Part shown: positions 1 through 64,000 of the stretch, one piece after another
Numbering within the stretch: the stretch's first letter is position 1
Layout of the letters: each line of letters starts with the position of its first letter
Assembly: GCA_025267735.1 (NCBI GenBank)
Contig: CM046311.1
Span: forward strand, 23,954,020 to 24,018,019
Reading direction: 5' to 3'
Length of the DNA: 64,000 nt
DNA from: Mactra quadrangularis
Taxonomy: Eukaryota > Mollusca > Bivalvia > Venerida > Mactridae
Notes under the pieces: generated by a model
The model's input: the letters and a program-made list of their open reading frames with translations, nothing else
What the model was told of the DNA's origin: nothing
Databases searched by the model: none
Program-made: the position numbers and the translations under genes

Positions 1-115
1 TTTAGTGACACCTTACAGTACTTTGATTTTCAACAAACTATTCTCATATTTACCTGTCAGATCTAAATTTAGACATGGGAATCCAGAATCAGGATCATTA
101 GACATGGGAATCCAG

Positions 116-772
116 AATTAACTCAAATTTTGTATGTGATCATAAGTAGCATTTTCCTTCTCAAATCCAAAAATTCAGAATTTTTCTTTTATTACAAAAC
201 ATGCTTCCCGTAGACATGCAATGCAAATTTTGAAGCCAAAAAGCGACTTTTGTTAAATGGGTATGTGCCATAATCAGAACAGCCACATACCAGTTGATAC
301 AAAATAATAGCGAATTATGAGGCCCGGTTAGAAATTTTATTTGATAACAAAGTATAACAGTATATACAAACTCAAATATCATAATCACTGTCGTCTGCAT
401 CGTCGAAATCTATACAAATTCTACACGCACAATTTTAAAGACGGGCCTCTGCTTTACAATTCAGTAGACCGTCGAGTGTTTATTTAAGCGACAAATTTAC
501 AGTAAACGCACGGGAATTATATAAATACACTGGAAGTAAGACAATGTTATAATCAGAACAGCTTTTTTACCTCCCGCCGGATTTTTGATAAAAAATTTTG
601 CATTGTACCTTATGGAAAACTTTTTTATTTATCTATTAAAAATTCTGAAAATTTTAATCCTAGAAGGAAAAATTGAAATAAGATTGTATTAAAATTTTTA
701 GCAAAATCGCTGTTATAGTTTAAAAGATATTTACGGCAAATAGGGGTCCAGCAATAACGCAAACGACCTATA
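116..772. mobile_element. Partial copy of a TIR DNA element
   Basis: This stretch is collinear with two blocks elsewhere in the window: 116-350 matches 26019-26256, and about 340-772 matches 29272-29678. Here the two blocks are continuous, so this copy shows the element before the 3-kb insertion seen in the second copy. The right terminus (near 750-772) resembles the inverted terminal sequence of the other copy (AACGCAAACGAACTATA type). The left terminus is missing here and is replaced by a short duplicated phrase around GACATGGGAATCCAG. No coding capacity is seen. Confidence 0.7.
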
Positions 773-2358
773 CTAAATTTAGACTGTTGCTATGGTTGAG
801 AAAACAAATACATTCTGAAGATAACGTCACTTTACTCCCTGCTGTAGCCGAGACCAGTCGACGAAAATGATAGATAGGCGGATAACAATATTGTCGTCTG
901 CTTAAGTATTTTATATCACCGAGGTAAGTTCAATGTACGTTAACTTTTATTTATATTGAAATTGAATTGTTTAGAGCTTGTTAAAAATTTCACTTGAGTA
1001 TGTTAATGTATATTCTGTTAATTGATCAAAGTTATATTGATTTTTGCGTTTAACTTAAGTTAAATTTAAACGTTTAGCCATGAAGTTGCAAGTATCTAAT
1101 ATTCGTTGCATTCGTGTATGAGTTCAAACTTCACGCAGCTATAATTCGTTGAATTAATTAAAATAGCAACGCGTGATGTATGCGTTGTGAGTATTATGTT
1201 ATGAATAAGTACTATCTTAGTTAAAGGTACAGATTATATTCCAGGCCATGCTTGTTTTTGTTCTTCAAACAATGGACTTGCCCACTAAATAGATAAATAA
1301 GCCGATGCTTTAACAACATTTTACTTATTAATACATAACACTTTGATAGTTAACATTTATTTTGAATAGTGTATATTTATATTGTTATTTATATACAATG
1401 ATATGTTTATAAAATAAGTGTAAACTTACTTAACTATAACATTGTATAAATTATTCATCCCTGAATAATTTAGTGTATAATGAAACTGGCATTGTTTATT
1501 TACGCAATGTTAACGTAGACAACCTGTAGCCAATATACTTATTGTTAGTTTTTTCTCAACCGTCAAAACATGAATAATTTCAGGATGAACGCATTTGTTA
1601 AAATTATCGTCATGATACATTCATAAATTTCAAAAAGTGTGTATAATGATAGAGTAAAGCTGTTTATGCCGTGTGATATATTTTAGCCAAGCTATATTTA
1701 ATTACAATTAGGCCGCCGGTCGAAAAACAATGCATCCAAAAGTATTTCCAAAATGTAAATTTGATAATTCATCAAAACACATGGATTAATGATTCTATTT
1801 ACAATTTTACCACAGGAGCCCGATGATTTTTCCTTCTTATCACATACAATATGAGGGGAAAATTACACTGGGCACTTGTGTGTAAACTGTAATTTAAAAC
1901 GTGTAATGTTTGAGTTGAAATGAATTATTAAATTTTCATATTGAAAATATTTTTGTGTAATTCACCCTAAGACATTGTAATATGTTACATGGACAACCTA
2001 TATCAACATTTGGATTTATGAGAAAAAAGAACTTTAATCATGTGTTTGGACTGACGTTCGAAGGGCTATTTCAAGGCTAGGATAAATGTTTTCATTTGTT
2101 TAGTTTTTTTTATATTTTCACTGTCACATCTATATATTTAATGCATCATTTACAAAATAGATCAACATTATTTTGGAATTTATGGATATTTTAATACGTT
2201 TAGTAAACACACCCATTTCATAGAATTTTTTTTCAATTTCAAATCCTGATACACCCTTAAGAAAAACGGACAATAAATAGGAGGATAGCTGGAATTCTAT
2301 ACATAGACGGTGTAAATATCACATTGAGGAAAATTGTCAGGTCGACATGATTGTAAAT
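773..2358. other. AT-rich sequence, nothing recognised
   Basis: No open frame with recognisable protein content, RNA gene or clear repeat boundary was found in this stretch. Confidence 0.5.
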
Positions 2359-3829
2359 AGTACGGGGGCCAGAGGGGTCCACCATGCACCCCCTCTAGAC
2401 TTTTTGCCACCTATGCTAAATTGTTCCGTAGGGTCCACTGAATAAGAATCTGCGTTGTTCTCAAAAATAAACTCATGCGCACTACCTGAAATGTCATAGT
2501 TTCCATGGCAACCCCTTGTTTTTTTTTATCGAAATTGTCGGTGTTTGTAAAATCATTGATAACTTGAACAAGCATTAAGCTAGAATAATATAATTAGTGT
2601 CGTATCAAAGCTGAGACACTGTTCTTTAGAAATATATGTAAAACTATCAGCTAAAATACAGTTTAATTTATGAAATTATCCGAAAAACATGAAAAAATGC
2701 TGAAAAAAATCGATTTTTTTCAATTTCTTGCATATCTTTTAACTTCCAACCCCTATTTTGGAGAAATAAGACATTTATTTTGTTACAAATATTCTAGAAA
2801 GGTCCACTCTATCATATTTAAAATTATTTTTATGACAGAAGTACTATTTATGTATGTAAAAACCGTTGTCATAGCAACCGCTATTTTCAAGTAATAACTT
2901 CTATTTGGTGATTAAACTTCATTTTTTTGCTCAAATCTAACGATAGGATTGCAATATTGATATCAAATGATATCTGAGACTCATGTCTTTAATATCATTG
3001 CTGTTATCAATAAATTCAGTACCGATACCTTCATAGATATTGTTAAGAAATGTTAATCAAAGCGCTGAAAGCACCGATTTTGTTTTCGGTTTGACAGTAT
3101 TAAAGTGATTCACATGTCATAACGTTTGAAGACGATGGTTATTGTGCAGTGGTGGTCTATTGAATGAAGAAATAATATAATAAGACTAAAGAGACTCTTG
3201 TTGTTTTGTTTTTGCTTTTACTGAAATAAAATTATGTGGGAATATGATTTTGTAATTTAGATTTTACGCTGTATATCATAACTTTTTAAAAGGTAATGTG
3301 CGGCGGCAGACTTTCTTACCTACTTTCCCGGACTTGTTTCTTTAACATTAATCGGTTTAGCATCTTATCCTTACATATCAAATGCATGGCTCTGTCAAAA
3401 CCTGATACTTTTATTTACTCAATGACTGTTAAAGTAAAATATTTGTATTAATAAAAGAGTGACTAAACTATATAACAATAAGTCGTAAAACCAAAATCAA
3501 CATATGCGTAATATTTGTTCATTAGTTTACATCAACCAACTCGTTTAGAAAGTTTTCCTGGACCATATTCTAACAAGTGCCTACCTTCCCTCCATAAGGA
3601 TCTGGTAACTTTGCTACATTTTGCGGATTCAAGGCCATAATTCAATTTTTCAAGGACCATGACCAGCCAAAACCGGGGCTGAACCTTGAACCGCATGATT
3701 CGACAAACGCCAAACGAATAGAAAATACACAACCTTTTATTTTTAATTATATACGTATTTATACATGTCCAATATCTTAACAATCGTTTAATACATTTAT
3801 CCACTCCATGATTTTATCTAATTCAACAT

Positions 3830-4115
3830 CTGTAGATATATCTTTATCTTGTTCTTCGTCAGTATAAGCGTTATCTAGGGTATCGCCCAGCTGAGATTGA
3901 AGAACGTTACCTTTAAACCATGAAGGTTCAAGATACCCATCATTATTCGTCAGACCAAATTATTCTGAAACGGGAGGTATGTAAGGATTAGTATTGTGGA
4001 CATTTTTCTGAATGACTACCAGGTTATCAAATCTCTTGATTTGCTGTACTAAACACTTGTTAAAAGGTGGTAATGCTCCCATATCAACATTGTGAAACGC
4101 ACCAGCTGTTTTGTC
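3830..4115 (-). pseudogene. Decayed coding remnant inside long-TIR element
   Basis: Read on the minus strand from about 4115 down, one frame stays protein-like for about 95 codons with a single in-frame stop. It contains MGALPPFNKCL, then NPYIPP, then GYLEPSWFKGN, and ends in an acidic stretch. The spacing of LPP, a basic helix, a PxIPxP-like motif and a W-rich segment resembles the C-terminal part of large transposon-type proteins seen in many invertebrate genomes. I cannot name the family. It may be the remains of this element's own protein, or a separate insertion. Confidence 0.35.
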
Positions 4116-4539
4116 TTAAACTTAGCTATAATACAATTGTAAAGTAATAGCTATCAGTAGCCCTGATATTTGCTGTTTGCATGGAAGGCATTCTTTGTAT
4201 CTATACATATTATCTCTTTTTGATAAAAAAATAAAGATGGATATTTTTCTAGAAGTAAGTCTGAGGGTTTTGTTGTACTTCTACACAAACATGGTAGTAT
4301 AAATGAAGTTAACAATTTCAGGGTCGATTCTTCATTGAGTTTGTTGAGAAAACTATTTACAAGGATTCTTAATAACTGTTCGACTGGCTGAACAGTAATA
4401 AGAAACATTTGATAATATCTTTGTTTAACATTGTATAATAAATCACATACTTTATACTGTATTTCGCCTATCTTATTTGCACTTGTTAAATGAAATCGAT
4501 GATATGATTATTAGTAATGGTCTTGCTGGTATAAAAGTT

Positions 4540-5565
4540 GATATGTTTAACATATTTTCATTTTATATGCTGACGTTATTTTCGCTAATAGTAGAGACGA
4601 GTTACAACTAAGTATACTCGTTTTTTGAAGATTATTGTAAGTTATGGAAATCAGTTGTACACACTAGTAAAACTAAGGTTATGATTTTCAAAAAAGAGGC
4701 AGGATTTCAGAGAATACTAAATTCTATTAAAGTGATATGAACTGGATATTGTTGAACAATTAACATACATTGGTGTAGTTTTCTCATCAAGGGGGGGGGG
4801 GGTCATTCTCTAATACTAAAATTGTTTTGTTGGCCAAGCTTTAATAGGTATTTTAAAGTTAACAAATATTTGTATAAATTTACTGGTATTCTAAAAACAT
4901 GAATTAGAACTGTAACAGATAGATAAATTGATATCACTCATTCTGTTCTATGCAAGCCAAGTTTGGTGATTCGTCCAAGGAAATTCCATTTAACGAATTC
5001 ATTTACATTTCTGTGAAAGGTTACTCGGGATAAAAAAAATACTCAAAATGATTTTAATCACAGTGAGTTTGGGAGGTTGAATTTTCCACCAATTCGCTAT
5101 TTTAACATTATAGTAAACTATTGGGTAAAATTATTACAAACTGATATAAATTAAAACAACAGAGATTTGTGCCCTAATAAACCCAACTTGTGTTCTTTGT
5201 TGAATTAATTTTTGTCCTACCTTGGTTTTTATGATGCATGTACTTTTCATGATATTGCTAATGTTCATATATCTTAAGCAATGTTAAACACATACTATGA
5301 TAATTTAATGCAAAGTTTGAACATAGGTTAGCTAATTCAAGTAGAACATTATTTACAAGAATATATCAAATTTTAGTTTCAGTCATATTCAAAAACATTA
5401 CAACATTTAAGATTTAGATATGTTATGGCTATAGACTTAAACTGTGTTCTCATAGACTACAGTTTGAAACCGGTAGATGGAACAAACAAAGATCCACACC
5501 TACATGTCTGTATAAATTGTCATATATTAGGAGACGAGTTTCATATCATTACAGAATGAAAATTA
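4540..5565 (+). pseudogene. Degraded LINE reverse-transcriptase C-terminal half
   Basis: Broken pieces in shifting plus-strand frames recapitulate the second half of a LINE ORF2. They start after the catalytic region with NSRDELQ and a KTKVMIFKK segment, continue through thumb-like sequence (GRLNFPPIRYFN near 5075-5110), and end with a CxxC...GDEFH zinc-binding motif near 5510-5550. The same order is seen in the intact L1-like ORF2 at 9778-13062, so this is probably a much older relative. Many stops and frameshifts rule out function. Confidence 0.65.
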
Positions 5566-6487
5566 TATTCAGAATAAAGAAATATTAAAATCCCTACATA
5601 TTTTCCTTATTGACCATAGCATGTTTAAATTGACTGAACTTATTCTTACTGAAATTAAAGCTTTAACAATTCAGCTTGGTATTTATTGTTACCAATTTTC
5701 CCTAATCATGGCGAAATTATTTAGAAATCCCACCACTGTGTTACCAATTTTCTACACTCATACTGGAGGTTTTGATTTGTCCGATGCCACCATTATATAC
5801 ATTAATTGATGGCCATATGTCTACTACAAATTTATTTCACTCACATTAACCCAGTTATAATGATGAACTACAAGAATTAAAGACATAACCAAAGACAAGA
5901 AAAATAACGACCAGAGCTAGAGAGAACCCAGTTAATAAGTAAACTTTTCTATATATACAAAAATGTATTTCTATTGGACTTAAAAGTTAGGTATAGTGAA
6001 CGTAAAAGTCTCGGTATGAACCGTAACTTTTGATGTTCATATCCAATTTCTAACCGTAAAAAAAGATTAGTGAGTCATACATTATACCACAAAAATAAAG
6101 GTAAATTAGATACTTACAACTTCCTTTGCTGAAATATAAATTTGTAACATTATATACAAAAAGCTTTAAAATTGGAAAATATAAGCTAAAGATGCTTGAA
6201 AATCATCCATATGGTTTACAGCTAACAGATGTCTTGAGTATCATATGAATGTATGATACTACATGTCTATATATTAAATGACTATAATATCAAGTTTGAT
6301 ATGCTGCAGTATTATTTTTATGGTAATTTAATATTGAACTGACATGTCAATGTACAAGTATTTTTCGCTTTAGTCGAAGACTTACCTGTGTTTATATGAA
6401 CAAACTTGTAAGTTAAGATAAATTTGTAGAAGTTAAACCGATAAGCATGCCACGGAAAGTTGGTTAAATTAGTAAATAGCATATATA

Positions 6488-6592
6488 GCATGGCATGGCA
6501 TGGCATGTCGCGGGACGACACGGCACAGCACGGCACGGCACGGCACAACACAACACAACACTACACAACACAACACAACACAACACAACACT
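6488..6592. repeat. Compound pentanucleotide microsatellite
   Basis: A continuous 5-bp-period tract changes motif along its length, from GGCAT units through CGGCA units to ACAAC-type units. It generates overlapping open frames on both strands that are not genes. Confidence 0.9.
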
Positions 6593-7693
6593 TTATACAA
6601 TATACTTTTTATAAACAACAGAAAAGTGATATTACATATACATAGTGCCCGAAAATAACATTTTAAAAAGTAATGATGTGCAGCGTAAAATCCAATTTAC
6701 AAAATCATATTCCAACATAAAACAACAAGAGTATCTTTAGTCTTATTATATTATTTCTTCATTCAATAGACCACCACTGCACAATAACCGTCGTCTTCAA
6801 ACGTTATGACATGTGAATCACTTAAATACTGTCAATCCGAAAACAAAATCGGTGCTTTCAGCGCTTTGATTAACATTTCCTAACGATATCTATGAAGGTA
6901 TCGATACTGAATTTATTGATAACAGCAATGATATTAAAGACATGAGTCTCAGATATCATTTGATATCAATATTGCAATCCTATCGTTAGATTTGAGCAAA
7001 AAAAACAAGTTTCATCACGAAATAGTAGTTCTTACAGAGATATAACGGTTGCTATGGCAACGGTTTTTACATACATAAATAGTACTTCTGTCATAAAAAT
7101 AATTTTAAATATGATAGAGTAGACCTTTCTAAAATATTTTGTAACAAAATAAATGTATTATTTCTCCAAAATAGGGTTTGGAAATTAAAAGATATGCATG
7201 TAATTGAAAAAAATCAATATTTTTCAGCATTTTTTCATGTTTTTGGTTAATTTCATGAATTAAACTGTATTTTAGCGGATAGTGTTACATATATTTCTAA
7301 AGATCAGTGCCTCAGCGTTGATAAGACACTAATTATATTATTCTAGCTTAATGCTTGTTCAAGTTATCAATGATTTTACAAACACCGACAATTTCGATGA
7401 AAAACAAGGGGTTGTCATGGAAACTGTGACATTTCAGGTAGTGCGCAAGAGTTTTTTTTAGAACAACGCGGATTCTGATTCAGGGGACCCTACGAAACAA
7501 TTTAGCATAGGTGTCAAAAAGTCAAGAGAGGGGTGCACGGTGGACCCCTCTGGCCCCCGTACTAAAATTTTAATTGTTCAGTTACTGACTGTAAAGTTAG
7601 TTTACGGACTAAAGTTTAAATTTTTTTCGTATTGTTAGCGTGGGTATACATGTGTATAGTACTGTGTGCATTCTTAAGAAAAGGACTTTATAT

Positions 7694-7997
7694 GGTGGCT
7701 GATTTACGCCATGTCTTATTTTCGTTTCTTCGCCGCGTTAAAACGAAAAATACGAAAACACGAAGACATGACAAATCGCCACAAAGAAACAAAACGACGA
7801 AGATACGACAGATGTAAGGTGAGAACACGACACATTTATTTGCCGTACTGTTGTATTTCTTTTGCTGTGTGTTCGTGAAGAAAAGAGCATACGAAGATAA
7901 GACAAACTATGGATTTATGTCGTATCTTCGTGTTTTCGTTTTTTCGTTTCTTCGCCGCGAAGAAACGAAAATACGACATGGCATAAATCAGCCACAA
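7694..7997. mobile_element. MITE with inverted ends
   Basis: The ends are inverted copies. The left starts GGTGGCTGATTTACGCC and continues into TTTTCGTTTCTTCGCCGCG; the right end is its reverse complement with a few changes (ATAAATCAGCCAC). The middle is rich in ACGAAAA and CGAAGA words. The short open frame over it has no protein-like content. Confidence 0.75.
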
Positions 7998-8262
7998 AAC
8001 TTTTAAATAAAATCATTCTACAAATCATTTATGTATCAGTGTTTGGTTCAAAATTATGATTATGAAGCTAGGTTATGAAATACTGTGAATATAAATACTA
8101 TCTGGTAAATATGCGTTGATATTTACCATCGACTTACCTTATGCGATGAAATGTCGATATTGAACTAAATCTATAGAGTAGATGTTTTCGTATGTCGTAT
8201 TCTGACTAAATGCTATGACTGAGGCATAGATAACAAAGTTTCAATGTCTTTGGTAGTGCGTA

Positions 8263-8524
8263 ATTATACCCCCGCGTCGAAGAAGAGGGGGACATACTGT
8301 TTTACCCTTGTCCGTCCGTGCGTCCGTCCGTTACAAAATTTCCGTCGAAGTTTTCTCAGCAACTATAACATGCAGCAGCCTAATACTTTGCATATTGCTT
8401 CATCCCATAGTCCCATGTGGTGTAAAGCGAGTTCATGCTCCTTGCTCATTTACTTCCTGTTTGTCGCATATTTTTAGATTTTTGCGGTGGTATCACTAGT
8501 GAGCATTAGCTCACAGATTTACTT
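8263..8524 (+). mobile_element. Dispersed repeat, copy 1 (ATACCCCCGC family)
   Basis: About 260 bp nearly identical to 29941-30209 in the same orientation. It begins at an ATACCCCCGC word and has an inverted GCGGTGGTAT partner near 8484, followed by a shared tail through GAGCATTAGCTCACAG. Both copies contain a palindromic TGAGCATTAGCTCA. It looks like a short non-autonomous element; the open frames over both copies are repeat-encoded artefacts. Confidence 0.85.
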
Positions 8525-9777
8525 GTTTTTTACTGTATTACCCGTAAATGTACATGTACATACGTCACGATAAAATCAATAAGTTTTATTTTTTTACGAT
8601 ATACACACTATATAATTACGTTTGTGAAGATCATAAGAGTGTTATCTCGAATAAAATTACAAGCTTGTTTCGTAGTATTCAGTTCATTTAACAAACGTTA
8701 CTTTGGTTTGTTTAATATGTTTTATATTTCTCACATGCATGTTTTCATTTTACATTGTAAATTATTTCTACTTTTAAAGTATACCATCTTTGTATAATGG
8801 ACAGTCATTATTACGATTACATTGTATATTGATCTGTCAGATTGCATAAATTAAAACGTCACATAACAAATCCATTCCAAAAAAAGATGTTCTGAAGCAT
8901 TTCTTAGGAGCCCCTAAGGTGACATTTTGAAATACTTTTTTTTCACAACTATTTCGTTTAAACGTAATATTATTTTGTTTTTACGAAATATTATGTCGTT
9001 TTTTCGAAATATTATGTCGTTTTTTCGAAATATTTTTCGTTAATTCGAGAAAATATTTTTGATTAAACATAATAATATTACGTTTAAACGAAAAAATTAT
9101 TTCGTTTCAACGAAATAATATAATTTCGTTTTTTCGAAATATTTATTTCGTTTTTTGAAATAATTATTTCGTATTTGCGATATATTATTTCGTTTTTTAT
9201 GGAATATTATTTCGATTAAACAAAATAATATTTCGTAATTTCGAAATAATTATTTCTTTTTTTCGAAATGATTATTACGTTTTTATGAAATATTTCGTTT
9301 TTACGAAATATTATTTCGTTTTTTTACGAAATAATTCATACGTTTTTTTCGAATAATTATTTCGTTTTTTTCGAAATAGTTATTTTGTAATAACGTAAAA
9401 ATATTGATTCGTTATACCATTATCAAATTCGTTTGTTTTATGAGACAGAACAGAACAGAACAGAACAGAACAGATACTTTATTAAAGGGCTTGAGCAGTG
9501 CTCATCACCCAAATAAATACAATATACATATATATACAATTACATACGACATGTCAACATATTTTTAACATAAACATACAAAAGGAGGAGAAAAAAAGAT
9601 AAATAATCAGTATTCAATAAAAGAATTTAAGGATAATAAGTCAAACGCTAACATGAGAGGACCTAATCATAAGTGCTTCTTTTACGTATTTAGATAGTTT
9701 AAAAAGAATACATTTGTTTTCAGAATGTAATAGTTCAACAAATTTATACATTGAGGGTTTGACATAAAAATACTTTT

Positions 9778-12700
9778 TCAGATATTTTTTCGGATAGATA
9801 AATACTTCGGACATATACAAATGAAATGGAATTCGTCCTCTATATCATTTTTATCACAAGAATTACATATGCGTCTGTCACGAGGAATAAAGTTTTGTGC
9901 AGTACGGCCTGTTTGAATCATTAAAGGATGAACAGATATCCGTAGTCTACAGAAATAAACTCTAAGATCTTTCGGTAAAATATCAAGATAATTTTCGTAC
10001 TCGAAAAGTGTTTTAAAATGTTTATAGTTACTGAGCACCGAGCTACGATTTAAATTAGTGGCCCATTCTTGTTTATAACAATCAAGAACTCGATGCTTGA
10101 AAATAATGGGGAACGATTTGGGATCTACATAAATATTTGTATCAAATATGTACGAAAATCCATAAGTATCAAGAAGAGATTTCACATTTGTGACCCAGTT
10201 TGTACGACCTTTTTGTAAATCTTCCAAACATTGTAAATACATTGTTTTAATTAAAATATTATCGGTATGTTTAATTTTACACCAATACTTGATAATACGG
10301 ATATAACGTGAAATATATAGTGGGTATCGACCGAGTTCTCCATAAATACCTAATGTACATGTATTCTTTTTAACATTTAAAAGACGACGACAGAATTTTA
10401 GATGAATTCTCTCAATCTCTTTATTTTTTGAGTATCCCCAAATTTCAGAAGCATATCCGAGGATAGAGCCTACGAATGAGTCGAACAATTGACACAATAT
10501 TTTAGGACTTAAATCAAATTTCTTACAATTGTACAATAAAACATTTAAGGCTTTCAATGCCTTACCGGTTAAATGCTGTTGATTAAGAGCAAAATTTCCA
10601 GTATAGTTAAAAACCGTTCCAAGATAATTGAAATCATTCACTACCTCTATGTTTTGACCATCGTACAGCCATTTCTCTGTCGGCAACAATCCGCCACGTT
10701 TTCTGAATACAACTATTTTTGTTTTTGTAGTGTTAACCTTTAAACCCCAGGTTTTACAATAAGTATTGAGTAAATTTAAATGTGTTTGGAGTTCTGCTGG
10801 GGAATCAGCTAGGATAGCCATGTCATCGGCAAATAAAAGAACGATTAAAACAATATCATTAAAATTTAAACCGGAGTTAGGAGACGACTGTAAGTATAAT
10901 TCTAAGTCTTCAATGAATATAGAGAATAATAAAGGGGACATAACTTCGCCTTGTCTTAATCCAACAGCATATTGGAAATAATCAGAATACTTAGAACATG
11001 ATTTTATACAAGATTTGACTTTATCGTACATATCTCGGATAATCCGTAACATTTTACCTTGTATGCCTTTATTATACATTTTGTACCAAAGTGCGTTTCT
11101 ATATATGCTATCAAAACACTTCATCAAATCAACAAAACAAACATACAGTCTTTTATTTTCATTAAGAAATTTTTGTATTAATGTAGTTAAAACAAATATT
11201 GCATCAATTGTAGAATATCCCTTGCGGAAGCCGAATTGTGCGTCAGAAATTATATTGTTGGATTCACAAAAAGATTCGATTCGTTTATTAAGTATAGAGG
11301 TGAATACTTTCGAAAAGCAACTAACAAGGCTTATCCCGCGAAAATTATTTACGTTGTTAGTTTGGCCTCCCTTGGGTATAGGAATAATTATACCTTCAGT
11401 CCATTTTTCTGGGTAAAATCCAGAATTTAAAATTGCATTGAATAAGTCACAAACGTGCTGACCAATAATATCAATACTTGAACAAAAATATTCATTCATT
11501 AAAAAATCATTACCCATGGCTTTACCACGTTTTAATAATTTGACAGCAGAATGTATCTCATTCAACGTAATAGGATAGTCAAGTTCTTCAAAACAACATT
11601 TTGGCTCATCAAAATTATGTTCAAAACAAAAACTTTCAGCACTTTCATTATGACAATTAAAGTCATTATTTCCAATTTTAGAGAAAAAATCTTTAAAGTC
11701 GTTCAATGATATACCACTGCTGTCATTTTTTGATTTTTTCTTAAAATAATTCCAAAATTGCTTCGGATTACCATTTTTTAACTTTTCTATTTCAATCATT
11801 TTTTTGCGATAAAACTTTTTCTTTTTATATTGTGTTAACTTTTTGTATTCTTTTTTGTTTTCACAAAAACGTATTCTATTAAGATCTGATTTATTGTCAT
11901 TATAAGTCTTTAAAGAATTTAGATACTTATTTCTAGCGATTATACAATCATAATCAAACCATTCGGTTTGTTTAATACAAGATTTGTCAGTAAAATAAAC
12001 ATTAGTATTAGGATAGACAACCTTTGAAAACAAAGGATCAGCTACATCACGTATAACACATGTGAACTCATTTAATGCATTATTAATAGAATTTCTGTCA
12101 CTACAGTCAATATTATGTACAGTATTATTAAGATCAGTTAACCGTGAAATCAACCCTGAACGAAATAAATGTACATGTTCATCATTCCAAATAAACTTAG
12201 TTTCACCGGTAGAATCACATACTGGATTGATTGTATTACATTTAATTGACATACTTAGTGGACAATGGTCACTCCATTCATTGATTGATTCGATGTTAAA
12301 ACTATTTATACATGAAAAATTATGTTCGTGGGTTAATAAATAATCAATGGTTGAAGCACCTCTAATAGATAGAAATGTATGACCATCAGTACTACCGATT
12401 CTACCGTTAACTATACGTAACCGTGTAGATTTACACATGTCCAATAGCTTTGTACCGTGACCATTACTTAAATTATCAACAGAGGCCCGGTCGAGGGGAC
12501 GATCTGGAACATAATCACTATCGTCAGTAAATACATTATTTTGATCATGAACAATATAATCGGGTTTCAAACCGACGCGACTGTTTAGGTCGCCAATAAT
12601 ATAGACTGAGCCAAATTGTTCATGTAAAGCAACATCGCTTTCTAATGTATCAAATAGATCAACATTTACAACATCGTAAGCTGGCGAGTCTTCACACCAG

Positions 12701-13062
12701 ATATAAGCACCACATATATAAATATCATCAGGAATATTGAAAAATGTTTTATCAAGTCTTAACCAAATAAGAGTGTCATAGTGATTTTGTACAATTTCAA
12801 TACCATCCTTGATAGAGTCTTTGTAGTATAAAACAACACCACCACTGGCTCGTCTGGCATTACGATGTTGAAATTTTCTATAGAAGTTTATCGATTGGTA
12901 ACCATTTAGTTCAATATCACTGTTTTTGGTTAACCATGATTCATATAAAAATATGACGTCATATTTGTTGATAATATCAATAAAATCGTCACTACTCTTT
13001 TTAGTATTGTTAAAACCATTGACATTCCATGATATTATAGAAACTTTACCCCCTTCGTACCC
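9778..13062 (-). CDS. LINE ORF2: endonuclease-reverse transcriptase
   Basis: The open frame is 1,094 codons, with no stop from the codon after ORF1's TAG to 9778. The APE endonuclease comes first (SIISWNVNGF near 13040; ESWL; GDLNSR near 12590; SDHCPL near 12260). The reverse transcriptase follows, with GISLVSCFSKVF, QFGFRKGYST, a CFVDLMKCFDS catalytic Asp, LRQGEVMSPLLF and FADDMAIL near 10815-10835. A C-terminal CxxC...DEFHF zinc motif lies near 9830-9860. No ATG occurs across the whole endonuclease domain; the first Met is just after it, near 12440. The C-terminus is cut short: after IRKN the other frame continues KKYLKKYFYV down to a stop at 9641, so one A appears lost from an A-run near 9790. 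It belongs to an L1/Tx1-like group by ORF1 type; the exact clade is not assigned. Confidence 0.9.
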   Translation of the reverse strand, partial: GYEGGKVSIISWNVNGFNNTKKSSDDFIDIINKYDVIFLYESWLTKNSDIELNGYQSINFYRKFQHRNARRASGGVVLYYKDSIKDGIEIVQNHYDTLIWLRLDKTFFNIPDDIYICGAYIWCEDSPAYDVVNVDLFDTLESDVALHEQFGSVYIIGDLNSRVGLKPDYIVHDQNNVFTDDSDYVPDRPLDRASVDNLSNGHGTKLLDMCKSTRLRIVNGRIGSTDGHTFLSIRGASTIDYLLTHEHNFSCINSFNIESINEWSDHCPLSMSIKCNTINPVCDSTGETKFIWNDEHVHLFRSGLISRLTDLNNTVHNIDCSDRNSINNALNEFTCVIRDVADPLFSKVVYPNTNVYFTDKSCIKQTEWFDYDCIIARNKYLNSLKTYNDNKSDLNRIRFCENKKEYKKLTQYKKKKFYRKKMIEIEKLKNGNPKQFWNYFKKKSKNDSSGISLNDFKDFFSKIGNNDFNCHNESAESFCFEHNFDEPKCCFEELDYPITLNEIHSAVKLLKRGKAMGNDFLMNEYFCSSIDIIGQHVCDLFNAILNSGFYPEKWTEGIIIPIPKGGQTNNVNNFRGISLVSCFSKVFTSILNKRIESFCESNNIISDAQFGFRKGYSTIDAIFVLTTLIQKFLNENKRLYVCFVDLMKCFDSIYRNALWYKMYNKGIQGKMLRIIRDMYDKVKSCIKSCSKYSDYFQYAVGLRQGEVMSPLLFSIFIEDLELYLQSSPNSGLNFNDIVLIVLLFADDMAILADSPAELQTHLNLLNTYCKTWGLKVNTTKTKIVVFRKRGGLLPTEKWLYDGQNIEVVNDFNYLGTVFNYTGNFALNQQHLTGKALKALNVLLYNCKKFDLSPKILCQLFDSFVGSILGYASEIWGYSKNKEIERIHLKFCRRLLNVKKNTCTLGIYGELGRYPLYISRYIRIIKYWCKIKHTDNILIKTMYLQCLEDLQKGRTNWVTNVKSLLDTYGFSYIFDTNIYVDPKSFPIIFKHRVLDCYKQEWATNLNRSSVLSNYKHFKTLFEYENYLDILPKDLRVYFCRLRISVHPLMIQTGRTAQNFIPRDRRICNSCDKNDIEDEFHFICICPKYLSIRKNI

Positions 13063-14046
13063 CTAGTCAACATTACATGGTTTACCATCAATATATAGTG
13101 TATCATACGCGATCCATGCCTTAGATCCTTTACTACGTGCTTCTTTCATTTTTGGAACTAATTTACGACGCTTATCAGATACTTCTTTTGGAAACTGTTC
13201 ATGCATGTAATATCCAGTACCTCTTAATGCACCACCAGATTTTCTCACCATTTCACGCTCTTTGAATAAATTAAATTTAGCCACTATAGGTCTATCTTTA
13301 CCCTGCCTTCTCTCACCCATCCTATGGACTCTTTCAAATTTCAATTCGTTCACTAAATAACGGGCGAACTTCATTTTCGAAATTAAAAAATCACGGATAA
13401 CATCTTCGGTGTTCTCTTGTTCACCTGTACGGGCCTCAGCAATATTCCCAAATACGAGATTGTTACGCATTGATTGCGACTGGATGTAAACTAGGTCATC
13501 CTTCATTTGTTTATTCTTTGTTTCAAGTTCATGGACTTTAGATGTCATCAAACCAAGGTTAAAGTCAGTACTCTCAATTTTTTCTTCAACTATGTTTAAT
13601 CTATCACCAGTTTTTGTTGTATGATCATGTATCAAGGTCCACAGTTTAGATAGATCATTTTCAAATTTATCAACTTTTTGTTCCAAGCTATTTAATGCAC
13701 TAAGCTTGATCTCAACGTCATTTATCCTTGAGTCTATTTTAATAAGATATTTCAGTAGATCAGCATTAGTAGGTGTATCATCTCCACTTTTTGCATTAGA
13801 CGTATTGCATGTACTACTACTACTTCCGGTAGCCATATTGGAATTTTTATTATCAGATTCCAAGTCAATAAAAGAATTCAAGTTTAATGGAAAATTGTCA
13901 TCATATAATACAGTGTTTGTTTGACTCAATAAACTACTTACAGATATGTTTTCTGGTGTTTTAGTGTATCGACCAGACTTATTATCATTGTCACCTTGTA
14001 ATGAACTGTCACTAGCTTTCCTCTTTGATTTTTTCTTGCCAGCCAT
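13063..14046 (-). CDS. LINE ORF1: coiled-coil/RRM RNA-binding protein
   Basis: A 327-residue protein. A basic N-terminus (MAGKKKSKRKAS) is followed by a Ser/Asn-rich linker, then a heptad-rich segment at about residues 95-185 (LNSLEQKVDKFENDL and onward) that should form a coiled coil. The C-terminal part at about 190-327 is typical of L1 ORF1p (Transposase_22): MRNNLVFGNI, FERVHRMGERR, RPIVAKFN, KRRKLVPKMKEAR and a final LYIDGKP. In L1 such proteins trimerise and coat the element RNA. It ends in TAG and ORF2 continues in the same frame from the next codon. The start is the ATG at 14046, in a GGC-ATG context preceded by a stop-containing leader. Confidence 0.9.
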   Translation of the reverse strand: MAGKKKSKRKASDSSLQGDNDNKSGRYTKTPENISVSSLLSQTNTVLYDDNFPLNLNSFIDLESDNKNSNMATGSSSSTCNTSNAKSGDDTPTNADLLKYLIKIDSRINDVEIKLSALNSLEQKVDKFENDLSKLWTLIHDHTTKTGDRLNIVEEKIESTDFNLGLMTSKVHELETKNKQMKDDLVYIQSQSMRNNLVFGNIAEARTGEQENTEDVIRDFLISKMKFARYLVNELKFERVHRMGERRQGKDRPIVAKFNLFKEREMVRKSGGALRGTGYYMHEQFPKEVSDKRRKLVPKMKEARSKGSKAWIAYDTLYIDGKPCNVD

Positions 14047-14905
14047 TTATCAAATAATTAAAACTGTATTCCACCAGGTTCAACACTTATAGGTCAAAAT
14101 TAATCCATTCATCAATAAACCAATACACAAAACCTAGTCAATGAACTGAATTTGAAAACACAAACACTGTATGGTCATTTCAAACAAAGGAACGTATAAA
14201 AATGTCCTTTTAAACAATAATCCTTTATTTTGATGCACTCAAAACATATCAAAACACGTAGAGTAAATTGTGGAGTAAAAACGTCCAAAGAAATTTTAAT
14301 TTAATCCAATGCTATTAACGTTATATTTTTTTTTTTTCCGCGGCATGTGGTAAAAGACATTTTGATATACGTTAGTATTAAAGTATGCCATAATTTTTTT
14401 TAATTTCGGAAAAACAAAATGTTTTTTTTTTAAAAAAACCGAAATAATATTATCACGTTTTAACGGAATATTATTACGTTTAAATGCATTTTTTTTTCTT
14501 TTAAACGAAAAAATATTTCGTTTAAACGAAATAATATTTCGTAAAAACGAAATAACAGCACGTTTATAACGAAATAGTTGTGAAAATAAAAAAAATATTT
14601 CAAAATGTCACTTTTGGGGCTCCGTACATTTCAGTTTAACCGTACAGCCAGATGAAATATCGATATTAAATTAACATACACATTGTATTCTTTATTGAAA
14701 TTTTTTTTAAATAGAACGCGGAAAATAATATAAACAGTGTGCGATAACCGTGCAAATATGCAATCGGACAGTTCAATATAATCGTACAATATATCTCTGT
14801 AAAACGTCGAGTTTTTCTTTAGGTGATGTTTTGTTTTTTAGACAATGAAGTGCTAGAACTGTTCATATCTCAGTAAATAGATTATTGATATATTTATTGC
14901 TAAAG

Positions 14906-14978
14906 ATGGATAGAGAGCTGTTGTTGATAAGAATGTTGTTGGTGATGGGCTGTGTGGAAAGAAATCCGGGGCCAACTG
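14906..14978 (+). CDS. Exon 1: hydrophobic leader with 2A-like motif
   Basis: An ATG in strong context (AAAG-ATG-G) opens a 24-codon exon. It encodes a Leu-rich leader (ELLLIRMLLVM) followed by GCVERNPGPT and a clean donor, ACTG/GTAAGA. NPGP preceded by a VE dipeptide is the core of 2A-like recoding peptides, in which the ribosome skips the Gly22-Pro23 bond. The usual Asp of D(V/I)ExNPGP is Cys here. N-terminal 2A peptides that double as signal sequences are described for sea-urchin NLR proteins. The exon ends in phase 1, exactly what exon 2 at 35174 needs (G + CT = Ala). Linking it to the HEPN-NACHT gene across a 20.2-kb intron is inference; it could belong to another transcript. Confidence 0.6.
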
Positions 14979-15163
14979 GTAAGACATTTTGTTCTATAAA
15001 CGATATCTGATTTCAAGAATCTTATCAAATTTGTTCCGTCGCTCTTTACAGGTTAAATAATAGAATTCTAGACCCAAACAGCTTGTTAAACTTGTTATTC
15101 TATTGTTGACAGTGAATTCCTTGACTAAATCTTTTTTAAGTTTTCATAGTTTTATATATTTTC

Positions 15164-15464
15164 ATAGGCGGATCCAGGGGGGGGGGGTCAGAGGGGTACA
15201 GACCCCCACTAGAATTTGGGAAATGTACTTGTCTATTAGTGTATTTCTTGCCTGTAAGTCATTTTTAAGTAGCATGAAGCAATTTTTCTCGGTGCTTAAC
15301 ATAGATTTGTTGGTACACGTAATGTAGGTTTTATTATCAACATGTTGCATTTTTTTGCAAAATGTGTATAATGTGGTTGTGGATCGAGGTTTAGACCCCC
15401 CCAGAAATGTTTTGACCCCCTAGAAAAGTTCGGACCCCTAGAAAAAATCCTGGATCCGACCCTG
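15164..15464. mobile_element. MITE with AGGCGGATCCAGG ends
   Basis: The left end reads ATAGGCGGATCCAGG and runs into a G tract and GACCCCC. The right end has CCTGGATCCGACCCT, inverted. Arms are rich in GACCCCC/GGGGGTC. No coding content. Confidence 0.75.
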
Positions 15465-16626
15465 CAATTTATAATTGTTCTAAGATAGAATGCCCTTAAA
15501 CCTACTCATCACACCAGGAAATTTGTTTACTTGAAGAATAGTTCATGTAATTAAAAAACCGATAGATTTAACTAAATTTTAAGTTATAATAAACAATTAT
15601 AAATCCAAAATGGCGGCTTAAATGGCGGATATGATCTTATAGTTCAGTATATATAATAAACATACATGGGCGGAAACAAAAACGTGTGGGTTTAAGTTTC
15701 AAGGTGTTTTTTTTTTGCTTTTGAATCTTTCTCCAGTTCGTAAAACTAGTTAATCCCACCTGATTATCTATTAGCAACTCAAGACTCAATGTGGAGTCCA
15801 TGATTACGGTTACGAAGCAAATTCAACCAGTTCTATTTTTTTAGCAATAATGTAATGTAAATAATGAAGTGTTTCCATAATGGCCTTGTTATTTGGTTAT
15901 AATGCCGTAGTGAACACCAAATCAGCCCTGAGTTTTAAGTCCAATATCATACAGTTAATTAGAAATTTTACTTATTTACTGGATAATAAATAACAGGCCA
16001 TTATGAAAACACTTAAGTCACCATCGTCGCAGATAGGGACCCTATGAAAACACTCCGATTGTACCAACATTCAAAATGGTGGTATTTTTGTGGAAGAAAA
16101 ATACGGCCTTCATGAGAAAACTCGACCATTACGAGATTCGGAATCAATCAAAATGCCTAAATCTCATAATAGCCGAAGCTTTTATTCAATGCCGTGTTTT
16201 TTCGTATTGGCCTATTATTTGGTTATTATGCCGTAGTGAACGCCATATCAGCCCTGAATTTGAAGTCCTATAGTATACAGTTTATTAATAATGTTACTTA
16301 TTAACTGGATTTAATGAAATGAAAATTTGATAAATAATTGGAATGGAAAAACTAATTTATTTCCAAAATGTAAGCCATTTAAATAAAGAAATATGAAATA
16401 AAATTGAATTTATATACAGTTAACAGTAGACAATTTATTATATATAATCTGAAACATATAAATAGCAAAATAAGCATGTGCCAAAAATGTGGAAGAAACT
16501 AATTGAGCTCTATTATTATCATTACACGAACAATTATACCGTCTGACTTGACTTAACTAGACTAAATTAGAATATGTGCTTAAATGTTCAAGTTTGCTTC
16601 AGTCTAATATTACATAACGATAGCAC
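15465..16626. repeat. Diverged internal duplication, otherwise unannotated
   Basis: Two phrases recur: GGTTATAATGCCGTAGTGAAC with a following ATCAGCCCTGA (near 15895 and 16216). This points to a local tandem duplication about 320 bp apart. No gene is recognised. Confidence 0.5.
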
Positions 16627-18592
16627 AATTCACTGTCTAGATCGTGAAACGGTGGCGATTTTCCGTGTCACGGTGTAGCCATATCAAGATGGCGGAAAAA
16701 CAACCATCCAAAAGGTACGTGTCGTTTTTTCATGATATTTTGAGAAATATTCGGGCCCAAACGCGTTATATAGTTTCATTTGATCCGTAAATGTATTAAC
16801 TAAAGGGCGGTTGTACTCACCTGACATGTCGCAAAGGATTTATGTGAATTAAAGCCACCAAAGTTCACGAATGACCATCTGTCAAACTTGAACCGAGAGA
16901 AGTGTATGACTTGATAAAATCGCCGTTAGTACGGCACTTACCGTGTTATAAATACGATTGTGGAATAATGAAATGCATGAAGTTATACCTTAAAATTGTA
17001 CAAGTTCTAATTTTTTTTGTTATGTCAAAACATGCCTACTTTCGTTTTTGTCTAAGCAACGGTTGAGATATTAGCTCCGGTGAAGATTTTCCGTAAGAAA
17101 TGACTCGGTGTTGCCATAAAAAGTGGACACGTCGTATACATTTGCGTGAAAGTGAACACGGTTCGGACACCCATTCAAACGCTAAACGCAACCATATCAT
17201 TTGAAGTAAATCACATTAGCATTATCCTTCGTATTTGCTATACATAAAAGCTCAATGTGTTCAATACGTAAATCTTTGCAGAAGCAAAGCCTAATTATGA
17301 ATCAGTTAGTATTATTTTATTCCCTCTATTCCAGATCGTCACCTTTGTATTGATACATAAAGAAATAATGTAGTATAGAAATACGAAACTGATACATATA
17401 AAGGCCCTTTTGTGACAAGACTAAACTTATATATTTCATAATTTTGTTATCCCCAGTGTCAAAATGGAAAAAGGTTATAAATGCTACTACTGTAAGTTTT
17501 CGAAATCTAATCTCCTAGCATGCAATTATCATTCAGTAGAAAAGCATACCAAATTGCAGCTTAAATGACGGATGAGATGGTTTAAAAACTATCAACCGGC
17601 TGATATGGCCTTCTGACGAAAGATTACAGACTTATACCAAATTTAGAACTGCAAACTGGGAAGTATTTCAAAGTGAATCAACATATATGTACATGTACAT
17701 CCTTTCTAGAAATTAAGAAGTGTCCTGATGTTAAAGACCTAGAAAGTATACAAGAATCTAAACAAGATATTTCTGTTGATATTGATGCAATTACTTCCCA
17801 GTCCAAATGTGAAAAACGTACAAAACGTCAGAACCAATGAAAGCACTCGGCAGTGTAACTTTAGCAGGTCCCTCTCAGCAAACGTTACTTCCATATACGT
17901 GGAATATGATGAACAGTTAGAAGATTTAAATTTGTCTACGATTTGACCAAACCCGTATCTGTTTTTTAACAAATACTGCTACGTTTTGCCTTGCCTACAT
18001 TTCGACCGTATTCAAAATAGTCTGGTCGCATTTCAAGCGTTTGAATGGGTGTCCTAACCGTGTTCTCTTTCACGCAAATGTATACACCGTGTCCACTTTT
18101 TATGGCAACACCGAATCATTTCTTACGGAAAATCTTCACCGGGGCTAATATCTCAACCGTTGCTTAGACAAAACCGAAAGTAGGCATGTTTTGACATAAC
18201 AAAATAAATTAGAACTTGTACAATTTCAAGGTATAATTTCATGCATGTACACTATCTCACAATCGTATTTATATCAAGGTAAGTGCCGTACTAACGGCGA
18301 TTTTATTAAAAGTAATACACTCTCTCGGTACAAATTTGACAGATCGTCATTCGTGAACTTTGGTGGCTTTAATTCACATTAATCCTTTGTGACATGATGA
18401 GTGCACCCACCCTTTAGTTAATACATTCACGGATCAAATGAAACTATATAGCGCGTTTGGGCCCGAATATTTCTCAAAATAACATGCAAAAAACGACACG
18501 TACCTTTTGGATGGTTGTTTTTCCGCCATCTTGATATGGCTACGCCGTGACACGGAAAATCGCCACCGTTTCACGATCTAGACAGTGAATTT
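16627..18592. mobile_element. 2-kb element with ~580-bp TIRs
   Basis: 16627-17210 and 18010-18592 are inverted copies, starting AATTCACTGTCTAGATCGTG at each outer end and staying very similar for most of their length. The left arm contains a start codon and splice donor of a small gene (see 16689-17568). The interior after that gene holds decayed coding-like sequence. Target duplications are not evident. Superfamily unknown. Confidence 0.8.
16689..17568 (+). CDS. Two-exon small zinc-finger ORF inside TIR element
   Basis: Exon 1 (16689-16714) starts at an AAG-ATG-G context and encodes MAEKQPSK, followed by donor AAAG/GTACGT. Exon 2 (17457-17568) follows acceptor TTATCCCCAG and joins in phase, encoding VKMEKGYKCYYCKF, then a short spacer, CNYHSVEKH and a TGA. 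The CxxC...HxxxxH pattern is C2H2-like. The joined product is about 45 residues. Decayed coding-like text after the stop (for example a DISVDIDAITSQSK segment near 17765-17810) suggests the original protein was longer and the stop is damage. The first exon lies within the terminal inverted repeat. Confidence 0.45.
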
Positions 18593-19325
18593 CTCTGGTC
18601 GTTTTTGTATATTGATAACAACATGTTCAAGTGACGACACAAATAACTGTTTACATAGTATTTTGCACTCAACATCCTTAGCACATCACTTGCAATGGTA
18701 AACTTTACACATCAATGCTTATTGTCTTAAGAAAGTATCCAAATGGATACTAGCTTATGGCCAAAAGATATCATAACTGTATTCACTTTTAATGTGGGAT
18801 AGGTGATCCAGATTTAAAAGCATATTTTACAGCCATGCTAATAGTGTACTTTCTTTATGCTGTAAATAACTGACTGACTTGTAACATTACATTTTGGACG
18901 AATGACAATTGAACGTATTGTTACAGTGTTACAAGATATATATTCCAAAATGAGTATCAGCACACCAATGTAGTCAGATATTTTGGTACTCGGCGAATTG
19001 CAGCAACAGTTATACAATTTTGTTGTCTGTGCTACTCGTATCAAGTATTAAAAGTTAATGCTATTAAACATATATGTAATGTTACCGAAAACATGAAAAA
19101 TCACCATATCTTGAAATGCATCGTCCATAATGTTTGGAATGGAACATTTTTGAATATTGCGAACAAGATCGACAAGTTATCTCAGCGTACCATTCTTCTT
19201 TGGAGGAGTCTTTGCAATTGGTAGTGAATATACTCCAAATGTGTTTAGTTACCAAGCCTGTTTAAACTTTTGACACTGATGCATCAGATATGTTATGTGT
19301 TCTTTCAAGATATTTAGACTTAAGT
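18593..19325. other. No gene recognised
   Basis: AT-rich sequence without convincing coding or repeat structure. Confidence 0.4.
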
Positions 19326-20580
19326 GCCATATTTTTGTAATTGATGAATCCCTTACAGCCACCATCTTGCACGGGGTAACATTATTTGCTAAATCATGAG
19401 CACACGAAATGTGAGTCCTGTGCATGAATTAGTTTTGAAAAAAATACCTTGTTTATCGTTCGATTAAAATTTTGTGCGAAAAATTCAACGCTACGAACGA
19501 AGCTAGGGATTTTTTGGGAAAAGAAAAGTGTGCTTGTTTTATGCACCGAGTGATGACATTCAAATATTTGTCAGGCAAGAGATATCGGCGAAGAGCATGT
19601 GCTTTTTTTATTAGTAATTGTTTTGACACCCGAGTCTGTAGCACAGTTGGTAGAGCACCGGTTTTTCAAATCTAGTGTCTCTAAGGATTGAGGGTTCGTA
19701 TCCCACCCGATAAGGTTATGTCTTTCCTTGAAAAATTGACAATTATGTCAATTATCCTGTATTAATAAGGTATATGGAGAAGTTGCCAACCTTGTTGAAG
19801 GGTAGTTGAGTACAGGTTATAGACAAGGGTCCAGGAAATCTAGGCTAGGTGCGCTGGACGCCGTTATGTAGATAAACAAGGACAAAATGATGAGTTGCTG
19901 TCACATGTTACGTACAAAATCTAATTTCTTATAGTTAATAGCATTTACCTGTGTTACTCAAGTCAGGTAATAATTCAAATTGTTTTTTGCATTCAAAATA
20001 AGTTTACTACTTAAAGAAATTTGATCGTTATAACCAAGCCTAGGGTTATTATTCGTAAAAACCGTGTGGTAATATGATAATGCTTCAACATAGATTTTGT
20101 TTAAAATCCATTTTCACAAAAGATATTTTTTTTCTTTATCACGTTGTCTTTATTTGTAAGGCTATTCAAAACTTAAATTTTTACTTAAAAATTTGCAGAC
20201 ACCCTTCTGACGATGAATACGTTTGTTATCTTAGCGTTTATTGGTCGATTATTTCAAAAATTTACTTCCGTGTTGCTCTTCATTCAATTGAAATTATATA
20301 ATAACGATCGCATAGTCCCATACTTCATCTGGCGAGTATGCAAATTTGTTTTGTATAAGTTTTATAAAACCGCAATCTACATTGCGAGTAATTGTATATA
20401 TCATGTTTACTTTTTAATAAATAATGTCGACAATAATGCTAGAATGCAGGCACGAGTGCATTGCAAGTTAAACAAGACACTGCTAAAATTTCTACTTCGC
20501 CATATTTTTGTAATTGATGAAACCCTTTAAGCCACCATCTTGGACAGGGTAACACTATTTGCTAAATCATGAGCTAGACA
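19326..20580. repeat. Pair of ~80-bp direct repeats flanking a SINE region
   Basis: 19326-19408 and 20499-20572 share the phrase CATATTTTTGTAATTGATGAA, GCCACCATCTTG and a following GGGTAACA..TTTGCTAAATCATGAG, in direct orientation 1.17 kb apart. The interval includes the SINE at 19628. This is either a segmental duplication or fragments of one dispersed repeat. Confidence 0.6.
19628..19888 (+). mobile_element. tRNA-headed SINE, copy 1
   Basis: The 5' part is tRNA-like: A box TAGCACAGTTGGTAGAGC and B box GGGTTCGTATCCC. The body shares GGTTATAGACAA..GTCCAGG and CGCTGGACGCCGT with the copy at 49746. The tRNA-like part drives Pol III transcription in such elements. The head is altered, so it is not a functional tRNA. 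Confidence 0.8.
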
Positions 20581-20669
20581 CTGGGTTCAAACAGCAGTGT
20601 ATACATCCAATTTCTGTCTACACTTGTAAATATAAAACAAATTATACTATATACTAGAATGTGTAAGTA

Positions 20670-21560
20670 AAATAATTGTGCAAATTGTGATTAAAGCACC
20701 AAATTTGGCAGTGAGGTACTTTGAGTCATACTGATTAATGTCAGCCTGGGAGACAATCAAAAGGGACCTTTCATCTTGCCTAAATGGGGCCCGAAAGGGG
20801 CACATAAATCGGCACATTGTTTTAAAATTATTATCTCTATAAAAATGATGGTTATTAAAATATATGTATTATGATTTTATATGCCTAAGAAAGTATATTG
20901 TACACTCAAAAATAGCTTTTTGCCAGTTTATTTGCAGTTGAGGCCCGGCATCTGCTTTGAACTTGTCATAAAGCCCTTAATTATGCATTGTGTAATGATA
21001 TTATTGAATAAATAATACATGTTTTATTTGAAATTATACAAATACATCAAACTTTATCAAAATAAGCCTTCAATAATTATTTTATGAACATACACCACAA
21101 TCAGCATGAGATACCATTGTATGAAACACTTGAGGCTCTGAAGGGGTTTATTATTTAACTCGAAATAAATAAATACCAAGTATGCCAATATACACTTTAT
21201 TCCAATTTAAACTGATATATTAAACTTACTACAGTTGTATATAAGAAACGTACATTCAAAATGACGATTATAAGTAATAATACTTATTTCTAAAAGTTGA
21301 GGCCCTAACTGGGGTAATTTTATAACGTGAAGCTTAAATAATTGTAAAAAAGGTCTAACCATGTTTTTTTAAACTTATGCTGTCATTACAAGTGAGTTAA
21401 ATTTCTACAATTCATACAACATATACAAGAAAGAATCTGGTATGGTTAAACGGTACCCAATTAAGAGAGTTATTATGATTGAACATGGATGTTTATTATA
21501 TTCATTACCGTTTTAGGCCTGTATAACTAGAGACTGTACGACCTGTTTTCGACCTAAATT
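20670..21560. repeat. GAGGCCC-containing repeat units
   Basis: Sequence around ATTGTGATTAAAGCACCAAA (20690) matches in inverted orientation 32740-32765, and GAGGCCC/GAGGCTC words recur at about 20940, 21130 and 21300. It appears to be an inverted relative of the tandem array at 30905-32790. No coding content. Confidence 0.55.
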
Positions 21561-23099
21561 ACAATACCACACTTCTGTTATGTATTAATAAAAGTTTTGA
21601 TAATATAACATCCTAGGCACCACTACCTTAGATACATTTCAAGTTCTAAAACAGTATGTGATCATGTTTTAATACAAGTCTATTATGATTTTGCATAATA
21701 AGATAGTCCTGTAAGAGACCACGCATAACCCCGACATCATACCCATGAAACTCGTAGTAATTTTAAAACAAATATGTACATTTTTATAGTTCAACAGAAT
21801 TAACCTGAGCTTGACCTTTATGCAAGAATATATTAAACTCAATATTTACAGTCTATTTTTGTCTTCGTTTGTAAATCGCGCTTTATCGGAAGCTTTCGGC
21901 AAAATACACTTACTGAACGATTAATGTTGTTTTCATAAGAATAAATACTTTGAAACTGTGCCATAATATTGCTGACTAACTTGTTTCCCCAAAAAACTAA
22001 TGTGTCCAAAATTAAAAGTACAATAACATGCCACTTTTAATAAATTGATTCTTGGCACATAGCATTTTCCCCTCGTCCAATCAGCTGTCGAGGATTGATG
22101 ATAGTAGAGATGTACTATATTGTATAGTATGGCGTTTAAAGACACAACTTATTCTAAATTTAGACACCTGTCTTGATGCTTTTTCGTGGTTAGATTTGAC
22201 AGCAGTATTTCAGTATGTTACGGTGAATGAACACAATTACTGAGGCACTGCAATGAGTGCATGAACCTAGTTCAAATGCTGTGTTGGTATATTTGTATTG
22301 AACAGCAAAAATAATTAATAAAAATTAATATGTCCCTTATTGACATCGTTCTTTGCCGTTTCGTGTTCGAGTTATCAAAACTTTGATGCAGCTTAAGTGA
22401 TTAAGTGTGCCAACATAGACATTGAGACATTGGATGCCAACGCCTGAGTGATAGTAATCGGCTCTCATTTTCTTCGAAACTAGCCGAACTAAACTGTTCT
22501 GTTTTACCGAGTTATATTTTCGCCATTTGTAACCCATATAATGGACAATTAAGAGGGTTTGGTAGCCAAATTTGGCATTGTGTAAGTACGCACCCAAAAT
22601 ATATATCATAATAAAATTATGTCTGACCGTTGACCAGCTAACAAAATTGTCGTTTGCTCAATTAAATTATGTCTGATGAATTTAATTTTATTTCTTTTAA
22701 TATGGTTTTCATTTTGACTTCAAGTCAAACAGTTAAGAACCCGATGCAGAGTTACCTGTTTTCCGAATAATAGCATGAAATCAAGTAAGAAACAATTTAC
22801 TTACATAATTCTGTAAGATATTCATTAATACAGTACATAAAACAGTAGTAACAATATTAATATATCTATGCGGGGCCTCAATTTATATCACATGCCAGCA
22901 AGCACGAGAAAGTCATGAAACATGTGATACTTGAAATTTCATCTCTAATATGATGTAACCACTATACTACAATTTTCTTTTGATGTCCAGGATTTATAAG
23001 TTGTGTCTTTAAAATGACCTACTTATAGCGTGTTGAACTTGGGGAAAATGCTCTTAAGGTTCCGTGCTCGGGGCTCCGCCCATCGCACTTAACCTTATA
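21561..23099. other. No gene recognised; short inverted homology to 25.1 kb
   Basis: Only a short match is evident: AGAATTAACCTGAGCTTGA near 21797 recurs inverted near 25108-25130. Open frames here have no recognisable domain. Confidence 0.4.
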
Positions 23100-23814
23100 T
23101 TGTACGATTTTATTGAACTGTCCGATTGCATAATTACACGGTTATCGCACACTGCATATATTATTTTCCGCGTCCTATATATAGAAATTTGCAGTAAAAA
23201 ATACAATGTGTTTGTTAATTTAGTGTCGATATCTCATCTGACTGAAATACGGTTAGAGTGCAATGCTACTAAACATCTATTTTCGAAAATAGTGCGATCT
23301 GAAGCTTAGTATGTCATTTGTTTAATTGTTTGTTCTTCGTTTTGTATTTTTGTATGTTTTACATCTAATTTATTCAGCTATTTTTGGACATAGAAATAAA
23401 ACACTTAAAAAAAACAATAAAAAAAATCACTCTATTTTACTGACTGTGTCGGTTGTGCTACTGTCATCATCACATAAAGAGATGCCATCAAATTTAAAAC
23501 AAAGGCTTCTACAAGTTTCATGATGCACGGGGGCAATGTGTTTTACGCAATCCGCTCATGATTTAAATGAGAAAAAAGGGATAGAAATGAGTTTCTATCG
23601 GGATTCGAACCCACGACAAAAAGGTTTGTAGTCTGACCGTCTCACCACTCGGCCACACAAACTACGATAGGTACTGCATATAAGATATAATACATATGTG
23701 TTATGTGCTGACAATACGTTCTACGTAAACTTCGGAAATCACCCGAGTATTAAATATTCCGTGTAATGTGACGTTTTAATTTATGCAATTGGACAGTTCA
23801 ATATAATCGTACAA
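23100..23814. mobile_element. TA-flanked MITE, relative of 8822-14789
   Basis: The TIR reads TTGTACGATTWTATTGAAC then a CCRATTGCATAA segment, inverted at the two ends, with TA on both sides (23098-23099 and 23815-23816). The first ~160 bp match the right arm of the element ending at 14789. It carries a tRNA-like segment at 23590-23670. TIR plus TA fits a Tc1/mariner-type non-autonomous element. Confidence 0.8.
23590..23670 (-). tRNA. tRNA-like segment (pseudo-tRNA or SINE head)
   Basis: On the minus strand it has an A box (TGGCCGAGTGGTGAGACGG), a B box (GGGTTCGAATCCC) and plausible D and T arms, resembling a class II (Leu/Ser-type) tRNA without a full variable arm. The acceptor stem pairs poorly (GTTT with AAAC only). 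It lies inside a MITE, so I favour a captured tRNA-derived sequence over a working gene. Confidence 0.5.
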
Positions 23815-24810
23815 TAGTAGAATGAAAACATATTCTAACATAGGCACGTGCGCTTTCACTCTTTATTCAATGTGACGTCATCTATGCTTTATTATTCAAT
23901 AAAATATAGCTGGTGACGGCTGTTGAAATTTTACTCCCCACGTTAAATGAGCAAAGCCGAAAATAGCGCCCGAATTTAAAGGGTTGACTTTAACAGAACC
24001 TTGGAACATGTCAGCAAATTTAAAACATGTACTAACCTTATTACTTGACCAAAAATGGTATAAACTGAGTTTAAAACGATTATAGCATAAACATGACCTA
24101 CTTCAAGTTCAAGACGTTTTCTAAGTCCCAGCATTTCCCGGTTCCGCTGTCTCATTTCATCCTGCCCTTCATCCGACGATCATGCCAGCCATTATACGAA
24201 AATACAAAGATTGACTATTTAATCAAAGCCAAACTGTGCATAGCATAATATAATGGAACGGCTACGTGGATTCTTTCAAGTTCATAATCATCCAAGCTGA
24301 CAAGAGCAGCGCTGATTTCGAATCATTTTCCGAAAATCTGTCCTTGCTTGACACGCGTTCATAAATCCAATTTATATCCAACCTTTTAAAAAATTCTCCA
24401 TCGAAATGTCTGATAACACATTACTATCCAGTAAACATCCAATTATTTAAGCAGTATTTGCAATATTCCGTCGTAAACATCAAACTTAAATGCTGCGTCA
24501 TCATGTGTATATAAAATGACACTCACTGAGGGCAAGGTCGAATGTTTATTTCACGGCGCTTATTTTGAAGAATGATGTTTAATACACAAATAAAACTATG
24601 ATAATTCGTATTTAGTTTTGGGTTCCTTTTTATCAATTAAGATTTTAGTATTATTTGTTTGGAATTAGAAACAATTATCAATGAGAACTGCGTAAATAAA
24701 GGCTATTTTCGGTCTTTGCACTGGGGGGGGTGGATTTCAACAGCATGGCATTTTTGACAGTTAAAAATAGTTCTATAAGTATATCTTTTCTAGGGATGCA
24801 TTTTGCGATG
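23815..24810. other. No gene recognised
   Basis: No domain-bearing frame. A run of eight to ten G at about 24723 is a simple homopolymer. Confidence 0.4.
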
Positions 24811-24999
24811 TTAGAATCGAAATAACTTACAGTTGTCTATATTTTATTGTCTAATAAAACATAGGCACTCGTTTGATGCGCTAATTAAATCACTCGTGCT
24901 AAAGCACTCGTGATTTAATCATACGCGCATCACAACTCGTACCTATGTTTTATTAGACAATAAAATATAGACAACTGTAAGTTATTTCTTAAATCTAAC
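24811..24999. mobile_element. ~190-bp near-perfect palindrome (foldback MITE)
   Basis: The two halves are reverse complements around a centre GTGCTAAAGCAC at about 24897. Arms include AGTTGTCTATATTTTATTG and ATAAAACATAGG. Transcribed, it would fold into a single long hairpin. Confidence 0.85.
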
Positions 25000-25953
25000 T
25001 AATACATAGTCACATCGGTTGTTATAAATACGTGTATAACCGTATACACACATACGGAAACTCACGATTTAATGTAAGTGAAGTGTGTAATTATTATAAT
25101 TAGGAAGTTCAAGCTCAGGTTAATTCTGTTAGACTATATACTGTGTTTTGTGTACAAATTTATTTTAACAGAATTATTATAGATCTATATCTTACAATAA
25201 AACAATTAGTATATTAGATATTACAAAGAGAACAATTTAAGAGGCCCTACTTAAATTATATTCATGTATCAAATATAACCATACCCAAAATCTTCATAAA
25301 GATTGGTATAATTCATTTGACTATTCAACAATGCATGGTATAAATTATAGCATTTCAAATGCTCACTGACTGGCTATTATCCCTAACCACAGGTACCAGT
25401 ACATTTATGTACTTTACATGAGGATACTTTTACTTCATTTGGTAGAAAGTCTATGTGGCAAAGGGAATAACATAACCGGGAAAGTTACCATTTGTAACTG
25501 AGTAGATTAAAGAAAAGCAGACACATGTCTTGCATAAAGAAATAAACATTGACTCTGAATGGGTTCAAAGCTTAGACCTTTCTATCTCTAAGCAAGTGTA
25601 AGATTAAGAGCATTTTGTGAAATCATGTGTAGCGAACTTTCCGTACTTAAATATGTTTGTAAACCTTATGAAATTAAAGAAATATTCACAAGTTTTATCA
25701 TTGCTCAATAAAAAAAAATTATAGTAGAAGAATTACAACAAGGTTTACATCTCCCGACATAAAAACGGAAGTATAACTACATTTAAAGACGAGTTTTAAA
25801 ATCTTTTAATTTTATTTATCGTAATACTGTGATGGAAATTGTCTGTCCTAGCCAAATTTCTTGAACACTGTCACAACTTCAGTCGGCTTTATACATTCAT
25901 ACATAACATAGGTCTACAAAGAATGGTTCTATTAAAAGTATAATAATGTGGAG
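25000..25953. other. No gene recognised
   Basis: AT-rich, no recognisable coding or structured repeat apart from the short inverted match to 21.8 kb noted there. Confidence 0.4.
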
Positions 25954-26989
25954 TATAGTTCGTTTGCGTTAAAGCTGGACCCTTAAAATCATGAATTATC
26001 TCGATAACTATCGGATGGAATTAACTCAAATTTTGTATGTGATCATAACTAGCATTTTCCTTCTCAAATCCAAATATTCAGAATTTTTCTTTAATTACAT
26101 AACATACTTCCCATAGACATGCAATGCAAATTTTGAAGCCAAAAAGAGACTTTTGTTAAATGGGTATGTTCCATAATCAGAACAGCCATATTACAGTAGA
26201 TACAAATACTAGCTAAATATGAGGCCCGGTTAGAAATTTCATTTGATAACAAAGTACGGTATAGATAGATAGCGAAAACAACTTTTTTACGAAAACAACC
26301 TGTTAAATTACTGTGTGCCGATTGAGTGCATCGGACCGCATCAAATTATTTTTTAACCACAACTCGGTAGAAAATGCGCAAAAATCACCTCTGCAAAATT
26401 TAATAAGGATCTATTGGCTCGTTATAAAATAATCAAAATTTGAAAAGTGATCGGTTAGACATTTTGTTCAGTGCACTTATTTCAAACATAACTTAGTATA
26501 TTATGAATGCATTTAAAAATACTTTAAATGAGCAAGTTTTGATACAAATTTCCGAAAAATATTGACATTATAGCCGAATTTCTTATTTTAGTGGATCACA
26601 ATGGGAAATCGATTGAATTGCTACCGGTAATCTTGAAGTTCTTTACGAAAACAACATATAAAATGTTTATTTATCCATGTTTAGCATGGTAAAATCCTTT
26701 CCGTAATAAATATAATAATTGCATGCGTTTTTTCTAATTCACCTATTTGCAATAAATGAAAATCATGATGATATTACTGTTTTCCTTCACGAAAACAACT
26801 ATAGCTAACTGTTTAGCTTACGTACGAAAATAACAAACTGTGAAATAAAAAATATCTGTGTTTTTAATTATGTTCTTTTTAATCTCACATCGTTTCTTTA
26901 AGACATTTAATTGATGAGTAAATATAATAATAGGAAAAAACGAGATTTCATCCATCGTAAAAAACAACTATTTCTACGAAAAACAACAT

Positions 26990-27870
26990 TTCCTACGATA
27001 ACAGCTATCGGTCAGTCTCACGAAAACAACTATTCCTACGAAAACGACTTTTATAAGAAAACAACCATCAGTCCATCTCACGAAAACAACTTTTATACGA
27101 AAGCAACAATCAGTCAGTCTCACGAAAACAACCTTTTCTACGAAAACAATTATATATGAAAACTACAATTAGTCAAGCTCACGAAAACAACTTTTCCTAC
27201 AAAAACAACTTTCCTACGAAAACAACAATCAAGCAGCCTCACGAAAACAACTTTCCTACGAAAACAACAATCTGTCAGTCTCGCGAAAACTACTTTTCCT
27301 ACGAAAACAACTTTTATATAAAAACAACTATCAGTTAATCTTACGAAAACAGCTTTTATACGAAAGCAACAATCAGCCTAACTCACAAAATCAATTTTTT
27401 TCTACGAAAAAAACTTTTATATGAAAACAACAATCAGTCAATCCCACGAAAACACCTTTGTTACGAAGACAACTTTTTCTACGAAAACAACTTTGATACA
27501 AAAATACCAATCAGTCAGTCTACGAAAACAACTCTTATACGAAAACAACTATTAGTCAGTCTCACGAAAACAAGTTTTTCTACGAAAACAACTTTTATAC
27601 GAAAACAACAACCAGTCAGTCCAATAAAACAACTTTTATACGAAAACAATAATCAGTCAGTCCAATAAAACAACTTTTACATTAAAACAACTATCAGTCA
27701 TTCTTACAAAAACAACTTTTATACAAACGCAACAATCAGCTAAACTCACGAAATCAATTTTTTTTCTACAAGAACAACATTTATATGAAAACAACAATCA
27801 GTTAATCCTACGAAAACAACTTTGTTACGAAAACAACTTTTTATACGATAACAACATTTTACGAAAACAA
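26990..27870. repeat. ACGAAAACAAC minisatellite with 41/61-bp periods
   Basis: A ~20-bp sub-unit containing ACGAAAACAACTTTTAT is repeated over about 900 bp, punctuated by ATCAGTCAGTCTC phrases spaced alternately about 41 and 61 bp apart. Scattered copies of the core also occur at 26270-26300, 26640, 26790 and 26820. Because the units lack stops, two open frames (26911-27159 and 27156-27338) appear; they are not genes. Confidence 0.85.
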
Positions 27871-28046
27871 CAATGTAGTTGTAAAGATATTAAAGGTTTC
27901 TTATTCATATATCATAGACAATGGTCTGTCTCTAAGATTCATTATTAGGGTACTTTATTTTGGAATTTTTTTCATAAGTAGTCAGTCTCTTTTTCAGTTA
28001 TAATTAATTAAGCTAATAAATGTTCTTACATTTTTCCAAAAATTAA

Positions 28047-28165
28047 ATCGCGATCCGACGATTTCGGACATGACGAATATTCATACTCGATTTTCTGTTC
28101 GGGTTCGTGATTATCCGAGTACTCGGATAGATAGAACAGCTATCTCATCAATAAAACATTTTATG
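28047..28165 (+). repeat. Dispersed repeat copy A (CGCGATCCGACGATTTC)
   Basis: About 100 bp similar to 34330-34420 in the same orientation: CGCGATCCGACGATTTC, GACATGACGAATATTC and ATCCGAGTACT. Translation of both gives similar peptides (DPTISDMTNI) but no known domain. It lies within the 9-bp-duplication element. Confidence 0.6.
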
Positions 28166-29083
28166 AAGCAAAGTGGCTTGAATTTTATTCTCAGTACAAT
28201 ATGGGATCGGGAAGCGGGCTCAGGAGTGATAATTCTAGATTTGTTTTCACATTTGAGCTAAAGGCTCTATACTAAACAGCGCGAGGCGGAATACCGAAGA
28301 ATTTAAACACCCTTTATACCGCAATAAACCATACATTTAGAATAATGTATTTTTAATTAATAGAACACTGTAAGAATCAAAATGATACAGAATATTCGTA
28401 TACACATAAATAAACATGCGCATGTGTATCGAATATTCACATAACACATAGCATAATGATAAAATGCTTCATTCGGCTTCCGAAGAAGAATTTCTGAAAG
28501 TCTGTTGTGGCGGAGATTTATTTGTAAAGATCATGAAACTGACATTACTTATGCGAGAGAAAAACTCTTAACATAAAGTGTAGTTTATATAATACATGTA
28601 TGTACATTCGCTAGCAACCTCATTATATACGTGCTGATGATGAGTGTATTTTAAGATTTTGAAAAAAGACCCACTTTATTTGAATATTTCAGATGTATAA
28701 AGAAAACGGTTTGTCAGCAACTATGACTTGTTAATTCTATGTTTATAAAACAGGAAAGAAAATATAACTTAAAAGAAAAATAACTTTCAAGCAGTGAACA
28801 AAAGCCAGTTTGCGTGATGAAAATTTTGCGTTCGTGACTCCATTGTTCTCAATCCTGTAGATATGGTTGTTTTGACCAGAACAAAAACTTCCGTATAGAA
28901 ACTTTATCTCGCGTGAGATTAAGATCACAAGTTTGTTTGCAAAGGTGTGTCATTTTAGACGTAACTAGATTAGGCGTGTGATCATTTATTGCAATATCTT
29001 GTTAATAATGCCTTAGTGCTTTCCCCCAAAATTTCAAAAATGCCCAAAATGCAAAAGAGTGCACCAAAAAAAATATTTTAAAG

Positions 29084-29180
29084 TTGTATTGTTCATGCAG
29101 ATTACCGGATATAGTTGACAAATTAATACAGTGTGAAAATAAAACAAAATGGTTTCACGAGCAATGCTATAAAATCAGTA
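29084..29180 (+). pseudogene. PHD-finger-like fragment
   Basis: In one frame it reads YCSCRLPD, then LIQCENKTKWFHEQCYKI, matching the CxC...C...WFHxxC layout of PHD fingers. A CPKCKRVH pair just upstream (near 29042-29065) is in another frame. Zinc-ribbon plus PHD tails of this style are common in proteins encoded by animal DNA transposons. It is a fragment near the right end of the 26257-29271 element, so it is probably a relic of that element's protein. Confidence 0.55.
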
Positions 29181-29940
29181 TTTTTCGGAATTTTGTACCA
29201 AAACTTGCTCATTTATCGTATTTTATCATATACATTAATAATATATATATACCCGCTATCTATCTATAGCCAACAAAGTATAACAGTATATACAAACTCA
29301 AATATCATCATCACTGTCGTCTATATCGTCAAAATCTATACATATTCTACACGTACGATTTTGAAGACGGGCCTCTGCTTTACAATTCAGTAGACCGTCG
29401 AGTGTTTATTTAAGCGACAACTTTTCAGTAAACGCACGGGACTTTTTATATATACTGGAAGTATGACAATGTTATAATCAGAACAGCTTATTTTACCTCC
29501 CGCCGGATTTTTTATAAAAAATTCCAAATATTTTGAATTATACCTTAATTCTGAAAATTTGAATCCTAGAAGAAAGAATTGAACTAAGATTGTATTAAAT
29601 TTTTTAGCAATATCGCTGTTATAGTTCAAAAGATATTTACGGCAAATAGGGGTTCAGCATTAACGCAAACGAACTATACCTCCATGCACTGGTCTCCTTG
29701 TCTATCAAGCAGTTTATACAATATATAGCATTCATAGACTTTCAAACCTGTCAAGAATCCATAAAATGAATTACCCATGTGAAATCAACAATATGAATTG
29801 CAAGAATAGTGAACATGTGTTCAAGATCCGTCTGAAATCTTTTTATGCTTACTCTTCCCTACTGAGTAACATGATATTAAATCTAAAAGAAGTTACTAAG
29901 TAACACTGGTGGTCTATATGTTTCTTAAAAATTATGGTTA

Positions 29941-30209
29941 TAATACCCCCGCTTCGAAAAAGAGGGGGGTATACTGTTTTACCCTTGTCCGTCCGTGCAT
30001 CCGTCCGTCCGTTACAAAATTTCCGTCGCAGTTTTCTCAGCAACTATAACATGCAGCAGCCTAATACTTTGCATATTGCTTCATCCCATAGTCCCATGTG
30101 GTGTAAAGCGATTTCATGCTCCTTGCTCATCTACTTCCTGTTTGTCGCATATTTTTAGATTTTTGCGGGGGTATCACTAGTGAGCATTAGCTCACAGATT
30201 TACTTGTTT
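29941..30209 (+). mobile_element. Dispersed repeat, copy 2 (ATACCCCCGC family)
   Basis: Nearly identical to 8263-8524, same orientation, with inverted words TACCCCCGC and GCGGGGGTA about 220 bp apart. Confidence 0.85.
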
Positions 30210-30904
30210 GTTATTGCCTTTGCAGCATATATTATTACATTATAAAACATGTATGACTTGGTTGGATAGATGCTAAAATTAGTTTTTTGGAAACTGTGGT
30301 TGCAAACATAGTAAAAGAGCAAAAGATAAAAATCGAATGAAACTGATTAACATCAAAATAAGGGCCTTTTAGAAGATTTTCTTTTAACCCTTCACTAGGA
30401 GAGATAATTTTATTTGCAAAAACTGGCCATTTTTTCACCTCAGCGATAGGGCTATTTCAATGTGCGTTTTTTCATAAATAATTGACGGACAGCAATGAAA
30501 CTTGGCCAAGTTATTTCTTACCTGGTTGTCTGAAAGTAGAAACCAAACTCCGATTCAGGAGTAAAACACTGGATTGGTCAGTAAAAGGTTAAAGGTCTTA
30601 TTATTTTTACCCATATCAAGTTTGTAAATTACATTATATAATTATGTTTCAAACATAACCAAAATAAAGTTAAGCTTCATTAATTCCATAGCAGAACAAT
30701 AAACTCGTATGTAATGTATCATACATGTTTCACAGTTGTAAGTACGTTAGCTCAAGTAGAACAACTTCTATTTTTTCCATGCAGGGTCTCTTCGTTCATC
30801 GTTGCAAGTAATTGATGCTTTGGCTTAGTAATTAGATTCAAACTGTGATTGGATTTTGGTTTTTATTGTTGGACACTTTTTTTTCATTTCTTATATTTAA
30901 ATTT
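30210..30904. other. No gene recognised
   Basis: AT-rich, no coding or repeat structure that I can support. Confidence 0.4.
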
Positions 30905-32790
30905 TCAAAGAGGGACCTCTCAATAGATTAATACAAACATACATGATAGATCTCATTAATTTTGAAGAAGCAAAATGCAATAAACAAATTAAAAAAAAAC
31001 TTTATCATTGTATTATAATGTACTTTATTTGATGAATGTTACTGATGTTGAGATAAATCTTTGTTTCCAGTCCTATTAACACTAGAATCCTATATAACCA
31101 ATACAGAAAATTATATATTCAAATTTTATATTAATTCCCCCTTGTTTTGGCCTCATGTTATCATACTCTGTTTTGTGATTTATTTCTATAAAAGAACATG
31201 ATACCTAACTTCACAAAATTACCCATTCAAAACACTTGAAGAAATAAACTAAAATAAAATGAGAACAGTAATTTCACTGGTAATTTTTGGGCATTTTTGT
31301 GTTCTGTTTTCTTAAAAACCCTTACCTAGACCTCAGTTACAATTCATTGTATCATGTTAAATATTAAAAAAAGTTACTGACATGATTGTACTCATCATGG
31401 GTGAAGAAAATTTAATATATTTATTTGATAGATAAATATTTTACCCTAAACTATGCACTGCTTATACTTGTAATGTGTGATCCCTTTCATGGCCCCACAA
31501 TTTTATTAGTAGGACCTCTCATGGTTTCCTTGGGGTTTTCTGAGGTGCATCACTCAAAATAATACGAAGAATAAAAAGTTTCATCATTCATTATGTTATT
31601 TGAACTGTACATAATAGATTAAATGTTACTGATAAAATTAGATAATCAATATTTTTTCATAAGTTTCCCCTTTTTTGGCCTCTTTTTGATCATACTTGGT
31701 TTTGCAATTTATTCAAATGAAAAGACACCATATCTAACCACTCAAAATTACCCATTCAAATACTTAAAAATGTGAAAATTGAAAAGAGAAAATGTACTGG
31801 TTGTTAGTGCTTTTTTCTATTTGTTATCCATAAAATCCATTTATGGGGCCTCAATAACGATTATAATTACCATGTCAAATATTCAAAACATTAACTGACA
31901 TATTTTTACTCATCTTGAGCAAAATAAATTTAATATATTGAGTTGATATATGACCGCCGCCACGAGAAAAGGGCACTCGGGCATTTTTTATCGATTTTTA
32001 GTTTTTTGCCTAATATTATAGGACATGAATTATTTTGCATGTTGCACTTTATTTCACATCGATATTACAAATAGTTTTTGAGATATAGCGGTTTAAAAGA
32101 GGGCATTAATGCAACGTCAACGACATATTTATCAACGACCGCTTAAAACGTAACGTCATAATAATAAAGACGACATCAAATGTAGTTTAGCTGATAACAA
32201 ATGAAGTCAAGTGTTTTCAATTTTAATTTTGCACTAAACACGATAATACTGAAATATATAACGATAATAATATGTAAAAAATAATTTATAACACCGTAAT
32301 CAAAATTATCGTAGTCTTGGATAATAGGAATTTCAAACAACAGTTAATTGAATAAGTTAATTCACAAAAACAACGTTATAACATCAGTTGGTCAAATTGT
32401 CGAGTTCGAATTGTTTCTACATCCGAACACATGTTTGTGCGTACTAATTACCGGTCGCCGAGAAAAGATTTCTTATAATTTTCATCCAAAACAAAGTAAA
32501 TTACGAATCATGCGTGTCAAAATCAACTCGCCCGCTCGTCATGCGTGTGTTCCGACCTGTTGGGAGAGTATACTTATATTATAAATAAAAGATTTTTACA
32601 TAGTACTGTGCAATAATATCAAGTGTTATGGGTGACCCCCCTTTAGAGCCCCGTATTTTTGTTCACAGGGCCTCTCATGGTTGTCTCCTGGCTTTTTCCG
32701 AAGTTCACACCTTAAAGTTGATTTCCTGAAAGTTTGGTGCTTTAATCACAATGTGCACAATTCGACCATATTTTGTCCCTTACACACCTA
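30905..32790. repeat. Diverged ~600-bp tandem repeats
   Basis: Units begin with GGACCTCTCA (near 30907 and 31511) and again as GGCCTCTCATGG near 32668. Units share the order TACTTTATTTGATGAATGTTACTG-like, then CCCC..TTTTGGCCTC, AAAATTACCCATTCAAA and ACTGACAT..TTTACTCATC. An unrelated stretch (about 31960-32640) splits the array. The right end matches 20690-20780 inverted. Confidence 0.65.
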
Positions 32791-33389
32791 AGTAACATAC
32801 TTTGATGGAAATGTAAGTTTGATATTTCTCCTTTTCGATCAATGGAAAGAGTATTTACAATGAAATAAATAACACACATGATCCAGTTGTGATATCTGAT
32901 ATCAAGATCGAATTTGAAATCCTATTGCAATTTCCCTTAATTACTATCGAAATGTGTTACAATGGCAACAGAATTTCTTTCAATTACTTTGGCATTAATG
33001 AACTCTAAGAATACCTTGAAAGATAATTGAACATGCACACAATACTTTCAATACCATTTGTCTTTTTCTTTGTATATAACATTCTTTTAGTACATATTGA
33101 ATATTATTATTGAAGTGACAAACATATATGGAAAAGTGGTCGTTATTCTAAGTATATTCAAATTTCGTATCACAACTTATGTTGTTCAATGAATTAAATA
33201 TTATCGGAATAGTGTCTCTAAATTGCCATCGTAGAAACAATTTGCTTTTAGAGTCAACTGACAAGCTAGTATCAATTATTTAATATTCGCAAGACCAAGA
33301 GATATAAAAACCTAAACATGTCGCTGTATACTCATGAGTGTGGAGTCATGTCTATTTATGTGACTCAATTTCCCAGCTCTTATCATTCT
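32791..33389. other. No gene recognised
   Basis: No supported feature. Confidence 0.4.
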
Positions 33390-33960
33390 TTTGACCACCA
33401 TCTTGAATCCTTGAAGTTATCCAAGAATACCAGTACAGCATCAATCGGTTGCATTAATAAAATTGGATTAACGACAAAATAAAATGCATTAAAATTATTT
33501 GGTATACCCCACTCTATGACTTATTTCATTGAGGTTCATATATACCCGACAGTTAAATATTTACGCCATTCTAGCCGCCATATTGGATTTTGGGAATTGC
33601 CCAATGATGCCAGTGTGGCATCAACCAGTTATATAAACTCAGGTATATCTATAAAAAAACATTATTTCATTTTTGATATGTCTCTGTGTACGATTTTGGC
33701 TCATTGTGGTTGACATACATGACAAATGTGGCCATTATACGCCATTTTGTCCGCCATTTATGATCGGAGAATAAACGAAGGGTACCGAAATTGCATGAAA
33801 TAATATTGCAGATAATGTTAGACTAATTTTAGCTCTTTAAATGATCAGACTGTGATAAAGATGGATTTATTATAGATTCATCAATTTTCGGAGTTGCCCA
33901 AGAGTGCCGAAGTGGCATCATCCAGTTTCGGAAACTACAATGTCTTAGCCATTCATGCAC
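33390..33960. repeat. Diverged repeats with GCCATCTTG-like core
   Basis: Three related phrases (near 33395, 33565 and 33875) share a GGAATTGCCCAA..TGCCAG..TGGCATCA pattern followed by a CAGTT word, indicating old local duplication. The short open frame at 33516 is a product of the repeat. Confidence 0.5.
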
Positions 33961-34325
33961 GGTTCAGTCGATTTTTGTAGTTTATATACCAGACTATAAC
34001 CTTAATAGGGCTGCGAATCGTTGAGCTAGTGGCTATCTGATCCGAACCAAGATTCATTTGTAGTTATTCACGAATCGAACCACAAATCACTTGTTAATAG
34101 AGTAGCATACAGGAATTTATGTAATAGCAAAAAAAGCTTTACTATATGGAACACCATGTACTCCAAACATTTCAATTACCAGGCGTTTTATGGGCAGTTT
34201 AAAAGTGTATCTATCAAAATTTTGAAACAAAATAAACCAGTCCCTACATGAATTAAAATTTTCAAAAGTGATGTGGATCGCTTTCAGAGTTAATTAACCC
34301 AAAATATTATTTCATTTCATTCCAA

Positions 34326-34420
34326 AATGGATCGCGATCCGACGATTTCTGACATGACGAATATTCGTCCTCGATTTCCTGGTCAAGATCGCGAATATCC
34401 GAGTACTTGGATACTCGCAG
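34326..34420 (+). repeat. Dispersed repeat copy B (CGCGATCCGACGATTTC)
   Basis: Similar to 28047-28165 in the same orientation. It opens a 64-codon frame (MDRDPTISD) which I considered as an exon of the downstream gene but rejected, because the related copy lies in a transposon. Confidence 0.6.
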
Positions 34421-35173
34421 CAGCTCTAAACCAGAAGTATAACTTACTTCGTATGTACTTAGAAATCAGAATGACTTTCTGCTTTTGTTTCCTTTTACAT
34501 TACATAGTTATTGTTAATTGAAACAATAAAAACTACTAGTAACTATATGCATTGGAAAAAAGTCATGAATAATTACAAAAATGTGTTTATCCGTCGCTAT
34601 GACCCGTAAATACAACGTATCAAACTCCCCGCTGCGGTAATTTCGATTTGTTGAATGAAGAAGTATGAATGTGTGATGTGCAGTTTGACACTGTATTTAG
34701 TCTAGAAATATTTAGGTTTATAGCCATGTATGTTGGCATTCAATCATGTACCAGCATTACTCGTTTATTAATTCGTTAAAGTCATTTTAGTCAATTTAAT
34801 ATAAATTTTATTGCCTCGCCAGTTGTGATTTTTCCCTCAGCCTTTTATTATTTCAAATCATACACTTATACCACATGTGCACATAAAATTATTTTTTAAC
34901 TTTACACTTTTGGAAGAGCATCAATTTAGAAAAATTCGGGACAATTTGTATAATTTAAGCACATCCACTGTGCCTTATACTTCAACTGGATGTCTATATT
35001 GACCCAATATCATCCCACTATAAAATTTACACTAAAACCCAGTGATGTGATATGATTAGTTTTTAGAATCAGCCATTTAAGTTTAATTTTACTGTATTGC
35101 AATTGTAATACCGTAATCCCCATAATAATTTTGATATTACCCATTTGTGAAATAATGCTTTATGCTATTTCAG

Positions 35174-35526
35174 CTAAGGAATTCACCTTTCGGTATGAAT
35201 ATTTGCTGATAGAAGTTGGCACTAAGGTAATCCGAAAGGTTTTTGATGGAAAGGCAGTTCCAGATTTAATCACCTTCTTGACTAACCATCGTGCAAAACT
35301 TCAAATGATGATAAATAAGAAGATTATTACTCCTGCTCAAGAAGAATTATTACCACCCAAAGGAATGAACCCATCATCAGAACACTTTGATATAACACTT
35401 TTATGTTGCTTATTACGGAACGTATGTGGTTTACGCCCTCCAGGTGACAACGTTTGGATTCAGCCTGCATCTACTGATCATTCTCTTGAGGCATACATTA
35501 CGAGATTGAGATTATGTAGAAATAAT
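35174..35526 (+). CDS. Exon 2: DZIP3-like HEPN domain
   Basis: Acceptor GCTATTTCAG precedes the exon and donor AATAAT/GTAAGT follows. The 117 full codons encode the alpha-helical DZIP3/hRUL138-type HEPN domain: LLIEVGTKVIRKVFD, a middle KKIITPAQEELL, then FDITLLCCLLRNVCGL and a closing helix LEAYITRLRLCRNN. In animals this domain is fused to STAND ATPases, ankyrin repeats or other modules. The open frame upstream of 35174 is intron. The exon begins with two bases of a split codon, so an upstream phase-1 exon must exist; 14906-14978 fits. In the spliced protein this is residues 26-142. The terminal RNN is the first half of an Rx4H motif completed by exon 3. Confidence 0.85.
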
Positions 35527-36295
35527 GTAAGTGTAAAGTACTTTTGTTGATTAGAGACCAATTATATATGTTTTCTCTATTGTGTTAAAGATATTTTGTG
35601 AAATTTATACTATAAGTGTAATTGTAACTAATAGTAATAGCTTACTACGGAAGCAACGAATGCTTATCGACGCTTTTTACATTAGTATACTCTTTTTTTA
35701 ATCTACAGTAACGATTCTTACGTGTATGTTCATTGGCTAGAAATTAATCTTTTTGTGCATTTTGAACAATTCATAAGTATTTAAACATGTTGTATTGTGT
35801 ATACTTATTGTTTTAGCGGGGTATATGGCAAAATACATGAAATTTTATATTTAGAATCCGATAGTCCTTGATTCTAAATATAGGTTTATATAGTTTCCTG
35901 CATCGAAATTTACAAATTCCAACAAAATATTAATATAAAGGTGTGAGTAGTGTCGACTTCTTTGGAGAGGCAAGAGGTATCTATAAAGTAAAATGTGTAT
36001 GTGAAGAACAGATATGTATTTGTATGCATATCATTATATAGACACATAAAACAGGTTGCCATTACTTGCTGATACCTTACACATTCATATTCAATTGTAT
36101 TATTATTAGGAATTTACTTGTTGTATATAAATGAAAATGTTTAATGGGCCGGTGGCCTTTTTGCACTAATAAACAGTTACATGAAAAAATGTCTAAAAAA
36201 TGTTAGTTTAGTAATCTGTCATCGCACATAATTTTATTAAAAGTGTTGATTAATAACTAAAAGCACAATTTAAAATAATATATTGCTTATTTCAG

Positions 36296-36364
36296 GTATC
36301 ACACAGTGAAAGTGTACTTGAAGATCAAACTGTTCTGAAAAATAAGTGGACAGAGCTTTGTGAC
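36296..36364 (+). CDS. Exon 3: end of HEPN domain with catalytic His
   Basis: A 69-base exon between TATTTCAG and GAC/GTAAAT. It reads VSHSESVLEDQTVL then KNKWTELCD (residues 143-165) and joins exon 2 in phase. The junction creates RNNVSH: Arg140, a polar residue after it, and His145. That is the Rx4H signature of HEPN domains with RNase activity, and it is interrupted by a 769-bp intron. The frame continues past the donor to a TAA near 36410, which would give a truncated protein if the intron were retained. Confidence 0.75.
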
Positions 36365-37539
36365 GTAAATATTGATATTTTGCTACATTTAAGTTTAGTC
36401 AAACAATAATATAGTGATTATATTAAATTATGGCAGCTACCGTTAGGTACTAGTAGTAGAAAACCATCATTGAATTCATCCTTCATGTGTCTCAGATTTT
36501 TTCTTTCTTTTTCAAAATTTGATTTGCTTCTTTTATTTAAGTTTTTAGAAGAATTAACATTCATTCATTCTTACATACCAAAACAGAAGGATTTAATGTA
36601 AAAAGCAATTCATCATTACATTATCAAATTGTTATTATACATATACTATTACAAGTACACTAATCAAAACATTGTATTAATACGCTATGAGTTACACGCA
36701 TACCTTTGAAAGATTCAAAACATCATAATTTTAAACTTACTTATATTATGAGTCTAGGTGAATTTCTTCCAATAAATATGTAAGAATATTTTATAAGAGA
36801 ATTGGAGATGATTGTTTTTAAAAATTCATTAAAGAAAAGAAAAACTAGATGGAAGTTGTTTTAAAAAAAAGAAAGAAAGGGGTTTTATTAACATACATAA
36901 ACATCATATTTTACTAGAAGATAGTATGCTTTCCCTCCTTACGTATAATTTGATTTGGATTGTGAATTCGATATTGAGTTTATGAAACCAAGAAAGGAAG
37001 AGAAAAGAAGAGAAAAGAATTTAACAATATTAACCCTTGCGTTATATTATTGTTCCCTATACAGTGAAAGTTTAACCATTTATCTAGGTGAAGCTCATAT
37101 TTATCTTTGGATAGTTAAATTTTGGGTTCAATGTTTAGATAAGATTTTAAGTATTTGAAGTAATGTTCAAAATTTTGAATTTTTGTTCGTAATTTCATGC
37201 TGTAAATGTATGTTTAAAAGGCCCGTCGAAAAGGCCCGATTAAAGTGTCACGCAACTTGAAATAGGAATGAACCCACTGAGAATACTAAAATTATAGCAT
37301 TTTAAACAATGCTGTGTCGATATTTTTTAAAGGTATTTCCATGAACAGTGACTCACCGGTTTGATAGAGGCTCCTGCATTCAACATTCTATTGGCTACGC
37401 CAAGATCCTGCATCGACATTCGTGCAATGTTTCATGTTTTTTTTCACTTAAAAAGTTAATAAAGATTTATTCAACGTGAAATTAATACTCACCACGCTCG
37501 CCACGAACATTTCGTGCCAAAATGTGTAAACCACGCCCT
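36365..37539. other. Intron sequence, no feature recognised
   Basis: Start of the proposed 14.4-kb intron 3. AT-rich; no repeat or gene supported here. Confidence 0.4.
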
Positions 37540-37700
37540 GTGTCCCTATTGAGGGCATCGGACCGTATGAAATTATTTTTTCTTTCCACAAATCGGTAGA
37601 AATTGACACAAAAATCACCTCTGCAAAATTTAATAAGGATCCGTTATAAAATAATCGAAATTTGAAAAGTGATCGGTTAGAACTTTTGTTAAGTGTAATA
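37540..37700 (+). repeat. Copy of 26305-26470
   Basis: Shares GCATCGGACCG, AAAATCACCTCTGCAAAATT and GAAAAGTGATCGGTTAGA in the same order and orientation as the left part of the element at 26257-29271. Confidence 0.8.
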
Positions 37701-40004
37701 ATGGGCCTATCACGATTGTTATAAGCTATAATGCTTATAATGATCCTTCAATAACCAAAAATCCTTTTTCACGATAATATGAACTGGATGAAAAGTTTGC
37801 TTATATCATTCTCAAAGTTTAGATAATTTCTATCGATTCTTAGATACTCGAGAAATCAAAATGAGACACTGTGTGAGGTTTAAAACCCGATACATCGGCG
37901 ACGTGTTGCCTTTATACTCGTACATGGTGGTAAAGGCCTTTTAAGTAAGTTTAATAGAATTCAACTTTTGTTGTTTATTTTTGCAGAAAAACATATGAAT
38001 AAATAATTTTTAAATTATTAATAATTAAAAGCCTGTACATTAACCATTCAAATTCTGAATCTTTCAAATCATTAATGAATGCAGTTATAATTTATATACA
38101 CGTGTAATAATAATAATGCCTTTAGCTCGTCGAAAAAAAGAGAACTAATGCGTCGGCGTTGGTGGTTGCGTTGGTTTGGAGGTTAAAGTTCTTTAACCTC
38201 CAAGATATGTGACTTAAGTTTTGTTAACTTATTTGTAGGTACTTAATCTACATGGCACTTCAGTGATGTAAATGTGAATTAACTGTTTTTTGGAGTTATT
38301 CCCTTTTATATTCTTCCATTTAAGATTAAAATTTATTAAAATGAGGTGTAATTAGTACTTGAATATATTTAAATGGAATTTGGTATGCTTTTCCTCGAAT
38401 TATTCATCTATCAGACTAAATGCACCCGCAAAATAAAATAGTTCCCCTTTAAAATATTGTATACACACACACACATTTATAGTAAAGAGTAAAGGTGTGT
38501 AAATCGTCGCTTCAGAATCCAAGAAAATATGACCTATCTCATTCAATGGGCTTGTGTGTTTTTATTTCTTGGTCGATTTTCTTATTTATCAAAGAAATGG
38601 CTGATCTTTCTATTACATATAGAATCTTATAAATGAACAGCCAATGAAGAAAGTTATGCGACGTCGAACAGGATAAATAAGTTGGTCAGACACAATAAAG
38701 CCTATTGAATCGCCATCTACTTCTCCAACGTAACTCATAGATTTGTTCGTGGAACTCTAATAAGAATAAACAGAGAAAAAAAACATTTAAAGTCACTAGC
38801 CTCTCTCACAGTTGTCTAAGATGAATCATTTGATCACTATCGCAAAATACTCTTTACTCATCGTGTGTGTATTCATTGGCTTCCATTTTGCGAAAGAAGT
38901 TTAGTTTAAAACCGAACTAACACGTTTTCCTGGGACGGTACCACTCAACCTGAGGACTCAACTCGGCAGCCTGTGACTAAATGGAGATAACTTTGGATGA
39001 AATACTCTCGGAGTTTTACACCTTGATACGTATCTATATTATTAAATTTGCGAGTTTCCTGTTTTGTGGAAGAAACTGCGCGGCTTTGAATAAATCTTCT
39101 GTTTGTCGCTGGAGCACCTATATACCGGCATATCAAGTTGACAATTATTTTTTGACAAAGCCTCTTGATATTTGCAAAAACTGCCAAAAATCAACAAAAA
39201 TAGTTTTTTTTGTGTTTAAAAATAGTTCTGGATAAAACTAAAAATAGACCAAACTCCCCGCAGCGGTTATTTCCCTTTATTGTCATTACCTAAAGCCCGT
39301 GCTTGCACGGGCTCCCATCTAGTAATATTAAAGGTTAAAGTTTATTTTAACTAAATCTATTCAGTACTGATTAAGATATTTGATTGAAAGTTGATATGCT
39401 TATTTATCAGCACTACATCGAATACAATAGGGAACAACTTTTGATGTATTATTTTAGGAGTTGTGCCCCTTTTATACTTTTTAGTTATAGTTATAGTACT
39501 TGAAGTGAAAATAATTCAATACTCATTAAGGTATTCTTAAATTAATGAAAAGTGGTATGCTTATTCATTGTTACTACATCTTCACAACCATATAGGGACA
39601 AAACTGTTGATGAATCATTTTTGGAATTATAGCCTTTCATTTTAATGTTTAAATGTATTCAAAATGAAATAACTATGTACTTAATTAAGATATCTAAATG
39701 AAACTAGGTAATTATGCTTATTCATCGATGCTACGTCTACTTAACTTAACGAAGGGACGTTACTTGTATTTTATAAAATTTATGCCTGTTTTATATCTTT
39801 ATGAATTGGTGTTTATTCTTTGACTAATTTATTTCGTTTCAACAAGTAAGATAAACCTTGCCATGATCAAAACACTCGAAGAGTCTAGCGCGCTGTCCTT
39901 GCACTGACTGCTCCTGTTAAACTCTATTAAATGATATCTAATACATTATGTTATAGATAATATTGCTGTAAAAGCCTGATATTTTGGCATGATTATAATT
40001 TTTA
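37701..40004. other. Intron sequence with short repeats
   Basis: CAAACTCCCCGCAGCGG near 39250 resembles CAAACTCCCCGCTGCGG near 34620, and GCCCGTGCTTGCACGGGC near 39296 is a short perfect hairpin. A 27-codon hydrophobic ORF at 38821-38904 and an 84-codon ORF at 38981-39235 have no recognisable domain and I do not call them genes. Confidence 0.4.
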
Positions 40005-40280
40005 TTAAATAAGTTCAGGACATCGTTCCTCCGGCACTCCAGTGCTTTGGTTAGTAATCTTTATTGTGATTTCTTTCGAATAATGATATTCTTCTAATTT
40101 GCACCGTAACATTTTGCTGTATTGACATTTCCAGAACAGGTGAATTATTGTTTCTTCTTGTCTGTTTCTTAGATCACATGTAGTCTTGTTTTTTATTTTT
40201 GTTAATATGATATTTGTTGGTAATGTAGTAAGTAATGATTTATACTGGAAAAGACACAACTTATAAATCTTGGACATCAA
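40005..40280 (-). pseudogene. LINE ORF2 C-terminal fragment
   Basis: A 91-codon frame with KIYKLCLFQYKSLL, LPTNIILTKIK and EETIIHLFWKCQYSK. This is the zinc-binding C-terminal region following LINE reverse transcriptases. The first Cys pair is degraded to TCDLRN. It is a 5'-truncated, isolated fragment in the intron. Confidence 0.7.
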
Positions 40281-41051
40281 ACGAAAATTGTAGTATAGTG
40301 GTTACATCATAATAGAGGTGAAAATTTCAAGAATTTCATGTTTCATGACTTTTTCGTGTTTGCTAGCAAGTGAAATAAATTGAGGCCCATGCAAAGTTGT
40401 TGATAATGTTACTAGTACTGTATTTATGAATATCTCTGACAAAATTGAGTATGTAAATTGTTTTTGCTGCGCCTGGTGCCAAACTGTTTGTCATTTATAA
40501 AATATTTCCACTATTTAAAAAAACAATAGATAAAAGATTAATTTAGCAGACAACATTTGATTTAGCAGACGACAGTTTTCTTCGTAGTTGGTCAACGATT
40601 AGACATGTGTGATAAATATGGTTTTTTCTATTCACAATTCCATCCTCATTTATCAATGGATTTTAACAAAAAATCACAGAAGTATTGTCTCCAAGTGCCT
40701 ACTCAAACAGCAAAAATATGTTGTCAATTAGGGACATGTAATTTTTATGCTGTTCGATACAAAGATTCATTTATATAAATGCTACTTTGAACTAGGTGCA
40801 TGTACTCATTACAAGGCCTCAATTATCATATCCATTCTACGTGACACACTGAAGTTCTACCGTTATATCTAGCGACGAAAAAAGCATGCAATACAAGTGT
40901 CAATTATGATAAGTTGTGTCTCTAAGTAAGTGTTTATTCGTTTATTGTTATGAGTTGTTTTCATGCCAGATGTTAAAAACTGCATAAATATTTTTTAAGA
41001 TTTTTTTTAAATTTTCTATAAATTGTTTCATTGGTAGGCCTTGCCTTTGAA

Positions 41052-41082
41052 ATATCATATCATATCATATCATATCATATCA
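41052..41082. repeat. ATATC microsatellite
   Basis: About six consecutive ATATC units. Confidence 0.9.
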
Positions 41083-42370
41083 GAACGAGTTTTATAGTGG
41101 AATTGAGGTAATAACTTAAACAAATATTTTAGGAATTGTTCTTCTTCAATATTTTATAATTGGGTAAAAATTCACTAAGAAATAAATTACACTAAGCAGT
41201 TTACTTAATGATCAATCTAGTGTTATACTTTGATAATAATCACAGCAAATCAAAGGTTTACATTGTTGAAATGTTTATGAAGTAAGAGCAGTAAAACGAT
41301 TAATATATTGATAGTGTATGTAGTTGTTATGTAATAATACTGCGGTCATTCATTGTATTACTTGAAGTTTAAGTTGTTTTACAGTATTGTACCATACATG
41401 TATTTTCATATTTAACTACAATAATGAACCTACTAGTCCTGCAGTAAAATGCCATATTTTAGGTGAACCGTGCACTTGAGTCCCCACAAAGTTTTTTTGC
41501 AGTTTCTATATCTTTGAAAGGTGCTGAATAAGAATCCGAGTGATGACACCCTGTCATCCTTGAGCAATTTGCATAATATGCAAATTAAGTCCGCCATTAT
41601 AGAAATTCCGTTTTTCGCTCATAACTCAATAACTAACTTAGATACAAATTCAAAATATGTATCCATATCCATTTTTTCAGGGTCTATCTATCACATGGTA
41701 CTAATTTCAGCTTGATTAAATCATTTAAATATGCAAATTTATGCAAATTAGGTATTTTACGAAACACAATATTTGGTTTTGCTATACAAATCAACGTCTG
41801 TAGTTTTTACATTGATATTTTGAGTAAAATATGTTTATGTTAAGATACTTTTGTATATATTAAATACAAATATATCAAATAATTACATTAAATCAGTTCA
41901 TGATACTATAAAGATATGCAAAATATTCAAATTACGTTAAAACTTGGCCTCAAACATTACATGATGGCATGTATATTTATGCCATTGTCTATCATTCTGT
42001 GGAGGTCTGGATTATTTTGATTCAGTTTTTTGGACAGAGCTGACTAATAAATTTAGTTAGGACATCCTGTCACCCATGAGCAATTAGTATAATATGCAAA
42101 TTAAGTCCGCCATTTCCGAAATTCCGTTTTTCGTTAATAACACAATTACCAATCATGATAAAAAAGTAACATATGTGTCTGCATTCATGTTTGTAGGGTC
42201 TAGCTATCATATGATACGACCTTAAGCATCATCAGAGATGATTTGCAAATGCAGATGTATGCTAATTAGGTCTTTAAGTATAGGAAAGTGTTTTATTTCA
42301 CTATATAAAATAAAGATCATGTACCAAATTTCGAGTTGTTATGAACAGATTAGGGATGGGTACCGTCATG

Positions 42371-45300
42371 ATAATAATAATAATAATAATATTTATTTGG
42401 CATAGTGTACACATAGTAAAAACATACAAACATAAATATCACAGACATTATGATGTTGTAATTATGTAATGCACACCAACACCAGGGATAACACAAACAA
42501 GGGCAAGCCCTTATTTCCATTGTGGTCCCTATGTGTTGGTGGCGTGACAAAGAGAGGCATTATTAAAATGGTGAAGACTGTTGCATAAAATTAAAACATA
42601 AAAAGATTTATCAAAGACATAGCAGATAATTGAAACATTGATATAATATGTGTATTAAATAATAAGCACCAGATAGATGTAATATTAAATCACAAAATTA
42701 TTCACAGAAGAAATATCCAAGATCACAGTTTAGTTTATAAAAATAAGATTAATCACATAAATAATTAAGTATCACAGTTATGCAGACAATTACAAATCTA
42801 TTCTCATATAATATTGAGGAATCACAGTTATGTTAATAATCACAGAAATATCTTAGTATCACAGTCAAGTTGGTAATCATGTGATTTAAATTGGACATAA
42901 TTTATCCATCACAAATAGTCTAGGTATGGCTTCATGGTAAAATACATCTAAGGTGGTCAAGCACAAACATAAATGTCATATAAGAAGGATTTGGTCAGTT
43001 ATAACTTAAAAATTATGTGGACCATGCCAAAATAATAGAGAAAATAAAAAACATACAAATATCTAAGATAAATTATCTAAAAAATACTGTTTCACAGTTT
43101 GTTTAAATTTAAACAGTTTTTTTATTAGTGTGATATCAGATGGTAAAGAGTTCCATAATGAGCAGCTTAAGTAGCAAAAAGATTTTAACCCAAAACTTTT
43201 GACTTTTGGTAAGGAAAAAGCACCTTTTTTACTTAGTCTTGTATTATAGTTGTGAATTGTGTCTTGAGAAGTAAAGTTATAAGACATGTAAGTAGGAGAC
43301 ATACCAAGTTTAATTTTTAAAAACATGACTAAGAATAATTTGATTAACTCTCTGTTTAACTGGTAACCAGTTAAGAAGTCTGAAATGTTCAGCTCCTACA
43401 TGAGCTCTAAAATCCATATTTAATACAAATCTTATCAATTTATTTTGGGTTGTTTGAAACTTATTTTTTAAAGATTGAGTCAATCCATGGTACCATATAG
43501 AGCATGAATAATCAAAATGACATTGTATTAAAGACATAATCAATAATTTTTTAGTATGCTGAGTAAGATAATCTTTTTTTCTATATAGGAACTTTAGTCT
43601 AGCATTAATTTTTTGAAGAATATTACGAGCCATGATCTCAAAAGATAAAGTTTGATCAAGTATAGCCCCTAGGTATTTAACAGAGGACGTTGGTTGAATA
43701 TATATTCCATTACATGAGACATGAAGATTATGATCAGATTTAAGTTTAAACTTGGATCCAAAAAGTATGGACTCGGTTTTACCAAGATGCAGAGACAACT
43801 TATTGTTTATTAACCATTCACTTATAAGATTAATATCAAGAGAAAGTCTGTTTTCAATATCATTCTTGTTCTTACCAGATACAAGAATGCCAGAATCGTC
43901 TGCATATAAAAGAAGTTTACTATTGATGACAGCAGACATGTCATTCACATAAATTAAAAATAAAAGAGGACCTAGTATGGATCCCTGAGGGACACCACAT
44001 GTTATAGGAGCAGTAGTAGAATGAGTACCAGCCACATCTACTAACTGGTGTCTATCAGAAAGATAAGATTTTAACCATAACAGTATATCGTTTCCTAAAC
44101 CAGATGCTTTTAGTTTCATGTGTAAAATTTCATGATCAACAGTGTCAAAAGCTTTTTTTAAATCCAAAAGTATCATACCAACAAGATTACCTTTATCCAT
44201 TTCAAGTCTGATATAATCAGTTAGATGTATTAAGCAAGTGTCAGTTGAAAAACCTCGTCTGAACCCTGATTGAAATTTATAAAATAAGTTGTTTTCATTA
44301 AAATGAAGTTCAATTTGATCATATACAACCTTTTCAAAAATTTTAGAAATAATGGTTAAAATTGAGACTGGCCTGTAATTGCCAACATTAGTTTTATCGT
44401 TCTTTTTGTAAAGAGGAACTACCCTAGCTAATTTTAAATCTTCAGGTACAACACCTTGTAATAAAGACAGATTGATGACATGAGCCAACGGACAGGCTAT
44501 GATAGAAGCACCATCTTTAACAAAACGAGATGGAATGTTATCTAAACCTGTGGATTTATTGACACCAAGGCTTGATAAATATTTAAAAACTTTGTTTTCA
44601 GACACTAATGAAAAAGAAAAACTGTCTAAACGGACTCCTTTATCAGAATAAAATTTATTGACAAATATCTTACCATATTTATTAACACATGTAGGTAGTT
44701 TGTTTACTAAGTTAGATGCAATAGAAGTGTAAAAAGAATTGAATGCTTCTGCTATTATATTTTTTTCAAAACAAATACCTGAATCTAATTTTAGACAAAT
44801 GTTAGCTTGAGATGATGATGAAGAACATTTTTTAGAGGGTAATCCAAGACTTTTAAGAGAATTCCATAGTGACTTAGAGTCATGTTTATTATGCTCCAAT
44901 GTATCAGAGAAATAGTTTATTTTTGCAGTGTGAATAGTTTCTTGTGTTTTATTTCTTAATGACTTAAAATGCTCATATTTTTCTTCATTTTTATTTTTCT
45001 TGAAATCATTATAAGATTTATCTCTCTGTTTTATCAAACATAATATTTCAGATGTCATCCATGGCTCCGTTCTTTGCTTAATACGAATTTGTTTTACGGG
45101 AGCAATGTTATCAATGACAGACAGAAAAATACTTTTAAATTTACTCCAAGCATCTAAAACATTGTCATTTAATAAAACTGAACTCCAATCAGCTGATAAT
45201 AAGTTAGCTTGTAAAATATCTCTGTTATAATTTTTTAGAGAACGCAATTTAACAGTATTATGAAGACATATGGGTGTTTTGGACACTTTTCTGGTACAAT

Positions 45301-45473
45301 ATATTAAAGAATGGTCACTAAAACAAGTATTAATTACTCCAGACTGACATACTTTTTCATGATCAGAAACAATGATTAAATCGATAGCAGTGGAACTCTT
45401 ATTGCAAACTCGTGTATAATCACAAATAAGTTGTTTAAAATTAAACATATCAATAAAAGAATTAAAAGAGGAA
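42371..45473 (-). mobile_element. 5'-truncated CR1/L2-like LINE
   Basis: The 3' end is at the left, with an ATT-type tail (AATAATAATAAT on the plus strand at 42371-42392). The 5' end is cut inside the endonuclease near 45473, where CGAAACGATACC sequence of the hAT resumes. It is about 3.1 kb. Short 3' microsatellite tails and 5' truncation are typical of CR1-type elements. Confidence 0.85.
43063..45448 (-). pseudogene. CR1-like reverse transcriptase, 5' truncated and frameshifted
   Basis: The frame opens within the last part of the APE endonuclease (TAIDLIIVSD, then CFSDHSLIYC). The RT domain follows in order: VVPLYKKNDKTNVGNYRPVS, FQSGFRRGFSTD, LDLKKAFDTVDHEIL, GVPQGSILGPLLFLIY, LLLYADDSGIL (near 43884-43915) and VKYLGAILDQ. 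The frame stops at 43310 after HVFKN, but the neighbouring frame continues IKLGMSPTYM...SLWNSLPSDI to 43063. One extra base in the T5A5 run near 43322 explains this. With the endonuclease mostly gone it cannot retrotranspose on its own. Confidence 0.9.
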
Positions 45474-45588
45474 AATAGAACGAAACGATACCGGTACCAA
45501 TGAAACGATACGGTATTTTTAATGATACCGATACCAATATACAGCCGTAGTACAAATTACAATGTTTAAATACAAATAACAAAAAAAT

Positions 45589-45740
45589 ACATGTATATCG
45601 ATGTAAGATTATGAACATATCAGCTTTTGGCGGATCGAGGGGTACTCTTTCCTGGTTTATTGTGTCACCAACCAAAGAAAACACACGATCACTGGACACA
45701 CTTGTACCCAAGACAGAGAAATATTTCAATGCAAGCTCTG
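45589..45740 (-). pseudogene. hAT transposase C-terminal dimerisation remnant
   Basis: Minus strand after an acceptor-like ATTGCAG, it reads KYFSVLGTSVSSDRVFS, then GDTINQERVPLDP and ADMFIILHR. This matches the conserved hAT C-terminal block (xxTSVxSERVFSxAGxxxxxxRxxLxPxxxxxLxxL). It is the only coding part left in the hAT element. Confidence 0.85.
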
Positions 45741-46186
45741 CAATTTATACTGTTATTGTGCTATTCTGTTTGCTAAATGTTTAGTAGAAAAAAACTTATT
45801 AGTAAATATATAATCAAGAGTTAGAAAAAAAATCGTTCTACGCGTGACATTCGTATTTCCATATCAAAACAATATCAATAAAATATTGTGTCGCAATTAA
45901 ATAAGTATTTTTAGTAGCCCAGTAGACAATAATGAGTCGTTGGTGATCTTTTACAAACTATATTTCTGAGTTTAATCCTATGAATTAATCATGAAACAAA
46001 TAAACATAAATGTTCGTCAGAAAAATAACCCAATGTTCATGTGACAGTTTACTCATGCAGAATTTACAATCGAAAGACAATATTACAGAACAACAAATAT
46101 TATTGTGCATGTTAATGTAAGCGTGCATGTGACGCATGTGTAACAATTTCGAGAGACCTTTCAGACATTGACATCGACGGCAACTA

Positions 46187-46581
46187 GGGCACGTTCCGCG
46201 GGGCGAGCGCTTTGTATCGCTACCTACCGATTTCCCTAGGAACGGTCTGCTGCGATCGAGAGAATTGAATCGCTAGCTAGCGATACATAGCAAGTTTTTT
46301 CTTGCTAGCTGTATGATTCTGAAACTTCTGCATTTTTTTCAAAATGGCTGCCCCTGTGGAAACGTGTTTCTTTTTTAAGAATAATGATATTCATATTTTT
46401 CGTTAAAGCGGTTAAATGAATAATCATGGTGATAATTGATTTAAATATTTTTCATTTTGTTTGAGAAAACTACCATCTTGGATTTTCTAGCTTGAAACAT
46501 ACCGTTCCGAAGACCTTTTACGCTACAAAAAATCGCTTTTAAAAAGCGCTAGTTATAGCGATCGCTTTGTGGAACGTGCCC
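46187..46581. mobile_element. MITE with GGGCACGTTCC ends and 3-bp TSD
   Basis: GGGCACGTTCC at the left and its inverse GGAACGTGCCC at the right, flanked by CTA on both sides (46184-46186, 46582-46584). The arms share AGCG..ATCGCTA words, and a palindrome ATCGCTAGCTAGCGAT lies near 46270. A 3-bp duplication suggests a Harbinger-like element, but this is weak. Confidence 0.75.
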
Positions 46582-49500
46582 CTAGACTTTAAAAAATAAC
46601 GTTTAAGTAGCATGCTAATTTCCTGCAACACTGTGTCATTACTTGAATAATTATTTCAATTTGTATCAATTATCAATATGGATCAACACGGGGCATACTG
46701 GACGGTAATAGATGATATAATATACTTAACCAAAGTTTAGATCGAGTTAAATCCCTTTAAAATAGGACAAATACACCGAAGTCTTGAGATTAAAGCATCT
46801 AAAATTTCGTATTTGGTTATTTTAAATCTGCTCTATTTTGTTCAAAGTACCGATTTGAGTACCGGTACCAAAACGAAACGGTATTTACCGGAAATTTTCG
46901 AAACGATACCGATACTGGTACCGGTACTTGGTACCGGTATACATCCCTAGAACAGATTAACGATTATTTACAAATAATTTAAGACAAAGCATTTAGTTAG
47001 TATATTTAGTGTGACGACACACTTGAAAAAATCATAATATCTCAATAACTACATATGACAAACATGAACAGTATGTACTTACCTATATATATGCTTCCAT
47101 GGCATTAGTTTGATTTGTTTTATGTCGGAGAACATATACTAATGTTATAATGATCATATGATTTGGATATGTATACTTATGCAAATTAGGCGCATAAAGT
47201 AAAGTGATATCCATTTTCTCTATCCAAGTTAAAGTCAGTGTAAAGAACAAAGGTATTCTACATAAACTAAGAGCATGCATTGCTTATTATATTTAATTAT
47301 AGATAATTAAGATACGTGGTCTTTACAGTCATTAGATTGTAAAGAATATATAATAATTGTTTTTTTGCCCGTAATTTCTCCAATGACTTATTTCCCCTAC
47401 TAAAAATATGTTCTGTTATCAGTTTTTTGATATAATAAGGAAGATAAGTAAGGATGCATTCAAATGATTGTAAGAACATACTATTCAAAACAACTTTTAG
47501 TCAAAATAAAGTCGAAAATTTAGCCATACAAAGACAAATTAAGTGTGTGTAGCCATGATCATGTGCAACACACTCCGAGTTTAGCTATCCCAATTCAATT
47601 CTTGCAGATCATGACCTTTCGTGGTAGTCCAAAACACCCGGTTAGTCTGATTATCATGGCGTTACAGAATTTAGATTCCTGTTCACCTTGCAATAACCAA
47701 TTATGCTATAAACATTCATACAAATTATAGTTATCAAACATGCATGCAAGGTCTCATTGTCATATTTATGATTCTGAAAAGTTGAAAAGCAACTAATATT
47801 TATTTTATTGAACTTGCTAGCCATAGATTTATGTATACGACGTTCCTTAATGCTGGCTTTGTTATTATATATTTATATACATGCCTAGAACGTTCTATAT
47901 TATCTTGAGTAAATTAATTAGTGGAAACTATGAGCAAATGAATAAAGTTGACACATGTAGTTTCATGAATTTCTTTCCACAGTAAACACTGTCGAGAGGT
48001 CAAATCTGCACGAAAATAAGTAAGACTTTCCAGCTTCTACTATTGCCATGAAGTGCATGTATATCTATCAAATAGATGCTTAAATTATGTCAATATCAGG
48101 CTGTTTTTATGATAAGGAAACGCTTTTGAATTCAGTAGCTTTAATTTTACAATCAATTTTACGATGCACTATTCAAATTAATTTATTATTATTCCTTTTT
48201 TCGGTTCTGGCATAAAGGCACACCACTTCAATATGTAATATTGAGCTGAAAGCACAAGTGCGTAGGCCACACGGTAATAAGTAACACAATATAAACATTC
48301 ATTTTATATTAATACATTGATTAGGTGTGGTATATGAATGGTCTCATAATGTGGACGTTCTGGACATTGAAATCCAACCGAACATAAAATTGGGTCGCAA
48401 TTGACAGATTACTTGATTCAATTATATTTTCTGGAAAAATTCCTCTTTGAAGTACACTTAAATTTGAACAAAATAAATTCACTTCAAAAACAGTTCATTT
48501 GAAAAACCTTTTTTGCATACATTTGCATATGCAAATCATCTGATCATGCTGAATGTGGTATCATATGATAGCTAGATCCAATAAACATGGGTGCAGACAC
48601 ATATTTTAAAATCTTATCATGATTAGTTATCGTGTTATTAGCGAAAAACGGAATTTCGATTATGGCGGACCAAATTTGCATATTATGCTAATTGTTCAAG
48701 GATGACTGGATGTCATCACTTAATTTCTTAGGCAGCTCTGTTCAAAGGTATAGAAGCTGAATCAAAATTATCAAGGCATCAATAGAATGCTAGACAATGG
48801 CATGAATATTCATATGTAATGTTTGAGTCAAAATCCTACAATTTTTAACGTAATTTGAATATTTTTCATATCTTTATAGTATCATAAACTGATTAAATGT
48901 AATTATTTGATATATTTGTATTTAATATATATACAAAATTAGCATAATATAAACACATTTTACTCAAAATATCAATGTAAAAACTACAGACGTGGATTTG
49001 TATAGCGAAACGAATATTGTGTGTCGTTAAATACCTAATTTGCATAAATTTGCATATCTAAATGATCTGATCAAGCTGAAATTAGTACCATGTGATAGAT
49101 AGACCCTGAAAACATGGGTATAGATACATATTTCAATTTTGTATCTAAGTTGGTTATTGAGTTATTAGCGAAAAATGGAATTTTTATAATGGCGGACTTA
49201 ATTTGCATATTATGCAAATTGCTCAAGGATGACAGGGTGTCATCGCTCGGATTCTTATTCAGCACCTTTCAAAGATATAGAAACAGCAAAAAAACTTTGT
49301 GGGGACTCAAGTGCACGGTTCACCTCATATACTGCAGGACTATACCGAATTTAAATGCAGAGTTTTCAGTGGAAAACTGTACTTCAAGATTTTGTATGGC
49401 AAAAATAGGAAAATAAAACTTTTATTATATTTGGCAGTAATACAGGGTAGAGTAAACACGTCTCCTGCATTTTTACCCTACTCGATTCGTACTTGAATCT

Positions 49501-49745
49501 AATGTGTAAGAAGTAATCATTTGTGTGGATTTGTTAGATTTCATTGTGCACGAAAGTATATCTGTATTTCAATACTTTGATTATATTACTTTAATTCCAC
49601 ATGTTGATATTTATGTTTTATCATATCATGTTGTTTTATCATATATTTTCTTTATTTGGAACCATGATACTAATATATCCTTTAGAAATTGGTTGGAAGT
49701 AAGGTTCTTGATAAGCCTTGTTCCTCTAGATTTCCTTCAAATATA

Positions 49746-50036
49746 TAACCCGGGTCGATAGCGCAGTTGGTAGAGCGCCGTGATTTTTAATATTTTGTCC
49801 CGAGGGGGGGGGGCGGGTTCGAATCCCACCGGGGAGGTCATACCCTTTCATGAAAATTTTACAATAATATCAAATTCCCTCCATTGATTAAATAATATGG
49901 AAAAGCTTCTGACCTTATGGAAGGATAGGTGAGTACTGGTTATAGACAATGTTCCAGGGAAGCTATGTTAGGTACGCTGGACGCCGTGAAATGACGTAAA
50001 TTGTGTTGACACGGCGTAAAACCCAGTAAAGAAAAA
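49746..50036 (+). mobile_element. tRNA-headed SINE, copy 2, with 13-bp TSD
   Basis: Flanked by TCCTTCAAATATA on both sides (49733-49745, 50037-50049). A box ATAGCGCAGTTGGTAGAGCG and B box GGGTTCGAATCCC lie in the head, then a body with GGTTATAGACAATGTTCCAGG and GCTGGACGCCGT shared with copy 1, and a short A-rich tail. The intact target duplication marks LINE-mediated insertion and a fairly recent copy. Confidence 0.9.
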
Positions 50037-50049
50037 TCCTTCAAATATA

Positions 50050-50732
50050 AGGTGTGATTAAAAACATATTTTGTATTTGTTTTATAAAGTATGGTTGTAT
50101 AAATGTGTGCTAGTCTCAAGTGATGCATGTCAAAACAACGATCTTGAAAGTAAGACGCCATTTCAAGACAAGACATAGCCGATATCCAATATAAAAACGT
50201 TACATTTCTGAATTTCTGTAGCATTATCATTGACTTGTGACACCATATCAACACTTTTTGATATAGTCCATTCTAAGTAAATTTATCATGTAGTACAAAA
50301 AGTCCTATATATAAAACCCTCCGTAACTTATTTAAAAAATTAAAAATAGTCAAATTTGTCATCCGGATTTGGTACGTCTAATTTGGCGTTTATCAGTAAC
50401 AATTCGGGAAACGGTACCGTGTGGCTGGAATTAAGCGTTGTTAATAAAACGAAAGACAGGATTTTTTGGACTTAACGGAAACAAGGGAATAGTTCTACTT
50501 GCTGAGGTGACCTTTTGTAATTAATTTATTATAAAAAATTAATTATTGTATATACTGGCGATCTAATAGAGTTTGTTAAGAAAATAGCGTGATAACAACG
50601 AATTACACTCGTTTAAATCGCACACTAAAATCAGTGCAAGTTTTGCTACATCAAACTATATGGAAGCCGATAAGACCCTGCGTAACAGAATAATGTCCCA
50701 ATGTGAAATGAGATTCTTTCTTTATGTTGCAG
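50050..50732. other. End of intron 3, nothing recognised
   Basis: No feature apart from the pyrimidine-rich acceptor TTCTTTCTTTATGTTGCAG at its end. Confidence 0.5.
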
Positions 50733-50865
50733 ATTTTGAATGAACTCGGCAAGTTCTGCAACTTTACAGACTTACCAACATTAATAAAAACAGCTGAAAC
50801 TATTGTAATTGATCAACGTTTAAAGAAACGTTTTGAAGATGCACTCAAGTCATGGGATATATCAA
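50733..50865 (+). CDS. Exon 4: HEPN-NACHT linker
   Basis: The exon follows a strong acceptor and ends at CAA/GTAATA. It reads ILNELGKFCNF, then LIKTAETIVIDQRLKKRF and EDALKSWDIS (residues 166-209), predicted largely helical. It joins exon 3 in phase 0 and exon 5 in phase 1. The helical ILxELG segment looks like the final helix of the HEPN module, supporting continuity with exon 3 even though 14.4 kb of transposon-filled intron lies between. Confidence 0.75.
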
Positions 50866-51429
50866 GTAATATATTATTTTAATTCATGATAAAAGATTTT
50901 TGAACACTTGAAATAAATGAACAACAGCCACGAAAAGAAAATCTGTGATGAGGATTGAATCAAAACAGATTATGGTGGACTTATCAGGTGTTTTGTCAAA
51001 GAACGGAATAATATCAAATTGAAATTGAAACTTCCTGTGAAATTAATTAGGGACTTTAGTCAGTTATTTTTCCCTGATAAAATCTGAAGCAATCCAATTG
51101 ATAAGTAGGTCCTTACTGTTGGAATCCTCAGATTTTATCATTGAACTCCTATGTAAGGATAACAAAATATTTCATCTAATATCTTTCTTGTTAATGAAGA
51201 TATTTACAGAAGTAATGAAATTTGGATAGTTTTTTACCCTAAAAATACTTGGCTTGAATTTCAAACAAATTAAATGATTTACAAAGAAGTTATATAAGAT
51301 TTATTTTGGCAAATTGACATTGAAAAGTAAGGGTAAAATCCGAGTAATCCAACTAATTGGACCCACCTATTTGAAGAGTATACAAGGGGAAATAACTGAC
51401 TACGGTCTCTTATTGACTCCATAGAAATA

Positions 51430-51590
51430 TATGTAGGGTTCGAAACCCGGTCGCGGCAGGTCATACCCTATACATGAGTTGTCGGTTAGTACTGGTGATA
51501 GAAAGTGTCCAGGAAACCTATAGTAGGAAGAGCTGGTCATCGTGTATATGACCTATATTTGTGTTGAATGCGACATTAAAAAAATATATA
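51430..51590 (+). mobile_element. Degenerate 3' part of the same SINE
   Basis: B box GGGTTCGAAACCC near 51436, AGGTCATACCCT, GTCCAGGAAACCTA, and a CATCGTGTATATGACC..TGTGTTG tail correspond in order to copy 2. It ends about 80 bp before the exon 5 acceptor and supplies the spurious in-frame start at 51542. Confidence 0.75.
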
Positions 51591-51671
51591 TGTATATTGA
51601 TGTCATACACAGAGTGTATAAAAGTCTAAAAAAACGTAAATTTCATTTTACTTGTATATTTCTAATTTCAG

Positions 51672-54379
51672 CTATTCGACTGAAGTTAGTCGATATTTAC
51701 CAACAACAGTTTGAATTAATGCAATTGTGCCCATTAGTAGAGTACGAAAAAGGTCAGATATTTAACATTTATCAACTTCCAGAAATGGAAGTAGTGGACT
51801 ACCATAAAATAGAAAAACTACAAACAGAACAATCTCATTCTAGACATCCCTTGTTGGAATGGGAGGAGGGCATATTTCTTTCAAAACATAATATGATAAA
51901 ATGCAAGGATCTTTTTTGTAAAGGTGATGAGCAATGCAAAAACATCTATTTAACTGCAGATGCAGGACTTGGTAAAACGACATTTTCTAGAGTTATTGCT
52001 TTTTTATGGTCAAACTCAATAAGAGGTAATCAAATTGAAAATGCCCATTTACAGGCTTATGCCGATTATTTTGCTAGATTTGAATTTGTATTTCATGTGA
52101 ATTTACGAGATACTCAAGAGTTAAACGTGGTTTCCATGATTACAAATCAGTTGAAACCTCATTTTAGTGATGACAAATGTGTAAGTTTACATGAGACCAT
52201 TGAGCAAATTCTCATTAACCACGAATCACTTGTAATCTTGGATGGTCTTGATGAATGGGCCCCTAAACTAGTTGATAAACAAAAGTATGAATTACCAATA
52301 AGGCCAAAATCGCCTAAATGTGTGTATCTTACACTTTGCAGGCCATACAAAATAGAAAATGTTAGACTTTCAGAGTCTGAAATAGACCATCAGGTTAATA
52401 TAATTGGTTTTGATGAAGAAGCACAAAGGACCTATATTGCTGCTTTAATTCATCATATAAAGACTAAATATAAAGAAAGCATTGACTGTAAAGATTTCCT
52501 GGATGAAGTTGAAAATGCAGGACTTTCCTTTCTGTTGCACATTCCAATGATTACGTCTCATCTGGTTATGTTACGGACCGATCGTTCATTGACCTCAATG
52601 TCTAGGTCTATGATATATGGAAACATCATAGACATGCTTTTCAAGAAAGCTCATCAAAAAAACATTGTTATCCCGACCCAAACAAACTCTAATGTACTTC
52701 TTCCTGACGCTTTGTCTGATCTAAATTATCTTAAAGATAATTTTTCATTAGTTAGAAAATTATGCTTGTTATCTTACAGGTTATTGTTTGAGAATGATAT
52801 AAATATAACAAGTCTTGTTTTCACTACAGATCAGTTAGCTTCTGAACCGTATAATTTGTCCGAAGCGGAAACAAACTTATTTTGTCAAATTGGAATTTTG
52901 TCTAAAAGTCAAGTATTCAGAAAATTGGGAAAACAAGAACTTAAAGTAGGTTTCTTGCATAAAAGCTATTTGGAGTTTTTTGCGGCTGTGTACGTTTCTT
53001 CACTCGAGACAAGTAAAGTCTTAGATCTTTTCAATACATGTACAACCATAAACGACGTGTTGAAATTCGAACTTTTTCTAATATTCTATGCAGGGTTGTC
53101 ACCTGAAAGTATAAAGTCGTTGATTGCTAGAATTTACTCTCTTATATCAGACGATTTAATATTAAAAAGAAATCAGTCAATAAGAACACTAACAATATCT
53201 ATAAGTTGGGTAAAACTAGTATGTTTTATAGACATGATATTAATATGTTTCGTTGATGGATCTTGTGGAGGGGAAAATCCGATCCTTTTGCAGGATTTTG
53301 ACTTTGTCTCGCCTTTTCGAGAGAGACTTTATACCTATGACATGAAAAGTAGCACCATGATTTTAAAGCGGATGTTGTTGAATGGATCAAATGTCAAATA
53401 CCTCAGAGCTAGCGGGGATATGTATCATGGTGAATTTGAGGAAATAACAAATCTACAATGGTTATCAATAACCTGGCATGCAACTAAAAATTACCATGTA
53501 AAGTATAACGAGTTAATGTTACGAAACAAATCCTCATTACACGCAGTGCGCATTGGAGGTGCATTTCTAGAGTATGCAAAAATCACACCAGTTTTGCCTA
53601 TTAACTCACTAAAACATCTTACATCGATATTTCTAGTAAATCTTCAAATATCACACCAATGTTTACAAAATACTGTCAACTTTCTGTCTAATAATATTCT
53701 CATGGAATGTGTTACCATCTATGATGTGCATTGTTACGATCATCAGAAAAATGCACCTGATTGCACAATAGCAGGTGAGTTTATTGATTGTAATAAGCTG
53801 GAAAGTTTAGATTTAACATGCTCAGATATTTCATGTTCAAACGTGAATGTTTCTAGATTGAAGAAAATTTCGTTGTTTCCACTATCTCAAAATATTGCTG
53901 CGTGTTATGATGGTATATTTGTTCGTCTTCAACATGCATCAACACTTTCATTTCTTAATATAGATGGATCGAGTAAGATGCATATGCATAGTGATACTGT
54001 AAAACGTTTGATATCTTGTATTCCATTCCTTCCTTCTATAAAACACCTTTCATTGAAGAACATAGAAATACCGGACAATATTCATTTAACTCTACATCCT
54101 GATGCAACAGAATTAGATATTTATCTATGGGATGTGACTCTGAGTGATTCATGCTTTAAATCATTGGTTGATAATACACGTGTAACACGTGTATCAAAAA
54201 TACAAAAAGCTTCGTTTTGGAGTTGTTTCATTACACGAGCTGACCTGAAAAAAATGTCTCAAGATAAGTCGTATACTTATATGTATGATTATTTACAGAC
54301 AATTTCTACTGTAAACATTACAGACATTTCTAACTCTACCTTGGAATTCCACTCCAAAATTCGAAAAAAACTCTTATAG
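51672..54379 (+). CDS. Exon 5: NACHT ATPase with LRR-like tail (NLR-like)
   Basis: The main exon, 901 codons, of a predicted 1,111-residue protein. After an IRLKLVDIYQQQ linker comes the NACHT P-loop NTPase: Walker A TADAGLGKTT (residues 304-313; Lys311), Walker B LVILDGLDEW (396-405; Asp400, Asp403, Glu404), and a sensor-like LTLCRPYKI with Arg433. Winged-helix-like sequence follows (about 520-680). From about 783 on, Leu-rich degenerate repeats occur (LESLDLTCSDIS, IKHLSLKNIEIP, ATELDIYLWDV). Family knowledge: STAND ATPases of this type oligomerise after ligand sensing by the tail. The exon starts at acceptor AATTTCAG; the open frame back to 51542 is SINE and intron. A cytosolic innate-immune sensor with HEPN RNase-type effector is inferred. 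No orthologue is named. Confidence 0.88.
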
Positions 54380-54574
54380 GAGAGATTTACAACTATGCAT
54401 GTACATTTTGAGCAAGGTCGGACAAACGTACTGATGCTATGCTATGATTTACATAGTGACTGAACACAAAACAGTGTATTAAAACAGATTTTGTTTGTAA
54501 TTAGAAATGTCGAAGAGATCAATTTTTACTGTACAGATGGTTTACAATGATAAATGTTAAAATTGACAGTTTAA

Positions 54575-54580
54575 AATAAA
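54575..54580 (+). terminator. Polyadenylation signal of NLR-like gene
   Basis: AATAAA about 195 bases after the TAG of exon 5, followed by a T-rich stretch (TTTCTTTTTTT near 54605), the usual layout of an animal 3' end. Confidence 0.65.
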
Positions 54581-54619
54581 GAATAAGTTGTTTGATAAAT
54601 AACATTTCTTTTTTTATCA

Positions 54620-56897
54620 TTAGATTACCCGATTTAACAATGAAGTAAATAAGATTATTTGTAGGAGAATGTGTAATAAGTGTTTCGTATGGCATTGCTT
54701 ATCTATATATTGTAAGAAAAAAGATAAAGTTAAGATTTCAGATGTTATAGTAAGACCTTGTCTAAATACACAAACTTGTTCCTTTCATGATCAAGGTGAT
54801 GAAATGTTCCAAACATATTATATATATATGTTTATGACTTAATGTTCAAATGATAGCATTGATAAGTTAAATAATAATGTAATAAGTATTGTTTATATAA
54901 TATAATGAAGTTAAAGCCCCCTTACTAAATAGAACGCTGATAATTGTCAAGTATCATGCTTTTGCTTAAAACTCATGCAAACATTCAATGAATATATAAA
55001 ACGCATCTAAGATACAAAAAAACACAACTATTTGCTCCAGAATTCATACTAATATTATTTTGAAATTAGCGATAAAACCCAACGTAATAACTGTACGGAA
55101 AATCACGGAACTCAACGAACAAGATCGGAACATCCCGTCGTGGCTAAAAATAACCACAACTTTAAATCTTAAATCAACAAATTTTCTGCTTTGATAAATA
55201 CACGTTTTGTATAGTGAATTTCGTGCGAAAGCCATTAAAATTCACGAAATCATGTAAATAGTTTCATACATGACGTATATTGACGGGAAAAAGAAACGAA
55301 CCCATAAAGCCTTACGTTATACAAAAACGTTTGCTGATATGCCACGTTCAGGTAGAATGAGTGTAATGTCGGTAAGCCAAGACAACTAGATAATTTATAT
55401 TTACGCCAACGACATTCGCGTGACAGATTTTCATAGCAGTATCTATGTCATGTGTGGTGAAAGATAACCGTGTATGTCAAATAAGTCGACAAACAACGGA
55501 AATCTTCTTGTTTGGCGTAAAGAGTTCTTAAGATATGCCATCGTCATCAACGTTTATCTCTCTGCTCGTATCATCGCGGCCGTGGTGTTGAAATACTGAA
55601 GAGCTCAGTAAGGATTCGCGTCTTGGCTTATGTAACGCCCTCAGATTTATCAATGTTTCAAAACGAGTTTAGGCCACAACTTGTTGTTGGCTAAGGTAAT
55701 CTGGAGGACACATCACATATACTAGCTTTTATGCTCTGTGAGTGTCTCTATATTCGGGCAACGTTACGACTGTGTCTATCAGCATAGTAACGACATACCT
55801 CACGTTGCGTAAGTCACCAAGGACTTCTTACTGGGTGACAACATTAATGTTTCATTATATTATTCTTAATCACGAAAATTATGTACCTAGTTGAAATGTG
55901 GCGTTTCTTTTTAGCATCAGTTTAGATGTTTGCGTACTCAAAATTTGCACGCACTGATTTTCGAGTAAATCACTGGAAAAACGATATGACAAATCCAACA
56001 CTTTACAATTTTGTGTAAGTTTTATCAAACACCTTTTAAGCAACTTGATTGGATGAGACGATATCTCCGTAATCTAATTTGCATGTTATAAAAGTACCCT
56101 ACTTTTATAAGAAATTGATATTTTGAATAACTTGACCCCTAAAAGGGAACCCGCTAGAGAGAGTTATTATAATCCAAAGGCAGTTATATTCTATTGTCTT
56201 TTTGATGGTTTTACTTGTTTTTAAATAGATGATTAAGATTGTGTCTTCGTTTAGTGGCTTTAATTGCAATGGTAGTATTTTTTTAAATCCAGTAAATGTA
56301 CAATTATACTTTACATATATAATGTATAACAGAAATATAACAGAAAATGGCGTGAATATTAAAGACATTTAAGTAGACACAGTGTGCTGAGATACATACA
56401 TGTACATATGCAATGTTACCTTTGTTTCTTTTCTGTGAATGTATATGTTGTATTAATAGTTTCTATCCAAGAATTTTTACTTTAGAGGTATTTACATTAT
56501 CTTTATTTTCTTGAATGTGTATGCGATTCCAGATTCAAAGTCAGGGTGTTTATTTATGTACTATTGTCGACCCTAATGGTGTGGTTTTACCAAGGATTGT
56601 TCATATTATTTTATTGCACAAAATATTCTAAGGACTGAAAAAATCAAACCAGAGGATTTCTCAAATTTTATATTATAATAAATAATCATGTATGGATTTG
56701 TATTGCAAATATTTTATCCATTGTCATACCCATTGACAAAATTTGTAACAACTGTATCTTTGTTAAACGTACTTTAGCAAATGAGTTTACATTGATTGTA
56801 CATAGCATGTTTAATTGTACTAGTGACTTAATTTCGTTTTATTATTGTTAAGGCATATACATGTGTTGTTTAATTAACTATATTTAAAAATCTCATA
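54620..56897. other. Intergenic, no gene recognised
   Basis: 55260-55840 is less AT-rich than its surroundings and contains a short ATG-led frame ending at a GTAAGC at 55371. That is too little to call an exon. The rest is AT-rich without supported features. Confidence 0.4.
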
Positions 56898-58010
56898 CAC
56901 TTAACCAATGTTCTAACTACACCGATTTTAAATGCGTATAATGTTCTAACAAATGGTCCAAATTGCATAATATTTATACTCTGGGTTAAAACAGCGTAAG
57001 CTACATGTCTTATGTGTTTTACAATGAAATCTGACGTGTTTAGTACCATAGGGCACGTGAGTACAAAACCGGTTTTTGAGCTCGTTCAAAGCTTTTTTTG
57101 GCTGGATATAAATGCCACTTGGTAAATTTACAGCCTGTAGTATGTACTAAGTAAAACCCATTAAGTGGTGCGCATGTCTATTGAAGAAAAGTATCGAGGT
57201 GAAGCCTTTGCTCAAAACGGCATGGCAGTAGTCAGGTGTTAACAGTATTTTGTTGTAAAAAGACATGTTTTTGTTATCACACGATTTATTAAGCCGTATG
57301 ATACGCAATTGTCCTGTCGATAAATTCATATTCACTATTGACTCCCATGTAGCTAAAATTATGAATGTTTAGACGCGTCCTATCGTAAACTTGATGGCTA
57401 AGATCAACAGAACCGGAAGTTAATAAGTCAGAAGTTGACTTTGTGCACAGATCACCACGCAACGACACGGCCGACTTATGATTTCTAGACACTTAGGAGG
57501 CGCAAATAGGAGGCGCACTGTGGTGGAAACAGCAAAGGCCACAGTTAGACGTCATGGATGCCGCATATGTGCAGAAATTGGATCGCAACATGATACTCAT
57601 GCATGACTGTGCTCCTGCACATTCTGTCCGATCTACAAACGATTTCCTTCGACAGATGAGGGTTAAGTATTGGTCGTCCAAGTTTTCGGGCATCAACCCT
57701 ATCGAGAGCGTATGAACTGAAATTGTGAGGATGGTTTAACGTAATCCATCAGCTAATCACAACAATTACGGCACAGAATTGTCTACGAATGGGAAGACTG
57801 CCTCTGGTTGTTTTTTCACAAAACTTTTTTTCTATTTCTAAGACAACGAAAGCAAGCGACATTTGAGCAAATGGGGATTATACTCATTACATTGTATTGA
57901 TATTTTGTGACTTTTGATTACCACCACCCCGCTATATTTGAAACTCACATTTTCTTAATATGCAGATGTGCATATTAGCATCAGTGTATAGTTAGAACAT
58001 TGGTTAAGTG
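56898..58010 (+). mobile_element. Decayed Tc1/mariner element
   Basis: Inverted ends CACTTAACCAATGTTCTAAC are flanked by TA on both sides (56896-56897 and 58011-58012). At 1.1 kb it is close to the size of a mariner element, and it contains a transposase remnant on the plus strand. Confidence 0.85.
57520..57800 (+). pseudogene. Mariner/Tc1 transposase remnant
   Basis: One plus-strand frame reads MDAAYVQKL, then MILMHDCAPAHSV, FLRQMRVKYW and SGINPIESV before a stop. The Asp before CAPAH and the Glu of NPIE correspond to the second and third acidic catalytic residues of the DDE/D domain, spaced 30-odd residues apart. In-frame stops follow directly (V-stop-TEIV), and no N-terminal helix-turn-helix is readable, so it is dead. 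Confidence 0.8.
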
Positions 58011-58499
58011 TAGTGTATATATATAATGTAGGTTTAATTATTATGATTTTGTATGTACATGTATATTATGCGCTATAAGTTTAGTGAACTTTATGTCACT
58101 CTTCCAACATTTAAAATTTGTTATTTTTCTCTGAACAATATTTCTTTTAAGTAATCATTTCATTATTTTTCAGAAGTATCATTTAAGTTATTATCATAAA
58201 TATGATTATAAAAATTAATAAAATCAGTAAAAGTATATAATATATGTATGATAATAACTTAAACAATACATTATATGCATATTCTAACTCAGGTAGATTC
58301 TCTTAAAACTACTCATTTGTTTAGAATTATTAAATACTGTATTTCATTCTTCAAAAGAAGAATAAGTACGTTCACATTATAAACAAGTTACTATATCATG
58401 GTTTACATATATACCCTAAGAAGTCTAACTGGTTTTCTCAATAATTAAGAGATATTCTTTTTTCTTTAGTTTTTTTCTGAGGCATGATATAACCAAGGG

Positions 58500-58890
58500 T
58501 GGGAAATAATATTATGTATATTTTAAGCTTGATTAAACAAAGATTTAATGACCAATTTATACAATATTGGAAAGCTAGACTTCATATCTCAGATAGAGCA
58601 ACATTTTACAGAAATATGTTCATTAAAATTCCAACCATACTTAGAATATTTCTCAATTGAAAAAAAAACTATCAATCATGAAGTCGTTTTAGAGTCTCTT
58701 CTCAAAATTTAGCTATTAAATCCGTTAGATGGGTGAATTCAAATAAAATTCCATATAATGATAGAAAAGTTTGTAATTGTGAGTTTGTTATTCATTAGAC
58801 GACGAATGACATTTTGTTTTAGAATGTTCTTTAAATAGCAATCTAAGAAAGCAATACATACCTTAAGTTTATTGGTTAAGAACAATCATG
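58500..58890 (+). pseudogene. LINE ORF2 C-terminal fragment
   Basis: Broken frames read LIKQRFNDQFIQYWKAR, ISDRATFYRN, then after a stop AIKSVRWVNSNKIPYNDRKV and a CNC segment. This is the region before the terminal zinc motif of L1-like ORF2 proteins (compare the C-terminus of the ORF2 at 9778). It is heavily damaged. Confidence 0.65.
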
Positions 58891-59058
58891 TATAAATGTG
58901 TTGATCTTATCAATTCATAAAACAAAAACAAAATGTATAAGAAATCTTGGCATTTTATCAATACATCTTTTGATGAATTTTTTTTTGTTGAGACACTAAT
59001 GTTATTTTTGTTCAAATATTGTTTAATATGTCTTACACTGTATTTTATTCTACATGTA

Positions 59059-62000
59059 CAGTACCCACCAAAAGTTTGGAGACATTTTCACTTTGTAGGC
59101 CTACTAGTGGGGTCGATAAGTGTCATTTTTCACGACAATCTTTCACTTTGTGATACAAGCACCAAATTTGGTACAGTTGTTGTACATAGTGTGTAGTTTA
59201 CAAAAAGCACGATTTCCACCACCAAATTCAAGATGGCCACCATTTTTTCAAGATGGCCGCCGATGATAGGGACTTTTGTCCTGTTCATATACAATAACTT
59301 TTTATTTTTTTTATTTACGTATTCATCGATATAATTTCAATATTTTATGACAATTAAACACTTCAGTTAAATTCTTTAAAACAAAATACATTTAATAGCT
59401 GTCAATTCAAAATGGCGGCCATTACAAGACGCCAAATAATTTTATACACTAACGCTTTTTCTCGGATGAAATTCATTGCTGTTAATTGATTCAGAACATT
59501 TCTCGTTTATTAGAATATACCTCAAAGTATAACTAGTGCATCTGGTGACATCACTACAGTAATACCTAGGCATCCTGCACGGTTCCGGATCGAAAACATT
59601 ACATATACGACCACTGTACTGTGATACTCAGCATGTATATCAGTGTCAGATTGAAGTGTGCTTATTGCTGTATTGACACATGAATTTTTTATTTGTTTGT
59701 TTGCTGTTGAAATCAAGCAGTTTTCTGTACACTATACTAAGGAGTCTCAAATGTTCGAATTAATCCCTTTTGATATTACGTACATAACTATCGTCAGTCA
59801 ACGTTGAGGAGCCAATGAAACAGGGCTTAAGTTACCATAATGGTGTACTGCTCGCACGGAATTTAAATAATACTGAATGAATCATTGGGTTAGATGTAGG
59901 GTTCTCTTCCATTGACACACATTTAGGAGTGTTGATCCCGGACAACTGTGAATTAAATTCAGCGGCGTTCGTATCAATTAGTACAAATCAGAAATTAATC
60001 CGTTATCATCCATGACTACGGTTTAAATCCAAAATCTGGTTTAATTACATACATGTATTTATAAAGTTTATCATGTCTCAGTAGCTCCATCTCCATTTTT
60101 GCCAGTATCCAACCGATTTCCTTCTTCTGTAAATGTGTGGTCAAGATTTTTATAAGTATATACCGATAGTTGTATCCCATGTCTTAATGTTATCTACGAT
60201 AAGGCAGTAAAAAGATTAACTGTAAAGCAGGAAATGTCTACAAAAATCCATTGTGTATTTCTATAACAACCCTTTTAGACAAGTGCTGCTGTCTCTATCG
60301 GCTCATACAAAGTTTAAGTCTCCTCCCAATTGTTAGTAGCTCAAATGAATATTCTATATTAACTCCAAGTATACCACCCTTTCATAGGACAATTGTTTAG
60401 GATTGTTTTTAGGTTTCATCCATCTTGATTAGATGATTGGGCTTGTATTAATGAGTTTTGTAATGCAATGGTGCAAAGTAGCACAAAACTTCCATCATCA
60501 AATGATGACTATTTGCAAATTTGAATATGCTAGAAAACGAGCAGCCTAACAAATTAGTCATTCGTAGCCACTCAAAGTGACACCAGCAAACTAGTCAGGT
60601 CAGAAATATCAGCTGGCCAAAACTTTTCAGACTGCGGTCATAATCTCTGACTATCAGCCTATTTCCAATGCAATTGTTATTTATGGATTCTAGCTCGTAT
60701 ATTCTTTTTCTTAGAAAGCATAATTAAGGGCCTTTGGATAATATGCTTTTAAAGATTTAATTCCATAGGTGCATGCGTATGCCTCGAAATATAACAGAAC
60801 GTACAGAAATAAATAGTTTCGATGTTTACGAGGGTCAACTAGAGACAAACGTGAGCGCCATAGAGTAGCAATCAAAACAAAGTTACGACCAAATTGGCAG
60901 AAAATTCTACGTGGTAGTGACAACAAGACCGTACTACATTGCGTTTTGATCCGACAAAATACTTAACACGTGTTTTTGTAATGTTGTTCTCGTGACAAAA
61001 TGTGAGATTGCACTATCAAATGCATCTATTAGTTTTTATAATACAATGAATCCTTGTATTCACGAAGAATCATATTCAATCCACTTTATACTATAGAGCA
61101 ACATGCAAATATTTGTTATAATAAAGCATGTGTGACTGATGTTGTTGAAATCAACGCGTTTGTATCACTTAAAAGGTGCAGATTTTATAAACCTTGGATT
61201 GAGTTTGGTCTAGGGTAGTCAATTAGGAGGTAACCAATACACAAAATAACGGCTCAGAAAAATCTAATAGAATGTTGTTCTTTCACGATTTTACTAATAG
61301 TCATTTTATGTAGGTCTTCGAAAAAGCTAAGTCATTATTAAGAAGTCGACACTCTAGAAATCTGGCACGATAATGTGCGATTAGAACGGTCTTACAGACA
61401 ATGTTGCGACGCTAGGCTTGACTTTTCTGTCCATGAGCAAATATATTATGATGCAATTCCACATACAAGGGCGTCTTTCTTTGAACCTGTAAAAAGTTCT
61501 GTCTTCCACGCAGCGTGTATTTTGGGTCAATTGATGGTTATCAAGATCAAATCCAGTCGACTGGCTCTGGTAAAACAGTAGCAAATGGCAAGAGCTATTG
61601 GCCAACCTTTCACCGATTGCCAAAAGTTGTCATCAGTTACCAACTGTGGTGACAAGAGGGAATGTCATGAGCGATGCAAATGCTATCGAGACAGTTTTAA
61701 ATGAGCTCGTTTATGTGCTTGCATGAATAATGAAATCATCACACAGACTAAACCATCTAATGTTTGCATTCATATAATTATCACAACACTATTTGAACTA
61801 TCTATACGACATGGACCTTAAATTTTTGACTTCTAGACATGAGTGCATCACGCATTATTGCTAAAACGTTTGGTTTTATCAAGGATTATGAGAATCCTTG
61901 CTTCATTTTCTTAAAGTGGTGTAAAATTTCTGATAAAATCACTTTATACATATACCTTCTCATTTGACATTGACCTTTGACCTACACAACATGTTGACAA

Positions 62001-62961
62001 TATTAAGCATAAACATAGTAAACTCTTGATGAAGGCAATCAAATATATATTTTCATATTTCATTGTCAAATAAACGTCTCAGATAAACTAATTGTTTGAT
62101 TATTTAATAAGTATTTGCGTGGTATGCCTATTAACATCCTCGTGTAGGCCTATTAACATCCTCAAGGTCAAGGTCACGGCAAATGTCAATTACGCTTACA
62201 GATTTGTCAATGATTCCATCAAGTCAATTTGAATAATAACTTTTTATAATTGCATCTCGAATCCCGTATGATCATTCTAATGATTCAAAAAGTTTGAAAC
62301 AACTTTCTCATGTATGTTACCTTTACCATGACCTTGACCTTGATTTTGGAAGTATATCACATGATGTAAATCAATGACTTACCATGGTTAAAATTTTTAG
62401 TATGCAAAAACAATATAATGTATCATCCTATAACACATCTAAAGCGGTAAAAAGAAGTTAAGTCACTTTGGGAACCTAACTCCCAGGCGCATGCGCAGAA
62501 ACGGCGACCATCTTGAATTTCGAAGTGGAAATCGTGCTTTTTGTAAATGGTAGACCATGCAGGCCCTCTGTGCCAAATTTGGTGCTTGTATCACCAAGTG
62601 AAAGATTGTTGCAGTTAGCGACCCCACTATACTGTATAGCTTTTATCTAAAATTTGATAACTGTTCATTACTGAAATACTTTTTAGTTTTGCTTTTTTTT
62701 ATTATCATTATACTTATAACTGAGACTACAAAAATAGCATAAAAACTATGTTATGGAAAATAATTACAATAAACATAGTGTTGGAGGCTTTAGGAGGTCA
62801 GATGCTGAATATTGTAAATGTGATGCATTAACAAAATTTGCTTACATTTTATCACAAACCATAACTTAAATATATTAAAAATAGTGTTTCTACAAAAATA
62901 ATTTTTAAAATTCAGGTATTGTATTAAATTGCTTTTGTCTCCAAACTTTTGGTGAGTACTG
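59059..62961. mobile_element. 3.9-kb Tc1-like non-autonomous element
   Basis: The ends CAGTACCCACCAAAAGTT and (inverted) CAGTACTCACCAAAAGTT are followed by TGGAGAC and flanked by TA (59057-59058, 62962-62963). The inner arms at 59115-59245 and 62510-62640 are also inverted copies (GATACAAGCACCAAATTTGG, AAAAAGCACGATTTCCAC). The 3.2-kb interior has no transposase; short frames there show no domain. It contains repeated TGACCTTGACC-type words at 61970-62340. Confidence 0.8.
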
Positions 62962-62970
62962 TATATGTTA

Positions 62971-63160
62971 CAGGCAATTTGTAAATTTAGGCAATTTGTT
63001 AAATGCCTGGAATTTTTAGGCATTTTGTAAATTGCCAGGCCATTTTATGCATTTTGTAAATTGCCAGGCCATTTTAGGCATTTTGTAAATTGCCGGGCCA
63101 TTTTAGGCATTTTGTAAAATGACTAAAATTTCTAGGCAATTTACAAAATACCTAAAATTT
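62971..63160. repeat. Tandem repeat of a near-palindromic unit
   Basis: About five units of 30-35 bp built on AGGCATTTTGTAAATTGCC followed by GGCCATTTT. The unit is nearly its own reverse complement, so single strands could form serial hairpins. Confidence 0.85.
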
Positions 63161-63600
63161 TCGGTCTTTTTGATTATATAGTCATAATTATAATTTATAT
63201 ACATGTTACTTTATATGATTTGTATAAGTTATATATGATCTTTATACGCATATTATACTATGTAATGTCCACATACATTTTATATGTTTTGGAAAATAAA
63301 CTATAAACTATATCTCTCAACTTCTGTTTACAATAGCTTTATTTAGAACGTATTTTAATTGTTTATCAAATATTTTTTGGATAATTTGATTCCTGTTAAT
63401 TGACAAAGAAAGTACGTCTGTAAAAAGTAACATTAACTAGTGGAGAAAGAGTGGTTATCGTTAAAGCAGAGGACATTCAAACTGTATTTTGAAAGTTGTA
63501 AAACATGGTGACAAAATATTTAAGAAATATCTTACATTTGTTTATATTTTAATGTTTATAAAAGTATAGGCACGAGTTCCTATATTTTAATATATTGGTA

Positions 63601-63834
63601 TAGTTCTATTACATTAACCTGTCACAACTTTAATAATTACACGGTCACTGAATCTATTATTTTAACCCCTTTTCGAACTTGTGATTTCCCCGATATTCAA
63701 AATCGTCGCATATATAGTTAGATTATCAAAAATTAATATTATTGGTGGCTCAATGGTTAAAAATAGGTTAAATAATATCACATTCAGAGACCGTGTAATT
63801 ATTCAAGTTGTGACAGGTTAATGTAATAGAACTA
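63601..63834. mobile_element. 234-bp MITE with TA flanks
   Basis: The TIRs are about 48 bp, beginning TAGTTCTATTACATTAACC and including CCTGTCACAACTT and AATTACACGGTC, flanked by TA (63599-63600, 63835-63836). Non-coding. Confidence 0.85.
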
Positions 63835-64000
63835 TATGATTAGAATTAAACTGATATGAAAATCAGTTAAAATGGTAAAACTGAGACCAGTACATTTTTT
63901 ACATAACGATGGTTTACTAGACAAGGGGCGAATTTGATATATTTTCGTTTTTTTTTTTGGAGTTGTCTCGCTTACACTAGCAATTTTATTACTTCGGAGA

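Follow-up and report, generated by a model that had tools for sequence, protein, structure and literature searches.

A StopGo/2A-type leader at the head of a putative HEPN–NACHT–LRR gene family in the clam Mactra quadrangularis

The locus described here raises the question of what a 2A (StopGo) leader might do for an immune receptor, and with it the question of whether the exons that appear to encode leader and receptor belong to one gene. They lie in a window of 64,000 nucleotides, the whole stretch of DNA that was analysed, on contig CM046311.1 of M. quadrangularis (C19 below; C1–C5 are five other contigs of the same genome). The preliminary description had joined five exons without conflict of phase into 1,111 residues, and its exons, introns and phases were reproduced exactly: five exons and four GT..AG introns give one uninterrupted 1,111-aa frame with its stop at 54379. 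The parts of the gene model, in window coordinates, are as follows.

14906..14978, + strand: exon 1, the leader MDRELLLIRMLLVMGCVERNPGP (spliced model, Mactra homology, paralogous loci)
after 14978, + strand: exon 1 donor GTAAGA (spliced model)
35155..35157, + strand: in-frame ATG shortly 5' of the exon 2 acceptor, a possible leaderless start
35174..35526, + strand: exon 2, bulk of HEPN_DZIP3 (spliced model, Pfam, alignment)
36296..36364, + strand: exon 3, completing the R-x4-H motif (spliced model, alignment, paralogues)
50733..50865, + strand: exon 4, end of the HEPN region, shorter than the linker-bearing exon of the paralogues (spliced model, homology, paralogues)
51672..54379, + strand: exon 5, NACHT, winged-helix/helical part, LRR-like tail and stop codon (ORF, spliced model, Pfam)
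54575..54580, + strand: AATAAA, candidate poly(A) signal

That these exons form a single gene, as had been proposed, is strongly supported by comparison with relatives and paralogues, namely by protein chains of Mactra antiquata, by splice sites in paralogues and by the pairing of leaders with HEPN exons. Predicted proteins of M. antiquata match all five exons in order, the leader exon included (E 7e-4 to 0.05 for the leader exon in the 64-kb search, among the matches listed), and they hold leader and domains within a single chain. Because these homologues match the exons in order, and with the paralogues in agreement, a chance joining of the exons was ruled out. Paralogues of the same genome show their exons in the same order, with shorter introns, and the splice sites that the scan found are conserved at six paralogous loci.

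The stretch from HEPN to NACHT measures 11 residues in the window gene vs 39–255 in 15 aligned Mactra relatives. In 8 of 9 paralogues compared, a coiled linker is encoded at the end of exon 4; among the window gene and these nine, the short exon 4 was found only in the window and in one locus at C19:23.81 Mb (L017), which may be broken since only 559 residues of its exon 5 stay open. A missed linker exon in intron 4 was sought with the linkers of five relatives in three frames against shuffles (15 tests) and was rejected, the nominal values for P0005 (0.005 and 0.02) being unconvincing and the linker lying at the exon 4 end in the paralogues.

The domains of the spliced protein were located by Pfam and by alignment with relatives.

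35518–35520, + strand: catalytic-type Arg140, exon 2
36302–36304, + strand: His145 of the R-x4-H motif, exon 3
51950..52447, + strand: NACHT, residues 303–468 (Pfam)
51953–51982, + strand: Walker A TADAGLGKTT (alignment with relatives)
52229–52258, + strand: Walker B LVILDGLDEW (alignment with relatives)
52958..52960, + strand: His639 in FLHKSYLEFFAA (profile alignment with FFHKSFQEY of NLRC4)
53261..54358, + strand: LRR-like tail, limits approximate (profile and fold of relatives)

HEPN_DZIP3 (PF18738) covers residues 56–172 (E=1.7e-27, 96.4 bits vs a cut-off of 27), and NACHT (PF05729) lies only just above its cut-off (E=8e-7, 29.5 bits; cut-off 26.7). The RNase motif R140-N-N-V-S-H145 is formed only by the joining of exons 2 and 3. 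With Pfam far over the cut-off and R-x4-H intact, the DZIP3-type HEPN with an RNase motif was confirmed, as was the STAND ATPase, where NACHT passes narrowly and both Walker motifs are intact (all 15 Mactra relatives align over Walker A and 14 of them over Walker B, where P0008 has a gap). The HMM searches that had been suggested for the spliced protein thus recovered HEPN_DZIP3 and NACHT; no Pfam LRR model matched. The tail is read as LRR from profiles, which match NLRC4, NLRP3 and ribonuclease inhibitor, and from an NLR-type fold predicted for a relative. Among the fold matches listed for that relative, which the NLR part filled, there was none to HEPN, and the joined window sequence alone had no direct match in the PDB. 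NCBIfam gave no real match for exon 5 (best 0.14) or relative P0002, and for relative P0012 only coiled-coil-type matches, all under the cut-offs. The features by which animal NLRs are recognised, a winged-helix/helical part with a conserved His and a C-terminal LRR, are present as read from these profiles; the stretch around His639 aligns with FFHKSFQEY of NLRC4, and this histidine has a role in NLRs. Vertebrate NLRC4, NOD2 and NLRP3 share the NACHT–winged helix–LRR order with the clam protein and match it in profile and, through a relative, in fold. Their effector is a CARD or PYD rather than HEPN, and they are not known to carry a 2A leader.

The leader was examined next to its counterparts in the same genome and in relatives.

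14951–14974, + strand: StopGo/2A core CVERNPGP, exon 1
14971/14972, + strand: bond G22/P23, predicted to be skipped, exon 1

In frame, the first ATG after an upstream stop is that at 14906. Residues 5–15 form a hydrophobic stretch, followed by the 2A core, and the window's six frames contain NPGP a single time, in this leader. Its 11-residue hydropathy maximum of 2.42 ranks lowest among 11 leaders compared. The core carries Cys for the usual Asp and so does not fit the classical D(V/I)ExNPGP; it fits the extended core (D/G/C/N)(V/I)ExNPGP defined in a 2026 survey (PMC12846837), as do all 12 leader cores compared. Eleven Mactra relatives and seven leaders read on other contigs have G(V/I)ExNPGP. 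A variant with Cys at position 12 is active elsewhere, the published test having used a viral sequence (PMC12846837); D12A is published as abolishing FMDV 2A, and Arg at position 15, as in the window core, is absent from the favoured residues named in that published work. Mean pairwise identity over 12 leaders is 0.83 in the 2A core vs 0.55 in the hydrophobic stretch. Judged from its variants, the leader is under purifying selection, because nine are synonymous and two non-synonymous (related loci, variants treated as independent). NPGP is absent in 5 of 16 Mactra matches, one of them without an N-terminus, which suggests that part of the family can do without the leader; two Mactra members have NPGT. 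Elsewhere, none of the other 177 proteins compared had NPGP, among the matches listed (120 of 389 in one search).

Within the genome, CVExNPGP occurs at 28 sites on C19, the window's included, and all 28 lie upstream of a HEPN exon on the same strand, at 20.3 kb in the window and at 0.8–13.7 kb at the 27 others. On C1–C5, 27 of 42 HEPN exons listed have a 2A site upstream (mirror count, 0). HEPN exons without a listed 2A site in range number 15/42 on C1–C5 and 6/34 on C19; those with an upstream site come to at least 55 over C19 and C1–C5 together, and the leader exon recurs in 11 other loci examined. The window gene appears to be a member of a large, locally duplicated NLR-type family of the clam, whose products are likely intracellular immune sensors with a putative RNA-cutting domain on an NLR-type switch.

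The reading that we prefer, with a probability of about 0.62, is that of an NLR-type sensor whose effector is a putative HEPN RNase and which 2A skipping would divide between the cytosol and the secretory route. At most ribosomes the Gly22–Pro23 bond would be skipped, so that the first 22 residues would come off as a peptide and the sensor, beginning with Pro23, would be cytosolic; ribosomes that do not skip would send a leader-fused form into the secretory route, by analogy with the sea-urchin NLR leader. In the cytosol, a ligand at the LRR tail would make the NACHT ATPase oligomerise, and the HEPN domains, brought together in this way, would act as RNases on viral or host RNA.

Other explanations of the same gene were weighed against this one. 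The HEPN could instead be an RNA-binding or oligomerising N-terminal domain of a protein that signals without cutting RNA: its RNase activity is putative, read from the motif, and catalytically dead HEPN families exist (PMC3710099). However, aligned rows keep the motif Arg in 29 of 30 and the His in 28 of 30, and 194 of 202 pearl-oyster proteins with DZIP3-type HEPN retain the motif (PMC9646362), and we regard this explanation as rather unlikely. A supposition that the exons are separate genes or a decayed locus, the 39-kb gene being an artefact of joining, could draw on the 20-kb intron 1, on the 14-kb intron 3 with its retrotransposon, on the missing linker and on the sole paralogue with the same short exon 4 seeming broken in exon 5. 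Yet the window frame is intact, that same paralogue has the same donor as well as the short exon, other paralogues show the same exon order with shorter introns, and the predicted Mactra chains join the domains; it is very unlikely.

Two further alternatives concern the leader. It might be a conserved signal peptide or membrane anchor of a protein acting in or at the secretory route, with NPGP a relic or in other use and no recoding. A hydrophobic stretch in the leaders compared fits this, as do the departure of the window core from the classical Asp and NPGT in two members. The best-conserved part is nevertheless the 2A core and not the hydrophobic stretch, every core fits the extended pattern, and a purely secreted NACHT-LRR of cytosolic type would make poor sense; we consider this unlikely. 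The leader exon might also be genuine while the main product is leaderless, made from another first exon or ATG such as 35155, with the 2A leader restricted to some tissues or states. The in-frame ATGs M10 and M14 inside the leader and that at 35155 could give leaderless products, and NPGP leaders are absent from the models of Mercenaria and Ruditapes relatives as well as from the five Mactra matches. Against this, selection acts on the leader and each of 28 HEPN exons on C19 has one, which makes such a main product quite unlikely.

The closest known parallel to the preferred reading, a 2A-led sensor, is found in the sea urchin Strongylocentrotus purpuratus, where NLRs with N-terminal 2A signal sequences (SpNLR2A) were described in 2016; activity of the leader was measured, and the unskipped form takes the secretory route (PMC4981915). 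In both systems, members of a gene family carry a short hydrophobic leader at the N-terminus, closed by a 2A core and followed by a NACHT-LRR receptor, and 2A otherwise occurs in non-LTR retrotransposons of the sea-urchin genome (PMC4981915) and seemingly likewise in the clam, where eight sites read by eye seem to lie in retrotransposons. They differ in phylum (echinoderm, with measured activity; bivalve, with a leader known from sequence), in effector (a DEATH domain described in SpNLR2A, a putative RNase HEPN in the clam), in position 12 (SpNLR2A leaders were sought with the classical Asp, whereas the clam has Cys in the window and Gly in the other leaders read) and in placement, the clam leader being on a separate exon 0.8–20 kb upstream.

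Proteins joining DZIP3/hRUL138-type HEPN to NACHT, with or without LRR, have been described in the pearl oyster (PMC9646362), in cnidarians (PMC8260672) and in a survey of HEPN domains (PMC3710099). Like the clam family, those of oyster and cnidarians have expanded within lineages, mostly keep R-x4-6H and in part have LRR, and in the oyster HEPN likewise stands at the N-terminus. The oyster text (PMC9646362) contains no occurrence of '2A-like', 'NPGP', 'signal peptide' or 'skipping', and the Mercenaria and Ruditapes relatives examined had no 2A leader. The analogy with prokaryotic HEPN-STAND proteins that had been drawn is sound, a HEPN effector being joined to a STAND-class NTPase in bacteria also, and has been in print since 2013 (PMC3710099); the NACHT-LRR part of the clam protein is of animal NLR type, unlike theirs. 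Among PADLOC defence models, neither exon 2 nor exon 5 matched any family at E≤1, and relative P0002 had only weak matches (RTasHEPN 0.0053, Cmr4 0.03); membership in known prokaryotic defence families was rejected on that basis.

Already known, then, are 2A leaders on sea-urchin NLRs, HEPN–NACHT(–LRR) proteins in oyster and cnidarians, and the bacterial parallel; the combination of a 2A leader with HEPN–NACHT–LRR was not found reported in our literature search. StopGo in cellular genes has been described as rare (PMC12846837); in the clam an entire family seems to be led by it. NLR-type receptors with a 2A leader would then be known from a second animal lineage, outside the echinoderms, and this lineage is the first found in that search in which the 2A-led protein is a putative RNase. 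The function of 2A leaders for an immune receptor becomes a testable question, for which the natural variants of one family (Cys or Gly at position 12, NPGT, leader lost) are a ready panel. A broader and more tentative idea, which we hold as doubtful, is that expanded NLR families of two animal phyla acquired their leading StopGo switch independently of each other, with the clam version controlling an RNase. Capture from mobile elements is the suggested route in this scheme, since retrotransposons in these genomes carry the same motif. Skipping efficiency, being ribosome-dependent, would set the cytosolic and secretory shares of the RNase-NLR, and the leader, if this is true, would sense translational state (infection, ribosome stress) within an immune receptor family.

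The window gave no match to Rfam and no tRNA, none of ten other window ORFs rose above the Pfam cut-offs, exon 5 had no near DNA match among plasmids, as expected, and RNA structure downstream of the LINE stop was not significant (z -1.08). At C5:30692288-30693528, 2A units in tandem that might have formed a polyprotein turned out to be a repeat array derived from a leader exon and full of stops.

Four sequence comparisons concur with the preliminary description, which had joined five forward-strand exons into one gene encoding a 2A leader, a HEPN_DZIP3 domain, a NACHT domain, and an LRR-like tail: the proteins of Mactra antiquata, the paralogues on the same contig (C19), the pairing of leader and HEPN exons, and a split HEPN motif.

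Exons of the proposed gene in the window (+ strand)
14906..14978, exon 1 (leader)
35174..35526, exon 2
36296..36364, exon 3
50733..50865, exon 4
51672..54379, exon 5

Mactra proteins, which are predictions, match all five exons with their order kept and carry leader, HEPN, NACHT, and tail in a single chain; exon joins 1/2, 2/3, and 3/4 are consistent with the alignment to them. The HEPN motif R-N-N-V-S-H is interrupted by intron 2 and is complete only in the spliced form. Paralogues were drawn from 14 more HEPN loci on C19, contained in 20 fetched stretches (L009-L028). A leader exon lies within the fetched stretch at 11 of these, and a genome-wide scan placed the leader upstream at the remaining 3. 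The leader donor, exon 2 acceptor, and exon 2 donor are kept in all six loci examined in detail, as are the exon 3, exon 4, and exon 5 acceptors at every locus where a motif scan located them, which was not all six. The copy closest to the window gene, at C19:23.81 Mb (L017-L018, G000:C19:23.82-23.84 Mb, G000 being the clam genome), is among these six; its exon 5 stays open over no more than 559 residues, so it may be broken. The apparent breakage of this neighbor slightly raises the odds of an artefact or decayed locus in the window, which we still regard as highly improbable.

The stretch between HEPN and NACHT spans 39-255 residues in 15 aligned Mactra relatives and 11 in the window. The linker (WDEMEN...) forms the end of exon 4 in 8 of 9 paralogues; exon 4 of the window and of the ninth, L017, ends sooner, at a GTAATA donor. 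The shorter form seems to be derived and common to close copies rather than the result of a missed exon, though L017 belongs to the possibly broken copy.

Leader pairing was assessed on C1-C6 and C19. The pattern CVExNPGP has 33 genome sites (reversed-pattern control, 0), 28 of them on C19, and all 28 are followed on the same strand by a HEPN_DZIP3 exon at 0.8-20.3 kb, the window gene having the greatest distance. Among the 34 HEPN exons listed on C19, 28 have such a site, against 2 of 34 within 30 kb for the mirror count; the other six lie at 5.28-5.34 and 46.8-46.95 Mb. The wider pattern (V/I/M)ExNPGP gave 398 genome matches versus 3 reversed, and the first 100 (C1 to part of C6) were analysed. 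A same-strand 2A site precedes 27 of the 42 HEPN exons listed on C1-C5 by no more than 20 kb (mirror, 0/42), or 28/42 when the limit is widened to 40 kb (mirror, 2); conversely, 28 of those 100 2A sites are followed by a listed HEPN exon at a distance of up to 20 kb. The HEPN listing comprises 150 of 202 candidates, some with internal stop codons in the match. Among the scored candidates, HEPN_DZIP3 exons occur in many clusters genome-wide (C14, C11, C13, C8, and others).

Translations were read by eye for eight 2A sites that do not lie near a listed HEPN exon (L037-L044). These carry Asp, Gly, or Cys at core position 12 (p12), and several appear to head ORFs of retrotransposon type. In the clam genome, 2A thus seems to be used both by retrotransposons and by NLR-type genes, as described for sea urchin (PMC4981915). 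A stretch of C5 (L029, G000:C5:30691600-30694400) holds seven VExNPGP sites ∼204 bp apart, six in one frame; a polyprotein was rejected here, the stretch being a tandem array derived from a leader exon, with stops.

Within the family, p12 is Gly in seven leaders read on other contigs (e.g. FIGTLLVMAGVERNPGP) and in 11 Mactra leaders. NPGP is present in 11 of 16 Mactra matches and absent from all other 177 proteins compared. P0009 and P0013 have NPGT, P0010 and P0088 have neither, and P0014 is without an N terminus. The first four are possible natural loss variants. Their predicted chains begin at a Met aligning inside the leader. A 33-row tree groups the window with 14 Mactra proteins in a single clade (100/100). 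The leader label requires three changes on this tree, for which no root is fixed, and a single gain plus two losses could account for them.

Across 12 leader exons (the window as reference and 11 C19 loci), 9 synonymous and 2 non-synonymous variants were found, of 43 and 164 possible (p=2.6e-5, a guide, as the loci are related), with mean dN 0.006 and dS 0.301. Divergence per base is 0.047 in the leader exon, 0.149 in the preceding 120 bases, and 0.168 in the following intron. Mean identity of the 11 Mactra leaders to the window is 0.83 in the core octapeptide, 0.55 in the hydrophobic stretch, and 0.36 in the seven residues past the core, with 0.53 in HEPN. Cys replaces the classical Asp in the window core, CVERNPGP. 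The motif was broadened to (D/G/C/N)(V/I)ExNPGP in a 2026 study, which quotes D12C as functional and measured >95% for a naturally occurring sequence with p12=C; it also reports that D12A abolishes FMDV 2A and that upstream context matters, and the Arg at p15 of the window core is outside its favoured residues (PMC12846837). Given the hydrophobicity of the clam leader (maximum over 11 residues 2.42, the lowest of 11 leaders compared), a double use as in sea urchin is plausible; there a tested leader gave ∼80% recoding, and a recoding-dead mutant directed cargo mainly to the Golgi (PMC4981915).

Most likely, by this analogy, bond skipping at the leader would mostly give a cytosolic HEPN-NACHT-LRR protein with Pro23 as its first residue, and chains without skipping would enter the secretory route. 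Activation by the NLR scheme would then bring HEPN domains together as putative RNases. This step is based on the conserved motif (Arg in 29/30 and His in 28/30 aligned relatives) and on the RNase role inferred for DZIP3-type HEPN domains (PMC9646362, PMC3710099). In-frame ATGs at M10, M14, and 35155 would allow leaderless products, and these, together with members without a leader, weaken a simple skipping account. Both halves of the architecture are known. HEPN_DZIP3-NACHT-LRR fusions in animals, expanded in oyster, and the bacterial HEPN-STAND parallel have been in print since 2013 (PMC3710099); pearl oyster has >50 HEPN-NACHT proteins (PMC9646362) and anthozoans 17 to 83 (PMC8260672), and 2A leaders on NLRs are described for sea urchin (PMC4981915). 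The combination, or any mollusc case, was not found in targeted searches of an open-licence library.

Repeats and retrotransposon sequences in the window
8950-9385, tandem repeat array
9778-14046 (-), retrotransposon with ORF1 (327 aa) and endonuclease/RT ORF2 (1,094 aa)
26960-27871, tandem repeat array inside intron 1
43310-45556 (-), reverse-transcriptase ORF (748 aa, RVT_1) in intron 3, on the strand opposite to the gene
62986-63161, tandem repeat array

In the element at 9778-14046, RNA folding downstream of the ORF1 stop was not significant. ORF1 and ORF2 share a frame with a single TAG between them (GAC TAG GGG), and since ORF2 has no Met before about residue 210, production of its endonuclease appears to depend on read-through of the stop or on initiation at a non-AUG codon.
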